The notes under the pieces are model-generated. The model was not told the origin of the DNA. It made no database searches and saw only the letters and a program-made list of their open reading frames with translations. A stretch of DNA of 64,000 bases, from NCBI RefSeq assembly GCF_027497255.1, contig NZ_CP114903.1, forward strand, positions 5,890,001 through 5,954,000, in the 5' to 3' direction. Position numbers and translations under genes: made by a program. Source of the DNA: Micromonospora sp. WMMD882. Lineage in GTDB: Bacteria > Actinomycetota > Actinomycetes > Mycobacteriales > Micromonosporaceae. This document shows positions 1 through 64,000 of the stretch, piece after piece (position 1 is the first letter of the stretch; the number at the start of each line of letters is the position of its first letter).

Positions 1-497
1 ACGGGGTGGGCGCGATCGGCACCGGACTGTTGTTCGCGGTGCGGGGCGCGGGGGCGCTGGTCGGTCCGATCCTGATGCGCCGGGTGCTGACCAACCGCCG
101 CTGGCTGCTGACCGGGCTGGCGCTGTCCATGTCCACGTACGGGCTGGCCTACGTGGGGGTGTCGCTGACCACCTGGTTCCCGCTGGTGCTGGCGCTGGTG
201 TTCGTGGCGCACTTCGCCGGCGGCAGCAACTGGGTGATGTCGAACTTCGCCCTTCAGGGTGAGGTGCCGGACCGGCTGCGCGGCCGGATCTTCGCCACCG
301 ACATGATGCTGGCCACGCTCGCCATCTCGGTCAGCCAACTGGTGGTCGCGGCGCTTGTGGACTCCGTCGACGAGCGGGTGGTGCTGGCCGGGTGCGGGCT
401 GACCACCGTGGTGTACGCCGTCGGCTGGCGGATCGCCACCCGCAGGCTGTCGCTGTCCGACCGGCCCTCGGTGACCGACCCGGTGACCTCCGGCTGA
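1..497 (+). CDS. MFS transporter, C-terminal part (5' end outside window)
   Basis: Reading frame is open from the left edge and ends at TGA 495-497, so only the last ~165 residues are present. They contain about four hydrophobic segments (near residues 6-25, 36-75, 100-118 and 125-142) and a GRIFATDMM stretch between helices that resembles the cytoplasmic loop of the enterobactin-exporter-like MFS group. It is an inner-membrane secondary transporter; the substrate cannot be read from this fragment. It ends 33 bases before thrB, which has its own promoter. The GTG at 6 is probably internal. Confidence 0.75.
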   Translation, partial: GVGAIGTGLLFAVRGAGALVGPILMRRVLTNRRWLLTGLALSMSTYGLAYVGVSLTTWFPLVLALVFVAHFAGGSNWVMSNFALQGEVPDRLRGRIFATDMMLATLAISVSQLVVAALVDSVDERVVLAGCGLTTVVYAVGWRIATRRLSLSDRPSVTDPVTSG

Positions 498-518
498 GCC
501 CGGTCACCGGCCGACCCC

Positions 519-524
519 TAGCAT
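519..524 (+). promoter_or_regulatory. -10 element of thrB (leaderless)
   Basis: TAGCAT lies 6 bases upstream of the GTG start at 531, the spacing expected when transcription begins at the start codon. There is no purine-rich ribosome binding site before the GTG. No clear -35 is visible. Confidence 0.5.
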
Positions 525-530
525 GAACGC

Positions 531-1475
531 GTGCCCGTGAACTTCGCCACCGGCCCGGTCCGTGTCCGGGTGCCCGCGACCAGCGCCAACCTGGGTCCCG
601 GGTTCGACGCGTTGGGTCTCGCGCTCGGCCTGTACGACGACGTGGCCGCCGAGGTGACCGCCGGCGGGGTACGGGTGGGGGTGACCGGTCAGGGCGCCGG
701 CGAACTGCCCCACGACGACGGCCACCTGGTGGTGACGGCGATGCGGGCCGCCTTCGACGTCCTCGGCGACCAGCCCGCCGGGCTGTCTGTGGAGTGCGTG
801 AACCGGATCCCGCAGGCCCGGGGGCTGGGCTCCTCGTCGGCGGCGATCGTGGCCGGGGTCCTGCTGGCCCGGGCGCTGGTGGTCGACGGGACGGACCGGC
901 TCGACGACGCCGGGGCGCTGCGGCTGGCCGCCGAGATCGAGGGCCACCCGGACAATGTCGCGCCCTGCCTGCTCGGCGGCTTCACGGTGGCCTGGACGGA
1001 GCCGTCCGGGGCGCGGGCGGTGTCGCTCACGCCGGCCGAGGGGGTGTGCCCGACGGTGTTCGTGCCGGACGAGCGGGGGCTGACCGCGACCGCCCGGGCG
1101 GCGCTGCCGTCGACGGTGCCGCACGCCGACGCCGCGCTGACCGCCGGTCGGGCCGCGCTGCTGGTGCACGCGCTGACCGCCGCGCCGGGGCTGCTGCTGC
1201 CGGCGACCGAGGACCGGCTGCACCAGCACTACCGGGCGGCCGGCATGCCGGCGACGTACGAGCTGGTCAGCGCGCTGCGTGCGGCCGGTGTGGCGGCCGT
1301 GGTCAGTGGGGCCGGGCCGACCGTGTTGGCGCTGGCCGAGCCCCCGGCGGACCTGGAGTCGGGAACAGGATGGCAGGTCTGGCGGTTGCCGGTGGATGTC
1401 GGCGGAGCACGGGTCGCACGGGGTAGACTGGGACACGCCGAGCGGGACCCTGTTGCCGCAGGTCGCATGAGTTGA
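531..1475 (+). CDS. thrB: Homoserine kinase
   Basis: Phosphorylates L-homoserine to O-phospho-L-homoserine, the penultimate step of threonine synthesis, in the cytosol. GHMP-kinase family: N-terminal PATSANLGPGFD motif (about residues 12-23), the ATP-binding glycine/serine loop ARGLGSSSAAIVAG (about 97-110) and EIEGHPDNVAP (about 137-147). The 314-residue length is normal. The GTG start at 531 is supported by a -10 box 6 bases upstream. thrC and hom would lie upstream but are not visible. Adjacent to rho, as is common in actinobacteria. Confidence 0.95.
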   Translation: MPVNFATGPVRVRVPATSANLGPGFDALGLALGLYDDVAAEVTAGGVRVGVTGQGAGELPHDDGHLVVTAMRAAFDVLGDQPAGLSVECVNRIPQARGLGSSSAAIVAGVLLARALVVDGTDRLDDAGALRLAAEIEGHPDNVAPCLLGGFTVAWTEPSGARAVSLTPAEGVCPTVFVPDERGLTATARAALPSTVPHADAALTAGRAALLVHALTAAPGLLLPATEDRLHQHYRAAGMPATYELVSALRAAGVAAVVSGAGPTVLALAEPPADLESGTGWQVWRLPVDVGGARVARGRLGHAERDPVAAGRMS

Positions 1476-1771
1476 TTACGCTCTAGACTTAGCACAGCCG
1501 CGAAGCATGCGATCTCTCTGCGGGTCGGCGCACCCCCGAAGCTCTCGGCGGTCAGTCCGTCTCACCCCTGCCTAGGCCTACGCCGCACCGCAGTCTCCAC
1601 AGGTCGCCGCAGACGGCGAGACCTGCTCACCGGCGTGGGTGAGGCGGGAACCCGACCGGCTGCTGTGTCACACTCCCGCGGCGCGTCATGCGACACGGGT
1701 GCACCGAGGCCGCCCGGCCACCTGAGCTTTTCGACTCCGGGCAGCCCCGGCCTATCGAGGGAAGGAATCCA
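1476..1771 (+). promoter_or_regulatory. rho upstream region / long 5' leader
   Basis: A 296-base gene-free stretch between thrB and rho. TAGACT hexamers occur at 1424-1429 (inside thrB) and at 1484-1489; either could be the rho -10, which would give a leader of roughly 280-340 bases. A GGGAAGGA-like ribosome binding site at 1759-1767 precedes the TTG start. A long leader is compatible with Rho autoregulation, but no specific fold was established. An open frame runs through the end of this region from ATG 1688; it looks like untranslated leader. Confidence 0.35.
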
Positions 1772-3823
1772 TTGAGCGACACCACCGACGTGACGTCGGA
1801 TGTTTCCAACGTCGCTGGCGAAGCCACCGCCGCCGCCCCCGTCCGTCGTCGGCGCAGTGGCACGGGCCTGTCGGCGATGCTCCTGCCGGAGCTGCAGAGT
1901 CTGGCCGCGTCGCTCGGCATCTCGGGCACCGCGCGGATGCGCAAGGGCGAGCTGATCAGCGCCATCACGGAGCGGCAGTCCGGCGGCGCCGCCGCCGGGG
2001 CGCCGCGTCCCCGGGCCGAGGTCGCGGCTGCCGCCGCCGCCCCGGTCCGCGAGGAGGTCCGGGCCGAGGTCCGGGCCGAGGCGCCGGCGGAGCCGACCGC
2101 CCCGCCGGCCGAGGCCGAGCCCGCCCGCCCGCGTACCCGGCGTGGCCGGACCACGGCCGAGCGGGCCGCGGCGGCTGCGGCTGCCGCGCCGGCGCCGGTC
2201 GAGGCGGAGCCGCGCGAGGCGGCTCCCGAGGTCACCGACCGGACCGAGCGGGCGGAGCGCACCGACCGGGCGGAGCGGACCGACCGGGCGGAGCGGACCG
2301 ACCGGACCGACCGCGCCGAGCGGGGCGACCGCAACGAGCGCGCCGAGCGCGGTGACCGGGGCGACCGCAACGAGCGCGCCGAGCGGGGCGACCGTGGCGA
2401 GCGGTCCGACCGCAACGACCGGGGCGACCGGGCCGACCGGGGCCAGCGCGCCGACCGCAACGACCGGGACCAGCGCAGCGACCGGGACCAGCGCGCCGAC
2501 CGCAACGACCGCGATCAGCGCAACGACCGCGACCAGCGCAACGACCGGGGCGACGACGGGGACGACGACGGCGAGGGCGGCGGCCGGCGCGGTCGGCGCA
2601 GCCGCTTCCGGGACCGCCGGCGGGGCCGGGGCGAGCGCAACGAGACCGGCGGCGACACCGGCGGCGGGCGCGAGCCCCAGGTCAGCGAGGACGACGTGCT
2701 CGTCCCGGTGGCCGGCATCATCGACGTCCTGGACAACTACGCGTTCGTCCGGACCACCGGCTACCTGGCCGGCCCGAACGACGTGTACGTCTCCATGTCG
2801 CAGGTGAAGAAGTACGGCCTGCGGCGCGGCGACGCGATCACCGGGGCGGTGCGGGCGGCCCGCGACGGCGAGCAGCGGCGGGACAAGTACAACCCGCTGG
2901 TCCGGCTGGACTCGGTCAACGGCATGGAGCCGGAGGAGGCCCGCCGTCGTCCGGAGTTCTACAAGCTGACCCCGCTCTACCCGCAGGAGCGGCTGCGGCT
3001 GGAGACCGAGCCGCACATCCTCACCACCCGGGTCATCGACCTGGTCACGCCGATCGGCAAGGGCCAGCGGGCGCTGATCATGTCGCCGCCCAAGGCCGGT
3101 AAGACCATGGTGTTGCAGGCGATCGCCAACGCGATCACCCACAACAACCCGGAGTGCCACCTGATGGTGGTGTTGATCGACGAGCGGCCCGAAGAGGTCA
3201 CCGACATGCAGCGCTCGGTCAAGGGCGAGGTCGTCGCGGCCACGTTCGACCGTCCGCCGCAGGACCACACCACCGTCGCCGAGCTGGCGATCGAGCGGGC
3301 CAAGCGCCTGGTCGAGCTGGGGCACGACGTGGTCGTGCTGCTCGACTCGGTGACCCGGCTCGGCCGGTCGTACAACCTGGCGGCGCCGGCCAGCGGCCGG
3401 ATCATGTCCGGTGGTATCGACTCGACCGCGCTGTACCCGCCGAAGCGTTTCCTCGGCGCGGCGCGGAACATCGAGAACGGCGGCTCGCTGACCATCCTCG
3501 CCACCGCCCTGGTGGAGACCGGTTCGGTGATGGACACGGTGATCTTCGAGGAGTTCAAGGGCACCGGCAACGCCGAGCTGAAGCTGGACCGGAAGATCGC
3601 CGACAAGCGGGTCTTCCCGGCCATCGACATCCACACCTCCGGCACCCGTAAGGAGGAGATCCTGCTCGCGCCGGAGGAGTTGGCCATCACGCACAAGCTC
3701 CGCAAGGTCCTGCACTCGCTGGACTCGCAGGCGGCGCTGGATCTCCTGTTGGACCGGCTCAAGCAGTCCCGGACCAACATCGAGTTCCTGATGCAGATCG
3801 CCAAGTCGACGCCGGGCGAGTAG
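1772..3823 (+). CDS. rho: Transcription termination factor Rho
   Basis: Hexameric RNA-dependent ATPase/translocase that ends transcription of untranslated RNA. I chose the TTG at 1772 (product begins MSDTTDVTSD, 683 residues) because a GGGAAGGA site sits just upstream; the longer ATG at 1688 has no such support. Order: Rho_N helical domain (about 25-70), Ala/Pro/Glu-rich stretch, Arg/Asp/Glu-rich repeats (about 155-300), cold-shock-like RNA-binding domain (DDVLVPVAGIIDVLDNYAFV, about 308-327), Walker A PPKAGKT near 440, Walker B VVVLLDSVTRL near 525. The long charged insertion is typical of high-GC actinobacterial Rho. Followed by a strong hairpin. Confidence 0.95.
   Translation: MSDTTDVTSDVSNVAGEATAAAPVRRRRSGTGLSAMLLPELQSLAASLGISGTARMRKGELISAITERQSGGAAAGAPRPRAEVAAAAAAPVREEVRAEVRAEAPAEPTAPPAEAEPARPRTRRGRTTAERAAAAAAAAPAPVEAEPREAAPEVTDRTERAERTDRAERTDRAERTDRTDRAERGDRNERAERGDRGDRNERAERGDRGERSDRNDRGDRADRGQRADRNDRDQRSDRDQRADRNDRDQRNDRDQRNDRGDDGDDDGEGGGRRGRRSRFRDRRRGRGERNETGGDTGGGREPQVSEDDVLVPVAGIIDVLDNYAFVRTTGYLAGPNDVYVSMSQVKKYGLRRGDAITGAVRAARDGEQRRDKYNPLVRLDSVNGMEPEEARRRPEFYKLTPLYPQERLRLETEPHILTTRVIDLVTPIGKGQRALIMSPPKAGKTMVLQAIANAITHNNPECHLMVVLIDERPEEVTDMQRSVKGEVVAATFDRPPQDHTTVAELAIERAKRLVELGHDVVVLLDSVTRLGRSYNLAAPASGRIMSGGIDSTALYPPKRFLGAARNIENGGSLTILATALVETGSVMDTVIFEEFKGTGNAELKLDRKIADKRVFPAIDIHTSGTRKEEILLAPEELAITHKLRKVLHSLDSQAALDLLLDRLKQSRTNIEFLMQIAKSTPGE
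2234..2560 (+). repeat. Arg/Asp/Glu-rich coding repeat in rho
   Basis: Degenerate in-frame repeats of 9-18 bases encode strings of TDRAER, GDRNER and NDRDQR. Nucleotide identity between neighbouring copies is high, so the tract may vary in length between strains. It encodes the disordered, strongly charged insertion between the N-terminal and RNA-binding domains. Confidence 0.85.
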
Positions 3824-3839
3824 CCGTCGGACGGACGAC

Positions 3840-3877
3840 ACGAGAGGGCCCGGCCGGTCACGGCCGGGCCCTCTCGT
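3840..3877 (+). terminator. Hairpin terminator after rho
   Basis: Perfect 17-bp inverted repeat (arms 3840-3856 and 3861-3877) around the loop GTCA, 17 bases after the rho stop codon. There is no T-tract. It sits between convergent genes and could act in both directions. Confidence 0.75.
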
Positions 3878-3934
3878 CGTGTCGACCCTTCCGTCGTGTC
3901 GGCCCGGCAGGCCGCGTCGTGGTGGGAAGCGCCG

Positions 3935-4831
3935 TCAGAAGTCGCCCTCGGCGACCTGGAAGACGGTCAGCCCGAGCTCCCGCCACATCGTCACCACCTG
4001 CCGGCGGTCGTCGAAGACGCCGACGATCCGGTACCGGTCCCGCAGCTCACGGTCGTAGATCTCGCGTTTGACGACCGAGTCCCGACGGTTGTCGCCGACC
4101 GCCCGCATGTGCAGCGCCAGGTAGGGCACGTCGACGTGCCGGTCCAGCCAGGCCACGGTGGCGGCGCGGGCCGAGGCGTCCCGGCCGGAGCAGAACACCA
4201 CCCCGTACCCGGCCCGGTACATGGCCCAGACCGCCGCGATCACCGCCTCGTTGGGGGCGTCCTCGCCGACCCGGGTCATGTCGTACGGGCTGCGGGAGAC
4301 GGCGAGCGCCACGGTGCCGTCGAGGTCGACCAGGACGATCTCCGTCAGGGCCGGGGCCGACGGGCGGACCCGGGCCGGCCGGCCGGGCGGCGGGCCGGGG
4401 ACCGGCAGCGGCAGCGGTCGGTCGGCCAGGAACCGGTCGTGCAGCCGTTGGATGACCTCCGCGCCGACCCGGTCGTCGGCCGACCGCGCGGCGTCCCGTC
4501 GCAGGCACTCGGCCAGCGGTACGTCGGTGAAGTCGTGCACCTCGAAGGTCGCCCCGTGCCGGGCGGCCAGTCGGGCCCACTCGCGCAGGGCGCGGGCCCG
4601 CAGGTTGGTGTCGTCGACGCAGACGTCCACCCGGGCCCGCAGCAGCGCCTCGACCTGTGCCCGCTGGGCGGTGGTCACCTGCGCTTCGGCCCATTCGGTG
4701 AAGAGCCGCTCGCCGTGCAGCATCCGCCGCAGGTCGTCCCGGTTGACCCGGACGACGGACGGTTGCAGGGCGCGCGCGAAGGTGGTCTTGCCGGAGGCGG
4801 GCAAACCCCGGGTGGCGATGAGACGGGTCAC
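3935..4831 (-). CDS. T4 PseT-type polynucleotide 5'-kinase/3'-phosphatase
   Basis: Predicted to phosphorylate 5'-OH ends and remove 3'-phosphates of nucleic acid. From the GTG at 4831 the protein has 298 residues (T4 Pnkp has 301) and matches its layout: P-loop GLPASGKT at 9-16, the kinase NRDD-LR motif at 30-35, a DDTN motif at 73-76, then a HAD phosphatase with DLDGT at 169-173 and a closing [22 protein letters not shown] segment much like the T4 C-terminus. The GTG start is supported by TACCGT 7 bases upstream and by the length match; a longer ATG start at 4885 is possible. No RNA ligase or Hen1 gene is adjacent. Biological role (RNA repair, DNA repair or other) is inference. Confidence 0.85.
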
Positions 4832-4838
4832 CCCGGTC

Positions 4839-4844
4839 ACGGTA
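4839..4844 (-). promoter_or_regulatory. -10 element of the polynucleotide kinase gene
   Basis: TACCGT on the minus strand, 7 bases upstream of the GTG at 4831; supports a leaderless transcript. Confidence 0.45.
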
Positions 4845-5038
4845 ATGGGCCCGGTCGGGGCGGGAATGCGGCTGGTCGGGAGCACGTTGGGGGAGCTGTG
4901 CGGCCCGGTTCACGGGTCGGCGCGAGCCCATGGCACACTGGTCAATCGGCCACCGGTTCCGGTTCACGCCGTTTTTCCCGCGTACGGCACAGGCGCGGGC
5001 GGCGACCCGGCGACCACCCACGAGAGGACCGAGGCGAC

Positions 5039-5263
5039 ATGAAGCCCAACATCCACCCGGAGTACGTGAGCACCGAGGTCACCTGCTCCTGCGGCAACTC
5101 CTTCACGACCCGCAGCACCGCCAAGGGCGGCTCGATCCACGTCGAGACGTGCAGCGCCTGCCACCCGTTCTACACGGGCAAGCAGCGGGTGCTCGACACC
5201 GCTGGTCGGGTCGCGAAGTTCCAGCAGAAGTACGCCAAGGTTCAGGCGAAGAAGGCCAAGTAG
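5039..5263 (+). CDS. rpmE: 50S ribosomal protein L31, zinc-binding form
   Basis: Large-subunit ribosomal protein of 74 residues. Four cysteines in CxC...CxxC arrangement (C16, C18, C38, C41) identify the zinc-ribbon (C+) form. The ATG at 5039 was chosen because it gives the family length and follows GAGAGGACCGAGG; an open frame running far upstream is not real coding sequence. Monocistronic in appearance, with a terminator 10 bases downstream. No Zur box was recognised upstream. Confidence 0.95.
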
Positions 5264-5273
5264 CCACAGGTCC

Positions 5274-5310
5274 GACGCCCGCGTCCGGTTTCCCGCCGGG
5301 CGCGGGCGTC
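5274..5310 (+). terminator. Hairpin terminator after rpmE
   Basis: 15-bp stem including one G-U pair (arms 5274-5288 and 5296-5310) with a 7-base loop, 10 bases after the rpmE stop. No T-tract. Confidence 0.7.
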
Positions 5311-5353
5311 GTCCGTATCTGCCCGATTCGCGCCGACCGCAGGGAGTACGAGC

Positions 5354-6442
5354 ATGAGCAGCGAGCGCCTCGCCGCCCTCCTCGACGAGTACGCCGAGTT
5401 GGAGAAGCGGCTCGCCGACCCGGCCATCCACGCCGACCAGGGCACGGCCCGTCGGGTCGGGCGGCGTTACGCCGAGCTGGCGCCGCTGCACAAGGCGGCC
5501 GGCGAGCTGGAGCAGGCGCGTGCCGACCTGGCCGCGGCCCGGGAGCTGGCCGCCGAGGACCCGTCCTTCGGCGTCGAGGTGGAGTCGATCGCGGCGACCC
5601 TGCCGGCGCTGGAGGAACGCCTCGCCGAGCTGCTGATCCCGCGTGACCCGCACGACGCCAAGGACGTGATCGTCGAGATCAAGGCCGGCGAGGGTGGCGA
5701 GGAGTCCGCGCTGTTCGCCGCTGACCTGCTGCGGATGTACACCCGGTACGCGGAGCGGCACGGCTGGCTCACCGAGGTGCTCGACGCGCAGGACTCCGAC
5801 CTGGGCGGGGTCAAGGACGTCTCGCTGGCGATCAAGACGAAGGGCGTGCCCGAGGGGGGCAACGGGGTGTGGTCGCGGCTCAAGTGGGAGGGCGGCGTGC
5901 ACCGGGTGCAGCGGGTCCCGGTCACCGAGTCGCAGGGGCGGATCCACACCAGCGCGGCGGGCGTCCTGGTGCTGCCCGAGGCCGAGGACGTCGACGTGAC
6001 GATCGACCCGAACGAGCTGCGCATCGACGTCTTCCGGTCGTCCGGCCCGGGTGGGCAGTCGGTGAACACCACCGACTCGGCGGTGCGGATCACCCACGTG
6101 CCGACCGGCATCGTGGTCTCCTGCCAGAACGAGAAGTCCCAGCTCCAGAACCGGGAGCAGGCGATGCGGATCCTGCGGGCCCGGTTGCTCGCCGCCGCCC
6201 AGGAGCAGGCCGACGCCGCCGCCTCCGACGCCCGCAAGGCGCAGGTACGCACCGTCGACCGGTCGGAACGGATCCGTACCTACAACTTCCCGCAGAACCG
6301 GATCACCGACCACCGGATCGGCTACACCGCGTACAACCTGGATCTGGCCCTCGCCGGCGAGCTGGACGGCGTCCTGGACGCCCTCGCCGAAGCCGACCGG
6401 GCCGCCCGGCTGGCCGGCGACACCGAACTCGCCCGCCGCTGA
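5354..6442 (+). CDS. prfA: Peptide chain release factor 1
   Basis: Reads UAA and UAG stop codons and triggers peptide release. 362 residues. Shows the [16 protein letters not shown] segment, in which PVT occupies the RF1-type PxT anticodon-like position (this separates it from RF2, which has SPF), and the catalytic GGQ in [10 protein letters not shown]. The ATG at 5354 lies 9 bases after an AGGGAG site. prmC, which methylates the GGQ glutamine, usually follows directly; here it is about 2.3 kb downstream across an inverted GGDEF gene. Confidence 0.97.
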
Positions 6443-6603
6443 CCCGCCGCTGCTCCTCCCCGACGATCCCGTCGCCCACGAGGCGCCCGACCGTGCTACG
6501 CGTGGCCGTGCTGGACGTGGGCCAGGCCGTGCCGGATGGGCGTCGCGCCGGTGAGCCCGGTCCTGCTCGCCCCGCTAGCCCGCCGCCGCAGGTGCCCGCG
6601 TGT

Positions 6604-6620
6604 CATTACTGTGAGTAATG
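6604..6620. promoter_or_regulatory. Palindrome CATTACT-gtg-AGTAATG
   Basis: Perfect 7-bp inverted repeat with a 3-base spacer, AT-rich against a GC-rich background. It could be an operator or a small hairpin; no promoter or gene start lies close by, so its function is unknown. Confidence 0.4.
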
Positions 6621-6651
6621 CTATGCCCGGTCGCTGACACCCAACCGCAGA

Positions 6652-6776
6652 CTTTGCTCTGCACCCAGGTACGCGCCAGTCACCATCAGTGGCCGCTGCT
6701 CGCCGGGAGTCGGAGCCGACCTGCGAACATCACTCCCTGGTCAGATCTGGTGTCGCGGATATGGGTGCAGAGCAAA
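6652..6776. repeat. Separated 16-bp perfect inverted repeat
   Basis: Positions 6652-6667 (CTTTGCTCTGCACCCA) are the exact reverse complement of 6761-6776, enclosing 93 bases. The size and spacing resemble the ends of a small non-autonomous insertion element or the base of a long hairpin RNA. No target-site duplication was recognised. Confidence 0.5.
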
Positions 6777-6887
6777 GCGTCAGGGAGGCTTGGCCTTTGG
6801 TGGGCCGGATGTCACAGAGCGTGAAAGCTAGCTGCCTGGGCGGTGGGCTACCGAACGTGTTTTTCTCCTCGGCTGCCGGCCGGCTCC

Positions 6888-6926
6888 GGTCGGTGGCGCT
6901 GGTCGGTGGCGCTGGTCGGTGGCCTC
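6888..6926. repeat. 13-bp tandem repeat, three copies
   Basis: GGTCGGTGGCGCT occurs at 6888 and 6901, with a diverged third copy at 6914-6926. It directly precedes the 14-bp array. Confidence 0.8.
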
Positions 6927-6928
6927 CC

Positions 6929-7010
6929 GTCAGCCGGCCCCCGTCAGCCGGCCCCCGTCAGCCGGCCCCCGTCAGCCGGCCCCCGTCGGCCGGCCCCCGT
7001 CGGCCGCTCA
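6929..7010. repeat. 14-bp tandem repeat, six copies
   Basis: Copies of GTCAGCCGGCCCCC begin at 6929, 6943, 6957, 6971, 6985 and 6999; the last two carry GTCGG instead of GTCAG. The array ends inside the stop region of the minus-strand GGDEF gene (stop 7008-7010), so it lies just beyond the 3' end of that gene. Confidence 0.9.
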
Positions 7011-8558
7011 GTGGGCGCGAGGGCTCGACTTGGCCCGGAGCAGTTGCCGGTCCGCCGCGTCGAAGGCGGCCCGGATGGCGTCGCGGGCCAGCGGGCCGGG
7101 CGAGCTGACCTCGGCGAACCCGATGGTGACCCGGACCGGGGTGCCGGGCACCAGGGACTCCCAGTCCTCGGTCCGGATCGCCGCGTCGATCCGGCGGGAC
7201 ACCTCGTCGGCTTCCTCCAGCCCGGTGCCGGAGAGCACCACCACGAACTCGTCCCCGCCGTAGCGGGCCACGAAGTCGCCGCGCCGCATCACCCGGTTGA
7301 TCACCCCGGCCACCCGTTGCAGCACCAGGTCGCCCGAGTGGTGCCCGTGCCGGGTGTTGACCGCCTTGAAACCGTCGAGGTCGCAGACCCCGAGGACCAC
7401 GCGTTCGCCCCGGTTGACCATGCCGGCGACGTGCCGCTCCAGCCGCCGCCGGTTGGGCAGCCCGGTCAGCGGGTCGGTGAGCGCCTCACCCTCGAAGCGG
7501 GCCGCCTCCCGGCGCATCTGCTCGTGGTCGATGCGGGCCGCGACGCCGTCGATGTAGACGTCGCGTAGCCGGTCCATGCGCTGTGCGGCCAGCCGGAACG
7601 CCAACCGGTCCGCCCGGTGGGCCTCGGCGTGCTCCCCGGCGTGGGTCAGCGCGATGCTGCGCAACCGGGCCGGTTCGGCGGCGCCGAGAGTCTCGGTGGA
7701 GACCGAGACGGCGTCCAGCCGGGTGAGCGCCTCGATCGGCCGGCCCCGGGAGATGGCCAGGCAGACGTGACCGAGCTGCCGGAAGTCACGCGGCCGGGCG
7801 CTGTCCCCGCCGAAGCCGAGCAGCCGGACCGGTTCGTCCTCGGCGTCGCCGGTCAGCCGGTCACCGAGACTGGCCCGGCGGGCGGCGGCGTAGCCGTACG
7901 CGGCCAGACTGCTCGGGCGTAGCCGCCCCGCCCGGCCGGTCCGCCGGAACCGGTCCAGGTCGGCGGCGATGTCCCGGAGCACCCGGAGGCAGCCGTCGCT
8001 GTCGCCGTGGTGGTCGAGCGCCACCGCGCTGCGCAGCCGGATGCCGGGCGCGGCGAAGATCTCCTCCGGGATGCCCGCGGCCAGGCCCATCTGGCGGGCC
8101 TTCTCGATGGCGGTGAGGGCGTACCCGTGGAAGCTGAGGTAGGAGTACGCCATCGCCAGGTCGTGCCAACCCCACGCGGCCTCCCGGTCCGGGTCCTCCA
8201 CCCGGTCGAGCATCCGGGCGGCCCGGACCAGGTGCGTCACGCACCTGTCGAGCGCGCCCTGGTGGTGTGCGGCCAGCGCGGCCAGCGCGTTGAGGTGCCC
8301 GTGCAGGTACGGCTCGGCGAGATCCCGGACCGCGGTGGACGCCTCCTCGATGGCCCGGGTGAACTCGGCAGTCCGACCGAGGTTGATCAGCGCGGACAGC
8401 CGTTGGACCCGGGCGTCGGCCCGGGCGTACGGGTCGTCGGTCGTGGCGATGACCTGCTCCAGGAGGACGCACGCCTCGGCGGACCGGCTCGCCTCCATCA
8501 GGTCACGCGCCTGCGTGAGAGCGCCAACCTGGTCGGTGACCCGGTCGAGCCAACCCAC
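7008..8558 (-). CDS. Diguanylate cyclase (GGDEF) with N-terminal helical repeat region
   Basis: Predicted to make cyclic di-GMP from two GTP. 516 residues from the GTG at 8558, chosen because GGGAGG sits 6 bases upstream; a longer frame to 8663 lacks support. Residues 1 to about 340 are Ala/Leu/Arg-rich helices resembling TPR repeats, with no membrane segment. The C-terminal GGDEF domain has an intact GGDEF at 434-438 and an RxxD product-inhibition site (RRGD, 425-428) five residues before it, so it should be active and feedback-inhibited. No EAL domain. It is inverted between prfA and prmC, which suggests a lineage-specific insertion. Confidence 0.9.
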   Translation of the reverse strand: MGWLDRVTDQVGALTQARDLMEASRSAEACVLLEQVIATTDDPYARADARVQRLSALINLGRTAEFTRAIEEASTAVRDLAEPYLHGHLNALAALAAHHQGALDRCVTHLVRAARMLDRVEDPDREAAWGWHDLAMAYSYLSFHGYALTAIEKARQMGLAAGIPEEIFAAPGIRLRSAVALDHHGDSDGCLRVLRDIAADLDRFRRTGRAGRLRPSSLAAYGYAAARRASLGDRLTGDAEDEPVRLLGFGGDSARPRDFRQLGHVCLAISRGRPIEALTRLDAVSVSTETLGAAEPARLRSIALTHAGEHAEAHRADRLAFRLAAQRMDRLRDVYIDGVAARIDHEQMRREAARFEGEALTDPLTGLPNRRRLERHVAGMVNRGERVVLGVCDLDGFKAVNTRHGHHSGDLVLQRVAGVINRVMRRGDFVARYGGDEFVVVLSGTGLEEADEVSRRIDAAIRTEDWESLVPGTPVRVTIGFAEVSSPGPLARDAIRAAFDAADRQLLRAKSSPRAH

Positions 8559-8716
8559 CCGCAGCCTCCCGTCCGCGCCGGACGCCGGCGCCGCACCATG
8601 GTCGCCGGGGAAGACACACCGGCCGGTCACGCGCCCGACCGGGGTCCACCGTCGCGGGCACACCGGAACGGACGCGCGCGTTCGGGGTGCCGTGCGCGAC
8701 GCTTCATGATTATGTC

Positions 8717-9628
8717 GTGACCTCCACGCCGCGACAGCCGTCCGAAGGGACGAACAACCGACACCCCGTACCGCCTGCCCTCGTCCGGACGACCCGACTT
8801 CTCGCCGCGGCGGGCATCGAGACGGCCCGGCCCGAGGCGGAGCTGCTCGCCGCCCACGTGCTGGGGGTGTCCCGGGGGCGGCTGCTGCTGGTCGACGGGT
8901 TCACCGCCGAGCAGCTCGCCCGGCTGGACGAGCTGGTGGCCCGGCGGGCGGGCCGGGAGCCGCTCCAGCACCTGACCGGACGGGCCGGTTTCCGGCGTCT
9001 GGACCTCACGGTCGGCCCCGGGGTCTTCGTGCCCCGGCCGGAGACCGAGCTCGTCGTCGAGTGGGGGCTCGGGCAGGCCCGGCAGGTCGCCCGGCCGCTG
9101 GTGGTGGACCTGTGCAGCGGTTCCGGGGCGATCGCGCTGGCGGTGGCCCAGGAGGCGCCGACCGCCGTGGTGGTGGCGGTGGAGCGGTCCCCGGCGGCGC
9201 TGACCTGGCTGCGGCGCAACGCGACCGAGCGGGCCGCCGCCGGGGACCGGCCGATCCGGGTGGTCGACGCGGACGTCACCGACCCGGCGCTCCTCGACGA
9301 CCTGGCCGGGCGGGTGGACGTCCTGCTCTGCAACCCGCCGTACGTGCCGCGCGGCACCGAGGTGCCGGCGGAGGTGGCCGGGCACGACCCCGCCGAGGCG
9401 GTCTTCGGCGGCGCGGACGGCCTGGACGTGGTCCGTCCGGTGATCGGGCAGGCGGCCCGACTGCTGCGGCCCGGCGGGGCGCTGGCGATCGAGCACGACG
9501 ACACGCACGGCCTAGTGGTGCCGGAGCTGCTCGCCGCCGACGGCCGCTTCGACTCCGTCGCCGACCGTCCCGACCTGACCGGGCGTCCGCGTTTCGCCAC
9601 CGCCCGCCGCCGCATGCCACCCGGCTGA
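8717..9628 (+). CDS. prmC: Release factor glutamine methyltransferase
   Basis: Transfers a methyl group from S-adenosylmethionine to the GGQ glutamine of release factors RF1 and RF2. N-terminal helical recognition domain, then a Rossmann methyltransferase fold with LVVDLCSGSGAIALAV (SAM site) and the hallmark NPPYVP catalytic motif (LLCNPPYVPRG). The GTG at 8717 gives 303 residues; an earlier GTG at 8687 is possible. CATGAT 6 bases before 8717 could be a leaderless -10, but this is weak. The usual partner prfA is separated by the GGDEF gene. Confidence 0.92.
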   Translation: MTSTPRQPSEGTNNRHPVPPALVRTTRLLAAAGIETARPEAELLAAHVLGVSRGRLLLVDGFTAEQLARLDELVARRAGREPLQHLTGRAGFRRLDLTVGPGVFVPRPETELVVEWGLGQARQVARPLVVDLCSGSGAIALAVAQEAPTAVVVAVERSPAALTWLRRNATERAAAGDRPIRVVDADVTDPALLDDLAGRVDVLLCNPPYVPRGTEVPAEVAGHDPAEAVFGGADGLDVVRPVIGQAARLLRPGGALAIEHDDTHGLVVPELLAADGRFDSVADRPDLTGRPRFATARRRMPPG

Positions 9629-9663
9629 CCCGCGCCGCGATCCACCGGCGGACCGCGGCGTGG

Positions 9664-9669
9664 CAGACT
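9664..9669 (+). promoter_or_regulatory. -10 element of the tsaC-type gene
   Basis: CAGACT lies 8 bases upstream of the GTG at 9678; probable leaderless start. Confidence 0.35.
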
Positions 9670-9677
9670 GACTCCTC

Positions 9678-10322
9678 GTGATGCTCTACGACTGCCGGTC
9701 GCTGGCCGATCGGGACCGCGGCATCGCCGCGGCCATCGAGGCCGTCAAGAACGGCGAGCTGGTCGTCCTGCCGACCGACACGGTGTACGGGATCGGCGCG
9801 GACGCCTTCACCCCGTTCGCGGTGAAGGCGTTGGCGGACGCCAAGGGCCAGGGTCGCCAGGCGCCCCCGGTGCTGATCGGCTCCCGGCACACCCTGGACG
9901 GTCTGGTCTTCACCCTGCCCCGGGCCGCCCGGGACCTGGTCGAGGCGTTCTGGCCGGGCGCGTTGACCATCATCGTGGAGCACTCGCCCAGCCTCCAGTG
10001 GGATCTGGGGGACGCCGGCGGGGTGGTGGCGGTGCGGATGCCGTTGCATCCGGTCGCGCTGGAGGTGTTGCGGGAAACCGGCCCGATGGCGGTCTCGTCG
10101 GCGAACAAGGTCGGGCAGCCGGCGGCGGTCACCGCCGAGGAGGCCCGCGACCAGCTCGGGTACGCGGTTCGCGCGTACCTGGAGGCCGGTCCCTGCCCGG
10201 ACCCGGTGCCGAGCACGATCGTCGACCTGACCGGTGAGACGCCCCGGCTGCTGCGGGAGGGCGCGATCGGCCTGGCGGCCCTGCGTGAGGTGGCGCCGGA
10301 CATCGAGAGCCGGGTGGGGTAG
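9678..10322 (+). CDS. L-threonylcarbamoyladenylate synthase (YrdC/Sua5 family)
   Basis: Forms threonylcarbamoyl-AMP from threonine, bicarbonate and ATP, the first step in the t6A37 tRNA modification. 214 residues, a single YrdC domain: LVVLPTDTVYGIGADAF near 33-49, a K-x-R-like nucleotide segment around KALADAKGQGRQAPP, and SSANKVGQPA near 140. The C-terminal Sua5 extension is absent, so it is of TsaC length. GTG 9678 and ATG 9681 are alternative starts; the -10 spacing favours the GTG. The stop TAG immediately abuts the next gene's GTG (zero spacing), indicating co-translation. Confidence 0.92.
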   Translation: MMLYDCRSLADRDRGIAAAIEAVKNGELVVLPTDTVYGIGADAFTPFAVKALADAKGQGRQAPPVLIGSRHTLDGLVFTLPRAARDLVEAFWPGALTIIVEHSPSLQWDLGDAGGVVAVRMPLHPVALEVLRETGPMAVSSANKVGQPAAVTAEEARDQLGYAVRAYLEAGPCPDPVPSTIVDLTGETPRLLREGAIGLAALREVAPDIESRVG

Positions 10323-10934
10323 GTGCCGCCGTTCACCGTCCTGCACGTCTGCATGGGCAACATCTGCCGTTCCCCGATGGCCGAGCGGCTGCTGACGCTG
10401 GCGGTCCGGGAGCGGTTGGCCCGGGCCGGGGCCGATCCGGCCACCGCCGACGAGCTGCTGCACAGCAACAGCGCCGGCACCGGTGGCTGGCACGCCGGTG
10501 ACGAGATGAACCCGCCGGCCGCCCGGCAGATCACCGCCCGGGGCGGTGACGTCGTCGGGTTCGCCGCCCGCAAGCTGCGCTCGGAGCACATCGACGCCGC
10601 CGACCTGGTGCTCACCGCCACCGCCGACCAGCACGAGTACGTGCTGGCGCTGCGCCCGGACGCGGCCGGCCGCACCTTCGTGCTGGGCGAGTTCGGTCGG
10701 CTGCTCGGCGTGGTGGAGGCCGCCGCGCTGCCGTCGGCCGGGGTGTCCCCGACGGAGCTGTACGCCCGTGGGGTGGCCCTGGTCGCCGCCGCCGACGCGG
10801 CGCGGGAGGGCGCGCACGCGCTGCCCGGTGACGATCTGGACGACCCGTGGGGCCGTGGTGACCAGTGTTTCAGCCGGGTCGCCGACGAGATCGAGGAGAC
10901 GGTGCAGCCGCTGGCCGCCGTACTGCTGCCCTGA
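10323..10934 (+). CDS. Low-molecular-weight protein tyrosine phosphatase
   Basis: Cytosolic Cys-based phosphatase or related arsenate-reductase-fold enzyme. The P-loop CMGNICRS (CX5R, near residues 10-17) and a general-acid DP motif (DDPWG near 180) are both present. At 203 residues it is longer than the usual ~150-160 because of a middle insertion. The GTG start follows the stop of the preceding gene with no gap, so it is transcribed with it. Natural substrate unknown; cell-envelope or capsule kinases are common partners in this family. Confidence 0.85.
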   Translation: MPPFTVLHVCMGNICRSPMAERLLTLAVRERLARAGADPATADELLHSNSAGTGGWHAGDEMNPPAARQITARGGDVVGFAARKLRSEHIDAADLVLTATADQHEYVLALRPDAAGRTFVLGEFGRLLGVVEAAALPSAGVSPTELYARGVALVAAADAAREGAHALPGDDLDDPWGRGDQCFSRVADEIEETVQPLAAVLLP

Positions 10935-11052
10935 GTTTCCCTATTACTCCCACTCCGCGAGTTTTCTGCGGGTTTGCGGAAAAAGGCGAGTCGGTGGGAG
11001 GTTCGGCGGCATGCTGAACGGGTCCTGACCAGGCTCCTGCGGGGGAGAGCTG

Positions 11053-13147
<2,095 letters not shown>

Positions 13148-13173
<26 letters not shown>

Positions 13174-14662
13174 TCGGGTGACCGGGCGTCGGCCCGGCCG
13201 CGCGGGCGGCCTGCTCGGCGGCGCGGGCGATGTTGCGGGCCATCCCGCCGAACACCAGCGCGTGGAACGGGGCGACCGCCGCCCAGTAGGCGTGTCCGGC
13301 CAGGCCACGCGGCAGGAAGACGGCGCGTTGGACGTACCGGCTGACGCCGTCGTCGGTCTGGTCGGCGCGCAGCTCCAGCCAGGCCCGGCCGGGCAGCCGC
13401 ATCTCGGCCCGCAGCCGCAGCAGCGACCCGGGGACGATCTCCTCGACCCGCCAGAAGTCCAGCGCCTCGCCCACGTACAGCCGTTCGGGGTGCCGTCGGC
13501 CGCGGCGCAGCCCCACCCCGCCGACCAGCCGGTCCAGCGCGCCCCGCACCGACCAGGCCAGCGGGAACGAGTACCAGCCGTGTTCGCCGCCGATGCCCTC
13601 GATCACCCGCCACAGCGCCTCCGGCGGCGCGTCGACCCGGCGTTCCCGCCGGTCGGTGTAGGTGGAGCCGCCGGACCACGCCGGGTCGCTCGGCAGCGGC
13701 TCGGCGGGCGCGTCCGGTCCGCTCGCGGTGGACCAGCGGGTCTCCACCTCGGCGTCGCGGACCCTGGTCAGGGCCAGCCGGACGGCCTCGTCGAAGCCGG
13801 TCAGGCCGCCGGGCGGGTCGGGCACGTGCCGGGCGATGTCGTGCTCGTGCGCGACCGCCTCGTGGACCAGGCTCTCCACCAGCGGCCGGGCGATCCGGTT
13901 CGGCACCGGGGTGACCACGCCGACCCAGTGCGACGACAGCGACGGGGTCAACGGCCGGACCGGCAGGATGAGCCGGCGGCGCAGCCCGGCCACCGCCGCG
14001 TACCGCTGCATCGTGTCCCCGAAGGTGAGCACGTCCGGTCCGCCGACGTCGAAGGCCCGGCTCACCTCCGGCGGCAGCGTGGCGCAGCCGATCAGGTAGC
14101 GCAGCACGTCGCGGACCGCGATCGGCTGGATCCGGTTGCGGACCCAGCGCGGGGTGACCATGACGGGCAGCCGCTCGGTGAGGTGGCGCAGCATCTCGAA
14201 CGAGGCCGACCCGGACCCGATGATCACCGCCGCCCGCAGCACCACGGTCGGCACCCCGCTGGCCAGCAGGATCCGCCCCACCTCGGCGCGGGAGCGCAGG
14301 TGCGGCGAGGGGTGGTCGTCCGCCGCCGGCTCCGGCCCGCCCAGGTAGACGATCCGGCGTACGCCGGCCGCGCGGGCCGCCGTGGCGAAGTTGCCGGCCG
14401 CCTCCCGGTCGGCGGCCTCGAAGTCGGCCTGGCCGAGCGAGTGCACCAGGTAGTACGCCACCTCGACGTCGGCGAACGCGGCCGGCAGCGTCTCCGGCCG
14501 GCGCAGGTCGCCCTCGACCACCTCGGCACGCGCCGCCCACGGCACGTCACGGAGCCGACCGGCGGCGCGGACCAGGCAGCGTACGGTGTGCCCCTGGGCG
14601 AGCAGGCGCGGCGCGAGCCGCCCGCCGAGGTAGCCGGTGGCCCCGGTGACCAGGCATCTCAT
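13148..14662 (-). CDS. SDR-type NAD(P)-binding protein with C-terminal DUF2867
   Basis: 504 residues from ATG 14662. Residues 1-8 lead straight into the Rossmann motif VTGATGYLGG, followed by an atypical short-chain-dehydrogenase/NmrA-like domain (to about 300). The second half (about 320-480), with ERRVDAPPEALWRVIEGIGG and WYSFPLAW, is of DUF2867/SRPBCC type. The fusion is a known actinobacterial arrangement often labelled epimerase; substrate unknown. Possibly a quinone- or lipid-linked reductase, but that is a guess. Its 3' end overlaps the PBP gene convergently. Confidence 0.8.
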
Positions 14663-14682
14663 GGCTCCAGTCTGCGGCCCCA

Positions 14683-14688
14683 TAGACT
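14683..14688 (+). promoter_or_regulatory. -10 element at the head of the atp gene cluster
   Basis: TAGACT 8 bases upstream of a GTG at 14697, the leaderless arrangement seen elsewhere in this window. No good -35. Confidence 0.45.
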
Positions 14689-14696
14689 CGGGCGCT

Positions 14697-14777
14697 GTGG
14701 ACTACGTGACGCCCACCTTCCGGGGGCCGGATTCCGACCAGCTCAGCGCCTTCCTCCCCGGGGCGGACGTCCGGTGA
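14697..14777 (+). CDS. Candidate 26-residue leader peptide before atpI
   Basis: A small frame starting with GTG right after a consensus-like -10 encodes 26 residues (begins MDYVTPTFRG). It overlaps the GTG start of the atpI-like gene by 4 bases (GTGA). It could be a translated leaderless mini-gene that couples ribosomes onto atpI, or simply leader RNA. It has no recognisable motif. Conservation in relatives would decide. Confidence 0.3.
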   Translation: MDYVTPTFRGPDSDQLSAFLPGADVR

Positions 14778-15175
14778 TCCGCCGGCGACTGCGGCACCTG
14801 GCCCTGCCGCTGCTGACGTCGGCGGCGCTGCTGGTGCTCGCCACGCTGGTGGGGTGGCTGGTCGACGGTGGCGCCGGCGCGGCCGGCGGCGCGGCGGGCG
14901 TGGCTCTGGTCACGGTCAGCTACGGGCTGTCGAGCCTGGCGCTCGCCTGGGCGGACTCGGTGCACCCGAAGCTGGTGATGAGCGTCGGGCTGGCCACCTA
15001 CGTCACCAAGTTCCTGGTGTTCGGCGTGGTGCTGCTCGGCCTGGTCGACAGTGGCTGGGGCGGTCGCCGGACGATGGCCGTCGCGGTGGTGGTGGCGACC
15101 GTCTGCTGGGTGTCCGCCCAGGTGTGGTGGACGTTCCGGCGCCACCGCCCCGAGGCGGAGCCCACGGGTGGTTGA
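14774..15175 (+). CDS. AtpI-like membrane protein
   Basis: 133 residues from GTG 14774, in the position of atpI upstream of atpB. It has four predicted membrane helices (about 9-28, 30-56, 65-90 and 96-115) and a basic, hydrophilic C-terminus. AtpI proteins help assemble the c-ring; sequence similarity is loose, so the name rests mostly on position and topology. The start overlaps the short leader frame. Confidence 0.65.
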   Translation: MIRRRLRHLALPLLTSAALLVLATLVGWLVDGGAGAAGGAAGVALVTVSYGLSSLALAWADSVHPKLVMSVGLATYVTKFLVFGVVLLGLVDSGWGGRRTMAVAVVVATVCWVSAQVWWTFRRHRPEAEPTGG

Positions 15176-15229
15176 GCCCGACTGTCGGGTTGCCGTCGCC
15201 ACGCCGGGGATGGAGTTCCGTCGGGCGCG

Positions 15230-15248
15230 GGATAGGCGTAGCCTATCC
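15230..15248. promoter_or_regulatory. Palindrome GGATAGGC-gta-GCCTATCC
   Basis: Perfect 8-bp inverted repeat with a 3-base spacer, 54 bases after the AtpI-like stop and about 90 upstream of the next gene. It could be an operator for the ATP synthase operon or a short hairpin terminator of the upstream gene; no T-tract follows. Confidence 0.4.
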
Positions 15249-15322
15249 GCCAGCCGAGGCTTCCCCGACCCACACGACAAGGTTGTGCGGGGGGTGACTC
15301 ACAGCCTCGTTCCAGCGGCTGA

Positions 15323-15328
15323 TACCGT
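15323..15328 (+). promoter_or_regulatory. Possible -10 of atpZ/atpB operon
   Basis: TACCGT 10 bases before the ATG at 15339; no ribosome binding site intervenes, which suggests an almost leaderless transcript. Confidence 0.3.
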
Positions 15329-15338
15329 TCGCTGCGTC

Positions 15339-15554
15339 ATGGCCGACGACCGATCCGACAAGCCTTCCGCACCTTCGGGTGCTGATGCGGGTTGGGCCGC
15401 GCTCGGTTACCTCCTCGGCGGCATGACCGTCTGGGGCGGGGCCGGCTGGCTCGTCGACCGTTGGCTGGATCTTCCGGATGTCGGGTTGCTGATCGGGCTG
15501 ATCGGCGGCACGGCCGCGGGGGTCTACCTGACCATAAAGAGGCTGGGCGCCTGA
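15339..15554 (+). CDS. AtpZ/AtpI family small membrane protein
   Basis: 71 residues: a hydrophilic N-terminus (about 1-20), then two membrane helices (WAALGYLLGGMTVWGGAGWL and VGLLIGLIGGTAAGVYLTI). This is the AtpZ-type accessory protein coded just before atpB; in characterised relatives it pairs with AtpI in a Mg/Ca-transport or c-ring assembly role. ATG 15339 chosen because upstream frame extension is leader sequence. It ends 27 bases before atpB. Confidence 0.8.
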   Translation: MADDRSDKPSAPSGADAGWAALGYLLGGMTVWGGAGWLVDRWLDLPDVGLLIGLIGGTAAGVYLTIKRLGA

Positions 15555-15581
15555 CCATGCCCGACCGACGGAGGGTTCGAG

Positions 15582-16397
15582 TTGATTGAGCTGCCGACCT
15601 ATGCCGCCGCGGACATCCGGGCCGCCGAGTTCCCCCCTGGCGTTGACAGCTTCAACTACCGCAGCCTGATCCCGGGGCTGGAGGGGACGGCCTGGGAGCC
15701 GGCCTTCACGAAGATCGCTCTCCTGGCCTGGGTCGCGGTCGCGGTCATCATCCTGTTCTTCCTGGTCAGCTACCGGAACCCGCAGTTGGTGCCGACCAAG
15801 CGGCAGTGGCTGGCCGAGTCGGTCTACGGCCTCGCCCGGGACAACGTCGCCCGGGACATCATCGGGCACAAGGGCGTCCGGTTCGCGCCCTACCTGGCGA
15901 CGCTGTTCGTGTTCATCCTGCTGACGAACCTCTGGGGCATCGTCCCGTTCGCGCAGATCTCGCCGAACTCGCACATCGCCTTCCCGATCGTGCTGGCCCT
16001 CTCCAGTTGGCTGCTCTACGTCGGGGTCGGCATCCGCAAGCACGGGTTCCTCGGCTACATCAAGGCCAGTTGCTGGGTCAGCGGCGCGCCGCTGTGGGTC
16101 CAGCCGATCCTGGTGCCGATCGAGTTCGTGTCGAACCTGCTGCTGCGCCCGGTCACCCTGGCGGTCCGGTTGTTCGCCAACATGTTCGCCGGCCACATGA
16201 TCCTGCTGGTGTTCACGCTCGGCGGTGTCGCGCTGCTCAACGCGGAGTCCGTCTTCCTCAAGCCGGTCGCGCTGCTGAGCTGGGCCATGGCGATCCTGAT
16301 GACCTTCTTCGAGCTGGGCATCCTGATCCTGCAGGCGTACGTGTTCACCCTGCTCACCGCCACGTACCTGCAGAGCTCGCTGGCCGACGAACACTGA
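15582..16397 (+). CDS. atpB: ATP synthase subunit a
   Basis: Fo stator membrane subunit forming the proton half-channels. 271 residues with five to six helices. The essential arginine lies in LLRPVTLAVRLFANMFAGHM (about residues 186-205). The TTG start at 15582 is supported by GGAGGG 6 bases upstream. Like rho, it uses a rare TTG codon. Confidence 0.95.
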   Translation: MIELPTYAAADIRAAEFPPGVDSFNYRSLIPGLEGTAWEPAFTKIALLAWVAVAVIILFFLVSYRNPQLVPTKRQWLAESVYGLARDNVARDIIGHKGVRFAPYLATLFVFILLTNLWGIVPFAQISPNSHIAFPIVLALSSWLLYVGVGIRKHGFLGYIKASCWVSGAPLWVQPILVPIEFVSNLLLRPVTLAVRLFANMFAGHMILLVFTLGGVALLNAESVFLKPVALLSWAMAILMTFFELGILILQAYVFTLLTATYLQSSLADEH

Positions 16398-16430
16398 GCC
16401 GTCGCCGGGCGACCGATCAGACCCCCCTGG

Positions 16431-16469
16431 TACGCACAACTGAAAACCCCCTGTACGCACAACTGAAAA
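16431..16469. repeat. Direct repeat between atpB and atpE
   Basis: TACGCACAACTGAAAA occurs at 16431-16446 and again at 16454-16469 (23-base period), each preceded by a C-run and CTG. The copies occupy most of the 127-base intergenic region before atpE. They may serve as protein-binding sites or as part of an mRNA element boosting atpE translation. Confidence 0.7.
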
Positions 16470-16524
16470 GTTCACCTACACGAACGTGTGACGGTCACGC
16501 GTTCCCCGCAGGAGGAAACCAACC

Positions 16525-16749
16525 ATGTTCCTGGCCGAGATCTCAGGCAACGTCAACGTCATCGGCTATGGCATCGCGGCGCTCGGCCCGGGCATCGGTG
16601 TGGGTCTGGTGTTCGCCGCCTACATCCAGGCGACCGCCCGCCAGCCGGAGAGCGCCAGCCTGACCCGGGTCTACATGTTCATGGGCTTCGCCGTGGTCGA
16701 GGCGCTGGCCCTGCTCGGTCTGGTGCTCGCGTTCGCCCTCGGCGGCTGA
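16525..16749 (+). CDS. atpE: ATP synthase subunit c
   Basis: 74-residue proteolipid that forms the rotor ring. Two helices join at the polar loop ARQPE (38-42). The proton-carrying carboxylate is E59 in FAVVEALALLGL. The first helix has the GPGIGVGL glycine pattern. ATG 16525 follows an AGGAGG site at 16509-16514. Confidence 0.97.
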   Translation: MFLAEISGNVNVIGYGIAALGPGIGVGLVFAAYIQATARQPESASLTRVYMFMGFAVVEALALLGLVLAFALGG

Positions 16750-16816
16750 GACCCAGCCAGCGCTTAGCTGAACCGGCCGGCCCGTGGTGGTCGGCCGCTG
16801 GCGAAGGGGAGTGTCC

Positions 16817-17344
16817 ATGTACCTAGCAGCGGAAGAGGGCGGGAACATCCTGCTCCCGCCCGTGGCGGAGATCATCGTCGGTCTCGTCGCGTTCGGCCTG
16901 GTCCTGTTCGTGCTGAGCAAGTTCGTCTTCCCCCGTATGGAGACGATGTACCAGGCCCGGGTCGACGCGATCGAGGGTGGCATCAAGCGCGCCGAGGCCG
17001 CCCAGGCCGAGGCCAACCAGCTCCTGGAGCAGTACCGCGCGCAGCTCGCCGAGGCGCGTACCGACGCCGCGAAGATCCGCGACGACGCCCGCGCCGACGC
17101 CGAGGGCATCCGCCAGGACATCCTCGCCAAGGCGCGGGAGGAGTCCGACCGGATCATCGCGGCCGGCAAGGAGCAGCTCGCCGCCGAGCGGGCCACCATC
17201 GTCCGTGAGCTGCGTGCCGAGGTCGGCGCCATCGCGGTCGACCTGGCCAGCCGGATCGTCGGGGAGTCGCTGGCCGACGAGGCCCGCCGCAAGGGCACCG
17301 TCGACCGGTTCCTCAACGACCTCGAGAGCACGGGAGCCCGTTGA
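16817..17344 (+). CDS. atpF: ATP synthase subunit b
   Basis: 175 residues: one N-terminal membrane helix (EIIVGLVAFGLVLFVLSKFV, about 17-36) then a long charged coiled coil that forms the peripheral stalk. ATG 16817 chosen with GAAGGGGA upstream; a GTG 33 bases earlier is unlikely. It ends in TGATG, overlapping atpH. Not fused to delta, unlike in mycobacteria. Confidence 0.95.
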   Translation: MYLAAEEGGNILLPPVAEIIVGLVAFGLVLFVLSKFVFPRMETMYQARVDAIEGGIKRAEAAQAEANQLLEQYRAQLAEARTDAAKIRDDARADAEGIRQDILAKAREESDRIIAAGKEQLAAERATIVRELRAEVGAIAVDLASRIVGESLADEARRKGTVDRFLNDLESTGAR

Positions 17345-18165
17345 TGCAGGCCGCCAGCCGGGAGTCGTACCGGGCCGCGAACGAGCGCCTGGCGACGTAC
17401 GCGCGCGGCGCGCAGCCGGAGGCCGTGGCCGCCACGGCCGACGACCTGCTCGCCGTGGCCGGTCTGCTGGGCCGGGAGCCCCGGCTGCGCCGGGCCCTGT
17501 CCGATCCGGCCCGCGACGGCGCGGACCGGGCCGGGCTGCTGGGCGACATGCTCCGCGGCAAGCTCGGCGCCGACGCGCTCGACCTGCTCGCCGGGCTGGT
17601 CGCCGGCCGTTGGTCGGCGCCGTCGGAGCTGCTCGACGGCGTCGAGCGGCTCGGCGTGGAGGCGCTGCTGGCCAGCGCCGACGCCGCCGGTGAGCTGGGC
17701 GAGGTCGAGGACGAGCTGTTCCGGTTCGGGCAGCTCGTCGCCGGGCAGCAGGCGCTGTCCTCCGCGTTGACCGACCCGACGGCCCCGGCCGGGCAGCGGG
17801 CCATCCTGGCCCGGGACCTGCTCGCCGGCAAGGCCCGCCCGGTCACCGTCCGCCTCGTAGAGGTGGCGTTGGGCGGGTTCGGTGGGCGTTCCTTCGCGGG
17901 CGCGCTCACCCGGCTGGTGGAGCTGGTCGCCGACCGGCGGGACCGGCAGGTCGCGTACGTGACCGTGGCGGCCCCGTTGACCGACGAGGAGGAGGGCCGA
18001 CTGGCCGCCCGCCTCGCCGCGATCTACGGTCGGGAGGTCTCCGTCAAGCAGACGGTGGACCCCGAGATCCTCGGTGGCGTGCGCGTCCGGGTCGGTTCCG
18101 ACCTGTACGACGGCACCGTGCTGCGCCGCCTCAACGAGACCCGAAACGCGCTCGCGAAGCGCTGA
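17344..18165 (+). CDS. atpH: ATP synthase subunit delta
   Basis: 273 residues, linking the F1 head to the b stalk. This is about 90 residues longer than the E. coli protein, as usual for actinobacteria; the conserved C-terminal segment with ILGGVRVRVGSDLYDGTVLRRL is present. Start overlaps the atpF stop by one base (TGATG), so translation is coupled. Confidence 0.95.
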   Translation: MQAASRESYRAANERLATYARGAQPEAVAATADDLLAVAGLLGREPRLRRALSDPARDGADRAGLLGDMLRGKLGADALDLLAGLVAGRWSAPSELLDGVERLGVEALLASADAAGELGEVEDELFRFGQLVAGQQALSSALTDPTAPAGQRAILARDLLAGKARPVTVRLVEVALGGFGGRSFAGALTRLVELVADRRDRQVAYVTVAAPLTDEEEGRLAARLAAIYGREVSVKQTVDPEILGGVRVRVGSDLYDGTVLRRLNETRNALAKR

Positions 18166-18260
18166 CCCGCTTCCACCGCTGCGCGCCCCTGAATGACAGA
18201 CGCCATTCGGACCGGTCGGTACTAGGTATCCCGGGCCCCTGATACTTAAGGAAGCAGAGG

Positions 18261-19904
18261 ATGGCCGAGCTGACCATCTCGACGGAGGAGATCCGCGGCG
18301 CCCTGGAGCGCTACGTCTCCTCCTACTCGCCCGACGTCTCCCGCGAGGAGGTCGGCACCGTCGCCGACACCGGTGACGGCATCGCCCACGTCGAGGGCCT
18401 GCCCTCGACCATGACCAACGAGCTCCTGGAGTTCGAGGACGGCACGCTCGGCGTGGCGCTGAACCTCGACGTCCGGGAGATCGGCGTCGTCGTTCTCGGT
18501 GACTCCGCGAAGCTCGAGGAGGGGCAGCGGGTCAAGCGCACCGGCCGGGTGCTCTCGGTGCCGGTCGGCGACGCCTTCCTGGGCCGCGTGGTCAACGCGC
18601 TCGGCCAGCCGATCGACGGCCTCGGCGACATCGCCAACGAGGGCTACCGGGAGCTGGAGCTCCAGGCCCCGAACGTGATGTCCCGGCAGTCCGTCGACGA
18701 GCCGCTGCAGACCGGCATCAAGGCGGTCGACGCGATGACCCCGGTCGGCCGGGGCCAGCGGCAGCTCATCATCGGCGACCGGAAGACCGGCAAGACCACC
18801 GTCGCGCTGGACACCATCCTCAACCAGCGGGACAACTGGCGCTCCGGCGACCCGAAGAAGCAGGTCCGCTGCATCTACGTGGCCATCGGGCAGAAGGCCT
18901 CCACGATCGCCTCGATCAAGGGCATCCTGGAGGACGCGGGCGCGATGGAGTACACCACCATCGTGGCCTCCCCGGCGTCCGACCCGGCCGGCTTCAAGTA
19001 CCTCGCCCCGTACACCGGCTCGTCCATCGGGCAGCACTGGATGTACGGCGGCAAGCACGTCCTGATCGTCTTCGACGACCTGAGCAAGCAGGCCGAGGCG
19101 TACCGGGCCGTGTCGCTGCTGCTGCGTCGCCCGCCGGGCCGTGAGGCGTACCCGGGTGACGTCTTCTACCTGCACTCGCGGCTGCTGGAGCGCTGCGCGA
19201 AGCTCTCCGACGAGCTGGGTGGCGGCTCGATGACCGGTCTGCCGATCATCGAGACGAAGGCCAACGACATCTCGGCCTTCATCCCGACCAACGTCATCTC
19301 GATCACCGACGGCCAGATCTTCCTGGAGACCGACCTGTTCAACCAGGGCGTCCGGCCGGCGATCAACGTCGGCACCTCGGTCTCCCGGGTGGGTGGCGCC
19401 GCGCAGGTCAAGCCGATGAAGAAGGTCGCCGGATCGCTGCGGCTGAACCTGGCCCAGTACCGCGAGCTGGAGGCGTTCGCCGCCTTCGCCTCCGACCTGG
19501 ACCGGGCCTCCCGGGCCCAGTTGGAGCGCGGCGCCCGCCTGGTCGAGCTGCTCAAGCAGCCGAACTACTCGCCGTTCCCGGTGCAGGAGCAGGTCGTCTC
19601 GGTCTGGGCCGGCACCGAGGGCAAGCTGGACGACGTCCCGGTCGGCGAGATCCGGCGCTTCGAGTCGGAGTTCCTCCAGTACCTCCGGCACCGGCACGAG
19701 GGCGTGCTGGCGTCGATCGGCGACGGCAAGTGGGGCGACGACATCATCTCCTCGCTCGACTCGGCGATCGGCGAGTTCAAGCAGACCTTCCTCGGCAAGG
19801 CCGACGAGCCCCGGATCAACGAGACCCCGGCGCCGGCCCTGGAGGGTGACGAGAACCGCGAGACGGTCACCGCCTACCGCGGCGGCGACGCCGAGAAGCA
19901 GTAG
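18261..19904 (+). CDS. atpA: ATP synthase subunit alpha
   Basis: 547 residues, non-catalytic nucleotide-binding subunit of F1. P-loop [15 protein letters not shown] (about 172-186) and the [13 protein letters not shown] signature (about 370-382) are present. ATG follows AAGGAAGCAGAGG. The preceding 95 bases are the largest gap inside atpF-atpD and contain TACTAGGTAT, a possible internal promoter. Confidence 0.97.
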
Positions 19905-19914
19905 GGCTGAGCAG

Positions 19915-22286
<2,372 letters not shown>

Positions 22287-22322
22287 CCTCCGGGTCAGCC
22301 CTGACCGTCCGGTCAGCTTTGT

Positions 22323-22368
22323 CCGAGGCCGTCCCGGTTCACCCCGGGACGGCCTCGGTTCGTTTTTT
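22323..22368 (+). terminator. Intrinsic terminator after atpD
   Basis: Perfect 15-bp GC-rich stem (arms 22323-22337 and 22344-22358), 6-base loop, then a T-run at 22363-22368. It is the most classical terminator in the window and separates atpD from atpC. Confidence 0.9.
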
Positions 22369-22628
22369 CCGGACCGGGCCGGCGCCTTTTCTGCAAGTCA
22401 CGGCCCGGTGTCGCGGTTTTCCGATCCGTTTCGACGGTCCCGGGTCCTTTTCCGTAGAGCATTTGGTCACACGGCGTGTCGAGTTGACAGCCCCACGTCG
22501 CTCGATGCGACAGTTGCCCACGCGGCGAGGTACCGTCTATCGCGGCATTCACACATTGAGCCTCACGTCTGCAGTGTTCCGGTGGCTCGCGCCCGTCTCC
22601 CCCATGGGCGTGATGAATGGAGATGCTC
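22369..22628. other. Upstream region of the LCP gene
   Basis: 260 bases without a gene and less GC-rich than the surroundings. It includes TTGACA (22484-22489), a small GTCGC/GCGAC hairpin (22497-22511), TACCGT (22531-22536) and the palindrome ACACG-g-CGTGT. A promoter is likely here, but I could not pair a -35 with a -10 at good spacing. Confidence 0.35.
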
Positions 22629-23765
22629 ATGGCTCGCAGGGGTAAACGGGGCGTTCGCCGGTCGGTGTGGACCGGGGTGCCCAGGTGGGCGCGGATCTGC
22701 ACCGTGTTCGGCACGGTGCTGCTCATGCTCAGCGGGGCGGTGCTGGTGGGCTACGAGGCGCTGCTGTCCCGCTACGAGGGGGCGGTGGGCCGGGGCGACC
22801 TCTTCGGCGACAAGGCGGCCGGCGCGCAGGAGCGACGCAACGACATCAAGGGTCCGCTGAACATCCTGCTGGTCGGGGTGGACCCCCGCAAGCCGACCGA
22901 CGCCCCGCTCGCCGACTCGATCATGATCATGCACCTGCCGGCCGAGCTGGACCGGGCGTACCTCTTCTCGATGCCCCGTGACCTGCGGGTGGAGATCCCC
23001 GCCTTCCCGAAGTCCGGCTACGACGGCGGCCCCGACAGGCTCAACGCCGCGATGTCGTACGGCAGCCGGGTGCCGGGGCGCAACCCGGACCAGAACACCG
23101 GCTTCGAGCTGCTGGCCAAGACCCTCCAGAAGGAGACCGGCATCGCACGCTTCGACGCCGGGGCGATCATCAACTTCAGCGGCTTCCTGAAGATCGTCGA
23201 CGCGATGGGCGGCGTCGAGATGTACGTCGAGCGGGAAGTCAAGTCCGAGCATCGCAAGCCGGACGGCACCCACCGCGAGCTGCGCCCCGGCGGCGGCGGC
23301 TACCTCGGTCCGCAGGCCGTCTACCCGAAGGGCACCCACCGGCTGGAGGGCTGGCAGGCGCTGGACTACGTCCGGCAGCGGTACCCCAAGAACGGCGTCC
23401 CGGACGGCGACTACGGCCGCCAGCGGCACCAGCAGCAGTTCGTCAAGGCGATGGTGAACCAGGCGTTCAGCGCCGACGTGGTGACCAACCCGATCAAGCT
23501 CGACCGGGTGCTGCGGGCCGCCGGGCAGTCGCTGGTCTTCAGCGGCCGGGGCAACAGCATCTCCGACTTCGCGTTCGCCCTGAAGGGCATCCGGCCGGAT
23601 TCGATCACGTTGGTCAAACTGCCGGCCGAGGGCATCGGCACCGGCTCGGGGTACCGGGGGGAGCGGTTCCTGCCCGAGGCGGACGACTTCTTCGCCTCGC
23701 TGCGCAACGGGACGGTCGACGCCTTCATGCTCGAACACCCCGACTTCCGGAACACCACCAAGTAG
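22629..23765 (+). CDS. LytR-CpsA-Psr (LCP) family cell-wall glycopolymer ligase
   Basis: 378 residues. A cytoplasmic basic N-terminus and one membrane helix (about 22-43) precede an extracellular LCP domain. Seen: NILLVGVDPRKPTDAPLADSIMIMHL (conserved Arg and Asp residues), FSMPRDLRVEIP and YVRQRYPKNGVPDGDYGRQRHQQ, the family landmarks. LCP enzymes transfer polyprenyl-linked glycopolymers (teichoic-type acids, arabinogalactan) to peptidoglycan. ATG 22629 chosen with GGAG 6 bases upstream. It sits unusually between atpD and atpC. Confidence 0.93.
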   Translation: MARRGKRGVRRSVWTGVPRWARICTVFGTVLLMLSGAVLVGYEALLSRYEGAVGRGDLFGDKAAGAQERRNDIKGPLNILLVGVDPRKPTDAPLADSIMIMHLPAELDRAYLFSMPRDLRVEIPAFPKSGYDGGPDRLNAAMSYGSRVPGRNPDQNTGFELLAKTLQKETGIARFDAGAIINFSGFLKIVDAMGGVEMYVEREVKSEHRKPDGTHRELRPGGGGYLGPQAVYPKGTHRLEGWQALDYVRQRYPKNGVPDGDYGRQRHQQQFVKAMVNQAFSADVVTNPIKLDRVLRAAGQSLVFSGRGNSISDFAFALKGIRPDSITLVKLPAEGIGTGSGYRGERFLPEADDFFASLRNGTVDAFMLEHPDFRNTTK

Positions 23766-23792
23766 GGCGTGTCGCAGCTCTCCGTACCCGCG

Positions 23793-23822
23793 TTAGGGAG
23801 TCGTGAGGGCCGCGACTAGACT
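23793..23822 (+). promoter_or_regulatory. Promoter of atpC
   Basis: TTAGGG (23793-23798), an 18-base spacer and TAGACT (23817-23822), followed by a ~27-base leader with an AAGGAG site. It supports independent transcription of atpC. Confidence 0.55.
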
Positions 23823-23855
23823 TTCGGCATCCCGCCGCCGCAGCAAGGAGACAGC

Positions 23856-24140
23856 GTGGCACAGCAGCTTCACGTCGAGCTCGTAGCCGTCGAGGAGAAG
23901 GTCTGGTCCGGCGAGGCCGAGATGGTCGTCGCCCGCACGACCGAGGGCGAGCTGGGTGTGCTGCCGGGGCACGCGCCGCTGCTCGGCCAGCTCGCCGAGC
24001 CCGGCCAGGTGCGGATCAAGCTGGCCGGTGGCGAGCAGGTCGCCTACGACGTCGCCGGTGGCTTCCTGTCGGTGAGCGCCGAGGGCGTCACCGTGCTCGC
24101 CGAGAGCGCGACCCCGGCCTCCGCCGCGCAGAGCCACTGA
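23856..24140 (+). CDS. atpC: ATP synthase subunit epsilon, short form without C-terminal helices
   Basis: 94 residues. The N-terminal beta-sandwich is complete ([20 protein letters not shown] at 5-24, [12 protein letters not shown] at 33-44, [18 protein letters not shown] at 68-85), but the sequence stops shortly after it. Typical epsilon subunits of 120-140 residues continue into a helical hairpin that can inhibit ATP hydrolysis; that part is missing. The next gene starts 12 bases later, so no frameshifted remnant is seen. GTG 23856 has AAGGAG 5 bases upstream. Separated from atpD by a terminator and the LCP gene. Confidence 0.9.
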
Positions 24141-24152
24141 GCCAAGCCGCCG

Positions 24153-24611
24153 ATGGAGATCGTGGAAGGGATCGGAATCACGGTCGCCGTCCTGATCGTG
24201 GCGGCTTTTTTCCTCTTCCTCCGGCGGGCGCTGGTCAGCCGCACCGGTGGCACGATCCGGCTCAACGTCCGGGTCACCACCCTGCTCGACGGCCGTGGCT
24301 GGTCGCCCGGCCTGGGCCGGTTCTCCGGTGACGAGCTGCGCTGGTTCCGGATGTTCAGCTTCGCCCTCCGCCCCAAACGGGTGCTCACCCGGCAGACCCT
24401 GGTGGTCCGTCGCCGGCGGCTCCCCGAGGGTCAGGAACGCTTCTCGATGCCGGTCGACTGGGTGATCCTGAGCTGCACCAGCGAGCAGACGCCGATCGAG
24501 ATCGCCATGGCGCGGTCCACGGTCACCGGGTTCCTCTCCTGGCTCGAAGCCGCCCCGCCCGGGGCGGCTTCGCCGCGTCTGGCCACCACCCAGGACTGGC
24601 CCGCCGCCTGA
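24153..24611 (+). CDS. DUF2550 membrane protein
   Basis: 152 residues: one N-terminal membrane helix (about 5-28) and a basic soluble domain with WSPGLGRFSGDELRWFRMFS, the DUF2550 signature. It follows atpC at 12 bases, its usual actinobacterial position, so the two are probably cotranscribed. Function unknown; genetic linkage suggests an ATP-synthase or membrane role. Confidence 0.85.
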   Translation: MEIVEGIGITVAVLIVAAFFLFLRRALVSRTGGTIRLNVRVTTLLDGRGWSPGLGRFSGDELRWFRMFSFALRPKRVLTRQTLVVRRRRLPEGQERFSMPVDWVILSCTSEQTPIEIAMARSTVTGFLSWLEAAPPGAASPRLATTQDWPAA

Positions 24612-24666
24612 TCCCGGGTCCGCGCGCCGTACCGGTCACCACCACCCGGCCCGGCCCGCCGCGGGG

Positions 24667-24734
24667 CGCGCCGACTCCGTGGCCCGGCGGCCGGGGAAGA
24701 GCCGGCCGCGCCGACCGTGGCCCGGCGGCCCCGG
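24667..24734. repeat. Imperfect direct repeat in the intergenic region
   Basis: A ~27-base segment around CGTGGCCCGGCGGCC occurs at 24667-24693 and again at 24708-24734. It lies in a GC-rich gap between the convergent DUF2550 and adenosyltransferase genes. No T-tract; possible terminator-like folding. Confidence 0.5.
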
Positions 24735-24808
24735 GAAGAACCCGCCGCGGGGGCGGATGACCGGGGCCAGGCCGGGTATCCACCCGCCGACGTGGCGTCG
24801 GCCCTGGG

Positions 24809-25381
24809 TCAGCGCCTACCGCCCGGCACCCATAGCACATCTCCGTCCGGATTTGCCGTCCTTGACAGGATGAAGAGCAGGTCGGAGAGCCGGTTGAGAT
24901 ACTTTGCCGGGAGGGTGCTGGTTCGTTCGGGGTCGTGGCTCACCAGAGCCCAGGCCGCCCGCTCGGCGCGCCGGGCGACGGTCCGGGCCACGTGCAGCAA
25001 CGCCGCGCCGGCGGTGCCGCCGGGGAGGATGAAGGAGTCGAGCTTGCCCAGGCGCGCGTTGTACTCGTCGCACCAGCCCTCCAGCCGCTGCACGTACTCC
25101 TCGGTCACCCGCAGCGGCGGATACTCCGGCTCCGGCTCGACCGGGGTGGCCAGATCGGCCCCGACGTCGAAGAGGTCGTTCTGGATCGCGGCCAGCACGG
25201 CCCGCAGCCCCTCGTCGAGCTGGCCCAGCGCCAGCGCCACCCCGATCGCCGCGTTGCACTCGTCGACGTCGGCGTACGCGGCGATCCGCGGATCGGTCTT
25301 CGGCACCTGCTCGTTGTTGCTCAACCTGGTCGTGCCGGCGTCGCCGGCCCTGGTGTAGATGCGCGTGAGGTGGACGGCCAT
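24809..25381 (-). CDS. ATP:cob(I)alamin adenosyltransferase, PduO type
   Basis: Makes adenosylcobalamin, the cofactor needed by acyl-CoA mutases such as the one at 44337. 190 residues. The N-terminal [18 protein letters not shown] (about 8-25), [16 protein letters not shown] and C-terminal [12 protein letters not shown] motifs identify the PduO/human MMAB family rather than CobA. The ATG at 25381 shares its bases with the opposite-strand murA start (CATG). A TAGGCT -10 lies 7 bases upstream, so it is probably leaderless. Confidence 0.93.
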
Positions 25382-26807
25382 GACGCACAGCCTACGGATA
25401 CCTGACCTGACTTTTCCCACCCGGCCGGACGAGACGACCCCGTCCCGGCCGGACGCCGCCGACCAGCCGGCCGGGGAACTCGACGTCATCCGGGTCGGCG
25501 GCACGGCGCGGCTGACCGGCACGGTGCACGTGGTGGGGGCGAAGAACTCCGCGCTCAAGCTGATGGCCGCCGCGCTGCTCGCCCCCGGGCGGAACGTGAT
25601 CACCAACGTGCCCCGGATCACCGACATCGCGATCATGGGTGAGGTGCTGCGCCGGCTCGGCTGCGGCGTCCGTTTCGACGCCGACCAGCCGGTCGACCCG
25701 ATGGCCGCGCGCGGCGGGGTGGCCCGCTCCCGGTCGGTCACCATCGACGTGCCGGAGCGGCCCGGCGCCGACGCCGACTACGACCTGGTGCGCCGGCTGC
25801 GGGCCTCGATCTGCGTGCTCGGACCGCTGTTGGCCCGCCGGGGGTACGTCCGGGTGGCGCATCCGGGCGGCGACGCGATCGGTTCCCGGGGGTTGGACAT
25901 GCACGTCTCCGGGCTCACCCGGATGGGCGCGGAGATCTCCGGCGAGCACGGCTTCGTCGTCGCCGCCGCCCCGCGCGGGTTGCGCGGGGCCGAGATCGTG
26001 CTGGACTTCCCCAGTGTCGGCGCGACCGAGAACCTGGTCATGGCCGCGGTGCTCGCCGACGGCGTGACCGTGATCGAGAACGCCGCCCGGGAGCCGGAGA
26101 TCGTCGACATCTGCGCGATGTTGATCCGGATGGGCGCGCGGATCACCGGCGAGGGGACGTCGACGGTCGTCGTCGAGGGGGTGCCGGAGCTGCGTCCGGT
26201 GCGACACGCCACGGTGGGGGACCGGATCGTCGCCGGAACGTGGGCCTTCGGCGCGGCGATGACCCGGGGGGACGTCACGGTCACCGGGGCCGATCCGGCC
26301 TTCCTGGAGGTCGCCCTGGACAAGCTGGTCTCGGCCGGCGCGCTGGTCGAGACCAGCGCCGACGCCTTCCGGGTACGGCTGGACGAGCGGCCGAGGGCGG
26401 TGGACGTGGTCACCCTGCCGTACCCGGGGTTCGCCACCGACCTGCTGCCGATGGCGATCGGTCTCGCCTCGGTCAGCGACGGCGCCTCGCTGATCACCGA
26501 GAACATCTTCGACGGCCGGTTCATGTTCGCCAACGAGATGATCCGGCTCGGCGCGGACATCAAGACCGACGGTCACCATGCCGTGGTACGCGGCCGCGAC
26601 CGGCTCTCCGGCGCGCCGGTGCGGGCCACCGACATCCGGGCCGGGGCGGGGCTGATCATCGCCGGGCTCTGCGCCGACGGGGTCACCGAGGTCTCCCACG
26701 TGCACCACGTCGACCGGGGGTATCCGGACGTCGTGGCCGATCTGCGGGCGCTCGGCGTCGACGTGGCGCGTGGCCGCGCGCCGCAGGAGCCCGACCTGAC
26801 CATCTGA
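25380..26807 (+). CDS. murA: UDP-N-acetylglucosamine 1-carboxyvinyltransferase with Asp in place of the catalytic Cys
   Basis: First committed step of peptidoglycan synthesis: enolpyruvyl transfer from PEP to UDP-GlcNAc. 475 residues with a ~37-residue N-terminal extension before the [16 protein letters not shown] substrate loop (about 52-67). The active-site loop reads [10 protein letters not shown], with D165 where most enzymes have the Cys that fosfomycin alkylates. [15 protein letters not shown] near the C-terminus is conserved. ATG 25380 has AGGTGG 6 bases upstream. Its start overlaps the divergent adenosyltransferase start. Confidence 0.93.
25389..25394 (-). promoter_or_regulatory. -10 element of the adenosyltransferase gene, inside murA
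   Basis: TAGGCT on the minus strand, 7 bases upstream of ATG 25381. It lies within codons 4-5 of murA because the two genes start on the same CATG. Confidence 0.5.
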
Positions 26808-26827
26808 CCCGGCCCGCCCGTCGGCCC

Positions 26828-26841
26828 TTAACCATCGCTAA
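26828..26841. promoter_or_regulatory. Candidate acyl-CoA regulon operator, site A
   Basis: TTAACCATCGCTAA matches TKARCGATCGYTMA at 13 of 14 positions and is flanked by CC and GG, extending the dyad. It ends 11 bases before the -10 TAGGGT (26853-26858) of the 3-hydroxybutyryl-CoA dehydrogenase gene, so a bound protein would block the promoter. Related sites are at 34637, 42005 and 44270. Confidence 0.6.
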
Positions 26842-26852
26842 GGCGCGCCCGC

Positions 26853-26858
26853 TAGGGT
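26853..26858 (+). promoter_or_regulatory. -10 element of the 3-hydroxybutyryl-CoA dehydrogenase gene
   Basis: TAGGGT, with TTAACC at 26828-26833 as a possible -35 (19-base spacer) inside the operator. The leader would be about 35 bases. Confidence 0.45.
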
Positions 26859-26899
26859 GCGGGGGAGAGCAATCGACACCCAGGCGAGGGAGAGAACAG

Positions 26900-27748
26900 A
26901 TGGCGGGTCGACTCGCGGTCGTCGGGGCCGGGCTGATGGGTTCGGGCATCGCCCAGGTGGCGGCGCAGGCCGGCTGGCAGGTGACCCTGCGGGACCTGGA
27001 CGACGCGGCCACCGCGCGCGGTCTCGACGGCATCCGGCGGTCGCTGGAGAAGTTCGCCGAGAAGGGCCGGATCGAGGCGTCCGAGGTCGAGGCGACGCTG
27101 GGCCGGATCACCCCGACCACCGAGCTGGAGGCCGCCGCCGACGCGGACCTGGTGGTGGAGGCGGTCTTCGAGCGGCTGGACGTCAAGCAGGACGTCTTCC
27201 GGGCGCTGGACAAGATCTGCCGGGCCGACGCGGTGCTGGCCACCAACACCTCGGCCATCCCGATCACCCAGATCGCCGCGGTGACCGGGCGGCCGGAGTC
27301 GGTCGTCGGCACGCACTTCTTCTCGCCGGTGCCGATGATGAAGCTCTGCGAGCTGGTGCGCGGCTACAAGACCAGCGACGCGACGCTGGCCACCGCGCGG
27401 GCGTTCGCCGAGGAGATCGGCAAGACGGTCGTGGTGGTCAACCGGGACATCGCCGGTTTCGTCACCACCCGGCTCATCTCCGCGCTGGTGGTCGAGGCGG
27501 TGCGGCTCGTGGAGTCCGGGGTGGTGTCGCCGGAGGACCTGGACACCGCCTGTCGGCTGGGCTTCGGGCACGCCATGGGCCCGCTGGCCACCACCGACCT
27601 GACCGGCGTGGACGTGCTGCTGCACGCCTCGCGCAACATCTACACCGACACCGGCGACGAGAAGTTCTTCCCGCCGGAGCTGCTCCAGCGGATGGCCGCC
27701 GCCGGCGACCTGGGCCGCAAGAGCGGCCGGGGCTTCTACTCGTACTGA
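26900..27748 (+). CDS. 3-hydroxybutyryl-CoA dehydrogenase
   Basis: Interconverts acetoacetyl-CoA and 3-hydroxybutyryl-CoA with NAD(P)H. 282 residues, the usual length. Rossmann GAGLMGSGIAQ at 9-19, the catalytic His at 139 in GTHFFSPVPMMKL, and the C-terminal domain ending GRKSGRGFYSY. ATG 26900 follows GGGAGAG. Its promoter carries operator site A. Together with the thiolase at 42056 it would link acetyl-CoA to C4 acyl-CoAs. Naming as FadB2-like is possible. Confidence 0.92.
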   Translation: MAGRLAVVGAGLMGSGIAQVAAQAGWQVTLRDLDDAATARGLDGIRRSLEKFAEKGRIEASEVEATLGRITPTTELEAAADADLVVEAVFERLDVKQDVFRALDKICRADAVLATNTSAIPITQIAAVTGRPESVVGTHFFSPVPMMKLCELVRGYKTSDATLATARAFAEEIGKTVVVVNRDIAGFVTTRLISALVVEAVRLVESGVVSPEDLDTACRLGFGHAMGPLATTDLTGVDVLLHASRNIYTDTGDEKFFPPELLQRMAAAGDLGRKSGRGFYSY

Positions 27749-27778
27749 GCGGGCCTCCACCCGTACCGGGCGGGGGAG

Positions 27779-28624
27779 TCAGCCGTCGCGACGGGTGGTC
27801 CAGCGGAAGGTGGTGAGGCAGAGCAGCAGCCCGAGCACGCACCAGGCGACGAGGACCAGGGCGACCCGGTCGAGCTCGAACGAGCCGCCCGGTTCCCGCG
27901 CGCCGAAGCTCTCCGGCAGGAACACCGACCGCAGGCCCTGGCACATCCACTTCAACGGGAACAGGGCGGCGACCTGCTGCATCCAGCTCGGCAGGCTGGT
28001 GAAGACGAAGAACACCCCGGAGATGAACTGGAGCACCAGGGCCACCGGGGTCACCACCGCGGAGCCGCTGCGGGCGGTGCGGGCCAGTGACGAGATGGCG
28101 ATGCCGCACAGGGTGCAGGCGGTGACGCCGAGCACGGAGACCCAGCCGAAGGTGAGCCACTTCGCGGCGGTGCCGGGCAGCTCCAGGTCGAACAGCGCGA
28201 CCGAGACGGCGAGCAGCAGCGCCGTCTCGGCCACGCCGATCACCACCACCATGATCACTTTGCCGGCGAACCACACCCACTTCGGCATCGGCGTGCCCCG
28301 GTAGCGTTTGAGCACCCCCCGGTCCCGCTCGATCGGGATCCAGATGCCCAGGTTCTGGAAGCTCACCGTCATCAGCCCGGCGGCGATCATGCCGGTGACG
28401 AAGTACTGGGTGTAGCTGACCCCGGGGGCGATCTCGTCGTCGAAGATCGCCGCGAAGATCAGGATCATGATGACCGGGAAGCCCATCGTGAACACGACCG
28501 ACTCCCGGCTGCGCAGGAACTGGGTCAGCTCCAGCCGGCCCTGGCGCAGCCCGAGGGCGACCGGGCCGATCCGACGGCCGCGGTCCGCGGCGGCGGGCGC
28601 GACCGGCTTCGTGGTGGTGGTCAT
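27779..28624 (-). CDS. ABC-2 type exporter permease
   Basis: 281 residues with six predicted membrane helices and the ABC-2 motif region near WIPIERDRGVLKRYRGTP (about 102-119). Partner of the ATPase coded just upstream; its ATG overlaps the ATPase stop by 4 bases, so they are translationally coupled. DrrB-like drug or lipid export is the nearest analogy; the substrate is unknown. Confidence 0.88.
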   Translation of the reverse strand: MTTTTKPVAPAAADRGRRIGPVALGLRQGRLELTQFLRSRESVVFTMGFPVIMILIFAAIFDDEIAPGVSYTQYFVTGMIAAGLMTVSFQNLGIWIPIERDRGVLKRYRGTPMPKWVWFAGKVIMVVVIGVAETALLLAVSVALFDLELPGTAAKWLTFGWVSVLGVTACTLCGIAISSLARTARSGSAVVTPVALVLQFISGVFFVFTSLPSWMQQVAALFPLKWMCQGLRSVFLPESFGAREPGGSFELDRVALVLVAWCVLGLLLCLTTFRWTTRRDG

Positions 28625-29469
28625 CGGTGTCCGATCATCCGCAGGTAGACGTCTTCCAGGGTGGGCCGGGTCACGGTGAGGCCGGGCACCTCGCCGCCGA
28701 AGCGTGCGGCCAGCTCGGCCACCAGCGCCGTCGGCGTCGCGCTCTGCGCCCGTTCCACCCCACCGCCGGGGGTACGCCAGGAGACCGTCGCCAGCGCCTC
28801 CTGCCGGTCGCCGAGCCGGGCCGGGGGAGCGACCGCCACGATCCGGCCGGCGGCGATCACCCCGACCCGGTCGGCGAGCGCCTCGGCCTCGTCCAGGTAG
28901 TGCGTGGTCAACAGGATGGTGGTGCCGGCGGCGCTGAGGTCGCGGATCAGCTCCCAGAACTCGCGGCGGGCCTCCGGGTCGAAACCCGTGGTCGGCTCGT
29001 CGAGGAAGAGCAGCTCGGGGCGACCGACGATGCCCAGGGCGACGTCCAGCCGACGCCTTTGGCCGCCGGAGAGGGTGTGCGTACGCGCGCCGGCCTTGCC
29101 GCCCAGCCCGACCCGCTCGATCACCTTGACCGGGTCGTCGGCCTGCGGGTAGAAGGCGCTGAAGTGGCCGACCACCTCGCGTACGGTCAGCTCGTCGAAC
29201 TCGCCGGCGCCCTGGAGCACGATGCCGACCCGGGCCCGCCAGTCCGGCGTGGGTCGGGCCGGGTCGACGCCGAGGACGCTCACCTCACCGGCGTCCCGCC
29301 GGCGGTAGCCCTCCAGGATCTCCACCGTCGTGGTCTTGCCGGCGCCGTTCGGGCCGAGCAGGGCGAACACCTCGCCACGGCGGACCGCCAGGTCCACCCC
29401 GGCCACCGCCACGTTGTCGCCGTACGCCCTGCGCAGCCCGCGTACCGAGATGGCCAGCCCGTCGTCCAT
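28621..29469 (-). CDS. ABC transporter ATP-binding protein, DrrA-like
   Basis: 282 residues. Walker A GPNGAGKTTT (about 39-48), signature LSGGQRRRLDVA (about 137-148), Walker B LLFLDEPTTGFD (about 156-167), then an H-loop (TTHYLDEAEALADR). Drives the adjoining permease. CACACT 6 bases before the ATG may be a leaderless -10. Confidence 0.92.
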   Translation of the reverse strand: MDDGLAISVRGLRRAYGDNVAVAGVDLAVRRGEVFALLGPNGAGKTTTVEILEGYRRRDAGEVSVLGVDPARPTPDWRARVGIVLQGAGEFDELTVREVVGHFSAFYPQADDPVKVIERVGLGGKAGARTHTLSGGQRRRLDVALGIVGRPELLFLDEPTTGFDPEARREFWELIRDLSAAGTTILLTTHYLDEAEALADRVGVIAAGRIVAVAPPARLGDRQEALATVSWRTPGGGVERAQSATPTALVAELAARFGGEVPGLTVTRPTLEDVYLRMIGHR

Positions 29470-29525
29470 GCCTCAAGTGTGCGACCTGCGCGGCGGGGCC
29501 CGGTCGGCGGGGCGCGGGCCGGGCG

Positions 29526-29813
29526 TCAGGCCGGCGCGTAGGTGAGGCAGTCGGCCGTCTCCTGGCCGACCTGGATCCCCGGCGCGCGGCACTCCAGCTC
29601 CGAGTTGTGCCGGCAGTCGTGCCGCTGGCACGCGCCGACCTGCGCCACCGACATCTCCAGCCCGCCGCGCACCGGCGACTCGACGAACGTGTGGCAGCGG
29701 GCCTGGTCGCTGCTGCCGACCGTGATCGCGAACGCGTGGCAGCCGTTCTGGTTGTACGAGCACCGGGTGACGGTGCAGTCCTCCACCCGGGGCATCTCGA
29801 CTCCGGTGCTCAT
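29526..29813 (-). CDS. Small Cys-rich protein with two DUF1540 repeats
   Basis: 95 residues with eight cysteines in two similar halves (VEDCTVTRCSYNQNGCHAFAI and VGACQRHDCRHNSELECRAP). This matches two DUF1540 modules, thought to bind a metal such as zinc. ATG follows AGAGGAGG. Upstream sequence is AT-rich with TAATAT, a plausible -10. Function unknown. Confidence 0.8.
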   Translation of the reverse strand: MSTGVEMPRVEDCTVTRCSYNQNGCHAFAITVGSSDQARCHTFVESPVRGGLEMSVAQVGACQRHDCRHNSELECRAPGIQVGQETADCLTYAPA

Positions 29814-29865
29814 GTCCGGCCTCCTCTGGTCAGTAAAACCAGATATTAGGCTTATGTCGCTTCTG

Positions 29866-30792
29866 CTACCCGGTTTCCGGCCGATCGTCCCCGGTTCGGA
29901 GCACCTCCGACAGCGGCGCCGGTCGCAGACCCCGTTCGGCCAGCCCGGCCAGGATGTGCGGCAGCGCCTCGTCGGTCATCGGCGCGTTCGCCTCGGTCAC
30001 GTGCAGCACGATCACCGAGCCGGGCCGCGCCTGGTCCAGCACCGCCCGGACGATCGGCCGCCACGCGGTGGCGAACGGGTCCCCGCTCACCACGTCGCCG
30101 TCGACCACGGTCGTGCCGAGCGACGTCAACGCCGCCAGCGCCGCCCCGTCGTGGCAGAGCCCGGGAAACCGGAAGTACCGGGTCTGCCGTCCGCCGTACG
30201 GCTCGATGAGCGTGAACGTCCGCGCCACGTCCCGGGTCATCTCCGCCGACGGGATCCGGGGCAACCCGTAGCAGTCGGCGGTGAAGGCCAGGTGCCCGTA
30301 GCTGTGGTTGGCCAGCTCGAAGCGGGGGTTGCCGGCCAGTCGCCGGGTCACCTCCGGATACCGCTCGACCCACTTGCCGGTGAGGAAGAAGGTCGCCGGC
30401 ACCTGTTCCCGTTCCAGCAACTCGATGATCCGCAGGTTCGCGTACGACCGCGCCCGGCCGGAACGCAACTGGTAGAGCATCGCGTCGGTCATGTCCGCGT
30501 CGAAGGTGAGCGCCACCCGGTCGCCGGTGCGGGGACCGTGGTCGACCACCGGCGGCCGGGTGCCGGGGCGGGTCGCGCCGGGCAGCCCCGCCGGGCCCGA
30601 CGGCGACGGCCCCGGGGAGCCGGCCGCCGGACGCCGGTCGGCGTCGCCCGACGCGTTCCCCGGGGCCGGCGGGGTCTGGCCGCCCCAGGCGCCCACCTCG
30701 ACCAGCCGCCGTTCGCCGGCACACCCGGCGGCGGCGGTCACCGCGGCTAGGACGAGCGCGGCCAGGAGAACGTGGGTCTTCTTCGCGAACAC
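29866..30792 (-). CDS. Polysaccharide deacetylase-family lipoprotein
   Basis: 308 residues from GTG 30792. A signal peptide ends at a lipobox-like TAAAGC with C24, so it is probably anchored on the outer face of the membrane. A Gly/Pro-rich spacer precedes the NodB domain: LTFDADMTD with the catalytic Asp (about 105-113) and the metal-binding NHSYGH (about 165-170). It may deacetylate peptidoglycan or other N-acetyl polysaccharide. The lipobox lacks the usual Leu at -3, so lipidation is less certain. Confidence 0.82.
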   Translation of the reverse strand: MFAKKTHVLLAALVLAAVTAAAGCAGERRLVEVGAWGGQTPPAPGNASGDADRRPAAGSPGPSPSGPAGLPGATRPGTRPPVVDHGPRTGDRVALTFDADMTDAMLYQLRSGRARSYANLRIIELLEREQVPATFFLTGKWVERYPEVTRRLAGNPRFELANHSYGHLAFTADCYGLPRIPSAEMTRDVARTFTLIEPYGGRQTRYFRFPGLCHDGAALAALTSLGTTVVDGDVVSGDPFATAWRPIVRAVLDQARPGSVIVLHVTEANAPMTDEALPHILAGLAERGLRPAPLSEVLRTGDDRPETG

Positions 30793-30871
30793 CGGGAGAT
30801 GATTTCAGGGCCCGGCCCGCGCCGGTCGCCGCCGAACGGCTGATTTCCCGCCCCGACGGCCGGGCCCGGCT

Positions 30872-30997
30872 CAGCGTGGACCTGCCGGCTTGGCCGGCTC
30901 AGCGGTGGACCTGCCGGCTTGGCCGGCTCAGCGGTGGACCTGCCGGCTTGGCCGGCTCAGCGGTGGACCTGCCGGCTTGGCCGGCTCAGCGGTGGCC
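30872..30997. repeat. 29-bp tandem repeat, about four copies
   Basis: Copies start at 30872 (28 bases), 30900, 30929 and 30958, with a partial fifth to 30997. Each contains GCCGGC-ttg-GCCGGC, a small hairpin. The array ends over the stop codon of the DUF4126 gene. The repeats are head-to-tail without spacers, so it is not a CRISPR array. Confidence 0.92.
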
Positions 30998-31591
30998 GAC
31001 CGGCCGGCGGGCCCGCCGGCGTTCGGTCCGCCGCCGGACGACCCAGCCGACGAAGAGCGCCAACCCGGCCAGGAACACCAGCACCAGCACCGGCAGCAGG
31101 ATCGCCACGACCGACATCACCACGCTGGCGGCGTCCTCGGCGGTGCTGGCGACGGGCGCGCCGACCCCCGCCGTGGTGGCGTTGACCACCGGCCGGGCCG
31201 CGGCCTTCACCAGGTGCACGCCCAGCGCGATCAGCACCCCCACCACGACCGGCGCCCAGCCGGGCGAGGAGAAGAACCCGCCCGGGTCGTCGACCGTGAC
31301 GGTCTCCGCGCCGGCGCCCGCCCCGAACGCCAGCCCGCCGGCGGTCGGCCGGACCACGGTCTGCACCACGTCGTTGAAATGGTCGACCACCGGGACCTTG
31401 TCGGCGACCACCTCCACCGCCAGCAGCACGGCCAGGATCGCGATGACCCAGCCGTCACCCAGCCACTGCCAGCCGGCGGGCAGGTCGAGCAGGTCGGTGT
31501 AGCGGGCGAGCAGGCCGACGGTGAGCAGCGGAACGTAGGCGTTCAGCCCGGCCGAGGCGGCGAGCCCGGTGCCGGTGAGGAGTTCGAACAC
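30986..31591 (-). CDS. DUF4126 membrane protein
   Basis: 201 residues with four to five hydrophobic segments and the DUF4126 pattern near the start ([20 protein letters not shown]). The C-terminus is strongly basic ([12 protein letters not shown]). GTG 31591 has GATCCT 6 bases upstream. It is divergent from nucS with 71 bases between. Function unknown. Confidence 0.8.
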
Positions 31592-31650
31592 CCGTCCAGG
31601 ATCGCACCGGCGCGCCAGCGGTGCGCGCGGGCGACCTGCGGCGGCTCCGC

Positions 31651-31656
31651 TACCCT
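31651..31656 (+). promoter_or_regulatory. -10 element of nucS
   Basis: TACCCT 6 bases upstream of the GTG at 31663; fits a leaderless transcript and fixes the start. Confidence 0.5.
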
Positions 31657-31662
31657 CGTCGG

Positions 31663-32322
31663 GTGCGTCTGGTGATTGCGAAGTGCTCGGTGGACTACGT
31701 CGGACGGCTCTCGGCCCACCTGCCGCCGGCCACCCGGCTGTTGATGGTGAAGGCGGACGGGTCGGTCTCGATCCACGCCGACGACCGGGCGTACAAGCCG
31801 CTGAACTGGATGAGCCCGCCCTGCCGGTTGGAGGAGGCCCCCGGGGTGTGGCGGGTGGTGAACAAGGCCGGCGAGGAGCTGCGGATCACCCTGGACGAGA
31901 TCTTCCAGGACACCTCCTACGAGCTGGGCGTCGACCCGGGGCTGCGCAAGGACGGCGTCGAGGCGCACCTGCAGGAGCTGCTCGCCGCCAACCCGGAGAG
32001 CCTCGGCCCCGGGTACACGCTGGTCCGCCGGGAGTACATGACCGCGATCGGCCCGGTCGACCTGCTCTGCCGGGACGCGAACGCCGGCGCGGTCGCCGTC
32101 GAGGTGAAGCGGCGCGGGGACATCGACGGCGTGGAGCAGCTCACCCGGTACCTGGAGCTGATGAACCGCGACCCGCTGCTCGCCCCGGTCACCGGGGTGT
32201 TCGCCGCGCAGGAGATCAAGCCGCAGGCCCGGGTGCTCGCCACCGACCGGGGCATCCGGTGCGTGGTGGTCGACTACGACAAGCTGCGCGGCATCGAACG
32301 TGACGAGTTGACGCTGTTCTGA
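31663..32322 (+). CDS. nucS: Mismatch-specific endonuclease NucS (EndoMS)
   Basis: Cuts both strands at mismatches; provides MutS/MutL-independent mismatch repair in actinobacteria. 219 residues from GTG 31663. N-terminal DNA-binding half; C-terminal PD-(D/E)xK nuclease with GPVDLLCRD and [16 protein letters not shown] (catalytic Asp, Glu, Lys). The protein ends in DELTLF, resembling the clamp-binding tail reported for related NucS proteins. Confidence 0.93.
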
Positions 32323-32358
32323 CTGCTCCCGGCACCGGGCGGTCAGGCTGCCGGCGGG

Positions 32359-33855
32359 TCAGCGGCCGTACATCACCTTGATCGCCTTGACCAGCCGGGC
32401 GACGTCCCGTGGCGTGCGGTCGAAGGTCATCGAGGGCAGCAGGGACGGGCCGCGCCGCCGGGTGACCGACTTGGCCCGGCCGAACTCGCGCAGGCCGTCC
32501 TCGCCGTGGATCCGGCCGAACCCGGACTCGCCCACCCCGCCGAAGGGGAGCGTGGACATGCCGGCGAAGGTGAGCGCCGAGTTGATCGAGGCCATCCCGG
32601 AGCGCAGCCGCCGCGCGATCGGCACCGCCCGGCGGCGGCCGAAGACCGAGCCCCCCAGCCCGTACGGGACGGCGTTGGCGCGCGCGACCGCCTCGTCGGC
32701 GTCCCGCACCCGGTTGACGGTGAGCGTCGGGCCGAAGGTCTCCTCCCGTACGGCGGCGGCGTCCTCCGGCACGTCCACCAGCACGGTCGGGCGCACGTAC
32801 GGCGGCTGGACGGCGTCCGCGCCGCCGACCACCGCCCGGCCGCCCCGGGCCAGCGCGTCGTCGATGTGCCGGCGGATCACGTCGAGCTGGGCCGGCATGG
32901 TGATCGGGCCGATGTCGGCCCCGTCGACCCCGACGGTCAGCCGGCCGGCGCGCTCGGCCACCTTCGCCACGAACGCGTCGAAGACCGGCTCGACGGCGTA
33001 CACCCGCTCGATGCCGATGCAGGTCTGCCCGGCGTTGGTCAACCCGCCCCAGACGGCCGCCTCGGCCGCCGCGTCCAGGTCGGCGTCGTCGTCGACGATC
33101 ATGGCGTCCTTGCCGCCGGCCTCCAGCAGCACCGGGGTGAGCGACTCGGCGCACGCCGCCATGACCCTCTTCGCGGTGGCGGTGGAGCCGGTGAAGGCCA
33201 GCTTGTCCACGCCCGAGCGGCACAGCGCCGCGCCGACCTCGCCGAGGCCGTGCACGGCGGTGAACACCGGCTGCTCGCCGACCACCTCGGCGAAGCTGTC
33301 CACCAGCCACTGCCCGACGACCGGGGTGTACTCGCTGGGCTTGAGCACCACCGTGTTACCGGCGGCCAGCGCGTACGCGGCGGAGCCGATCGGGGTGAAG
33401 GCGGGATAGTTCCACGGACCGATCACCCCGACCACCCCGTACGGCTGGTACTCCAGGTGACCGGAGAACTCGGCGAGGATCAGCCGGGACCGGACCCGGC
33501 GCGGCCCGAGCACCCGCTGGGCGTTGCGGGCGGCCCAGTCGATGTGCTCGATGGCGGTGACCACCTCGACGACCGCGTCGGCGACGGGCTTGCCGCCCTC
33601 GGCGTGGATCAGCTCGGCGAGCTGCTCGATCCGCTGGGCGAGCAGCGCCCGCCAGCGCAGCAGCCGGGCGCGGCGGCCGGCGAAGCCCAGCCCGGCCCAC
33701 CAGTCGCCGGCGGCGCGGGCCCGCTCCACCGCCCGACGTACGTCCACTACGCTCGCGGCCGGGAGACGACCGACCTCGTCGCCGGTGGCCGGGCTGGTGG
33801 AGACCAGGTGGTCGCCATCGACGACAGGCGTGCCCGGAGCGTTCGCAACCGTCAT
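32359..33855 (-). CDS. Aldehyde dehydrogenase, succinate-semialdehyde type
   Basis: 498 residues. Catalytic Glu in LLEAGGKDAMIV (about 241-252) and catalytic Cys in NAGQTCIGIERVY (about 273-285); NAD-binding FTGSTATAKRV upstream. The sequence resembles succinate-semialdehyde/betaine-aldehyde type enzymes, but the substrate is not determined. ATG 33855 has TAGACT 7 bases upstream and no ribosome binding site, so it is leaderless. An 8-bp inverted repeat lies further upstream. Confidence 0.88.
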   Translation of the reverse strand: MTVANAPGTPVVDGDHLVSTSPATGDEVGRLPAASVVDVRRAVERARAAGDWWAGLGFAGRRARLLRWRALLAQRIEQLAELIHAEGGKPVADAVVEVVTAIEHIDWAARNAQRVLGPRRVRSRLILAEFSGHLEYQPYGVVGVIGPWNYPAFTPIGSAAYALAAGNTVVLKPSEYTPVVGQWLVDSFAEVVGEQPVFTAVHGLGEVGAALCRSGVDKLAFTGSTATAKRVMAACAESLTPVLLEAGGKDAMIVDDDADLDAAAEAAVWGGLTNAGQTCIGIERVYAVEPVFDAFVAKVAERAGRLTVGVDGADIGPITMPAQLDVIRRHIDDALARGGRAVVGGADAVQPPYVRPTVLVDVPEDAAAVREETFGPTLTVNRVRDADEAVARANAVPYGLGGSVFGRRRAVPIARRLRSGMASINSALTFAGMSTLPFGGVGESGFGRIHGEDGLREFGRAKSVTRRRGPSLLPSMTFDRTPRDVARLVKAIKVMYGR

Positions 33856-33862
33856 GGGCGGA

Positions 33863-33868
33863 AGTCTA
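33863..33868 (-). promoter_or_regulatory. -10 element of the aldehyde dehydrogenase gene
   Basis: TAGACT on the minus strand, 7 bases from the ATG at 33855. Confidence 0.55.
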
Positions 33869-33901
33869 GACCCGCGCTCTACCGGCCGGTAGGGTCACGT
33901 T

Positions 33902-33926
33902 CCGTACGTTTGTTGTCCACGTACGG
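33902..33926. promoter_or_regulatory. Inverted repeat CCGTACGT-N9-ACGTACGG
   Basis: Perfect 8-bp arms (33902-33909 and 33919-33926) with a 9-base spacer, each arm itself containing a CGTACG palindrome. Located about 35-60 bases upstream of the aldehyde dehydrogenase -10 and 160 bases before the FHA gene. A candidate operator. Confidence 0.5.
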
Positions 33927-34082
33927 TGGCCGCTCCGTCGTCGGGGTCCACCCCTCAGCCGAATCGGTGAACGTGAGTTGACCGGCCGTGGTCGGTGAGG
34001 TGGCCGGCCGGTGGTGGGGGTGGCGGCGTTCGGGTGGCAGGCTGACACCGGGGAGACCGGTGGGGTGGAGGGGCGACTGTCC

Positions 34083-34640
34083 ATGGTGGAGCACCCGGAA
34101 TTGCAGCCAGTGCTGACGGTGGCCGGCGGGCCGATGCGGGGCGCCCGTTTCCGGCTGCGCTCCGGCGCGCTGGTGATCGGTCGCGCGCCGACGGTGGACA
34201 TCGCCGTCGACGACCCGCACCTGAGCCGGCAGCACGCGGTCGTCCGGCTGACCGGTGAGCTGACCACCCTCAACGACCTGGGCTCGACGAACGGCACCTG
34301 GCTGAACGACCGCCGGATCACCGACGTGGAGCCGCTCACCGACGGGGACGTCATCCGCGTCGGCCGCACCGAGCTGCGGTTCTTCGACCCCGGCGTGGCC
34401 CGGACCGACCCGGTGGGGCTGACCTTCGGCGTGCTGCGTCGACACCAGCGCCCGACGCTGCCGCTGCCGGTCGCCACACCCCCCGCGCACCGTGCCGTCG
34501 CCGGGGACGCCGGCCACCGCCCCGCCGGGGACGCCGGCCACCGCCCCGCCGGGGACGCCGGCCACCGCCCCGCCGGGGACGCCGGCCACCGTGTGTCGGC
34601 GGTCCGGCAGCCCGTGGCAGACTCGCGCGCAGAACCTTAG
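34083..34640 (+). CDS. FHA-domain protein
   Basis: 185 residues from ATG 34083 (GGAGGGG about 9 bases upstream). One forkhead-associated phosphothreonine-binding domain with GRAPTVD, DDPHLSRQHAVV and GSTNGTWLND (about 33-85). The C-terminal tail holds four GDAGHRPA repeats from a 24-bp minisatellite and is probably disordered. Likely an adaptor for Ser/Thr kinase signalling. The stop codon lies inside operator site B of the next gene. Confidence 0.85.
   Translation: MVEHPELQPVLTVAGGPMRGARFRLRSGALVIGRAPTVDIAVDDPHLSRQHAVVRLTGELTTLNDLGSTNGTWLNDRRITDVEPLTDGDVIRVGRTELRFFDPGVARTDPVGLTFGVLRRHQRPTLPLPVATPPAHRAVAGDAGHRPAGDAGHRPAGDAGHRPAGDAGHRVSAVRQPVADSRAEP
34500..34592 (+). repeat. 24-bp in-frame tandem repeat in the FHA gene
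   Basis: Four almost identical copies begin at 34500, 34524, 34548 and 34572. Because 24 is a multiple of three, copy-number change would keep the frame and alter only the GDAGHRPA tail. Confidence 0.92.
34618..34623 (+). promoter_or_regulatory. -10 element of the fused dehydrogenase gene
   Basis: CAGACT within the 3' end of the FHA gene; transcription would begin near 34630, just before operator site B. Confidence 0.35.
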
Positions 34641-34650
34641 CGACCGTTCA
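34637..34650. promoter_or_regulatory. Candidate acyl-CoA regulon operator, site B
   Basis: TTAGCGACCGTTCA matches TKARCGATCGYTMA at 13 of 14 positions. It lies directly after the predicted transcription start and 31 bases before the GTG of the fused 3-hydroxyacyl-CoA dehydrogenase. Confidence 0.6.
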
Positions 34651-34680
34651 CGCGACGGTCCGAGCGACGGGAGGCCGGTC

Positions 34681-36357
34681 GTGGCGCGCGAGTTCACCAG
34701 CGTGGGTGTGGTGGGGCTGGGCACCATGGGTGCCGGCATCGTCGAGGTCTTCGCCCGTAACGGCGTCGAGGTCGTCGCGGTGGAGATCTCCGACGAGGCG
34801 GTGCGGCGGGGCCGCGCCACGCTGACCGGCTCGACCGACCGGGCGGTGACGAAGGGCCGGCTCACCCCCGCCGACCGGGACGCCCTGCTGGCGCGGGTGC
34901 GCTTCGCCGTCGGGCTGGACGCCCTGCGCGCGGTGGACCTGGTGATCGAGGCCGCGCCCGAGCGGCTGGACCTGAAGCGGCGGCTCTTCGCCGAGCTCGA
35001 CCGGATCTGCCGCCCCGACGCCGTCCTCGCCACCAACACCTCGTCCCTGAGCGTCACCGAGATCGCCGTCGCCACCGGCCGGCCGCACCAGGTCGTCGGC
35101 ATCCACTTCTTCAATCCGGCCCCGGTCATGAAGCTGGTCGAGGTGATCCGGACGGTGGTCACCGCGCCCGACGTGGTGGCCGACGTGGAGGCGCTCTGCG
35201 CCCGGCTCGGCAAGGTCGACGTGACCATCGGCGACCGCGCCGGCTTCATCGCCAACGCGCTGCTCTTCGGCTACCTCAACCAGGCCGTCGGCATGGTGGA
35301 GGCCGGTCACGTCAGCCGGGAGGACGTCGACGCCGCGATGCGGGTCGGCTGCGGGCTGCCGATGGGCCCGCTGGCGCTGCTGGACCTGATCGGCGTGGAC
35401 ACCGCGTACGAGATCCTGGACACCATGTACCGGCGGGGCGGCCGGGACCGCCGGCACGCCCCGGCGCCGCTGATCCGGCAGATGGTCACCGCCGGGCTGC
35501 TCGGCCGCAAGTCCGGCCGGGGCTTCTACACCTACGAGCGGCCCGGCTCGGGCCGGGTCGTCCCGGACGACCGGACGCCCACGACGCCGGACCCGGCCGG
35601 TCCGGGTCGGCCGGTCACCCGGGTCGGGGTGGTCGGCGCCGGGGCCCTGGCCGACGGCGTCGTCGAGGTCTTCGCCCGCTCCGGCCACCAGGTCGTCCCG
35701 GTGACCGGTCACCCGCAGGAGCCCGCCGCGCTCGACCAGCTCGCCGACGTCGACCTGGTGGTCGAGGCGGTGACCGGGGACGCGGACGCCAGGCGGGCCC
35801 TGCTCGCCCGCCTCGACGACATCTGCAAGCCCGGCGTGCTCCTGGCGACCACCACCACCGGGCCGGTGATCGAGCTGGCGATGGCCACCCGACGCCCGGC
35901 CGACGTGGTCGGGATGCGCTTCTTCCACCCGGTCCCCGAGGTGCCGCTGGTGGAGATCGTCCGGACCGTCCACGCCTCGGTGGAGACCGTCGCCACCGCC
36001 CGCGCGGTCGCCGCCCGGCTCGGCAGCGCCGGCGTGGTCTGCGGCGACCGGGCCGGCTTCGTCGTCGACGCGCTGCGGTACCCGTACCTCAACGACGCGG
36101 TGAAGATGGTGGAGGCCAACTACTCGACCGTCGACGACGTCGACCACGCGATGAAGCTGGGCTGCGGCTACCCGCAGGGCCCGTTCGAGCTGCTCGACGA
36201 GATCGGGCTGGACGTCGCGCTGGACGTCCAGCGGGCGCTGCACCGCGAGACGCGTGAGCCCGGCCTGGCCCCCGCGCCGCTGCTGACGCAGCTCGTCACC
36301 GCCGGTCGCCTCGGCCGGCGCGTCGGCCAGGGCTTCCGGGAACACCCCGCCGGCTGA
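34681..36357 (+). CDS. Tandem 3-hydroxyacyl-CoA dehydrogenase, second module degenerate
   Basis: 558 residues, two 3-hydroxyacyl-CoA dehydrogenase modules. Module 1 (1-285) is complete: NAD loop GLGTMG (12-17), catalytic H142 in IHFFNP, C-terminal domain ending GRKSGRGFYTY. Module 2 (312-558) has GAGALA (319-324, last Gly changed), lacks about 30 residues after the second Rossmann strand, and has R413 in MRFFHP where the catalytic His belongs. Module 2 is probably non-catalytic, perhaps structural or acyl-CoA-sensing. GTG 34681 follows GGGAGG. Promoter carries operator site B. Confidence 0.88.
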   Translation: MAREFTSVGVVGLGTMGAGIVEVFARNGVEVVAVEISDEAVRRGRATLTGSTDRAVTKGRLTPADRDALLARVRFAVGLDALRAVDLVIEAAPERLDLKRRLFAELDRICRPDAVLATNTSSLSVTEIAVATGRPHQVVGIHFFNPAPVMKLVEVIRTVVTAPDVVADVEALCARLGKVDVTIGDRAGFIANALLFGYLNQAVGMVEAGHVSREDVDAAMRVGCGLPMGPLALLDLIGVDTAYEILDTMYRRGGRDRRHAPAPLIRQMVTAGLLGRKSGRGFYTYERPGSGRVVPDDRTPTTPDPAGPGRPVTRVGVVGAGALADGVVEVFARSGHQVVPVTGHPQEPAALDQLADVDLVVEAVTGDADARRALLARLDDICKPGVLLATTTTGPVIELAMATRRPADVVGMRFFHPVPEVPLVEIVRTVHASVETVATARAVAARLGSAGVVCGDRAGFVVDALRYPYLNDAVKMVEANYSTVDDVDHAMKLGCGYPQGPFELLDEIGLDVALDVQRALHRETREPGLAPAPLLTQLVTAGRLGRRVGQGFREHPAG

Positions 36358-36463
36358 CCGCCGCCGGGCGTCCGGCCGCCGGCCGGCTCCGAGGGGCGCC
36401 GACCACGGCCACCGGCCGCTCCCGGGCCGCCGGGCGGCGCGGTGGGGGCGGGCAACCGGCCCG

Positions 36464-36469
36464 TACGCT
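36464..36469 (+). promoter_or_regulatory. -10 element of the small zinc-finger-like gene
   Basis: TACGCT 7 bases upstream of the GTG at 36477; leaderless arrangement. Confidence 0.45.
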
Positions 36470-36476
36470 GGAAAGC

Positions 36477-36803
36477 GTGAGTCCCCGTCGTAACCGTCCC
36501 CGCCGCGAGGACCCGGTCCACCTGGACGCCGACCGGGCCCGCCACGGCCTGCCCATGGTCGAGCAGTGGCGCGACGGCGAGTGGCAGGTACGCGGCATCA
36601 GCGGCGGCGCCTCGACGAAGACGTACCGCTGCCCCGGCTGTGACCAGGAGATCCGCCCGGGCGTGGCGCACCTGGTCGCCTGGCCGGCCGACGGCCGGGG
36701 TGACCTGACCGACCGCCGGCACTGGCACAGCGGCTGCTGGCGGGCCCGGGACCGGCGCGGCCCGGTGACGCAACGCGGTCGCGGCGCGCCCCGGTACGGC
36801 TGA
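36477..36803 (+). CDS. Conserved actinobacterial hypothetical protein, putative zinc site
   Basis: 108 residues, strongly basic. A CPGC pair (about 52-55) and a later RRHWHSGCW segment (about 80-88) could coordinate zinc as C2-HxH-C. No membrane segment or enzyme motif. Similar small proteins occur widely in actinobacteria under uninformative names. Nucleic-acid binding is possible but not shown. Confidence 0.7.
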   Translation: MSPRRNRPRREDPVHLDADRARHGLPMVEQWRDGEWQVRGISGGASTKTYRCPGCDQEIRPGVAHLVAWPADGRGDLTDRRHWHSGCWRARDRRGPVTQRGRGAPRYG

Positions 36804-36885
36804 CCGGACGCCGGGGGAGCGATCTGCGTCACCCCGCTGCCGGTCGGGGCCGGCGCGCCGGCCCGTCAGGCGGGACACTGGAGGG

Positions 36886-37686
36886 GTGAGCGCTCCGATC
36901 CGTGCCTCGTCGATCCTGCCCGGCCGCCGCGAGGACATCGAACTCCACACCGCCGACGGCCTGACCCTGGTCGGTGAGCTGGCCCGGCCGCTGGGCCGCG
37001 ACCCGGTGGCCACGCTGGTCTGCCTGCACCCGCTGCCGACCCACGGCGGCATGATGGACAGCCACGTGCTGCGCAAGGCCGCCTGGCGGTTGCCGGCCCT
37101 GGCCGACCTGGCCGTGCTCCGGTTCAACACCCGGGGCACCGGCAGCGTCCGGGGCACCAGCGAGGGCGCGTTCGACAACGCGGTGGGCGAACGCTTCGAC
37201 ATCGCCGCCGCGATCGAGTACGCCGAGTTCGCCGAGCTGCCGGACGTCTGGCTGCTCGGCTGGTCCTTCGGCACCGACGTGATCCTCAAGCACGGCTGCG
37301 ACCCGGCTGTCGTCGGCGCCGTCCTGCTCTCCCCGCCGCTGCGCTACTCCACCCCCGACGACCTGGCCGTCTGGGCCGGCGACGGCAAGCCGCTCACCGT
37401 GCTGGTGCCCGAGTTCGACGACTACGTGCGCCCGGACGAGGCCCGGGAACGCTTCGCCGCGGTGCCGCAGGCCGAGGTCGTCGGGATGCCCGGGGCGAAA
37501 CACCTCTGGGTCGGCGACGCGGAGAACGTCCTCGACGAGGTGGTCCGCCGGGTCAATCCGGCCGCGCCGACGCCCCTGCCCCGGGTCTGGGACGGCCCGA
37601 TGGAGACCGGCGACGCCAGCGCGTACGCCGACCGGACGGTGGCCGCCTTCGCCGACCGCCCGGTCCCCGGCCCGTCCCGCGACTGA
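36886..37686 (+). CDS. Alpha/beta hydrolase
   Basis: 266 residues. Nucleophile elbow LGWSFGTD (Ser near 128), acid candidate in VPEFDDYV, and His in GAKHLWVGD near 206. An early LHPLPTHGG supplies an oxyanion-hole-like HP motif. GTG 36886 has GACACT 6 bases upstream, though the intervening GGAGGGG could also serve as a ribosome binding site. Resembles the dienelactone-hydrolase/acetyl-esterase side of the fold; substrate unknown. The last codons lie in a direct repeat. Confidence 0.82.
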   Translation: MSAPIRASSILPGRREDIELHTADGLTLVGELARPLGRDPVATLVCLHPLPTHGGMMDSHVLRKAAWRLPALADLAVLRFNTRGTGSVRGTSEGAFDNAVGERFDIAAAIEYAEFAELPDVWLLGWSFGTDVILKHGCDPAVVGAVLLSPPLRYSTPDDLAVWAGDGKPLTVLVPEFDDYVRPDEARERFAAVPQAEVVGMPGAKHLWVGDAENVLDEVVRRVNPAAPTPLPRVWDGPMETGDASAYADRTVAAFADRPVPGPSRD

Positions 37687-37728
37687 CCACCGGCCCGGTC
37701 CCCGGCCCGCGACTGAGCACCGGCCCGG
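37661..37728. repeat. Direct repeat over the hydrolase gene 3' end
   Basis: A ~30-35-base unit with CGGTCCCCGGCCCG and CGCGACTGA begins at 37661 and again at 37696. The first copy holds the last codons and stop of the hydrolase; the second is noncoding. Confidence 0.75.
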
Positions 37729-37752
37729 GGCGGCGGCGCGCCGCGGCGGGCG

Positions 37753-39804
37753 TCAGTCCGACTCCACCTTCACCTTCGTCGGTTTGGCGCTGCGCTCGTC
37801 CGTGGTGGGCTTGCTCGGCCGCTTGCCGCCCTCGCCGGTGCTGGTGATCTTCGTCGGGGTGGCGCCGCGACCACCCTCGCCGGGGACCGCCGCCACGGTC
37901 GGCTCGCCGTCCACGCCGGCGCCGGCGCTGGCCCCGTCCAGGGTGGTGACCGGCTCGGCCACCGGCCGCGTCCGCGGCTTGTCGGGGCCGCCGTCGCCGG
38001 CGATCTCGGCGGTCCGTCGGGTCTCGGCCGGCACGTCGGGCTTGTCGGGGCCGCCGTCGCCGGCGATCTCCGCCGCCCGCTGCGCCTCGGCCTGCGCGCG
38101 GGCCGCCGACGCGCCGGCCTGCCGCACCGAGGCGTCGGTCTCGGCCAGCCGGGTCTGCTCCGCGCCGAGCTGCCGACGGATCTCCTCCAGGGCGCCCTGC
38201 AGGTCGTCGGACTCCTGCCGGGACCGCCAGGTCTCCTGTCGCAGGTCGGCCAGCTCCTGCTGAGCCTGGGCGATCTCCAGCATCACCTGGGCCAACTGCT
38301 GCCGGCCGGCGGCGACCTCCTGCTGGGTGGCGGCCAGGTGCTGCTGGGTCGTCGCGAGGTGCTGCTGGGTGGTGGCCGCGTACTCCTCGAACTGCCGCCG
38401 GGACGCCGCCACGTGCTCGTCGGCCTTGCGGCGTTTCGCGCCGGCCTCCGCCTCGGCCTGCCGCAGCAGGTGGGCGACCTGCTCCTCGGTCTCCCGGCGC
38501 AGCGTCGTCACCTCCTGCTCGGTGCTCTGCCGCAGGGCGGTGACCTCCTGCTCGGTGCTCTGCCGCAGGGTCGCCGCGTCCTGCTCGGCGGCCTGCCGGA
38601 CCGCCGCCGCGCCCTGCTCGATCTCCTCCCGCCGGGCCGTGTACGCCCGCTCCAACTCGGTCTGCCGGGCGGCGTGCTGCCGCTCCAGATCCTCGCGGCG
38701 GGTGGTGAGCTCCCGCTCGGCGGTCTCCCGGCGTCGGGTCAGCTCCCGCTCGGCCGCCTCCCGCTGGCCGGTGACCTCCTGCTCCACCCCGGCCCGCCAG
38801 GCGCCCAGCTCCTGCTGGGTCTGGGTACGCGCCTGGGCCACGTACGCCTCGGTCTCGGTGCGCATGCGGGTCACGTACGCCTCGGTCTCGGCCCGACTGC
38901 GCTTGGCCGCCTCGGCGGTCTGCGCGGTGAGCTGGGCGGCCTCCTGCTCGGCCTTCGCCCGGGTGGCCCGGGCCGTCTCGGTCGCCTGGTCGGTGATCTT
39001 CTTGGCGTCCTGCTGGGCCTTGGCGTGGGTGGCCCGCCCGGCCTCGGTGGCCTGGTCGGTCAGCCGCTTGGCCTCCTGCTGGGCCTTGCGGTGCACCTCC
39101 TTGGCCGCGTCGCGGACCTGCGCCGCCTCCTGCTGGGCCTGGGCCTGTGCCTCCCGGGCCGCCTCGCGCAGCTTCGTCGCCTCCTGCTGGGCCCGGTTGT
39201 GGATCTCCTTGGCGGCGTCCCGGAGCTGGGTGGCCTCCTGCTGCGCCTTGGCCAGGGCGTGCTGCGCGGCCTCGCGCGACCGGGCCGCCTCCTGCCGGGC
39301 CGCCTGGAGGGTGGCCTCCGCCTCGGCCCGTCGGGCGGCGCTCTGCCGCTCCTCCTCGGCCCGCCGGGCGGCCAGGGCGAGCTCGAAGTCCTTCAACGCC
39401 TTGGCGGCCTGCTCGCGGGCCTCCTCGATGATGTGCTCCGCCGCCGCGCGGCGGGCCTCGATCTCCTCGTTCGCGGCGGCGAGGATGTCGTCGGCCTGCT
39501 CCTCGGCGAGGCTGAGGATCTGCTCCACCCGAGGGCCCAGGTGCCGGAAGGAGGCCCGGTCCACCACGCCGACCTGTCTGCGCACGTGCGCCAGGTCGCG
39601 CTGGAGCACCTCCACCTGACCGGCCAGTTTGTGGATCTGGGTGTACGCCTGTTCCCGTTCGGCTGTCAGCGCCGCGATCTCGTGTTCGGCACGGGCCACG
39701 TACCGGTCGACCTGTCGTTTCTCGTACCCCCGCAGGGCGGACTCGAAGCTGGGCTCCGTGGTCACGTCCCCGCCGAGAGCGAACAGTTCCTCGCCGTGCG
39801 ACAT
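37753..39804 (-). CDS. Long coiled-coil polarity/cytoskeletal protein, Scy/FilP-like
   Basis: 683 residues from ATG 39804. The N-terminus has FESALRGYEKRQVDRYV (about 18-34), a DivIVA-like motif, then RHLGPRVEQILSLAEEQADDI and roughly 450 residues of near-continuous coiled coil with repeats such as QQEAxxLRDAAKE. A disordered tail carries a duplicated AEIAGDGGPDKP. In Streptomyces, the filament protein FilP and the tip organiser Scy are coded together beside methylmalonyl-CoA epimerase, the same context as here. Lengths differ from both, so orthology is uncertain. Predicted role: hyphal tip polarity or cell stiffness. Confidence 0.75.
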   Translation of the reverse strand: MSHGEELFALGGDVTTEPSFESALRGYEKRQVDRYVARAEHEIAALTAEREQAYTQIHKLAGQVEVLQRDLAHVRRQVGVVDRASFRHLGPRVEQILSLAEEQADDILAAANEEIEARRAAAEHIIEEAREQAAKALKDFELALAARRAEEERQSAARRAEAEATLQAARQEAARSREAAQHALAKAQQEATQLRDAAKEIHNRAQQEATKLREAAREAQAQAQQEAAQVRDAAKEVHRKAQQEAKRLTDQATEAGRATHAKAQQDAKKITDQATETARATRAKAEQEAAQLTAQTAEAAKRSRAETEAYVTRMRTETEAYVAQARTQTQQELGAWRAGVEQEVTGQREAAERELTRRRETAERELTTRREDLERQHAARQTELERAYTARREEIEQGAAAVRQAAEQDAATLRQSTEQEVTALRQSTEQEVTTLRRETEEQVAHLLRQAEAEAGAKRRKADEHVAASRRQFEEYAATTQQHLATTQQHLAATQQEVAAGRQQLAQVMLEIAQAQQELADLRQETWRSRQESDDLQGALEEIRRQLGAEQTRLAETDASVRQAGASAARAQAEAQRAAEIAGDGGPDKPDVPAETRRTAEIAGDGGPDKPRTRPVAEPVTTLDGASAGAGVDGEPTVAAVPGEGGRGATPTKITSTGEGGKRPSKPTTDERSAKPTKVKVESD

Positions 39805-39981
39805 GCCCCCATCCTCACACGGCCCTGCCCGCGTCGCGGCGATACGCACGGCGACGATGCGACCTGATTCACCCCTGCGGACCCGGGTGTGTCGACAGTG
39901 CCCCGGGCAGCGTACGGCGGGGTGACACCTGTTCGGGTGACACCCCGCCGGACGGCTCTGCCCCGGTCTACGCGCCCGCCG

Positions 39982-41238
39982 TCAGTTGGACTTCTCCTCG
40001 GCCGCCCGGTCGGTCGCGGCCGACCCGTCGGCCGGCTTCGCCGCCTCGGCCTTGGCCGGCGGCACCCCCGGCACGATCCCGGCCAGGCCGGAGAGCATCT
40101 GACCGAGCTGGGAGGTGACCGCGTCCTTCTGACGGGTGAGGTCCTCGACCTCGCGCCGCGCCGCCTGGGTGGTCAGCTCGGCCTCGGTGCGCGCCTCGTT
40201 GAGCAGGCGCTGCGCCTCGGCCTTGGCCTCGTTCAGCGTCTTGTCGGCAAGCGTCTTCGCCTTGTCGACGGTGTCGGCGGCGGTGCGCTCCGACTCGACC
40301 CGGCGGGCCTCGGCGCGCTGCTCGATCTCCTTTGCCCGCTCCTGCGCGGCCCGGGCCCGCTGCTCGGCCTCACCGACCAGCTTCTGGGTCTGGGCGACCT
40401 GCGCGGCGTGCCGCTCGGACTCCTCGCGCTCGGCCTTCTCCCGCCGCTCGGCGAGCTGCAACTCCAGGGCCTGGAGGTCCTTGTCCCGCTTGTCCCGCGC
40501 GTCGGTGAGCAGCTTCGTCGCCTCGGCGCGCTTCTCCTCGGCCTCCCGGGCCGCCTTCGCCCGCTGCTGGGTGATCTCCCGCTCGGCGGTGGCGCGCAGC
40601 GTGGCGACCTCCCGCTCGACGGTCGACTTCAGCTCGGCCACCTCGTGCGCGGTCACCGTACGGAGCTGCTTGGTCTCCCGCTCGGCGTCGGTGCGGAGCG
40701 TGTCAGCCTCCCGCCGGGCCTGCACCCGCACCTCGGCAGCCTCCCGCTCGGCGGTGGTGCGGACGCTGCCCGCCTCCCGCTCGGCGGTGGCCTTCATCGC
40801 CGCCGCCTCGGCGCGCGCCTTGTCGGTGATCTCCCGGGCTTCCAGGCGGGCCGCGGAGAGAATGCCCTCGGACTCGCGCTTGGCCTCGTTGCGGTGGTCG
40901 TTGGCCTGCTCCTCGGCGAGCCGGAGGATCTGCTCGACCCGGGTGCCGAGACCGGAGAGGGTCGGGCGGCTGTTCTCCTCGAGCTGCTTGTTGGTCTCGG
41001 CGAGCTTCTGCTCCAGCGCCGCGAGCCGCTGCTCGGCCTGGCGCAGCCGGCGCTGCGCGTCGTTCATCCGCTGCTCGGCCTCGGCGCGGGCCTGCTCGGA
41101 CTGGGTCAGCGCGGCGGTCAGCCGGCCGATGAAGTCGTCGACCTGCCCGACGTTGTATCCGCGCAGGCCAACGGTGAAATCGGGCTGGGAGTTCGCGTTA
41201 TCGAAGAACGCCAGAGGGGAGGACTGCTGCTGGGGCAT
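39982..41238 (-). CDS. Coiled-coil polarity/cytoskeletal protein, Scy/FilP-like
   Basis: 418 residues from ATG 41238. The N-terminal FTVGLRGYNVGQVDDFIGRL (about 22-41) is DivIVA-like, followed by LGTRVEQILRLAEEQANDHR and about 300 residues of coiled coil rich in Glu, Arg and Ala (REAGSVRTTAEREAAEVR-type repeats). The tail after about 390 is Pro/Ala-rich. Shares the GTRVEQIL-LAEEQA block with its neighbour, so the two are paralogues. Position next to mce matches Streptomyces scy, although Scy is about three times longer. Confidence 0.75.
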   Translation of the reverse strand: MPQQQSSPLAFFDNANSQPDFTVGLRGYNVGQVDDFIGRLTAALTQSEQARAEAEQRMNDAQRRLRQAEQRLAALEQKLAETNKQLEENSRPTLSGLGTRVEQILRLAEEQANDHRNEAKRESEGILSAARLEAREITDKARAEAAAMKATAEREAGSVRTTAEREAAEVRVQARREADTLRTDAERETKQLRTVTAHEVAELKSTVEREVATLRATAEREITQQRAKAAREAEEKRAEATKLLTDARDKRDKDLQALELQLAERREKAEREESERHAAQVAQTQKLVGEAEQRARAAQERAKEIEQRAEARRVESERTAADTVDKAKTLADKTLNEAKAEAQRLLNEARTEAELTTQAARREVEDLTRQKDAVTSQLGQMLSGLAGIVPGVPPAKAEAAKPADGSAATDRAAEEKSN

Positions 41239-41519
41239 TGGCACATACTCGCAGACGCCCCGGGGTGCTTCCAAGAGCGGTGTGGAGCTTTCCGTGTCCT
41301 CTTTACATGGTCAACTTCGCCCGCCGGAGGAGTGCCCGGGACCGGCGATCTTGGCAGCTCCGGGCCGACGCGGACGGTGTCCGGGGTGGGGTGGAAAAGG
41401 GTCGGCGTCCGACACGCCGCCCTTTTCCCCCACCACCGGTATCGATCGATTGGGCGCCGGCGGGCCGGGGGTTAGGAAGGGCCCCCTGCTATGCGCCAGG
41501 CGTTAAGAAGGGGCCTTCC
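41239..41519. other. Gap between mce and the coiled-coil gene
   Basis: 281 bases holding two hairpins (41393-41428 and 41473-41522), both noted separately, and presumably the promoter of the minus-strand coiled-coil gene near 41250-41300. TTTACATGGT (41289-41298) is AT-rich but no promoter was assigned with confidence. Confidence 0.4.
41393..41428 (-). terminator. Hairpin terminator downstream of mce
   Basis: Arms 41393-41408 and 41414-41428 pair through GGAAAAGGG and CGGCGT blocks with a single bulged base and a 5-base loop. A run of T is built into one arm. It lies about 90 bases after the mce stop. Confidence 0.6.
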
Positions 41520-41522
41520 TTA
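41473..41522. repeat. REP-like hairpin adjoining the mce stop codon
   Basis: TAGGAAGGGCCCC (41473-41485) pairs with GGGGCCTTCCTTA (41510-41522) allowing one bulge, around a 24-base loop with CGTTAAGAAG. From memory, similar GGAAGGGCCCC palindromes recur between Micromonospora genes; this needs a genome search. One arm includes the mce stop codon. Confidence 0.55.
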
Positions 41523-41990
41523 CTCTTCGGCGGGCTGGACGAGTTCGACGAGGACGCCGCCGGCGTCCTTGGGGTGGACGAAGTTGATCCGGGAGCCGGC
41601 GGTGCCCCGGCGCGGGGTCTCGAAGAGCAGCCGCATGCCGCGTTCCCGCAGCGCCGCGCAGGCCCGGTCGATGTCGACCACGGTGTACGCGACCTGCTGC
41701 ACCCCGGGGCCGCTACGGTCCAGGAACCTCGCGATCGTCGACTCCGGGGTCAGCGGGGCGAGCAGTTGCACGCGACCGCCGTCGGCGGTCGGGCCGACCG
41801 CCAGCATCGCCTCGCGTACGCCCTGCTCGGTGTTGGTCTCGGTGTGTACGCAGCGCATGCCGAAGACGCGCCGGTAGAAGTCGATCGCCGCGTCCAGGTC
41901 GGCGACCGCCACGCCCACGTGGTCGATTCGGCGGATGCCGATGTCTGTGACGTAGTCCGCAGCGGGCTCGACGGGGAGGTTCTCAGCCAT
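41520..41990 (-). CDS. mce: Methylmalonyl-CoA epimerase
   Basis: Interconverts the (R) and (S) forms of methylmalonyl-CoA. 156 residues, a vicinal-oxygen-chelate fold with metal ligands in IDHVGVAV (His near 24), a central GVQQVAYTV region and a C-terminal VLVELVQP (Glu). ATG 41990 was chosen because CAGACT lies 6 bases upstream (leaderless); the frame continues to 42011. Divergent from the thiolase gene, with operator site C between them. Confidence 0.92.
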   Translation of the reverse strand: MAENLPVEPAADYVTDIGIRRIDHVGVAVADLDAAIDFYRRVFGMRCVHTETNTEQGVREAMLAVGPTADGGRVQLLAPLTPESTIARFLDRSGPGVQQVAYTVVDIDRACAALRERGMRLLFETPRRGTAGSRINFVHPKDAGGVLVELVQPAEE

Positions 41991-41996
41991 GGCGCT

Positions 41997-42002
41997 AGTC
42001 TG
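41997..42002 (-). promoter_or_regulatory. -10 element of mce
   Basis: CAGACT on the minus strand, 6 bases before ATG 41990 and directly next to operator site C. Confidence 0.45.
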
Positions 42003-42004
42003 GC

Positions 42005-42018
42005 CGAACACTCGTTAA
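42005..42018. promoter_or_regulatory. Candidate acyl-CoA regulon operator, site C
   Basis: CGAACACTCGTTAA matches TKARCGATCGYTMA at 11 of 14 positions, the weakest of four sites. It lies in the 65-base gap between divergent mce and thiolase genes, overlapping the upstream promoter region of both. Confidence 0.45.
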
Positions 42019-42055
42019 GGCGTACAGGTTCGGCCACCCCCTCGGAGGCAGGCAC

Positions 42056-43255
42056 ATGGCTTCGGTGATCGTCAGCGGCGCGCGGACCCCGATGGGCCGC
42101 CTGCTCGGCAACCTCAGGGACCTCCCGGCGACGAAGCTCGGCGGCGTGGCGATCAGGGCGGCGCTGGAGCGCGCCGGGGTGGCCCCCGAGCAGGTGCAGT
42201 ACGTCATCATGGGTCAGGTGCTCCAGGCCGGCACGGGGCAGATCCCGGCCCGGCAGGCCGCCGTCGAGGCGGGCATCCCGATGTCGGTGCCGGCGCTGAC
42301 CATCAACAAGGTCTGCCTCTCCGGGCTCGACGCGATCGCGCTGGCCGACCAGTTGATCCGGGCCGGCGAGTTCGACGTCGTGGTGGCCGGCGGCATGGAG
42401 TCCATGACCAACGCCCCGCACCTGCTGCTCGGTCAGCGTGCCGGCCACAAGTACGGCGACGTGACGATGAAGGACCACATGGCGCTGGACGGGCTGACCG
42501 ACGCCTGGGACTGCTGCTCGATGGGGGAGTCCACCGAGCGGCACGGCGTACGGCACGGCATCACCCGCGCGGAGCAGGACGCGTTCGCGGCGGCCAGCCA
42601 CCAGCGCGCCGCCGCCGCCCAGAAGAACGGCCACTTCGCCGAAGAGATCACCCCGGTGATCATCCCGCAGCGCAAGGGCGACCCGCTGGTGATCAGCGAG
42701 GACGAGGGCATCCGCCCGGACACCACCGTCGAGTCCCTGGGCAAGCTGCGGCCGGCGTTCGCCAAGGACGGCACGATCACCGCCGGCAGCGCGTCGCCGA
42801 TCTCCGACGGGGCCGCCGCGGTGGTGGTGATGAGCAAGGCCAAGGCCAAGGAGCTGGGGTTGACCTGGCTGGCCGAGATCGGCGCGCACGGCAACGTGGC
42901 CGGGCCGGACAACTCCCTGCACTCGCAGCCGTCCAACGCGATCGTCCACGCCCTGCGCAAGGGCGGGCTGAGCGTCGCCGACCTCGACCTCATCGAGATC
43001 AACGAGGCGTTCGCCGCGGTCGGCATCCAGTCCACCCGTGACCTCGGCGTCGACCCGGACATCGTCAACCCGAACGGCGGGGCGATCGCCCTCGGCCACC
43101 CGATCGGCATGTCCGGGGCGCGGCTGGTGCTCACCCTGGCGCTGGAGCTGAAGCGGCGTGGCGGCGGCACCGGCGCGGCGGCGCTGTGCGGCGGCGGCGG
43201 CCAGGGCGACGCCCTGATCATCCACGTGCCGGCCGAGGGCGAGCAGGTCAGGTGA
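42056..43255 (+). CDS. Acetyl-CoA C-acetyltransferase (thiolase)
   Basis: Condenses two acetyl-CoA to acetoacetyl-CoA or the reverse. 399 residues. Acyl-enzyme Cys in [12 protein letters not shown] (near 89), NEAF (about 320), [16 protein letters not shown] with the active His, and the second Cys in [11 protein letters not shown] near 382. ATG 42056 follows GGAGGCA. Last codon overlaps meaB by 4 bases. Controlled, by inference, through operator site C. Confidence 0.94.
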
Positions 43256-44241
43256 GCGAGCCGGGCACCGCGACGCCGTCGATCCGGCGCAGTCGGGACG
43301 TGCCGCTGCTGGTGGAGCGGGCCCGCGCCGGTGACCCGCGCGCGGTGGCCCGGCTGATCACCCTGGTGGAGAACGGCGACGAGGCGCTGCCGCAGGTGGC
43401 GGCGGCGCTCGCGCCGTACGCCGGGCAGGCCCAGGTGGTCGGCCTGACCGGGTCGCCCGGGGTGGGTAAGTCGACCACCACCAACGAGCTGGTCCGGGCG
43501 CTGCGGGCGCGCGGCCATCGGGTCGGGGTGCTGGCCGTCGACCCGTCCAGCCCGTTCACCGGCGGGGCGATCCTCGGCGACCGGGTCCGGATGCAGGACC
43601 ACGCCACCGACCCGGGCGTCTACATCCGCTCGATGTCCAGCCGGGGGCACCTCGGCGGGCTGTCGGCGGCCACCCCGCAGGCGGTCCGGGTGCTGGAGGG
43701 CGCCGGCTGCGACGTGGTGCTGGTCGAGACGGTCGGGGTGGGTCAGGCCGAGGTCGAGGTGGCCTCGCTGGCCGACACCACGCTGGTGCTGCTGGCCCCG
43801 GGCATGGGCGACGCGATCCAGGCGGTCAAGGCCGGCATCCTGGAGATCGCCGACGTCTTCGTGGTCAACAAGGCCGACCGGGACGGCGCGGACGCCACCG
43901 TCCGCGACATCAACGGCATGATCGCGCTGGGCGAGCGCGGGCCGGGCCAGTGGCGTCCGCAGGTGGTGCGCGCGGTGGCCGTCCGGGGCGAGGGCGTCGA
44001 CGACGTGGCCGCCGCGATCGACAAGCACCGGGGCTGGCTGGTCGAGCACGGCGAGCTGCGCCGCCGCCGGGAGGCGCGGGCCGCCGCCGAGATCGAGGCG
44101 ATCGCGCTCGGCGCGCTCCGGGCCCGGATCGGCTCACTACGTGACGGTACGGGGCTGACGACGCTCGCCGCGAAGGTGGCCGAGGGCGCCCTCGACCCGT
44201 ACGCGGCGGCCGACACGCTCCTCGCCGAGTTGGGCCGGTGA
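43252..44241 (+). CDS. meaB: MeaB/ArgK-type G-protein chaperone of acyl-CoA mutase
   Basis: GTPase that loads adenosylcobalamin into, and protects, B12-dependent acyl-CoA mutases. 329 residues. P-loop [15 protein letters not shown] (about 63-77), [19 protein letters not shown], an [12 protein letters not shown] switch (about 160-171) and NKAD specificity motif. GTG 43252 overlaps the thiolase stop (GTGA), so translation is coupled. The next gene is its likely client. Confidence 0.94.
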
Positions 44242-44269
44242 CGAGACTACCGGCCGGTACCCGTTCGCC

Positions 44270-44283
44270 TTAGCGATCGTTCA
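44270..44283. promoter_or_regulatory. Candidate acyl-CoA regulon operator, site D
   Basis: TTAGCGATCGTTCA matches TKARCGATCGYTMA at all 14 positions and covers the -35 region of the mutase promoter. It is the best of the four sites. Confidence 0.65.
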
Positions 44284-44293
44284 GGGCGGCATC

Positions 44294-44299
44294 TACACT
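44294..44299 (+). promoter_or_regulatory. -10 element of the acyl-CoA mutase gene
   Basis: TACACT, 18 bases after a TTAGCG -35-like hexamer that is part of operator site D. The leader is about 30 bases with AGGAGGAG. Confidence 0.5.
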
Positions 44300-44336
44300 C
44301 GACGTGCAGCCGAGGACTCGAGGAGGAGCCCTGCGC

Positions 44337-46025
44337 ATGAACGCCGACGAGATCGCCGCCGGACGGGCCCGCTGGCAGGCCCGGTACGACGCCGCGCGTA
44401 AGCGGGACGCGGACTTCACCACGCTCTCCGGGATGCCGGTCGAACCGGTGTACGGCCCGCCGGACGGGGTCGACCACCCCGGCTTCGAGCGGATCGGCTG
44501 GCCGGGCGAGTACCCGTACACCCGGGGGTTGCACCCCACCGGCTACCGGGGGCGGACCTGGACGATCCGGCAGTTCGCCGGGTTCGGCAACGCCCGGCAG
44601 ACCAACGAGCGCTACAAGATGATCCTCGGCGCGGGCGGCGGCGGGCTCTCCGTCGCGTTCGACATGCCGACCCTGATGGGTCGGGACTCCGACGACCCGC
44701 AGGCGCTCGGCGAGGTCGGCCACTGCGGCGTCGCCATCGACAGCGCCGCCGACATGGCGGCGCTCTTCGACGGCATCGACCTGGCCGGGGTCACCACCAG
44801 CATGACCATCTCCGGTCCGGCCGTGCCGGTGTTCTGCATGTACCTGGTCGCCGCCGAGCGGCAGGGCGCGGACCTGGCGGCCCTCGACGGCACGTTGCAG
44901 ACCGACATCTTCAAGGAGTACATCGCCCAGAAGGAGTGGCTGTTCGACCCCGAGCCGCACCTGCGTCTGATCGGTGACCTGATGGAGTACTGCGCGGCCG
45001 AGATCCCGCGCTACAAGCCGCTGTCGGTCTCCGGCTACCACATCCGCGAGGCCGGCTCGACCGCCGCGCAGGAGCTGGCGTTCACCCTCGCCGACGGGTT
45101 CGGCTACGTCGAGCTGGGCCTGTCGCGCGGGCTGGACGTGAACGTCTTCGCCCCCGGGCTGAGCTTCTTCTTCGACTCGCACCTCGACTTCTTCGAGGAG
45201 ATCGCCAAGTTCCGGGCCGCCCGCCGGATCTGGGCCCGCTGGCTGCGCGACGTCTACGGCGCCACCAGCGAGAAGGCGATGTGGCTGCGGTTCCACACCC
45301 AGACCGCCGGGGTGTCGCTGACCGCCCAGCAGCCGGTCAACAACGTGGTCCGGACCGCCGTCGAGGCGCTGGCGGCGGTGCTCGGCGGCACCAACTCGCT
45401 GCACACCAACGCCCTCGACGAGACCCTCGCCCTGCCGACCGACTCGTCCGCCGAGATCGCCCTGCGCACCCAGCAGGTGCTGATGGAGGAGATCGGCGTG
45501 ACCAACGTGGCCGACCCGCTGGGCGGCGCCTGGTACGTCGAGGCGCTCACCGACCGGATCGAGGCCGAGGCGGAGGAGATCTTCGCCCGGATCCGCCAGT
45601 TGGGCGGGGACGGTCCGCACCAGATCGGCCCGATGACCTCCGGCATCCTGCGGGGCATCGAGGAGGGCTGGTTCACCGGCCAGATCGCCGAGGCGGCCTT
45701 CACCTACCAGCAGGCGCTGGAGAAGGGCGACAAGAAGATCGTCGGGGTGAACTGCCACACCGGCACCGTCGCCAAGGAGCTGGAGATCCTGCGCATCTCC
45801 CACGAGGTCGAGCTGGAGCAGCGTGAGCTCCTCGCCGAGCGGAAGGCCGGGCGGGACAACGCCGCGGTCGCCGCGGCCGTCGGGAAGATGGTGGCGGTCA
45901 GCCGTACCGGGGAGAACATGATCCCGGCGATGCTCGACGCGGTCCGGGCCGAGGCGACCCTCGGCGAGATCTGCGACGCGCTGCGCGCCGAGTGGGGCGT
46001 CTACCGCGAGCCGGCCCGGTTCTGA
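44337..46025 (+). CDS. icmA: Isobutyryl-CoA mutase large subunit (methylmalonyl-CoA-mutase family)
   Basis: 562 residues from ATG 44337. TIM-barrel catalytic domain only; there is no C-terminal DxHxxG cobalamin-binding domain, so a separate small subunit is needed. Two specificity residues decide the call: F80 (WTIRQFAGF) and Q198 (KEYIAQKEW) replace the Tyr and Arg of methylmalonyl-CoA mutase and match, position for position, those known for Streptomyces isobutyryl-CoA mutase. It would interconvert isobutyryl-CoA and n-butyryl-CoA using adenosylcobalamin. No icmB is in the window. Preceded by meaB and operator site D. Confidence 0.88.
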
Positions 46026-46107
46026 CCCCTGACCAGCCGTGGAAGTCACAGGTGTCGGCACGTCGGCTGAGCTGACTTGGGCCGGGCACGTGCGAGACTA
46101 GATAACC

Positions 46108-47031
46108 ATGAGCGACCCACGGATCACCTCGTCGATCTTCACCCGCGGCGCGGTCGACCTCAGCGCGCTGCGCCCGTCCACCCCCAGTCCCGCCGCCCGT
46201 CCCGCCGCCCCCACCCAGGCCGGCCCGCCCGCCGCGATGCCGGGGGCGGCCACACCGGGCGCCGGCGTCGTCGTGGACGTGACCGAGGCGACCTTCCAGA
46301 CCGAGGTGCTGGAACGCTCGCTCACCACGCCCGTCGTGATCGACTTCTGGGCCGACTGGTGCGAGCCCTGCAAGCAGCTCTCCCCGCTGCTGGAGATGCT
46401 GGCCGCCGAGGGCGGCGGCGCGTGGGTGCTCGCCAAGGTCGACGTCGAGGCCAACCCCCGGCTGGCCCAGATGTTCCAGATCCAGAGCATCCCGATGGTC
46501 TACGCGGTGGTCGGGGGTCGCCCGGTCGACGCGTTCGCCGGCGTGGTGCCCGAGGCGAACCTGCGGCAGTGGGTCCAGGCCGTGCTCAAGGCCGGTGGCG
46601 TCACCGTCGAGACGCCCGGCGACCCCCGCCTCGACGAGGCCGACGACGCGCTGATGGGCGGCGACCTCGACGCGGCCGAGGCGGCGTACCGGAAGATCCT
46701 CGCCGAGACCCCGGCGGACGCCGCGGCCGAGGCGGGGCTGGCCCAGGTCGGCCTGGCCCGCCGGGTGGGCGGCGCCGACCCGGCCGCCGCGCTCGCCGCC
46801 GCCGCGGCCACCCCGGACGACGTGGCGGCGCAACTGCTCGCCGCCGACATCGAGGTGCTCAGCGGTCAGGCCGAGGCGGCTTACGCCCGACTGGTCGCCG
46901 TGGTGCGCCGGACGGCCGGGGACGAGCGCGAGCAGGCCCGCCAGCACCTGGTGTCGCTGTTCACCATCGCCGGGCCGGACGATCCCGCCGTCGGCAAGGC
47001 CCGCCGAGCTCTGGCCAGCGCCCTGTTCTGA
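46108..47031 (+). CDS. Thioredoxin-domain/TPR protein, YbbN (CnoX)-like
   Basis: 307 residues. Pro/Ala-rich N-terminus, then a thioredoxin fold (about 50-155) with VIDFWADWCEPCKQLSP, an intact CEPC pair. The C-terminal half (about 170-307) is helical TPR-like (DALMGGDLDAAEAAYRKILAE). The family links redox protection to chaperones. GAGACT 8 bases upstream of ATG 46108 may be a leaderless -10. Confidence 0.9.
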   Translation: MSDPRITSSIFTRGAVDLSALRPSTPSPAARPAAPTQAGPPAAMPGAATPGAGVVVDVTEATFQTEVLERSLTTPVVIDFWADWCEPCKQLSPLLEMLAAEGGGAWVLAKVDVEANPRLAQMFQIQSIPMVYAVVGGRPVDAFAGVVPEANLRQWVQAVLKAGGVTVETPGDPRLDEADDALMGGDLDAAEAAYRKILAETPADAAAEAGLAQVGLARRVGGADPAAALAAAAATPDDVAAQLLAADIEVLSGQAEAAYARLVAVVRRTAGDEREQARQHLVSLFTIAGPDDPAVGKARRALASALF

Positions 47032-47104
47032 CGCCACCACCACCCCCAGACGGCAGCGCGGGCCGGCGGTGGCCGGCCCGCCCGACACCTGAGGACGGGA
47101 GCCC

Positions 47105-48238
47105 ATGATGCGCCGGATCGCCGTCCTCGACGCGCCGACGAACCTCGGCCTGCGCCCACCCACGTTCACCTCCGTGCCGGGCTGCGGGAAGGCCCCGGGC
47201 GCGCTGCGCGACCACGGCCTGCTCGCCCGGCTGCGGGCCCGGGACGCCGGCTGCCTCACCCCGCCCCGGTACGACCCGGGGGACTGGCGGCCCGGTGACG
47301 GCGTCTGCCACGCGCGGGAGATCTCCGCGTACTCGACGGCGCTGGCCGGTCGGATCGGCGACGTCATCGACCGGGGCGAGTTCCCGGTGGTGCTCGGCGG
47401 GGACTGCTCGGTGCTGATCGGCTCGGCGTTGGCGATGCACCGGCTCGGTGAGGCGGTCGGCGGCCGGATCGGGCTGGTCTTCGTGGACGGGCACTCCGAC
47501 TTCCGGCACCCCGGCAACGCCTCCTACGTCGGCGCCGCCGCCGGTGAGGATCTCGCCCTGGTCACCGGCCGCGGTCAGGCCGACCTGGCCGCGATCGAGG
47601 GCCGCCGGCCGTACTTCCGGGACGTCGACGTGGTGGTGCTCGGCATCCGGGCCCAGGACGAGTACCGGCTCGACCTCCAGGCCGCCGGCATCGTGAACCG
47701 GCCGGTGCCGGCGCTGCGCGCCGAGGGCGCGGCCCGTACCGCCCAGTGGGCGCACGAGCAGTTGGCCGACTGCGCCGGCTACTGGGTGCACGTCGACGTG
47801 GACGTGCTCGACCCGGCGGTGATGCCGGCGGTGGACGCCCCCGACCCGGGCGGGATCGCCTTCGCCGAGCTGGAGATCCTGATCGCCGGCCTGGTCGACA
47901 CTCCGCACTGCCTCGGCATCGAGCTCACCGTCTTCGACCCCGACTACGACCCGGACGGCTCCTACGCCGCCGAGATCGTCAACACGCTGGTGGCCGGGCT
48001 GGCCCCGGTCTCCGCGCCGGCCGCGACAGCCCCCCGCCTGCTGGCCCCCCGTCCGGCCGGCTCGCGCGCCACCGTCGGCTCCGGCCACGCGCGCCCGGCC
48101 GTCGGCTCCGGCCACGCGACCGTCGCCTCCGTCGACGCCGCGGCGGCGGACGACCTGGCGGTGGTGCCCGAGTCGACATCGGACGGCCAGCAGCCGGCGC
48201 CGTTGGACGAGGCGCTGCCGGACCTCGACCGGGCCTGA
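47105..48238 (+). CDS. Arginase/agmatinase-family ureohydrolase
   Basis: 377 residues; binuclear-manganese hydrolase fold. Metal-binding motifs are VLGGDCSVL (usually GGDHS, so the His ligand is a Cys), VFVDGHSDF (D-x-H-x-D) and HVDVDVLDP (D-x-D). The Ala/Pro-rich tail after about 300 is disordered. Could act on arginine, agmatine, guanidinobutyrate or formiminoglutamate; substrate not decided. ATG 47105 or 47108 after GGGAG. The GGDCS form also occurs in other actinobacterial members, so it may still be active. Confidence 0.82.
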   Translation: MMRRIAVLDAPTNLGLRPPTFTSVPGCGKAPGALRDHGLLARLRARDAGCLTPPRYDPGDWRPGDGVCHAREISAYSTALAGRIGDVIDRGEFPVVLGGDCSVLIGSALAMHRLGEAVGGRIGLVFVDGHSDFRHPGNASYVGAAAGEDLALVTGRGQADLAAIEGRRPYFRDVDVVVLGIRAQDEYRLDLQAAGIVNRPVPALRAEGAARTAQWAHEQLADCAGYWVHVDVDVLDPAVMPAVDAPDPGGIAFAELEILIAGLVDTPHCLGIELTVFDPDYDPDGSYAAEIVNTLVAGLAPVSAPAATAPRLLAPRPAGSRATVGSGHARPAVGSGHATVASVDAAAADDLAVVPESTSDGQQPAPLDEALPDLDRA

Positions 48239-48382
48239 CCGGCTGGTCGAGGTCCCACCGGACGAGGGCCCGTGCAGGGTCGACTCCCGATCGCCGAAAC
48301 GGGGGTCTCGCCGGGCGGGGATACCGCGATATCCCGGATCTCGCGGCGGCCCGCCCCGGATCTCGCGGCGGACCGCCACGGA

Positions 48383-50329
48383 TCAGGAGAGGGCGCGGAG
48401 GAAGCGGGCGGTGATCGGGACGGCCGACTCGGTGCTGGCGCCGCCCTGCTCGACGAAGACGGCGAACGCGACGTCCCCCTGCCAGCCGACGAACCAGGCG
48501 TGGGTGTGGGCCGGGTCGTCGTCGTACTCGGCGGTGCCGGTCTTGCCGTGCACCGGGCCGCCCGGGACGGTGCGCAGGGTGGTGGCGGTGCCGGCGGTGA
48601 CCACCTCGCGCATCATCGTGTGCAGTGGCCCGACCGACTCCGGTTTGAGCTGCGGCCCGGCCGGGGCGGGCTGCTCGGGCGCCGGGTCCAGCACCAGTTT
48701 CGGCTGCTCCCACCGACCACGGGCGACGGCGGCGGTGGCGGCGGCCATGGCCAGCGGGCTGACCAGCGTGGTGCCCTGGCCGAACGCGGCGGCGGCCCGC
48801 TCGGCGGGGGCGCCGCCGGTGGAGACCTTGCCGGTGAACACCTCCGCGCCGAGGTCCCACCGGCCCTCCAGGCCGAGCGTACGGCCGGTCTCGGCCAGGC
48901 CGTCGGCGTCGAGTTTCGGGGCGAGGGCGGCGAAGGCGGTGTTGCAGGATTTGGCGAAGTCGGCGCGGAACGGCACCTTGCCGAGGGCGAAGTTCTCCGA
49001 GTTCCTGAAGGACCGACCGTCCACCGTGAAGGTCTTCGGGCAGTCGACCGGGCCGTCCAACGTCACCGCGCCTCGGTCGAGCAGGCCGAGCGCGCTGACC
49101 ATCTTGAACGTCGAGCCGGGTGGCACCTGGGCGGTGAAGGCGAGGTTCTCCCCGAGCGGGCCGGGGCCGTTGGCGGTGGCCAGCACCGCGCCGTCGCTGA
49201 TCCGTACCGCGACCAGGGCGGACCGGCGTCGCTCGGCGCGCAGGGCCGCGTCGGCGGCGTTCTGGACCTTCGGGTCCAGAGTGGTCTTCAGCGGCTGCCC
49301 GGCCGTCGGCTCCTGCCGGAACACCTCGATGCCGGTGGCGGCCCAGGCACCGTCCGGCCCCTTACGCTCGGTGACCACGCTGACCCCGGGTCGGCCGCGC
49401 AGCCGCTCGTCGTACCGACCCTGGAGCCCGCCGTGGCCGACCCGGTCGCCCTCGGCGTGGACGCCGGGCCTGGCGGCCAGGTCCTCGGCGGTGGCCGGGT
49501 CGACCGAGCCGAGCAGGGCGCGGGCGAACTCCCGGGTGGGCGCCAGCTCGACCTGCTCGGTGACGAACTTGGTGCCCGGCAGGTCGTGGATGCGGTCACG
49601 GATCTGCCGGTACGCCTCCTCCCGGAGGGTGACCACCTCGACGCGCGCCTGCGGTTTCGCCTCGGCGAGTCGTCTCGGCAGGTCGGAGAGGTCGACCGGC
49701 GGGGTGATCGCGGGCCGTACGGCCCTGAACGCGGCGTCCAGCTCGCGGACCAGCGCCGCCCGGTCGGTGACCTCGCCCGGTTGGATCCCGACCCGGACGA
49801 CCGGTCGGGGCGCGACGATCGGCTCTCCGGCGCCGTCGAGCACAGCGCCCCGGGGCGCGGCGACCCGGCGCACCGCCAGCCGGTCGCCGCGCAGCAACTG
49901 CTCCTGGACCAGGGCGGGCTCCCAGATGACCTGCCAGGCGTCGTCCCCGCCGCGGGCGAGCCGGATCGGGCGCTGGTAGCTCCACCCGGTGTCACCGGGC
50001 AGTCTCCAGGTCACCTGGATCCGGCCCTCGGCGGAGTCCCTGGTGATCGTCGGCTCGCCGGACTGGCGCAGGGTCGGCGGCTGGTCGGCCAGGTCGCCGG
50101 AGAGGGCCCGGATGTCCGCCATGACCTGGTTCGCCGGCACCCGGGCGCCGGTCGGGTCGCGGAACCCGACCGCGTTCAGGTCGCCGCGCCGCCAGCCGTC
50201 CAGGAACGCCGTGACGCTGTCCTGCGGGCCGTCGCTGTCGGAGCAGCCGACCAGTGCGGTGGCGGCGACGGCCACCGCGAGCAGCGCCCACAGCGTCCGC
50301 CGGGGGCGGTCGGGGTGACGCGATACCAC
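48383..50329 (-). CDS. MecA-like penicillin-binding transpeptidase (lipoprotein)
   Basis: 648 residues from GTG 50329 (GGAGG upstream). The signal peptide ends in lipobox LVGC (C29). Residues about 35-155 form an NTF2-like MecA_N domain, about 165-310 a dimerisation-type linker, and the rest a transpeptidase with SxxK (PPGSTFKMV), SxN (AKSCNTAF) and KTG (VHGKTGTAEY). Cross-links peptidoglycan. Architecture is that of low-affinity PBPs such as PBP2a, which hints at tolerance of beta-lactams but does not prove it. Confidence 0.9.
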   Translation of the reverse strand: MVSRHPDRPRRTLWALLAVAVAATALVGCSDSDGPQDSVTAFLDGWRRGDLNAVGFRDPTGARVPANQVMADIRALSGDLADQPPTLRQSGEPTITRDSAEGRIQVTWRLPGDTGWSYQRPIRLARGGDDAWQVIWEPALVQEQLLRGDRLAVRRVAAPRGAVLDGAGEPIVAPRPVVRVGIQPGEVTDRAALVRELDAAFRAVRPAITPPVDLSDLPRRLAEAKPQARVEVVTLREEAYRQIRDRIHDLPGTKFVTEQVELAPTREFARALLGSVDPATAEDLAARPGVHAEGDRVGHGGLQGRYDERLRGRPGVSVVTERKGPDGAWAATGIEVFRQEPTAGQPLKTTLDPKVQNAADAALRAERRRSALVAVRISDGAVLATANGPGPLGENLAFTAQVPPGSTFKMVSALGLLDRGAVTLDGPVDCPKTFTVDGRSFRNSENFALGKVPFRADFAKSCNTAFAALAPKLDADGLAETGRTLGLEGRWDLGAEVFTGKVSTGGAPAERAAAAFGQGTTLVSPLAMAAATAAVARGRWEQPKLVLDPAPEQPAPAGPQLKPESVGPLHTMMREVVTAGTATTLRTVPGGPVHGKTGTAEYDDDPAHTHAWFVGWQGDVAFAVFVEQGGASTESAVPITARFLRALS

Positions 50330-50613
50330 TGACGCCTCCGATCTCGGGCCGACGGCGACCCAGCCCGACAACCGGTGGCCTCCGGCCCGAACTGCACGGT
50401 AGTACGCCGGCCGCCGGGCGCGTGGCCCCGTCGGCGGCCGGTCGAAGTCCGACCGTGGATCTTGTGATAAATCTCCTCCACGGGGGTAACCCGAGGCCAC
50501 TGCGAACGTCGCGAACCGGAGCCCAGCGGGTCGCCCGTCGAGGGCCGAACATGATCCGTAAGATCTGGGCGGGAAGTGACCCACAACGCGGTGGGTCGGG
50601 GGGAGTGGCACCG
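50330..50613. other. Divergent promoter region, PBP and glutamate dehydrogenase
   Basis: 284 bases without a gene. GTGATAAAT (50465-50473) is a possible -10 for the glutamate dehydrogenase gene. A 7-bp hairpin (50578-50597) directly precedes its ribosome binding site. No further operator was recognised. Confidence 0.4.
50578..50597 (+). promoter_or_regulatory. Hairpin before the glutamate dehydrogenase ribosome binding site
   Basis: GACCCAC-aacgcg-GTGGGTC, a perfect 7-bp stem with a 6-base loop, followed within a few bases by GGGGGGAG. It could influence translation start or leader stability. Confidence 0.4.
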
Positions 50614-53600
50614 ATGGACCGGCGTCCGGCTATCAAACCGGGTCCCGACCTTCGGCCGGTCGAGGCCGGTCGGGACGACGAGCGCGACGCGGCGGACGAC
50701 CAGGACGGTCTGAGCCGCCTCACCACGGGCACGACCGGTCTGACCGGTTCGAGCATCGACACCCTGTACGACCTCGGGCTGCCGCCGGAGGCGTTGGTCG
50801 ACGACCTGGAGGACGCCGAGCTCGACGAGCCGGTGCCCAACGCGGAGCGTCTGGTCGCCCAGGCGGTGGCGCTGGCCGGCGACGACCACGGCGCGGCCAC
50901 CCTGGTCGACCGGTTCTGGCGGTTCGCGCCGGACGAGGAGCTGATCGGGTTCACCGCCGAGGAGATGCTGGCGGCGGCCCGCACCCACCGGGAGCTCGCC
51001 CAGCAGCGGGTGCCGGGCGAGTTGAAGCTGCGGATCCACGAGCCGGACGCCGAGCAGCACCACACGGTCGTCGAGATCGTCACCGACGACATGCCGTTCC
51101 TGGTGGACTCGGTGACCGCGCTGCTCAACGCCCATCATCTCGACGTGCATCTGCTGGTGCACCCGCTGGTGGTGGTCCGTCGGGAGCCGCTCGGCACGTT
51201 GACCGAGGTGGCCGCCGACGTCGAGCCGGACGACGCGATCGACGGCGACATCGTCGAGAGTTGGATGCGGATCGAGATCGACCCGATCCGGGACGCCGAC
51301 CAGCGGGACCGGCTGCGCGCCGAGCTCAAGCGGGTGCTCACCGACGTGCGGGAAGCCGTCGAGGACTGGCCGAAGATGCGCCAGCGGGCCCTGGCGCTGG
51401 CCGACGACCTGGCCGCGGCGCGCACCTCGGAGCACCGTCCGCCGGTGCCGGAGAAGGACATCACCGACTCGGTCGAGCTGCTGCGCTGGTTGGCCCACGA
51501 CCACTTCACGTTCCTCGGCTACCGCGAGTACCGCCTGGTCGACACCCCGGCCGGCGACGGCCGGTCCGGCGGTGACACCCCGGCCGACGGTGGTGGGCAG
51601 TCCGGCGGTCAGGCCCTGGAGGCGGTGCTGGGCACCGGGCTGGGCATCCTGCGGTCCGACCGGACGGAGCCCCGGGCGTTGTCCTCGATGACGCCGGAGG
51701 CACACGAGAAGGTCCTGGAGAAGCGCCTGCTGATCATCACGAAGGCGAACTCCCGGGCCACCGTGCACCGCTCGGCCTATCTCGACTACATCGGTTTCAA
51801 GATCTTCGACGAGTACGGCCAGGTGGTGGGGGAGCGGCGGTTCCTCGGGCTGTTCTCCACCGCGGCGTACCGGACCAGCGTCCGCGAGCTGCCGGTGGTG
51901 CGCCGCAAGGTCGCCGAGGTGATGGAGCGCTCCGGGCTGAGCACGCGCAGCCACTCCGGCAAGGATCTGATCCAGATCCTGGAGACGTACCCCCGGGACG
52001 AGCTGTTCCAGATCAAGACCGACGACCTCTACCACGCGGTGGTCGGGGTGCTGCGGATGGCCGGCCGCCGACAGTTGCGGGTGTTCCTGCGCCGGGACGG
52101 CTACGGACGGTTCATCTCCTGCCTGATCTACCTGCCCCGGGACCGCTTCACCACCCAGAACCGCCTCCGCATGCAGGACATCCTGCTCCGCGAGCTGAAC
52201 GGCGTCGGGGTGGACTACACCACCCGGGTCACCGAGTCGATGCTGGCCCGGGTGCACTTCATCGTCCGGACCGACCCGACCAACCCGCCCGGCGAGGTCG
52301 ACGCCGACCTGCTCGCCGAGGAGCTGGCCGACGCGACCCGGCTGTGGGACGACGACTACCGGCTGGTGCTGGAACGCAAGCTCGGCGACGAGCAGGCCAA
52401 GCACCTTTTCACCAGGTACGCCGACGCGTTCCCGGAAGGCTACAAGGACGGGCACACGCCGTACGAGGCGATGAAGGACCTGGCCAAGCTGGAGCTGCTG
52501 GAGGAGCCGGGCCAGCTCGAGATGCACCTGTTCCGCAAACAGCTCGCCCCGCGCGCCGGGGCCCGGGGCGCGGAGCCGACCGAGGCGCTGGACGTCCGGT
52601 TCAAGGTGTACCGCAACGCCGAGCCGATGCTGCTGTCCGACGTGCTGCCGGTGCTGCACTCGCTCGGCGTCCGGGTGGTCGACGAGCATCCGTACGAGGT
52701 GGACCGGATCGACGGGCGGATCTACCTGTACGACTTCGGGCTGCAACTGCCGGAGGGCCACCAGGAGCTGGCCGAGGTGCGCCCGCACGTCGAGAACGCC
52801 TTCGCCGCGGCCTGGCGGGCCGAGGCCGAGGTGGACGGCTTCAACGAGCTGGTGCTGCGGGGCGGGCTCACCTGGCGGCAGGTGGTGGTGCTGCGGGCGT
52901 ACGCGAAGTACCTGCGCCAGGCCGGCACGGTCTTCTCGCAGGACTACATGGAGTCCACCTTCATCGCGTACCCGGGCGTGGCGACGCTGCTGGTGGAGCT
53001 GTTCGAGGCCCGGTTCGACCCGGGCAACGGGCTGGCCGCCGAGCAGCGTGAGCGGCGCGGCGACGAGCTGGCCGAGACGATCACCGCCGCCCTGGACGAT
53101 GTGGCCAGCCTGGACCAGGACCGCATCCTGCGGTCGTACCTGACGTTGATCCGGGCCACCCTGCGGACCAGCTTCTACCAGAAGATGGAGGGTGGGCGGC
53201 CCAAGTCGTACGTGGCGTTCAAGCTGGATCCGCAGGCGATCCCGGAGCTGCCCGCGCCCCGCCCGAAGTACGAGATCTTCGTCTACTCGCCCCGGTTCGA
53301 GGGCGTGCACCTGCGGTTCGGGCCGGTGGCCCGGGGCGGGTTGCGCTGGTCCGACCGGCGGGAGGACTTCCGCACCGAGGTGCTCGGCCTGGTCAAGGCG
53401 CAGATGGTGAAGAACGCCGTGATCGTGCCGGTGGGCGCGAAGGGCGGCTTCGTGCTCAAGCGCAAGCCGGGCGACCGGGACGAGGCGGTGGCCTGCTACC
53501 GGGAGTTCATCTCCGCGCTGCTGGACGTCACGGACAACATCGTCAGCGGCGAGGTGGTGCCGCCGACCGACGTGGTCCGGCACGACGGCGACGACCCGTA

Positions 53601-55719
53601 CCTGGTGGTCGCGGCGGACAAGGGCACGGCCACGTTCTCCGACATCGCCAACGAGATCTCCACCGCGCACCGGTTCTGGCTGGGTGACGCGTTCGCCTCC
53701 GGCGGTTCGGCCGGCTACGACCACAAGAAGATCGGCATCACCGCCCGGGGCGCCTGGGAGTCGGTGAAGCGGCACTTCCGGGAGTTGGGCCACGACACCC
53801 AGTCGGCGGACTTCACCGTGGTGGGCGTGGGCGACATGTCCGGTGACGTGTTCGGTAACGGGATGCTGCTGTCGGAGCACATCCGGCTGGTGGCCGCGTT
53901 CGACCACCGGCACATCTTCCTCGACCCGGAGCCGGACGCGGCCCGCTCGTACGCCGAGCGCCAGCGGTTGTTCGAGTTGCCCAGGTCGTCGTGGGAGGAC
54001 TACGACGAGAGCCTGATCTCCGCCGGGGGCGGGGTGTACCCGCGTACGGCGAAGTCGGTGCCGATCTCCCCGCAGGTCCGCGCGGCGCTCGGCATCGACG
54101 ACGGGGCCACCCAGCTCTCGCCGCCGGAGCTGATGAAGGCGATCCTGACCGCCCCGGTGGACCTGTTCTGGAACGGCGGCATCGGCACCTACGTGAAGTC
54201 GGCCGACGAGACCAACGCCGAGGTGGGGGACAAGTCCAACGACGCGATCCGGGTGGACGGCAGGGACCTGCGGTGCCGGGTGGTCGGCGAGGGCGGGAAC
54301 CTGGGCTGCACGCAGCTCGGCCGGATCGAGTACGCCCGGGCGGGCGGCCGGATCTACACCGACTTCATCGACAACGCGGCCGGGGTGGACTGCTCCGACC
54401 ACGAGGTGAACATCAAGATCCTGCTGAACACGGCGGTCGCCGACGGGGAGCTGACCGTCCCGGAGCGCGACGAGTTGCTGGCGCAGATGACCGACGAGGT
54501 CGCCGAGCTGGTGCTGCGGGACAACTACGACCAGGCGCGGGCGTTGAACACCGCCCAGGCGCAGGCGGTGTCGCTGCTGCCGGTGCACCGGCGGATGATC
54601 GTCGACCTGGAGCGTTCCGGCACGCTGAACCGCGCGCTGGAGGCGCTGCCGCCGGACGACGAGCTGGCCGTCCGTACCGAGTCCGGGTTGACCGCGCCGG
54701 AGTTCGCGGTGCTGCTCGCGTACGTGAAGATCGCGTTGGAACGGGAGATCCTCACCGACGGGCTGCCCGACGAGGAGTGGACGAACGACGTCCTGGTCAG
54801 GTACTTCCCGACGCCGATGCGGGAGCGGTTCGCCGACCGGATGGGGCGGCACCGGCTGCGCCGGGACATCGTCACCACCGTGCTGGTCAACGAGGCGATC
54901 AACCGGGGCGGCATCTCGTTCGTCTTCCGGGTGGTCGAGGAGACGGCGGCCTCCCCGGCGGACGTGATCCGGGCGTACCTGGTGGTCCGGGAGGTCTTCG
55001 GTCTGCGCGCGGTGTGGGACGCGGTCGAGTCGCTGGACAACCGGGTCCCCCCGGAGGTGCAGACCGCCGTCTACCTGGACACCCGGCGGTTGCTGGACCG
55101 CGCGGTGCGCTGGCTGGTGACGAACCGGCGGTCGCCGATCGACGTGCCGGCCGAGATCGACCGCCTGCGGGACGGGGTGTCCCGGCTGCTGCCCGAGTTG
55201 GCGGATCTCTTCTACGGCGCGGAGCGGGAGGCGCTGGCCGCGCACGTGGACGCGATGACCAAGCGCGGGGTGCCCCGGGAGCTGGCCGAGCAGGCGACCC
55301 GGTTGATGTACAGCTTCGGCCTGCTGGACGTGGTGGAGACCGCGACGCAGACCGGCAAGGACGTCGGCGAGGTGGCGCCGGTCTACTTCGTGCTGTCCGA
55401 CCGGTTCCGGGTGGACTCGCTGTTGTCGAAGATCTCCCTGTTGCCCCGGGAGGACCGCTGGCAGACGCTGGCCCGGATGGCGTTGCGCTACGACCTGTAC
55501 GCCGCGCTGGCCGCGCTCACCGACGAGGTGCTCGACTCCACTCCCGGTGGCCTGCCGCCGCAGGAGCGGGTGCAGCAGTGGGAGCAGTCCAACGCGGTGT
55601 CGATCCACCGGGCACAGCGGGCGATGGGGGAGTTCGACGAGTCCCGGGCGGACCTGGCCGCGCTCTCCGTGCTGTTGCGGCAGATCCGCACGCTGGTGCG
55701 GACCTCCTCGGCGACCTGA
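50614..55719 (+). CDS. gdh: NAD-specific glutamate dehydrogenase, giant (GDH-180) type
   Basis: Oxidatively deaminates glutamate to 2-oxoglutarate using NAD. About 1,701 residues from ATG 50614, the size of the L_180 family; earlier in-frame ATG 50551 is possible. The N-terminal ~750 residues contain ACT-like regulatory parts. The catalytic core near 880-1290 includes RGGLRWSDRREDFRTEVLGL, KNAVIVPVGAKGGFVLKR (substrate Lys), VGVGDMSGDVFGNGML (NAD site) and NGGIGTYVKSADE. Homohexamer in characterised relatives. Regulated by amino acids in that family; not read from sequence here. Confidence 0.95.
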   Translation: MDRRPAIKPGPDLRPVEAGRDDERDAADDQDGLSRLTTGTTGLTGSSIDTLYDLGLPPEALVDDLEDAELDEPVPNAERLVAQAVALAGDDHGAATLVDRFWRFAPDEELIGFTAEEMLAAARTHRELAQQRVPGELKLRIHEPDAEQHHTVVEIVTDDMPFLVDSVTALLNAHHLDVHLLVHPLVVVRREPLGTLTEVAADVEPDDAIDGDIVESWMRIEIDPIRDADQRDRLRAELKRVLTDVREAVEDWPKMRQRALALADDLAAARTSEHRPPVPEKDITDSVELLRWLAHDHFTFLGYREYRLVDTPAGDGRSGGDTPADGGGQSGGQALEAVLGTGLGILRSDRTEPRALSSMTPEAHEKVLEKRLLIITKANSRATVHRSAYLDYIGFKIFDEYGQVVGERRFLGLFSTAAYRTSVRELPVVRRKVAEVMERSGLSTRSHSGKDLIQILETYPRDELFQIKTDDLYHAVVGVLRMAGRRQLRVFLRRDGYGRFISCLIYLPRDRFTTQNRLRMQDILLRELNGVGVDYTTRVTESMLARVHFIVRTDPTNPPGEVDADLLAEELADATRLWDDDYRLVLERKLGDEQAKHLFTRYADAFPEGYKDGHTPYEAMKDLAKLELLEEPGQLEMHLFRKQLAPRAGARGAEPTEALDVRFKVYRNAEPMLLSDVLPVLHSLGVRVVDEHPYEVDRIDGRIYLYDFGLQLPEGHQELAEVRPHVENAFAAAWRAEAEVDGFNELVLRGGLTWRQVVVLRAYAKYLRQAGTVFSQDYMESTFIAYPGVATLLVELFEARFDPGNGLAAEQRERRGDELAETITAALDDVASLDQDRILRSYLTLIRATLRTSFYQKMEGGRPKSYVAFKLDPQAIPELPAPRPKYEIFVYSPRFEGVHLRFGPVARGGLRWSDRREDFRTEVLGLVKAQMVKNAVIVPVGAKGGFVLKRKPGDRDEAVACYREFISALLDVTDNIVSGEVVPPTDVVRHDGDDPYLVVAADKGTATFSDIANEISTAHRFWLGDAFASGGSAGYDHKKIGITARGAWESVKRHFRELGHDTQSADFTVVGVGDMSGDVFGNGMLLSEHIRLVAAFDHRHIFLDPEPDAARSYAERQRLFELPRSSWEDYDESLISAGGGVYPRTAKSVPISPQVRAALGIDDGATQLSPPELMKAILTAPVDLFWNGGIGTYVKSADETNAEVGDKSNDAIRVDGRDLRCRVVGEGGNLGCTQLGRIEYARAGGRIYTDFIDNAAGVDCSDHEVNIKILLNTAVADGELTVPERDELLAQMTDEVAELVLRDNYDQARALNTAQAQAVSLLPVHRRMIVDLERSGTLNRALEALPPDDELAVRTESGLTAPEFAVLLAYVKIALEREILTDGLPDEEWTNDVLVRYFPTPMRERFADRMGRHRLRRDIVTTVLVNEAINRGGISFVFRVVEETAASPADVIRAYLVVREVFGLRAVWDAVESLDNRVPPEVQTAVYLDTRRLLDRAVRWLVTNRRSPIDVPAEIDRLRDGVSRLLPELADLFYGAEREALAAHVDAMTKRGVPRELAEQATRLMYSFGLLDVVETATQTGKDVGEVAPVYFVLSDRFRVDSLLSKISLLPREDRWQTLARMALRYDLYAALAALTDEVLDSTPGGLPPQERVQQWEQSNAVSIHRAQRAMGEFDESRADLAALSVLLRQIRTLVRTSSAT

Positions 55720-55725
55720 CCCGGG

Positions 55726-55780
55726 CCGCACCCGGACGCCCCGGCGGGAGGGACGATCCCGCCGGGGCGTCCGGGTGCGG
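55726..55780. terminator. Bidirectional terminator between gdh and sortase
   Basis: Perfect 24-bp inverted repeat (55726-55749 and 55757-55780) with a 7-base loop, placed between two convergent genes and beginning 6 bases after the gdh stop. The longest perfect stem in the window. Confidence 0.85.
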
Positions 55781-55787
55781 TTAGCCG

Positions 55788-56483
55788 TCAGGGCGACACC
55801 AGGGTGGCGAAGACGATCACGTTGTCCGGGTACTCCCGGGCCTGTTCGTCGAAGACGCCGCCGCAGGTGACCACCCGCAGCCCGGCGCGGTCGTTCGGGC
55901 CGTAGACCAGCTCGGCCGGGAACTGCTCCTTCGGGTACGCCCGTACCGCGTCGACCTGGAAGGTGACGGACCGGCCGTCGGCGCGGCCGACGGTGACGAG
56001 GTCGCCGGGGAGCAGCGCGCCGAGGTCGAAGAAGACCGCCGGCCCGAGGTACGCCGAGTCGACGTGCCCGACGACGACCGCGTTGCCGATCTCGCCCGGG
56101 CTCGGTCCCCGGGAGTACCAGCCGGCGTGTTGGGCCTGCTCCAGCGGCGGCACCTGGACGCTCCCGTCGGCTTCCACCCCGAGCTTCATGATCTTGGCGT
56201 CGACGCCGATGCGGGGGATGGTGATGGTGGTGGGGGTGGCGCGGGGCAGGCCACGCGGGTCGGTCGGGAACCCGTCCGGGTCGGTCGACCAGGCGGGTCC
56301 GGGCGCGCCGGCCCCGGGCGCGGGTCGCGGCGGGCGCGGGGCCGGCTGCCCGGTGAGCCCGGCGCCGAGCAGGCCCGCCCCGAGGACCGCGGTCAGGAGC
56401 ACCGCGGTCGGGCCGGCGGCCCGCCACGGTCTCCCGTGACGGCCGCCGGCCGGGGGCGCTCCCGCGTCAGACGGGTGACTCAT
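55788..56483 (-). CDS. Class F sortase
   Basis: 231 residues. One N-terminal membrane helix (about 24-46), Pro/Ala-rich spacer, then the sortase barrel: catalytic His in VVVGHVDS (about 137-144), Cys in LRVVTCGG (about 202-209), and Arg in AREYPDNVIVF. The spacing fits actinobacterial class F. It would attach secreted proteins to the wall. Its ATG overlaps the 3' end of the upstream wall-protein gene by 17 bases, which suggests that product as a substrate. Confidence 0.9.
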   Translation of the reverse strand: MSHPSDAGAPPAGGRHGRPWRAAGPTAVLLTAVLGAGLLGAGLTGQPAPRPPRPAPGAGAPGPAWSTDPDGFPTDPRGLPRATPTTITIPRIGVDAKIMKLGVEADGSVQVPPLEQAQHAGWYSRGPSPGEIGNAVVVGHVDSAYLGPAVFFDLGALLPGDLVTVGRADGRSVTFQVDAVRAYPKEQFPAELVYGPNDRAGLRVVTCGGVFDEQAREYPDNVIVFATLVSP

Positions 56484-57315
56484 CGGTCCGGCGACGCCGC
56501 ATCAGCACGATCCCGCCGAGCGCCGCGGCGCCGAGCATCGCCGCGCCGCCGACCGCCGTGCCCCGGTCGGCTCCGCCGCGACCACCGTCGCCGCCCTCGA
56601 CGGGGCCGGTCGGCAGGACGACCACGCTGCCCACGCCGCAGGAGCCCTTGAGCTTGTACGTGCCGGGCTCGGCGTCGGCGGCGATCGTGGCCTCGCCGTA
56701 GTAGACGAAGTGCGGCTTCGCCTCGGCCTCCTCCTCGGCGGCGGCCTCTTCGGCGGCCTCCTCGGCGGCCTTCTTCTTGCCCTCCTCGGCGGCGGCCTTC
56801 TTCCTGGCCTCCTCCTCGGCCTTCTTCTTAGCCTCGTCCTTGGCCTCGTCGCCGCCACCCCAGCCGCCCGGGTGCTTCGCGTTGCCGCCCGGCTGTTCGG
56901 CCTCGTCGGCGGCCTCCTCCTCGCCGTGGCGGGGCCAGTGGCCCTTCTCGGCCTCCTCCTCGGCGTCCTCGGCGTCCTCGGTCTCCTCGGCGTGGTGGCC
57001 GGGCCAGCGGCCACCCGTCTCTTCCTCTTCCTCTTCCTCTTCCTCGCCCTGCTCCTGCTCACCGGGTTGGAGCTTGACCTTGCCGGTCACCTCGGACCAG
57101 ACGAAGGCGTGCTCCTGGGGCTCCGGGCAGATTTCGATGAGCTTGACCTCGTGGCCGGGCTGCGCGGCATGCGGATCGGCGTAGACCTTGCCCTCGTGGT
57201 GCGGGGCGTCGCCCGCCGCGCCGTCGGCGACGGCGATCCCCGGCGCGAAGGCCAGCAGGGAGGCCCCGCCGAGGGCAGCGCCTGCGACGACCTTCCCGAG
57301 CATGTTGGTAGCCAT
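56467..57315 (-). CDS. Secreted Glu/Ala-rich surface protein with C-terminal membrane anchor
   Basis: 282 residues from ATG 57315. Signal peptide (about 1-31, cut near AVADG), an extracellular domain, a run of nine Glu near 90, long charged Glu/Lys/Ala helices, then a short beta-type stretch and a C-terminal membrane helix with an RRRR tail. The layout resembles a sortase substrate, but no LPxTG stands before the helix; LPTGP lies about 22 residues ahead. Cotranscribed with the sortase. Binding function unknown. Confidence 0.7.
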   Translation of the reverse strand: MATNMLGKVVAGAALGGASLLAFAPGIAVADGAAGDAPHHEGKVYADPHAAQPGHEVKLIEICPEPQEHAFVWSEVTGKVKLQPGEQEQGEEEEEEEEETGGRWPGHHAEETEDAEDAEEEAEKGHWPRHGEEEAADEAEQPGGNAKHPGGWGGGDEAKDEAKKKAEEEARKKAAAEEGKKKAAEEAAEEAAAEEEAEAKPHFVYYGEATIAADAEPGTYKLKGSCGVGSVVVLPTGPVEGGDGGRGGADRGTAVGGAAMLGAAALGGIVLMRRRRTDESPV

Positions 57316-57819
57316 GATCAGCGTCACTCCATCCCTTTTCGTCCTGGCCCGGCGGAAGCCGAGCTAAGTCAGACGTTAGACGCTTTCATGACCTATGAGG
57401 GGAAAGATTCGTCTTTTAGGGTTTGTCTGCTAAGGGGTTTTCAGGGTGCTACGGGGGGTTTTCGGGCTGGATCGGCGTGACCGTGTTACCGGGCCGCTTG
57501 CCGAAAATTCCGGGCAGATGGCCGGGATGTATCGAGAGGTTGTCATGGAAGCGCTCCCATGCAAGAATCACTTCACTGCGTCAGAGGAGCCACACCGCGC
57601 AACACCAGGCGTCATGGGCAACCGGTTCGGTCCGGTCGACGTCGACGGCTTCGGCCGTCACCGGCGGGTGGCTCGTCCGACCGCACCATCGGAAACACCG
57701 CTGCCCGTCCGGGTCGGGCAATTCCACCACCCCCTGATGGCCTCTGTGGAACGACGCTTCCGCCGGCCTCATCAGCCGGGCCGTACCCGGGTCCGGTAAC
57801 GCCCAAGGAGATCAGTGGC
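57316..57819. other. 504-bp divergent region before the cellulase gene
   Basis: No gene is convincing. The stretch near 57340-57480 is AT-rich for this genome and likely holds the minus-strand promoter. A CebR-like operator lies at 57546-57559 and AAGAAT follows at 57564, so the cellulase mRNA may have a leader of over 200 bases. Open frames across 57559-57819 appear to be leader. Confidence 0.45.
57546..57559. promoter_or_regulatory. CebR-like operator for the cellulase gene
   Basis: TGGAAGCGCTCCCA differs at one base from TGGGAGCGCTCCCA, the cellobiose-responsive CebR/CelR operator of actinomycetes. It lies 261 bases upstream of the cellulase ATG. Confidence 0.75.
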
Positions 57820-59631
57820 ATGAATCTGTGGAGAAGTCTGTCCGGCCGCCGCCGGGCGGTCGCGCTGGCCGGCGCGAGCGCCCTGGTCGCGGGCGGACTG
57901 GTGACCGTCCCGGTCACCGTGGCGCACGCCGCGACCCAGTGCGACGTCGCCTACACGACCAACGACTGGCAGGGTGGATTCACCGCCAACCTCACCATCA
58001 AGAACCTTGGCGACCCGCTGAGCAACTGGACCCTCGGCTTCACGTTCCCGAACAGCAGCCAGCGGGTGGTGCAGGGCTGGTCGGCGCGCTGGTCGCAGTC
58101 GGGCCAGAACGTCACCGCGCAGAACGAGTCCTACAACGGCACGCTCGCCACCGGGGCCAGCACCACGCTCGGCTTCAACGGCTCGTGGAGCGGCAGCAAC
58201 CCGAAGCCGACCTCGTTCACCATCAACGGCGTGGCCTGCAACGGCGGCACCACCAACCCGACCACCCCGCCGCCCACCACCACCCCGCCCCCCACCACGC
58301 CCCCGCCGACGACGCCTCCGCCCACCACGCCTCCGCCGACCACCCCGCCGCCCACCACGCCCCCGCCCGGGACCAAGGTGGACAACCCGTACGCCGGGGT
58401 GAAGGGCTACGTGAACCCGGAGTGGAAGGCCAAGGCGGACGCGGAGCCCGGCGGTAGCCGGATCTCCAACAACCCGACCGCGGTGTGGCTGGACCGGATC
58501 GCCGCCATCAACGGCACCGACGACAGCAGCTCCAACGGCTCGATGGGTGTGCGTGACCACCTGGACGCCGCCCTCGCCCAGGGCGCCGGCTACATCCAGT
58601 TCGTCATCTACAACCTGCCCGGCCGGGACTGCTCGGCGCTCGCCTCCAACGGTGAGCTCAAGCCGGACGAGCTGCCCAAGTACAAGGCCGAGTACATCGA
58701 CCCGATCGCCGCGATCCAGGGCGACGCGAAGTACCGGAGCCTGCGCATCATCAACATCGTCGAGATCGACTCGCTGCCGAACCTGGTGACCAACACCTCG
58801 AACAACCCCGGCGGCACCGCGACCTGCGACACGATGAAGGCCAACGGCGGGTACGTCAACGGCGTCGGCTACGCGCTGGCCAAGCTGGGCGCGCTCTCGA
58901 ACGTCTACAACTACGTGGACGCCGGGCACCACGGCTGGCTCGGCTGGGACAGCAACTTCACCCCGAGCGCCAACATCCTCAAGGAGGCCGCTGTCGCCTC
59001 CGGCAGCACGGTGAACAACGTGCACGGCTTCATCGTCAACACGGCGAACTACTCCGCCCTGAAGGAGCCGTACTTCAAGGTCACCGACAACGTGAACGGC
59101 CAGACCGTCCGCCAGTCCAAGTGGGTCGACTGGAACTACTACGTCGACGAGCTCGGCTTCGCCCAGGCGTTCCGCAACGAGCTGGTCCGGGTCGGCTTCA
59201 ACTCCAACATCGGCATGCTGATCGACACCTCCCGCAACGGCTGGGGCGGCACCGCCCGGCCCACCGGTCCGGGCGCGACGACCAGCGTGGACACCTACGT
59301 CGACGGCGGTCGGGTCGACCGGCGGATCCACAAGGGCAACTGGTGCAACCAGAACGGCGCCGGCCTCGGCGAGCGGCCGAAGGTGGCCCCGGAGACGGGC
59401 ATCGACGCCTACGTCTGGGTCAAGCCCCCGGGCGAGTCGGACGGCTCCAGCAAGCTGATCCCGAACGACGAGGGCAAGGGCTTCGACCGGATGTGCGACC
59501 CGACGTACACCGGTAACGCCCGCAACGGCAACAGCATGAGTGGCGCGCTGCCCGACGCCCCGATCTCCGGGGCCTGGTTCTCCGCGCAGTTCCAGCAGCT
59601 CATGCAGAACGCGTACCCGCCGCTCTCCTGA
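57820..59631 (+). CDS. Secreted GH6 cellulase with N-terminal CBM2
   Basis: 603 residues. Signal peptide (1-37, ending AHA), cellulose-binding module CBM2 (about 38-143, Cys 41 and 140), a Pro/Thr linker of TTPPP repeats (147-183), then a GH6 catalytic domain. Catalytic Asp candidates are D270 (LPGRDCSA) and D317 (VEIDSLPNLV); spacing and context match GH6 cellobiohydrolases. WVKPPGESDGSS near 528-539 is a conserved loop. ATG 57820 has AAGGAG 9 bases upstream. Predicted exo-acting on crystalline cellulose. CebR-like site upstream. Confidence 0.95.
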   Translation: MNLWRSLSGRRRAVALAGASALVAGGLVTVPVTVAHAATQCDVAYTTNDWQGGFTANLTIKNLGDPLSNWTLGFTFPNSSQRVVQGWSARWSQSGQNVTAQNESYNGTLATGASTTLGFNGSWSGSNPKPTSFTINGVACNGGTTNPTTPPPTTTPPPTTPPPTTPPPTTPPPTTPPPTTPPPGTKVDNPYAGVKGYVNPEWKAKADAEPGGSRISNNPTAVWLDRIAAINGTDDSSSNGSMGVRDHLDAALAQGAGYIQFVIYNLPGRDCSALASNGELKPDELPKYKAEYIDPIAAIQGDAKYRSLRIINIVEIDSLPNLVTNTSNNPGGTATCDTMKANGGYVNGVGYALAKLGALSNVYNYVDAGHHGWLGWDSNFTPSANILKEAAVASGSTVNNVHGFIVNTANYSALKEPYFKVTDNVNGQTVRQSKWVDWNYYVDELGFAQAFRNELVRVGFNSNIGMLIDTSRNGWGGTARPTGPGATTSVDTYVDGGRVDRRIHKGNWCNQNGAGLGERPKVAPETGIDAYVWVKPPGESDGSSKLIPNDEGKGFDRMCDPTYTGNARNGNSMSGALPDAPISGAWFSAQFQQLMQNAYPPLS

Positions 59632-59641
59632 CCGGCACTCC

Positions 59642-59683
59642 GGCCCGCCGCCTCCGGTCGTGAGGCGCTGGAGGCGGCGGGCC
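59642..59683 (+). terminator. Terminator 1 after the cellulase gene
   Basis: 14-bp perfect stem (59642-59655 and 59670-59683) with a 14-base loop, ten bases after the stop. Confidence 0.7.
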
Positions 59684-59686
59684 ACC

Positions 59687-59728
59687 GGGGCCCCCGGGAC
59701 CGACCTGCACTGGTCGGCCGGGGGCCCC
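59687..59728. terminator. Terminator 2 after the cellulase gene
   Basis: A second hairpin: GGGGCCCCCGG pairs with CCGGGGGCCCC and, inside, CCGACC with GGTCGG, leaving a 6-base loop and a 2-base bulge. It directly precedes the convergent gene at 59743 and may serve both directions. Confidence 0.7.
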
Positions 59729-59742
59729 TCCGCGTGCCCCAC

Positions 59743-60111
59743 TCAGGGAACGGTGCGCTCCACCGCCGCCGGCCCGTCCCGCTCCAGGTCCCGTCGGGCC
59801 CGCTCGACGTGCTCCGGGTCCGGGTCCTGCCCCCGGGCCACCGCCAGGTCCTCCGGGTCCCAGGGCTGCTCCGCGCCGGTCCGCACGGTCGTCCGGCCGA
59901 CGCCGCTGCGTCCGGCGTACGCGTCACCGATCACCTCGTCGCCGCCGGTCTGCTCGGCCGGCGTCGCGCCCGGCTCGGTGAACGCCGGGGACTGCCCGTC
60001 CGGGCCGCCGTCGGACGTCAACTGCGGCACCGTGCTGTCGTCGTCCACCGCCGAGGCCACCTCGGGGCGCTCTTCGAGCGGCCGGTCGGCGCTGTGGTCG
60101 CGATCCGTCAT
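59743..60111 (-). CDS. Hypothetical acidic protein
   Basis: 122 residues, rich in Asp, Glu, Pro and Thr, no membrane segment or known motif; probably disordered. ATG 60111 follows AGGAGG at good spacing, which is the main evidence that it is real. Contains WDPEDLAVARGQDPDPEHVE. Function unknown. Confidence 0.6.
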   Translation of the reverse strand: MTDRDHSADRPLEERPEVASAVDDDSTVPQLTSDGGPDGQSPAFTEPGATPAEQTGGDEVIGDAYAGRSGVGRTTVRTGAEQPWDPEDLAVARGQDPDPEHVERARRDLERDGPAAVERTVP

Positions 60112-60224
60112 GTTGCTGCCCTCCTGTCCCCAGGCGCGTTCCTGATCCCGCTCGCGTACCCCGCCCGACGGCGCCCATGCGTGCGCGCACCGCGCACCCC
60201 GCCTCCGGGCGGACCGGACGTGCC

Positions 60225-60274
60225 GACGTCCCTGGCGGGCCCGGACGGGGACGACGTCCCTGGCGGGCCCGGAC
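60225..60274. repeat. 22-bp direct repeat
   Basis: A unit starting GACGTCCCTGGCGGGCC lies at 60225-60246 and again at 60253-60274 (28-base period), beyond the 3' end of the gene at 60366. Confidence 0.8.
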
Positions 60275-60279
60275 GTGCC

Positions 60280-60311
60280 GACGCCCCGGCCGGGTGGACG
60301 GCCGGGGCGTC
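60280..60311 (-). terminator. Hairpin terminator of the 60366-61935 operon
   Basis: 12-bp perfect stem (60280-60291 and 60300-60311) with an 8-base loop, about 55 bases downstream of the stop codon at 60366. Confidence 0.6.
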
Positions 60312-60365
60312 GTGGACAGCGGGGCGTCGTGGACGCGGACGCGGGTGGCGTGGGGACGGGAGACG

Positions 60366-61343
60366 TCAGCGGCCGAGCACCCGGTCCAGGAAGTCGCGGT
60401 AGCCGCGTACCGCCTGACGGAGCTGCTCGGTGTCCGCCGAGCCGGCGTCCTGCCAGCCGCTGATCCGGTTCTTCTGCTCGGCCAGCGCGGCGGCCAGCGC
60501 GTGGATCGCCTCCTCCACCAGCGCCTGGGCCTGACCGGCCGCGGCCTTCGGGTCGTCGACGAACCGGAGCTGCACGTCCCGCCAGCGGTCCCGGAACCCC
60601 TCGGCGGTCGACGGGTCGAACAGGGTGGCCGGCTCGGCCAGCTCGGCCGAGGAGGACCCGGTGGTGCCGGCGGCGGTCAACGTCTCCGCCCCGGCGCTCC
60701 GGCGCGCCGCCGGATCGGTGGTGGGCGTCAGCTCCGGGTCGGTGGTCCGGGTCGCCTCCGCGGCGGAGTCCGGGTCGACCATGGTCGGGGTCGGGCTGCC
60801 GTAGCCGGGGCCGCCCGGCGCGGCGGCTTCCGCCTCGTCGGTGGTCTGCGCGCGGTGGTGACCGTGCAGCAGCGCGGTCGGATCGGCGTCCCGGCCGACC
60901 CGGTCCGCGGCCCCGGTCCGCGGGTCCCGGTCGCTGTCACCGTCCCGGTCGCGCAGGTCGGCGTCGGCGTCCCGCAGGTCACCGTCGACGGCGCCGTCGC
61001 CGGGGCGGGCGGTACGTTCCTCGCGCGGGTCCGGCTCGTCGGCCGGGACCGGGTTGGCCAGCGCGGAGGCGGCCACCGCCCCACCGACAGTGGTCGCGCC
61101 GAAGGCGGTCGGCACCGGGGCCGGGGGAACGACCTCGCCCCGGTCGTCGGAGCGGTCCTCCCACCGGCGGCCGTCGGGCGCCGCCGGGTCGTCGAAGGTG
61201 CCCCGGTCGTCGATGGCGTCCTCGGGGACCTCGGTCCGTCCGGCCCGGTCGGCGTGCCGACCGTCCACCCCGTTCGGCGGCGGAACCGGAACCGGCTCCG
61301 AGCGGATCACGTCGGTCTGGTCGGTCTGCTCGTGCTGGCGCAT
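60366..61343 (-). CDS. Hypothetical protein sharing a C-terminal module with its neighbour
   Basis: 325 residues. Residues 1-220 are low-complexity, rich in Asp, Arg, Pro and Thr. The last ~100 residues contain WRDVQLRFVDDPKAAAGQAQALVEEA and TEQLRQAVRGYRDFLDRVLGR, which closely parallel the next gene. No membrane segment. ATG 61343 follows GAGGAGG-type sequence and the gene lies 13 bases after the upstream gene, so they form an operon. Family name unknown to me. Confidence 0.7.
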   Translation of the reverse strand: MRQHEQTDQTDVIRSEPVPVPPPNGVDGRHADRAGRTEVPEDAIDDRGTFDDPAAPDGRRWEDRSDDRGEVVPPAPVPTAFGATTVGGAVAASALANPVPADEPDPREERTARPGDGAVDGDLRDADADLRDRDGDSDRDPRTGAADRVGRDADPTALLHGHHRAQTTDEAEAAAPGGPGYGSPTPTMVDPDSAAEATRTTDPELTPTTDPAARRSAGAETLTAAGTTGSSSAELAEPATLFDPSTAEGFRDRWRDVQLRFVDDPKAAAGQAQALVEEAIHALAAALAEQKNRISGWQDAGSADTEQLRQAVRGYRDFLDRVLGR

Positions 61344-61356
61344 GGCGGCGGCCTCC

Positions 61357-61935
61357 TCAACGGCTCGTGGCGTCGTGCGGGATCTCGGTGTCGGCCGTGG
61401 TCGGCTCGCCGCCGAGCAGGTCGGTGACGAGGGCCCGGTAGTGGACGACCGCCTGGCGCAGCTCCTCGGTGCTCGCCTCGCCGCGTTCGTTGCGCAGGTG
61501 GATCTCGTGGGCCTCCCGGTAGCGGGCGAGCGTACGGCCGTGCTCGACGGACAGGTGCGCGGCCTGCTCGTCGAAGTCCCCGGTCGGGTAGCCGCGTTCG
61601 GCGACCAGCCGACCGACCAGGGCGTCGGCGTCGCCTACCGCTTCGGCGGGGGTGTCCACGAAGCGGAGCTGCACCTCCTCCCAGGCGGCGGTGTAGCGGG
61701 CCCGGGACTCGGGGCTGAGCGGGGTCAGGGTGAGTTCGGCGTGCCGGCGCTGCCGGGCGCGGAGCTCCTTCTCCGCCGCGCCGCGGTCGGCGTGCTCGGC
61801 GACCACCCGGTCGTACTCCGGGCCGAAACGGTTGCGCAGCTCACGGCGGCGGCTGGCCCGCACGGCCACCGCGGCCGCCAGGGCGGCGATCACGAGTACG
61901 ACGAGAACGATGACGACTACCTGCGTGGGCGACAT
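61357..61935 (-). CDS. Single-pass membrane protein, actinobacterial family of unknown function
   Basis: 192 residues from ATG 61935 (AAGGAGGAGG upstream). One N-terminal membrane helix (about 4-26), basic stop-transfer RASRRRELRNRFG, and a cytoplasmic helical domain with WEEVQLRFVDTPAEAVGDADALV and TEELRQAVVHYRALVTDLLGG. The RFVD-P and ELRQAV-Y-R blocks are shared with the adjacent gene. Function unknown. Confidence 0.78.
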   Translation of the reverse strand: MSPTQVVVIVLVVLVIAALAAAVAVRASRRRELRNRFGPEYDRVVAEHADRGAAEKELRARQRRHAELTLTPLSPESRARYTAAWEEVQLRFVDTPAEAVGDADALVGRLVAERGYPTGDFDEQAAHLSVEHGRTLARYREAHEIHLRNERGEASTEELRQAVVHYRALVTDLLGGEPTTADTEIPHDATSR

Positions 61936-62325
61936 GGCCTCCTCCTTCGTCATCTGGTATTCCCGCCGGCACCTGATCGCCAATCCCGATCGGGCCTACT
62001 TTTCGACAGGTCTCCGACGTGCCCGGGACGAAGGGATCGACAGGTGACGGTCCGGCAGCACGGGTATTCGAGTTTTCAAAATACCCGTAACGGGATGATT
62101 CCGGCGCGGAACGCGTACCCGGTCCGGTCGGGGCGGGACGTCCGGGTACCTTCGTCCACCGTGGAGATACCGCCTCGAACGTGAGCGGACGGAACGGACG
62201 GTAGTGCAACACGCCACGATTACGTATCCTGCCCAAGGCGCTCGTACCGGTGCCTGGCGTGCCGGGCGGGGCGCTGTCCGGCCGGCGCCGGCGCCACCCC
62301 TGCCACACCTTCCGGGCGAGGTCTG
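61936..62325. other. 390-bp divergent region before the sensor kinase
   Basis: No gene found. The centre is AT-rich with a hairpin at 62060-62088. TATCCT near 62225 is a possible -10 for the kinase about 100 bases downstream. GACGGTCCGG and CGGGAC motifs recur but form no clear operator. Confidence 0.4.
62060..62088. promoter_or_regulatory. AT-rich hairpin or operator
   Basis: ACGGGTATT (62060-62068) and AATACCCGT (62080-62088) are exact reverse complements around an 11-base loop that is itself T- and A-rich. The low-GC composition stands out. It may be an operator for the divergent genes or a hairpin. Confidence 0.4.
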
Positions 62326-64000
62326 ATGAACTCCCGCGACTGGCCGCTCCGCTCGAAGCTGACCGCGCTGGTCGTCGCCCCGGTGGCCGCCCTGCTGGCC
62401 CTCTGGATCTTCGCCACCACGCTCGCTCTCGGCCCCGCCCTCGACCTGCTCGCCGGCCGTACGCTGCTCACCGGGCTCGGCCTGCCCGGCGACCGGCTGG
62501 TGCTCGACCTGCAACAGGAACGACGACTCTCGGTGGCCCAGCTCGCCGGCGAGCGGGAGCTGCCGGCGCTGCGCGACCAGCGGCTGCGGACCGACCGGGC
62601 GGTGACCGAGCTGCGCCGCCGGGCCGGCCTGCGGGACCTGCGGGACGCCACCGACGACCTGCTCGACGCCCGCCTCGACCGGCTCCTCACCGCCCTGGAA
62701 GCGCTGCCCGCCGGCCGGCGTTTCATCGACCAGCGGCAGGTGGACCGGGCCGGCGGGCACGGCCTCTACACCGGCATGCTCGACGCGGCCTTCCAGACCT
62801 TCGCCGCGATGTCCGTGGCGCCCGACGTCGACCTCACCCGGCAGGCCCGCGCGTTGAACCTGCTCGGCCAGTCCCGGGAGCTGCTCAGCCAGGCCGACGC
62901 GCTGGTGGCCGGGGCGCTCGCCGCCGGCCGGTTCGCCCCGGGCGAGCACGCCCGGCTCGTCCAGACCGTCGGCAACCAGCGGTACGCGGCCACGCTGGCC
63001 GTCACCGACCTGCCGTACCTGGTCCGCAGCAACTTCCAGCAGCTCAGTGAGGGGCCGGACTTCGTCCGGTTGCGCCGGCTCCAGGAGGAGCTGATGGTCG
63101 CCGACCGGTCCGGCCGGCCCCCGGTGGACGAGACGGCCTGGCGGTCCACCCACGACGCCGTCCAGCGACAGCTACGGGACTTCGAACTGGCCGAGGCGGC
63201 GGCGTTGACCGACCGCTCCGTGCCGGTGGCCGTCGGCATCCTGGTCCGGCTCGCCGCCGCCGGACTGCTCGGCCTGGTCGCGGTGGTGATCTCCCTGACC
63301 GTGGCGTGGCGGGTCGGGCGCTCCCTGGTCCAGCGGCTGACCGGGGTCCGGACGGCCGCGCTCGACCTGGCCGAACGCCGACTGCCCGACGTGGTGGCGC
63401 GGCTGCGCCGGGGCGAGCCGGTCGACGTGGCCCGGGAGGCCCCGCCGCTGGAGTTCGGCGCCGACGAGATCGGTCAGGTCGGGCACGCGTTCAGCGTCGC
63501 CCAGGCCACCGCCGTCCGGTCGGCGGTGGACGAGGCGGCCCTGCGGCACGGGCTGAACGAGGTCTTCCTCAACATCGCCCGACGCAGCCAGGGGCTGGTG
63601 CACCGGCAACTCGCCCTGCTCGACCGGATGGAACGGCGCACCGAGGACCCGGCGGAGCTGGCCGAGCTGTTCCAGGTCGACCATCTGGCCACCCGGATGC
63701 GACGCCATGCCGAGGACCTGGTCATCCTCGCCGGCGCCACCCCGGGCCGCGGCTGGCGCAACCCGGTCGCCGTGCTCGACGTGATCCGGGGCGCGATCTC
63801 CGAGGTGGAGTCGTACGCCCGGGTCGACATCGTCGCCGTGCAGCCCGCCGCCGTGGTGGGCCGGGCCGTCGGCGACGTGATCCACCTGCTCTCCGAGCTG
63901 ATCGAGAACGCGACCTCGTTCTCCCCGCCGCACACCCGGGTGCAGGTGCGTGGCGAGCGGGTGCCGAACGGGTACGTCGTCGAGGTCACCGACCAGTGCC
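62326..64000 (+). CDS. Conservon-type sensor histidine kinase, 3' end outside window
   Basis: 558 residues visible, frame open to the right edge. A short cytoplasmic start, a membrane helix (about 12-38), an extracellular nitrate/nitrite-sensing (NIT)-like helical domain (about 45-300), a second helix (about 305-330), HAMP-like linker, then a dimerisation region (LNEVFLNIARRSQGLVHRQL) and an HATPase N-box (LLSELIENATSFSPP). This matches the CvnA kinases that usually precede roadblock, DUF742 and GTPase genes. ATG 62326 follows GCGAGG. Ligand unknown. Confidence 0.88.
   Translation, partial: MNSRDWPLRSKLTALVVAPVAALLALWIFATTLALGPALDLLAGRTLLTGLGLPGDRLVLDLQQERRLSVAQLAGERELPALRDQRLRTDRAVTELRRRAGLRDLRDATDDLLDARLDRLLTALEALPAGRRFIDQRQVDRAGGHGLYTGMLDAAFQTFAAMSVAPDVDLTRQARALNLLGQSRELLSQADALVAGALAAGRFAPGEHARLVQTVGNQRYAATLAVTDLPYLVRSNFQQLSEGPDFVRLRRLQEELMVADRSGRPPVDETAWRSTHDAVQRQLRDFELAEAAALTDRSVPVAVGILVRLAAAGLLGLVAVVISLTVAWRVGRSLVQRLTGVRTAALDLAERRLPDVVARLRRGEPVDVAREAPPLEFGADEIGQVGHAFSVAQATAVRSAVDEAALRHGLNEVFLNIARRSQGLVHRQLALLDRMERRTEDPAELAELFQVDHLATRMRRHAEDLVILAGATPGRGWRNPVAVLDVIRGAISEVESYARVDIVAVQPAAVVGRAVGDVIHLLSELIENATSFSPPHTRVQVRGERVPNGYVVEVTDQC

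Follow-up and report, generated by a model that had tools for sequence, protein, structure and literature searches.

The 64-kb stretch of Micromonospora DNA analysed here (the window) carries four copies of the palindrome TKARCGATCGYTMA beside acyl-CoA genes, which raises the question of whether they are operators of one regulon and which protein reads them. Polyketide antibiotics of these bacteria are made from short-chain acyl-CoA precursors. The four palindromes are probably operators, predicted from sequence, of one TetR repressor, the Micromonosporaceae orthologue of AccR/BkaR/Fad35R encoded at G000:C1:4465724-4466347. The present analysis shows the motif, how it is conserved and where it lies in promoters, and it locates the regulator and assigns its orthology.

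The palindrome has the form TKAR-N6-YTMA, with TTAA-like half-sites 6 bases apart. The four sites of an earlier note on this DNA were recovered at the same positions and with the same mismatch counts (Table 1). The note had seen no other copy in the window: none was better than 2 mismatches, but position 46311, inside a predicted gene, matched with 2. A scoring matrix was built from the mutase-upstream sites of other genomes (cut-off score 12, chosen after a first look); in the window, the next position after the four operators scored 10.3.

Table 1. Predicted operators and the genes downstream of them (window coordinates)
Feature	Position	Strand	Description
Operator 1, TTAACCATCGCTAA	26828..26841		over hbd -35 region; 1 mismatch, matrix score 24.1
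hbd, 3-hydroxyacyl/3-hydroxybutyryl-CoA dehydrogenase	26900..27748	+	Pfam 3HCDH_N, 3HCDH
Operator 2, TTAGCGACCGTTCA	34637..34650		duplicated-dehydrogenase promoter; 1 mismatch, matrix score 18.5
Internally duplicated 3-hydroxyacyl-CoA dehydrogenase	34681..36357	+	two 3HCDH_N and two 3HCDH domains (Pfam)
mce, methylmalonyl-CoA epimerase	41520..41990	-	TIGR03081, 138.1 bits (cut-off 114.95)
Operator 3, CGAACACTCGTTAA	42005..42018		between mce and thiolase; 3 mismatches, matrix score 15.2
Thiolase, acetyl-CoA C-acyltransferase	42056..43255	+	Thiolase_N, Thiolase_C; TIGR01930 above cut-off
MeaB, mutase-associated GTPase	43252..44241	+	TIGR00750, 338.5 bits (cut-off 240.75)
Operator 4, TTAGCGATCGTTCA	44270..44283		over mutase -35 region; 0 mismatches, matrix score 26.0
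Acyl-CoA mutase large subunit	44337..46025	+	Pfam: MM_CoA_mutase only

Each site had been placed in the promoter of an acyl-CoA gene, and the gene identities were confirmed by domain and family profiles (Pfam, NCBIfam). The top NCBIfam model of the hbd product was PRK05808, under its cut-off. No Pfam match to a B12-binding domain was found in the mutase large subunit, whose closest solved structure was 4r3u, the large subunit of 2-hydroxyisobutyryl-CoA mutase (E 1e-144). The mce and thiolase-meaB genes are transcribed divergently, and the start of mce was set by reading at ATG 41990, not at GTG 42011, which lies within operator 3. The proposed geometry, over the -35 region or just after the start, fits the -10-like boxes read from the sequence: a TANNNT box lies 10-12 nt downstream of operators 1 and 4 (TAGGGT at 26853-26858 and TACACT at 44294-44299, respectively), and a box lies directly upstream of the other two (CAGACT at 34618-34623; TAGTCT at 41996-42001, beside operator 3 and oriented towards the thiolase). 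CAGACT lies 13 nt upstream of operator 2, so this operator would cover the start point.

Within the window, TKARCGATCGYTMA was not enriched at up to 3 mismatches (6 matches; shuffle mean 9.69; at least 6 matches in 92 of 100 shuffles). The 42005 site was therefore rejected as significant on its own, and was retained because thiolase orthologues conserve it. In the whole 6.37-Mb genome, TKARCGATCGYTMA was found with at most 1 mismatch in 7 places and the reversed pattern in 0. Three of these places fall in the window and two are operators outside it, upstream of carboxylase genes. The remaining two, 4021083 and 4021116 (TTGAGCGATCGCTCAA), lie ahead of an unrelated membrane-protein operon. In other genomes the TTGAGCGATCGCTCAA pair is found again, at L057 and L085 ahead of orthologues of that operon and at L066 and L090 ahead of its TetR gene, so it was excluded as a different operator class, and the idea that all seven places belong to one regulon was rejected.

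Looser patterns were scanned in the same genome. The wider pattern CTKARN6YTMAG showed no enrichment (6 places, 7 for its reverse), and TNARCGATCGYTNA at 2 mismatches gave 131 places (52 for its reverse). Nine further places were inspected among the TNARCGATCGYTNA matches listed: 1464097 (score 18.4) lies 10 bp upstream of an acyl-CoA dehydrogenase gene, 4278731 (score 16.1) overlaps a 3-hydroxyacyl-CoA dehydrogenase gene at its start, and no contact with an acyl-CoA gene was seen by reading at the other seven. Two of these seven scored above 17 (3698414, 17.4, before a TauE-type gene; 2932362, 17.1); together with 4021083 (17.7), they show that the matrix alone yields false or unexplained calls at such scores.

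Across Micromonosporaceae, a perfect site was present in 47 of 61 genomes and absent from 14, and the reversed pattern occurred in 1. The motif is thus above random frequency both in its own genome and in the family. The class TGAGCGATCGCTCA made up 10 of the 68 perfect sites in other family genomes. Among the other 58, 36 were upstream of mutase orthologues, 18 were upstream of the TetR repressor gene or of other acyl-CoA, carboxylase or electron-transfer genes, and 4 had no acyl-CoA gene nearby. In 33 of the 36 mutase promoters, TANNNT began 10-12 nt after the site (3.6 in shuffles).

Orthologues of the other window genes, and of the regulator gene described below, were followed in the best 30 loci per gene (29 non-own; matches in 57, 42, 60 and 57 of the 61 genomes), the counts not being independent since the family genomes are related. 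The site was conserved upstream of Hbd in 20/29 orthologues (TANNNT 6-14 nt after it in 14 of the 20), of the duplicated dehydrogenase in 23/29 (TANNNT just upstream in only 5 of the 23) and of the thiolase in 28/29 (TANNNT just upstream in 27 of the 28); contig ends truncate one thiolase locus (L179, counted as a match at -287) and one Hbd locus (L122). These three counts were reached by 0 of 300 permuted matrices when at least 6 of 8 columns were required to have moved; an earlier permutation set, which allowed near-identical matrices, did equal the real count. The genome counts and the orthologue promoters support a shared operator and a short-chain acyl-CoA regulon, as the earlier note had suggested.

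That note had also pointed to a TetR-type acyl-CoA sensor. Comparative evidence agrees, and the candidate is the AccR/BkaR orthologue, whose gene lies outside the window and adjoins leucine-catabolic genes. Its product has an N-terminal TetR_N helix-turn-helix (PF00440, 64.2 bits, cut-off 24), and its top PDB match (E 2.4e-39) was 4g12, the Fad35R structure (PMC4418694). It was the reciprocal best match of the AccR-like protein of a Streptomyces-like genome, G167 (E 2.8e-49 forward, 3.0e-49 back, next 2.2e-10; 52-53% identity); the labels "Streptomyces-like" (f4) and "mycobacteria-like" (f2) were assigned from gene order and operators. Against NCBIfam, no name was obtained above cut-off, the best named model being the SACE_7040 family (225.2 of 250 bits). 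Acyl-CoA carboxylase, HMG-CoA lyase and acyl-CoA dehydrogenase genes neighbour the regulator gene, all four gene types falling within ~8 kb. The regulator and carboxyltransferase genes are not divergent, and the cluster carboxyltransferase shares only 36-39% identity with the ones found next to nine of the relatives from outside the family.

In 80 Micromonosporaceae regulator loci, all 96 matches scoring at least 15 preceded regulator-cluster genes, and 72 loci had at least one match. Among the best loci, the operator preceded the regulator gene itself in 14 of 29 non-own orthologues, and no site was found ahead of it in the other 15. In the own genome, none was found before the regulator gene (best score 4.3) or the adjacent biotin carboxylase gene (1.3).

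The family operator differs at its ends from that of these relatives. AccR-like promoters carry paired GTTAA-N6-TTAAC-type sites, and in 14 loci of relatives outside the family this type was found in 7 and CTTAG-N6-TTAAG in 1. The outermost pair is C...G in 34 of 36 mutase sites; ahead of the regulator genes of the family, none of 10 exact sites has G...C outermost, versus 24 of 26 loci in families f2, f3, f4, f6, f50 and f51. The recognition helix of the family regulators has His where AccR/BkaR relatives have Arg (YHHF versus YRHF). Because the outer G...C pair is not kept, the sequences indicate that the regulator, though orthologous to AccR/BkaR, has an altered operator and departs from typical members of the group. 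There is perhaps an even chance that the Arg to His change (YRHF to YHHF) was matched by the change of the outer pair from G...C to C...G, and that the operator then gained the mutase, hbd, duplicated-dehydrogenase and mce/thiolase-meaB promoters. In that event a single sensor would control the short-chain acyl-CoA pool at its carboxylase entry as well as at its B12-mutase exit.

We infer how the regulator would bind, repress, sense its ligand and be released. At hbd and the mutase a repressor dimer would occupy the -35 region, at the duplicated dehydrogenase and the thiolase the start point, and it would block RNA polymerase. Accumulating short-chain acyl-CoA would cause it to leave the DNA, and its release would turn on short- and branched-chain acyl-CoA processing by hydroxybutyryl-CoA dehydrogenase, thiolase, epimerase, MeaB, mutase, carboxylase subunits and acyl-CoA dehydrogenase.

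Other explanations were weighed against this one. It is scarcely credible that the sites are chance palindromes of a GC-rich genome, picked by eye: the 3-mismatch pattern is indeed no commoner in the window than expected, but the counts against the reversed pattern (7 versus 0 in the genome, 47 versus 1 of 61 genomes), the failure of all 300 permuted matrices and the fixed -10 spacing in 33/36 mutase promoters speak against chance. The operators could be real and yet be read in the window by another TetR protein or another regulator, the AccR-like protein controlling its own cluster only. The lack of a site before the AccR-like gene in the own genome, and the TTGAGCGATCGCTCAA class before another TetR operon, which implies that similar operators serve other regulators, would fit such a reader. 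It is nevertheless unlikely, given that one palindrome is common to the regulator gene (14/29 genomes), the cluster carboxylase genes and the orthologues of the window genes, with the same spacing as the AccR/BkaR operator.

It is still less probable that the regulator acts at the same sites as an activator or dual regulator, aiding the polymerase. Sites in the -35 region can also serve activators, but here they cover the -35 (33/36 mutase, 14/20 Hbd) or trail a -10-like box (27/28 thiolase), and both AccR (PMC10933834) and BkaR (PMC3920632) are reported as repressors.

The preferred reading, a single AccR/BkaR-type repressor, offers a named candidate together with its predicted operator and six or more putative target promoters in the own genome, and so a means of influencing precursor supply in Micromonospora and its relatives. 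The helix residue and the operator base pair, if they changed together, would be a natural case of repressor-operator co-evolution.

Among known systems, PccD is a TetR repressor of propionyl-CoA carboxylase genes in Saccharopolyspora erythraea and Mycolicibacterium neoaurum, and the M. neoaurum protein is reported to be homologous to BkaR and AccR (PMC11596240). The site reported for S. erythraea PccD (T/A-TGACG-type, PMC10933834) is unlike the operator described here. AccR of Streptomyces avermitilis, also of the TetR family, is reported to respond to methylcrotonyl-, propionyl- and acetyl-CoA (PMC8546615). Its AccR-like counterpart is the reciprocal best match noted above and shares the carboxylase, HMG-CoA lyase and acyl-CoA dehydrogenase neighbours; the reported AccR operator, GTTAA-N6-TTAAC, has equal half-site spacing and short-chain acyl-CoA targets (PMC10933834), whereas the operator here mostly has C...G outermost and CGATCG at its centre. 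In three Streptomyces-like genomes, the mutase, hbd, duplicated dehydrogenase and mce/thiolase-meaB were not among the targets of exact sites. BkaR/Fad35R of mycobacteria (Rv2506, MSMEG_4718), for which palmitoyl-CoA and tetracycline are the reported Fad35R ligands (PMC4418694), differs in the outer base pair, and the regulator here is not divergent from the carboxylase and has no site before its gene in the own genome. BkaR/Fad35R is nevertheless the closest solved relative and lies beside accD1/accA1 and an acyl-CoA dehydrogenase gene; for BkaR, autoregulation and dimer binding are reported, and its palindromic operator, GTTA(N)T(N4)A(N)TAAC, has the same spacing as the palindrome described here (PMC3920632).

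The four window palindromes were recovered by a pattern scan where the earlier note had placed them, and the motif was not found at random frequency: with at most one mismatch, it occurred at seven places in the whole genome (6.37 Mb, single contig) and the reversed pattern, used as control, at none. With up to three mismatches, the window held 6 matches against 9.69 expected; because the window is not enriched at this setting, the weakest site (42005) is in need of other support.

Coordinates of sites and genes. Window genes were identified by Pfam and NCBIfam scans; positions prefixed C1 are those of the contig of this genome (G000).
Feature	Position	Remark
Palindrome	window 26828	
Palindrome	window 34637	
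Palindrome	window 42005	
Palindrome	window 44270	
3-Hydroxyacyl/3-hydroxybutyryl-CoA dehydrogenase gene (hbd)	window	Pfam, NCBIfam
3-Hydroxyacyl-CoA dehydrogenase, internal tandem duplication	window 34681-36357	Pfam: two NAD-binding and two C-terminal domains
Methylmalonyl-CoA epimerase, divergent from thiolase-MeaB	window	Pfam, NCBIfam
Mutase large subunit	window	Pfam, NCBIfam; nearest solved relative 2-hydroxyisobutyryl-CoA mutase
Cob(I)alamin adenosyltransferase gene (PduO type)	window 24809-25381 (-)	two genes from hbd
Operator	C1:3505251	73 bp before biotin carboxylase gene
Operator	C1:4460824	24 bp before carboxyltransferase-acyl-CoA dehydrogenase operon
Candidate operator CTTAACGCTCGTTCGG	C1:1464097-1464110 (L029)	matrix score 18.4; 10 bp before acyl-CoA dehydrogenase gene
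Near-match	C1:4278731-4278744 (L025)	overlaps start codon of another 3-hydroxyacyl-CoA dehydrogenase gene
Tandem pair TTGAGCGATCGCTCAA	C1:4021083-4021129 (L021)	
Regulator gene (TetR)	C1:4465724-4466347	

No hydratase domain was found in the internally duplicated dehydrogenase, a protein present in many relatives. The 1464097 site may mark a further regulon member. The 4278731 near-match could be a coding coincidence; an enoyl-CoA hydratase gene adjoins the dehydrogenase gene there. Two of the seven genome places (4021083 and 4021116) are TTGAGCGATCGCTCAA, before a membrane-protein operon whose last gene encodes a TetR protein of its own. This class forms a tandem pair spaced 33-34 bp; it recurs before the operon at loci L057 and L085, and in other genomes (L066, L090) the palindrome precedes that TetR gene; it is probably the operator of the operon's own TetR.

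Across the family (61 Micromonosporaceae genomes, own included), a perfect site was present in 47 genomes and the reversed pattern in one. All 68 perfect sites of the other family genomes were classified by their downstream genes. Once the TGAGCGATCGCTCA class (10 of the 68) was removed, 36 of 58 sites preceded mutase orthologues and 18 preceded other related genes: TetR (4), carboxyltransferase (4), biotin carboxylases (3), electron-transfer flavoprotein (2), and one each of acyl-CoA dehydrogenase, an isovaleryl-CoA-dehydrogenase-type gene, crotonyl-CoA carboxylase/reductase, Hbd, and a promoter between biotin ligase and a carboxyltransferase-like gene. The other four (L047, L062, L071, L088) had no related gene nearby. 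In one relative (L035), a perfect operator lies between Hbd and a divergent cob(I)alamin adenosyltransferase gene.

A matrix derived solely from the 36 mutase sites outside the own genome was run on the other promoters (score ≥12). With the own genome excluded, sites were found before 20/29 Hbd, 23/29 duplicated dehydrogenase, 28/29 thiolase and 14/29 regulator orthologues (21/30, 24/30, 29/30 and 14/30 with it counted), dependent trials because the family genomes are related. These counts were reached by none of 300 column-permuted matrices (maxima 12, 5, 15 and 5, respectively), and shuffled sequences gave counts averaging 0.13-0.37. The sites are thus kept upstream of the orthologous genes, and the observation of the earlier note is real.

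The mutase palindrome occupies the -35 region, since a TANNNT box follows it by 10-12 nt in 33 of 36 promoters (3.6 in shuffles); 14 of 20 Hbd sites are arranged likewise. At 27 of 28 thiolase sites the box lies just upstream, which would place the palindrome over the start point. The geometry of these three promoters would fit steric repression. The duplicated dehydrogenase had the box just upstream in only 5 of 23 cases, and the regulator gene sites had it after the site in 0/14 and before it in 1/14. In several relatives (L037, L038, L042, L092) the mutase ATG lies about 6-7 nt behind the -10-like box, which suggests leaderless transcripts.

The proposed regulator is encoded outside the window, next to genes for biotin carboxylase, HMG-CoA lyase, carboxyltransferase and acyl-CoA dehydrogenase. 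It is 92% identical to its Micromonospora chalcea counterpart, which places the host in Micromonospora or near it, and was matched in 57 of 61 family genomes, in single copy except in one that gave an additional weak match. Among 80 named regulator loci, 72 carried a matrix match (score ≥15), and all 96 matches preceded genes of the regulator's cluster (carboxyltransferase 74, biotin carboxylase 14, TetR 5, acyl-CoA dehydrogenase 2, HMG-CoA lyase 1); of 20 permuted matrices, all but one gave 0-9 matches on these loci and the exception gave 84, near-identical matrices being allowed in the set. In the own genome, the matrix scan found a site upstream of neither the regulator gene nor the biotin carboxylase gene next to it; the lack at the regulator gene is a main weakness of the regulon reading. 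The carboxyltransferase encoded near the regulator (L023:6269-7801) is only 36-39% identical to those at the regulator in nine non-family relatives, against 69-78% for the neighbouring acyl-CoA dehydrogenase in most of them (comparison including L314, L317 and L319), which suggests that a carboxylase subunit was replaced.

The best solved relative of the regulator was 4g12 (E 2.4e-39), which is Fad35R (PMC4418694), or BkaR (Rv2506) in the naming of the BkaR authors (PMC3920632). In a phylum sample of 148 genomes (own excluded), 14 held regulator matches at E ≤1e-28, with a carboxyltransferase gene within the stretch at 10 of the 14 loci. A TTAA-N6-TTAA site (at most one mismatch) lay in the promoter region of eight (seven GTTA...TAAC-type, one CTTAG-N6-TTAAG) and was absent from six, four of which belong to family f14 and have no carboxyltransferase gene near. 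When the AccR-like protein of genome G167 was searched against the own genome, the regulator ranked first (3.0e-49; next 2.2e-10). Exact GTTARN6YTAAC occurred at 5, 8 and 7 places in three Streptomyces-like genomes (reversed pattern: 1, 0 and 1). GTTAGG-type boxes among these look like another regulator's; GTTAGGNNNNCCTAAC boxes (L343 and other Streptomyces-like places), which resemble iron-regulator sites, contaminate AccR pattern scans. Setting the GTTAGG-type boxes aside, six places were at the regulator promoter and the remaining five all lay 16-22 bp before enoyl-CoA-hydratase-type genes (Pfam on one of the five). Both groups agree with the published AccR targets: GTTAA-N6-TTAAC precedes accD1A1-hmgL-fadE4, echA8, echA9 and fadE2 (review PMC10933834), and the ligands reported are methylcrotonyl-, propionyl- and acetyl-CoA (PMC8546615). 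BkaR has the 16-bp core GTTA(N)T(N4)A(N)TAAC, with autoregulation and dimer binding shown (PMC3920632).

The AccR/BkaR operator has the half-site spacing of the family operator but a G...C outer pair, whereas 34 of 36 family mutase sites have C...G. Upstream of the regulator gene, 24 of 26 non-family loci (f2, f3, f4, f6, f50, f51) carried an exact inner-pattern site flanked by G...C (L353 has a one-mismatch G...C site and L381 none); of the ten exact sites in 30 Micromonosporaceae loci, none has G...C (four C...G, the rest mixed). The recognition helix read YRHF in 23 of the 26 loci, YKHF in one and was unreadable in two; it was YHHF in all 30 Micromonosporaceae loci. The variable position matches one that contacts DNA in TetR. 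Outside the family, C...G sites occur together with YHHF in f27 genome G091; another f27 genome reads YWYF and gave no site at the exact-pattern setting. An Arg-to-His change paired with the G...C to C...G operator change, the operator being extended to further targets, would account for this pattern in Micromonosporaceae. As only four of the ten exact regulator-gene sites are symmetric C...G, we lowered our estimate for this reading slightly, from a little better than even to even; the switch comes from two lineages with many sister species, so the cause is not proven. In the three Streptomyces-like genomes no exact AccR-type site fell in a mutase, hbd or thiolase promoter, so the regulon looks enlarged in Micromonosporaceae (exact sites only compared). 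No title among the matches listed from the open-licence literature describes this regulon in Micromonosporaceae. The earlier interpretation, an acyl-CoA regulon under a TetR-type repressor, was right in outline, with sites kept across the family and a regulator linked to AccR/BkaR: judged from sequence, Micromonosporaceae most likely have their own version of the AccR/BkaR acyl-CoA regulon, in which the operator has shifted and further targets are included.
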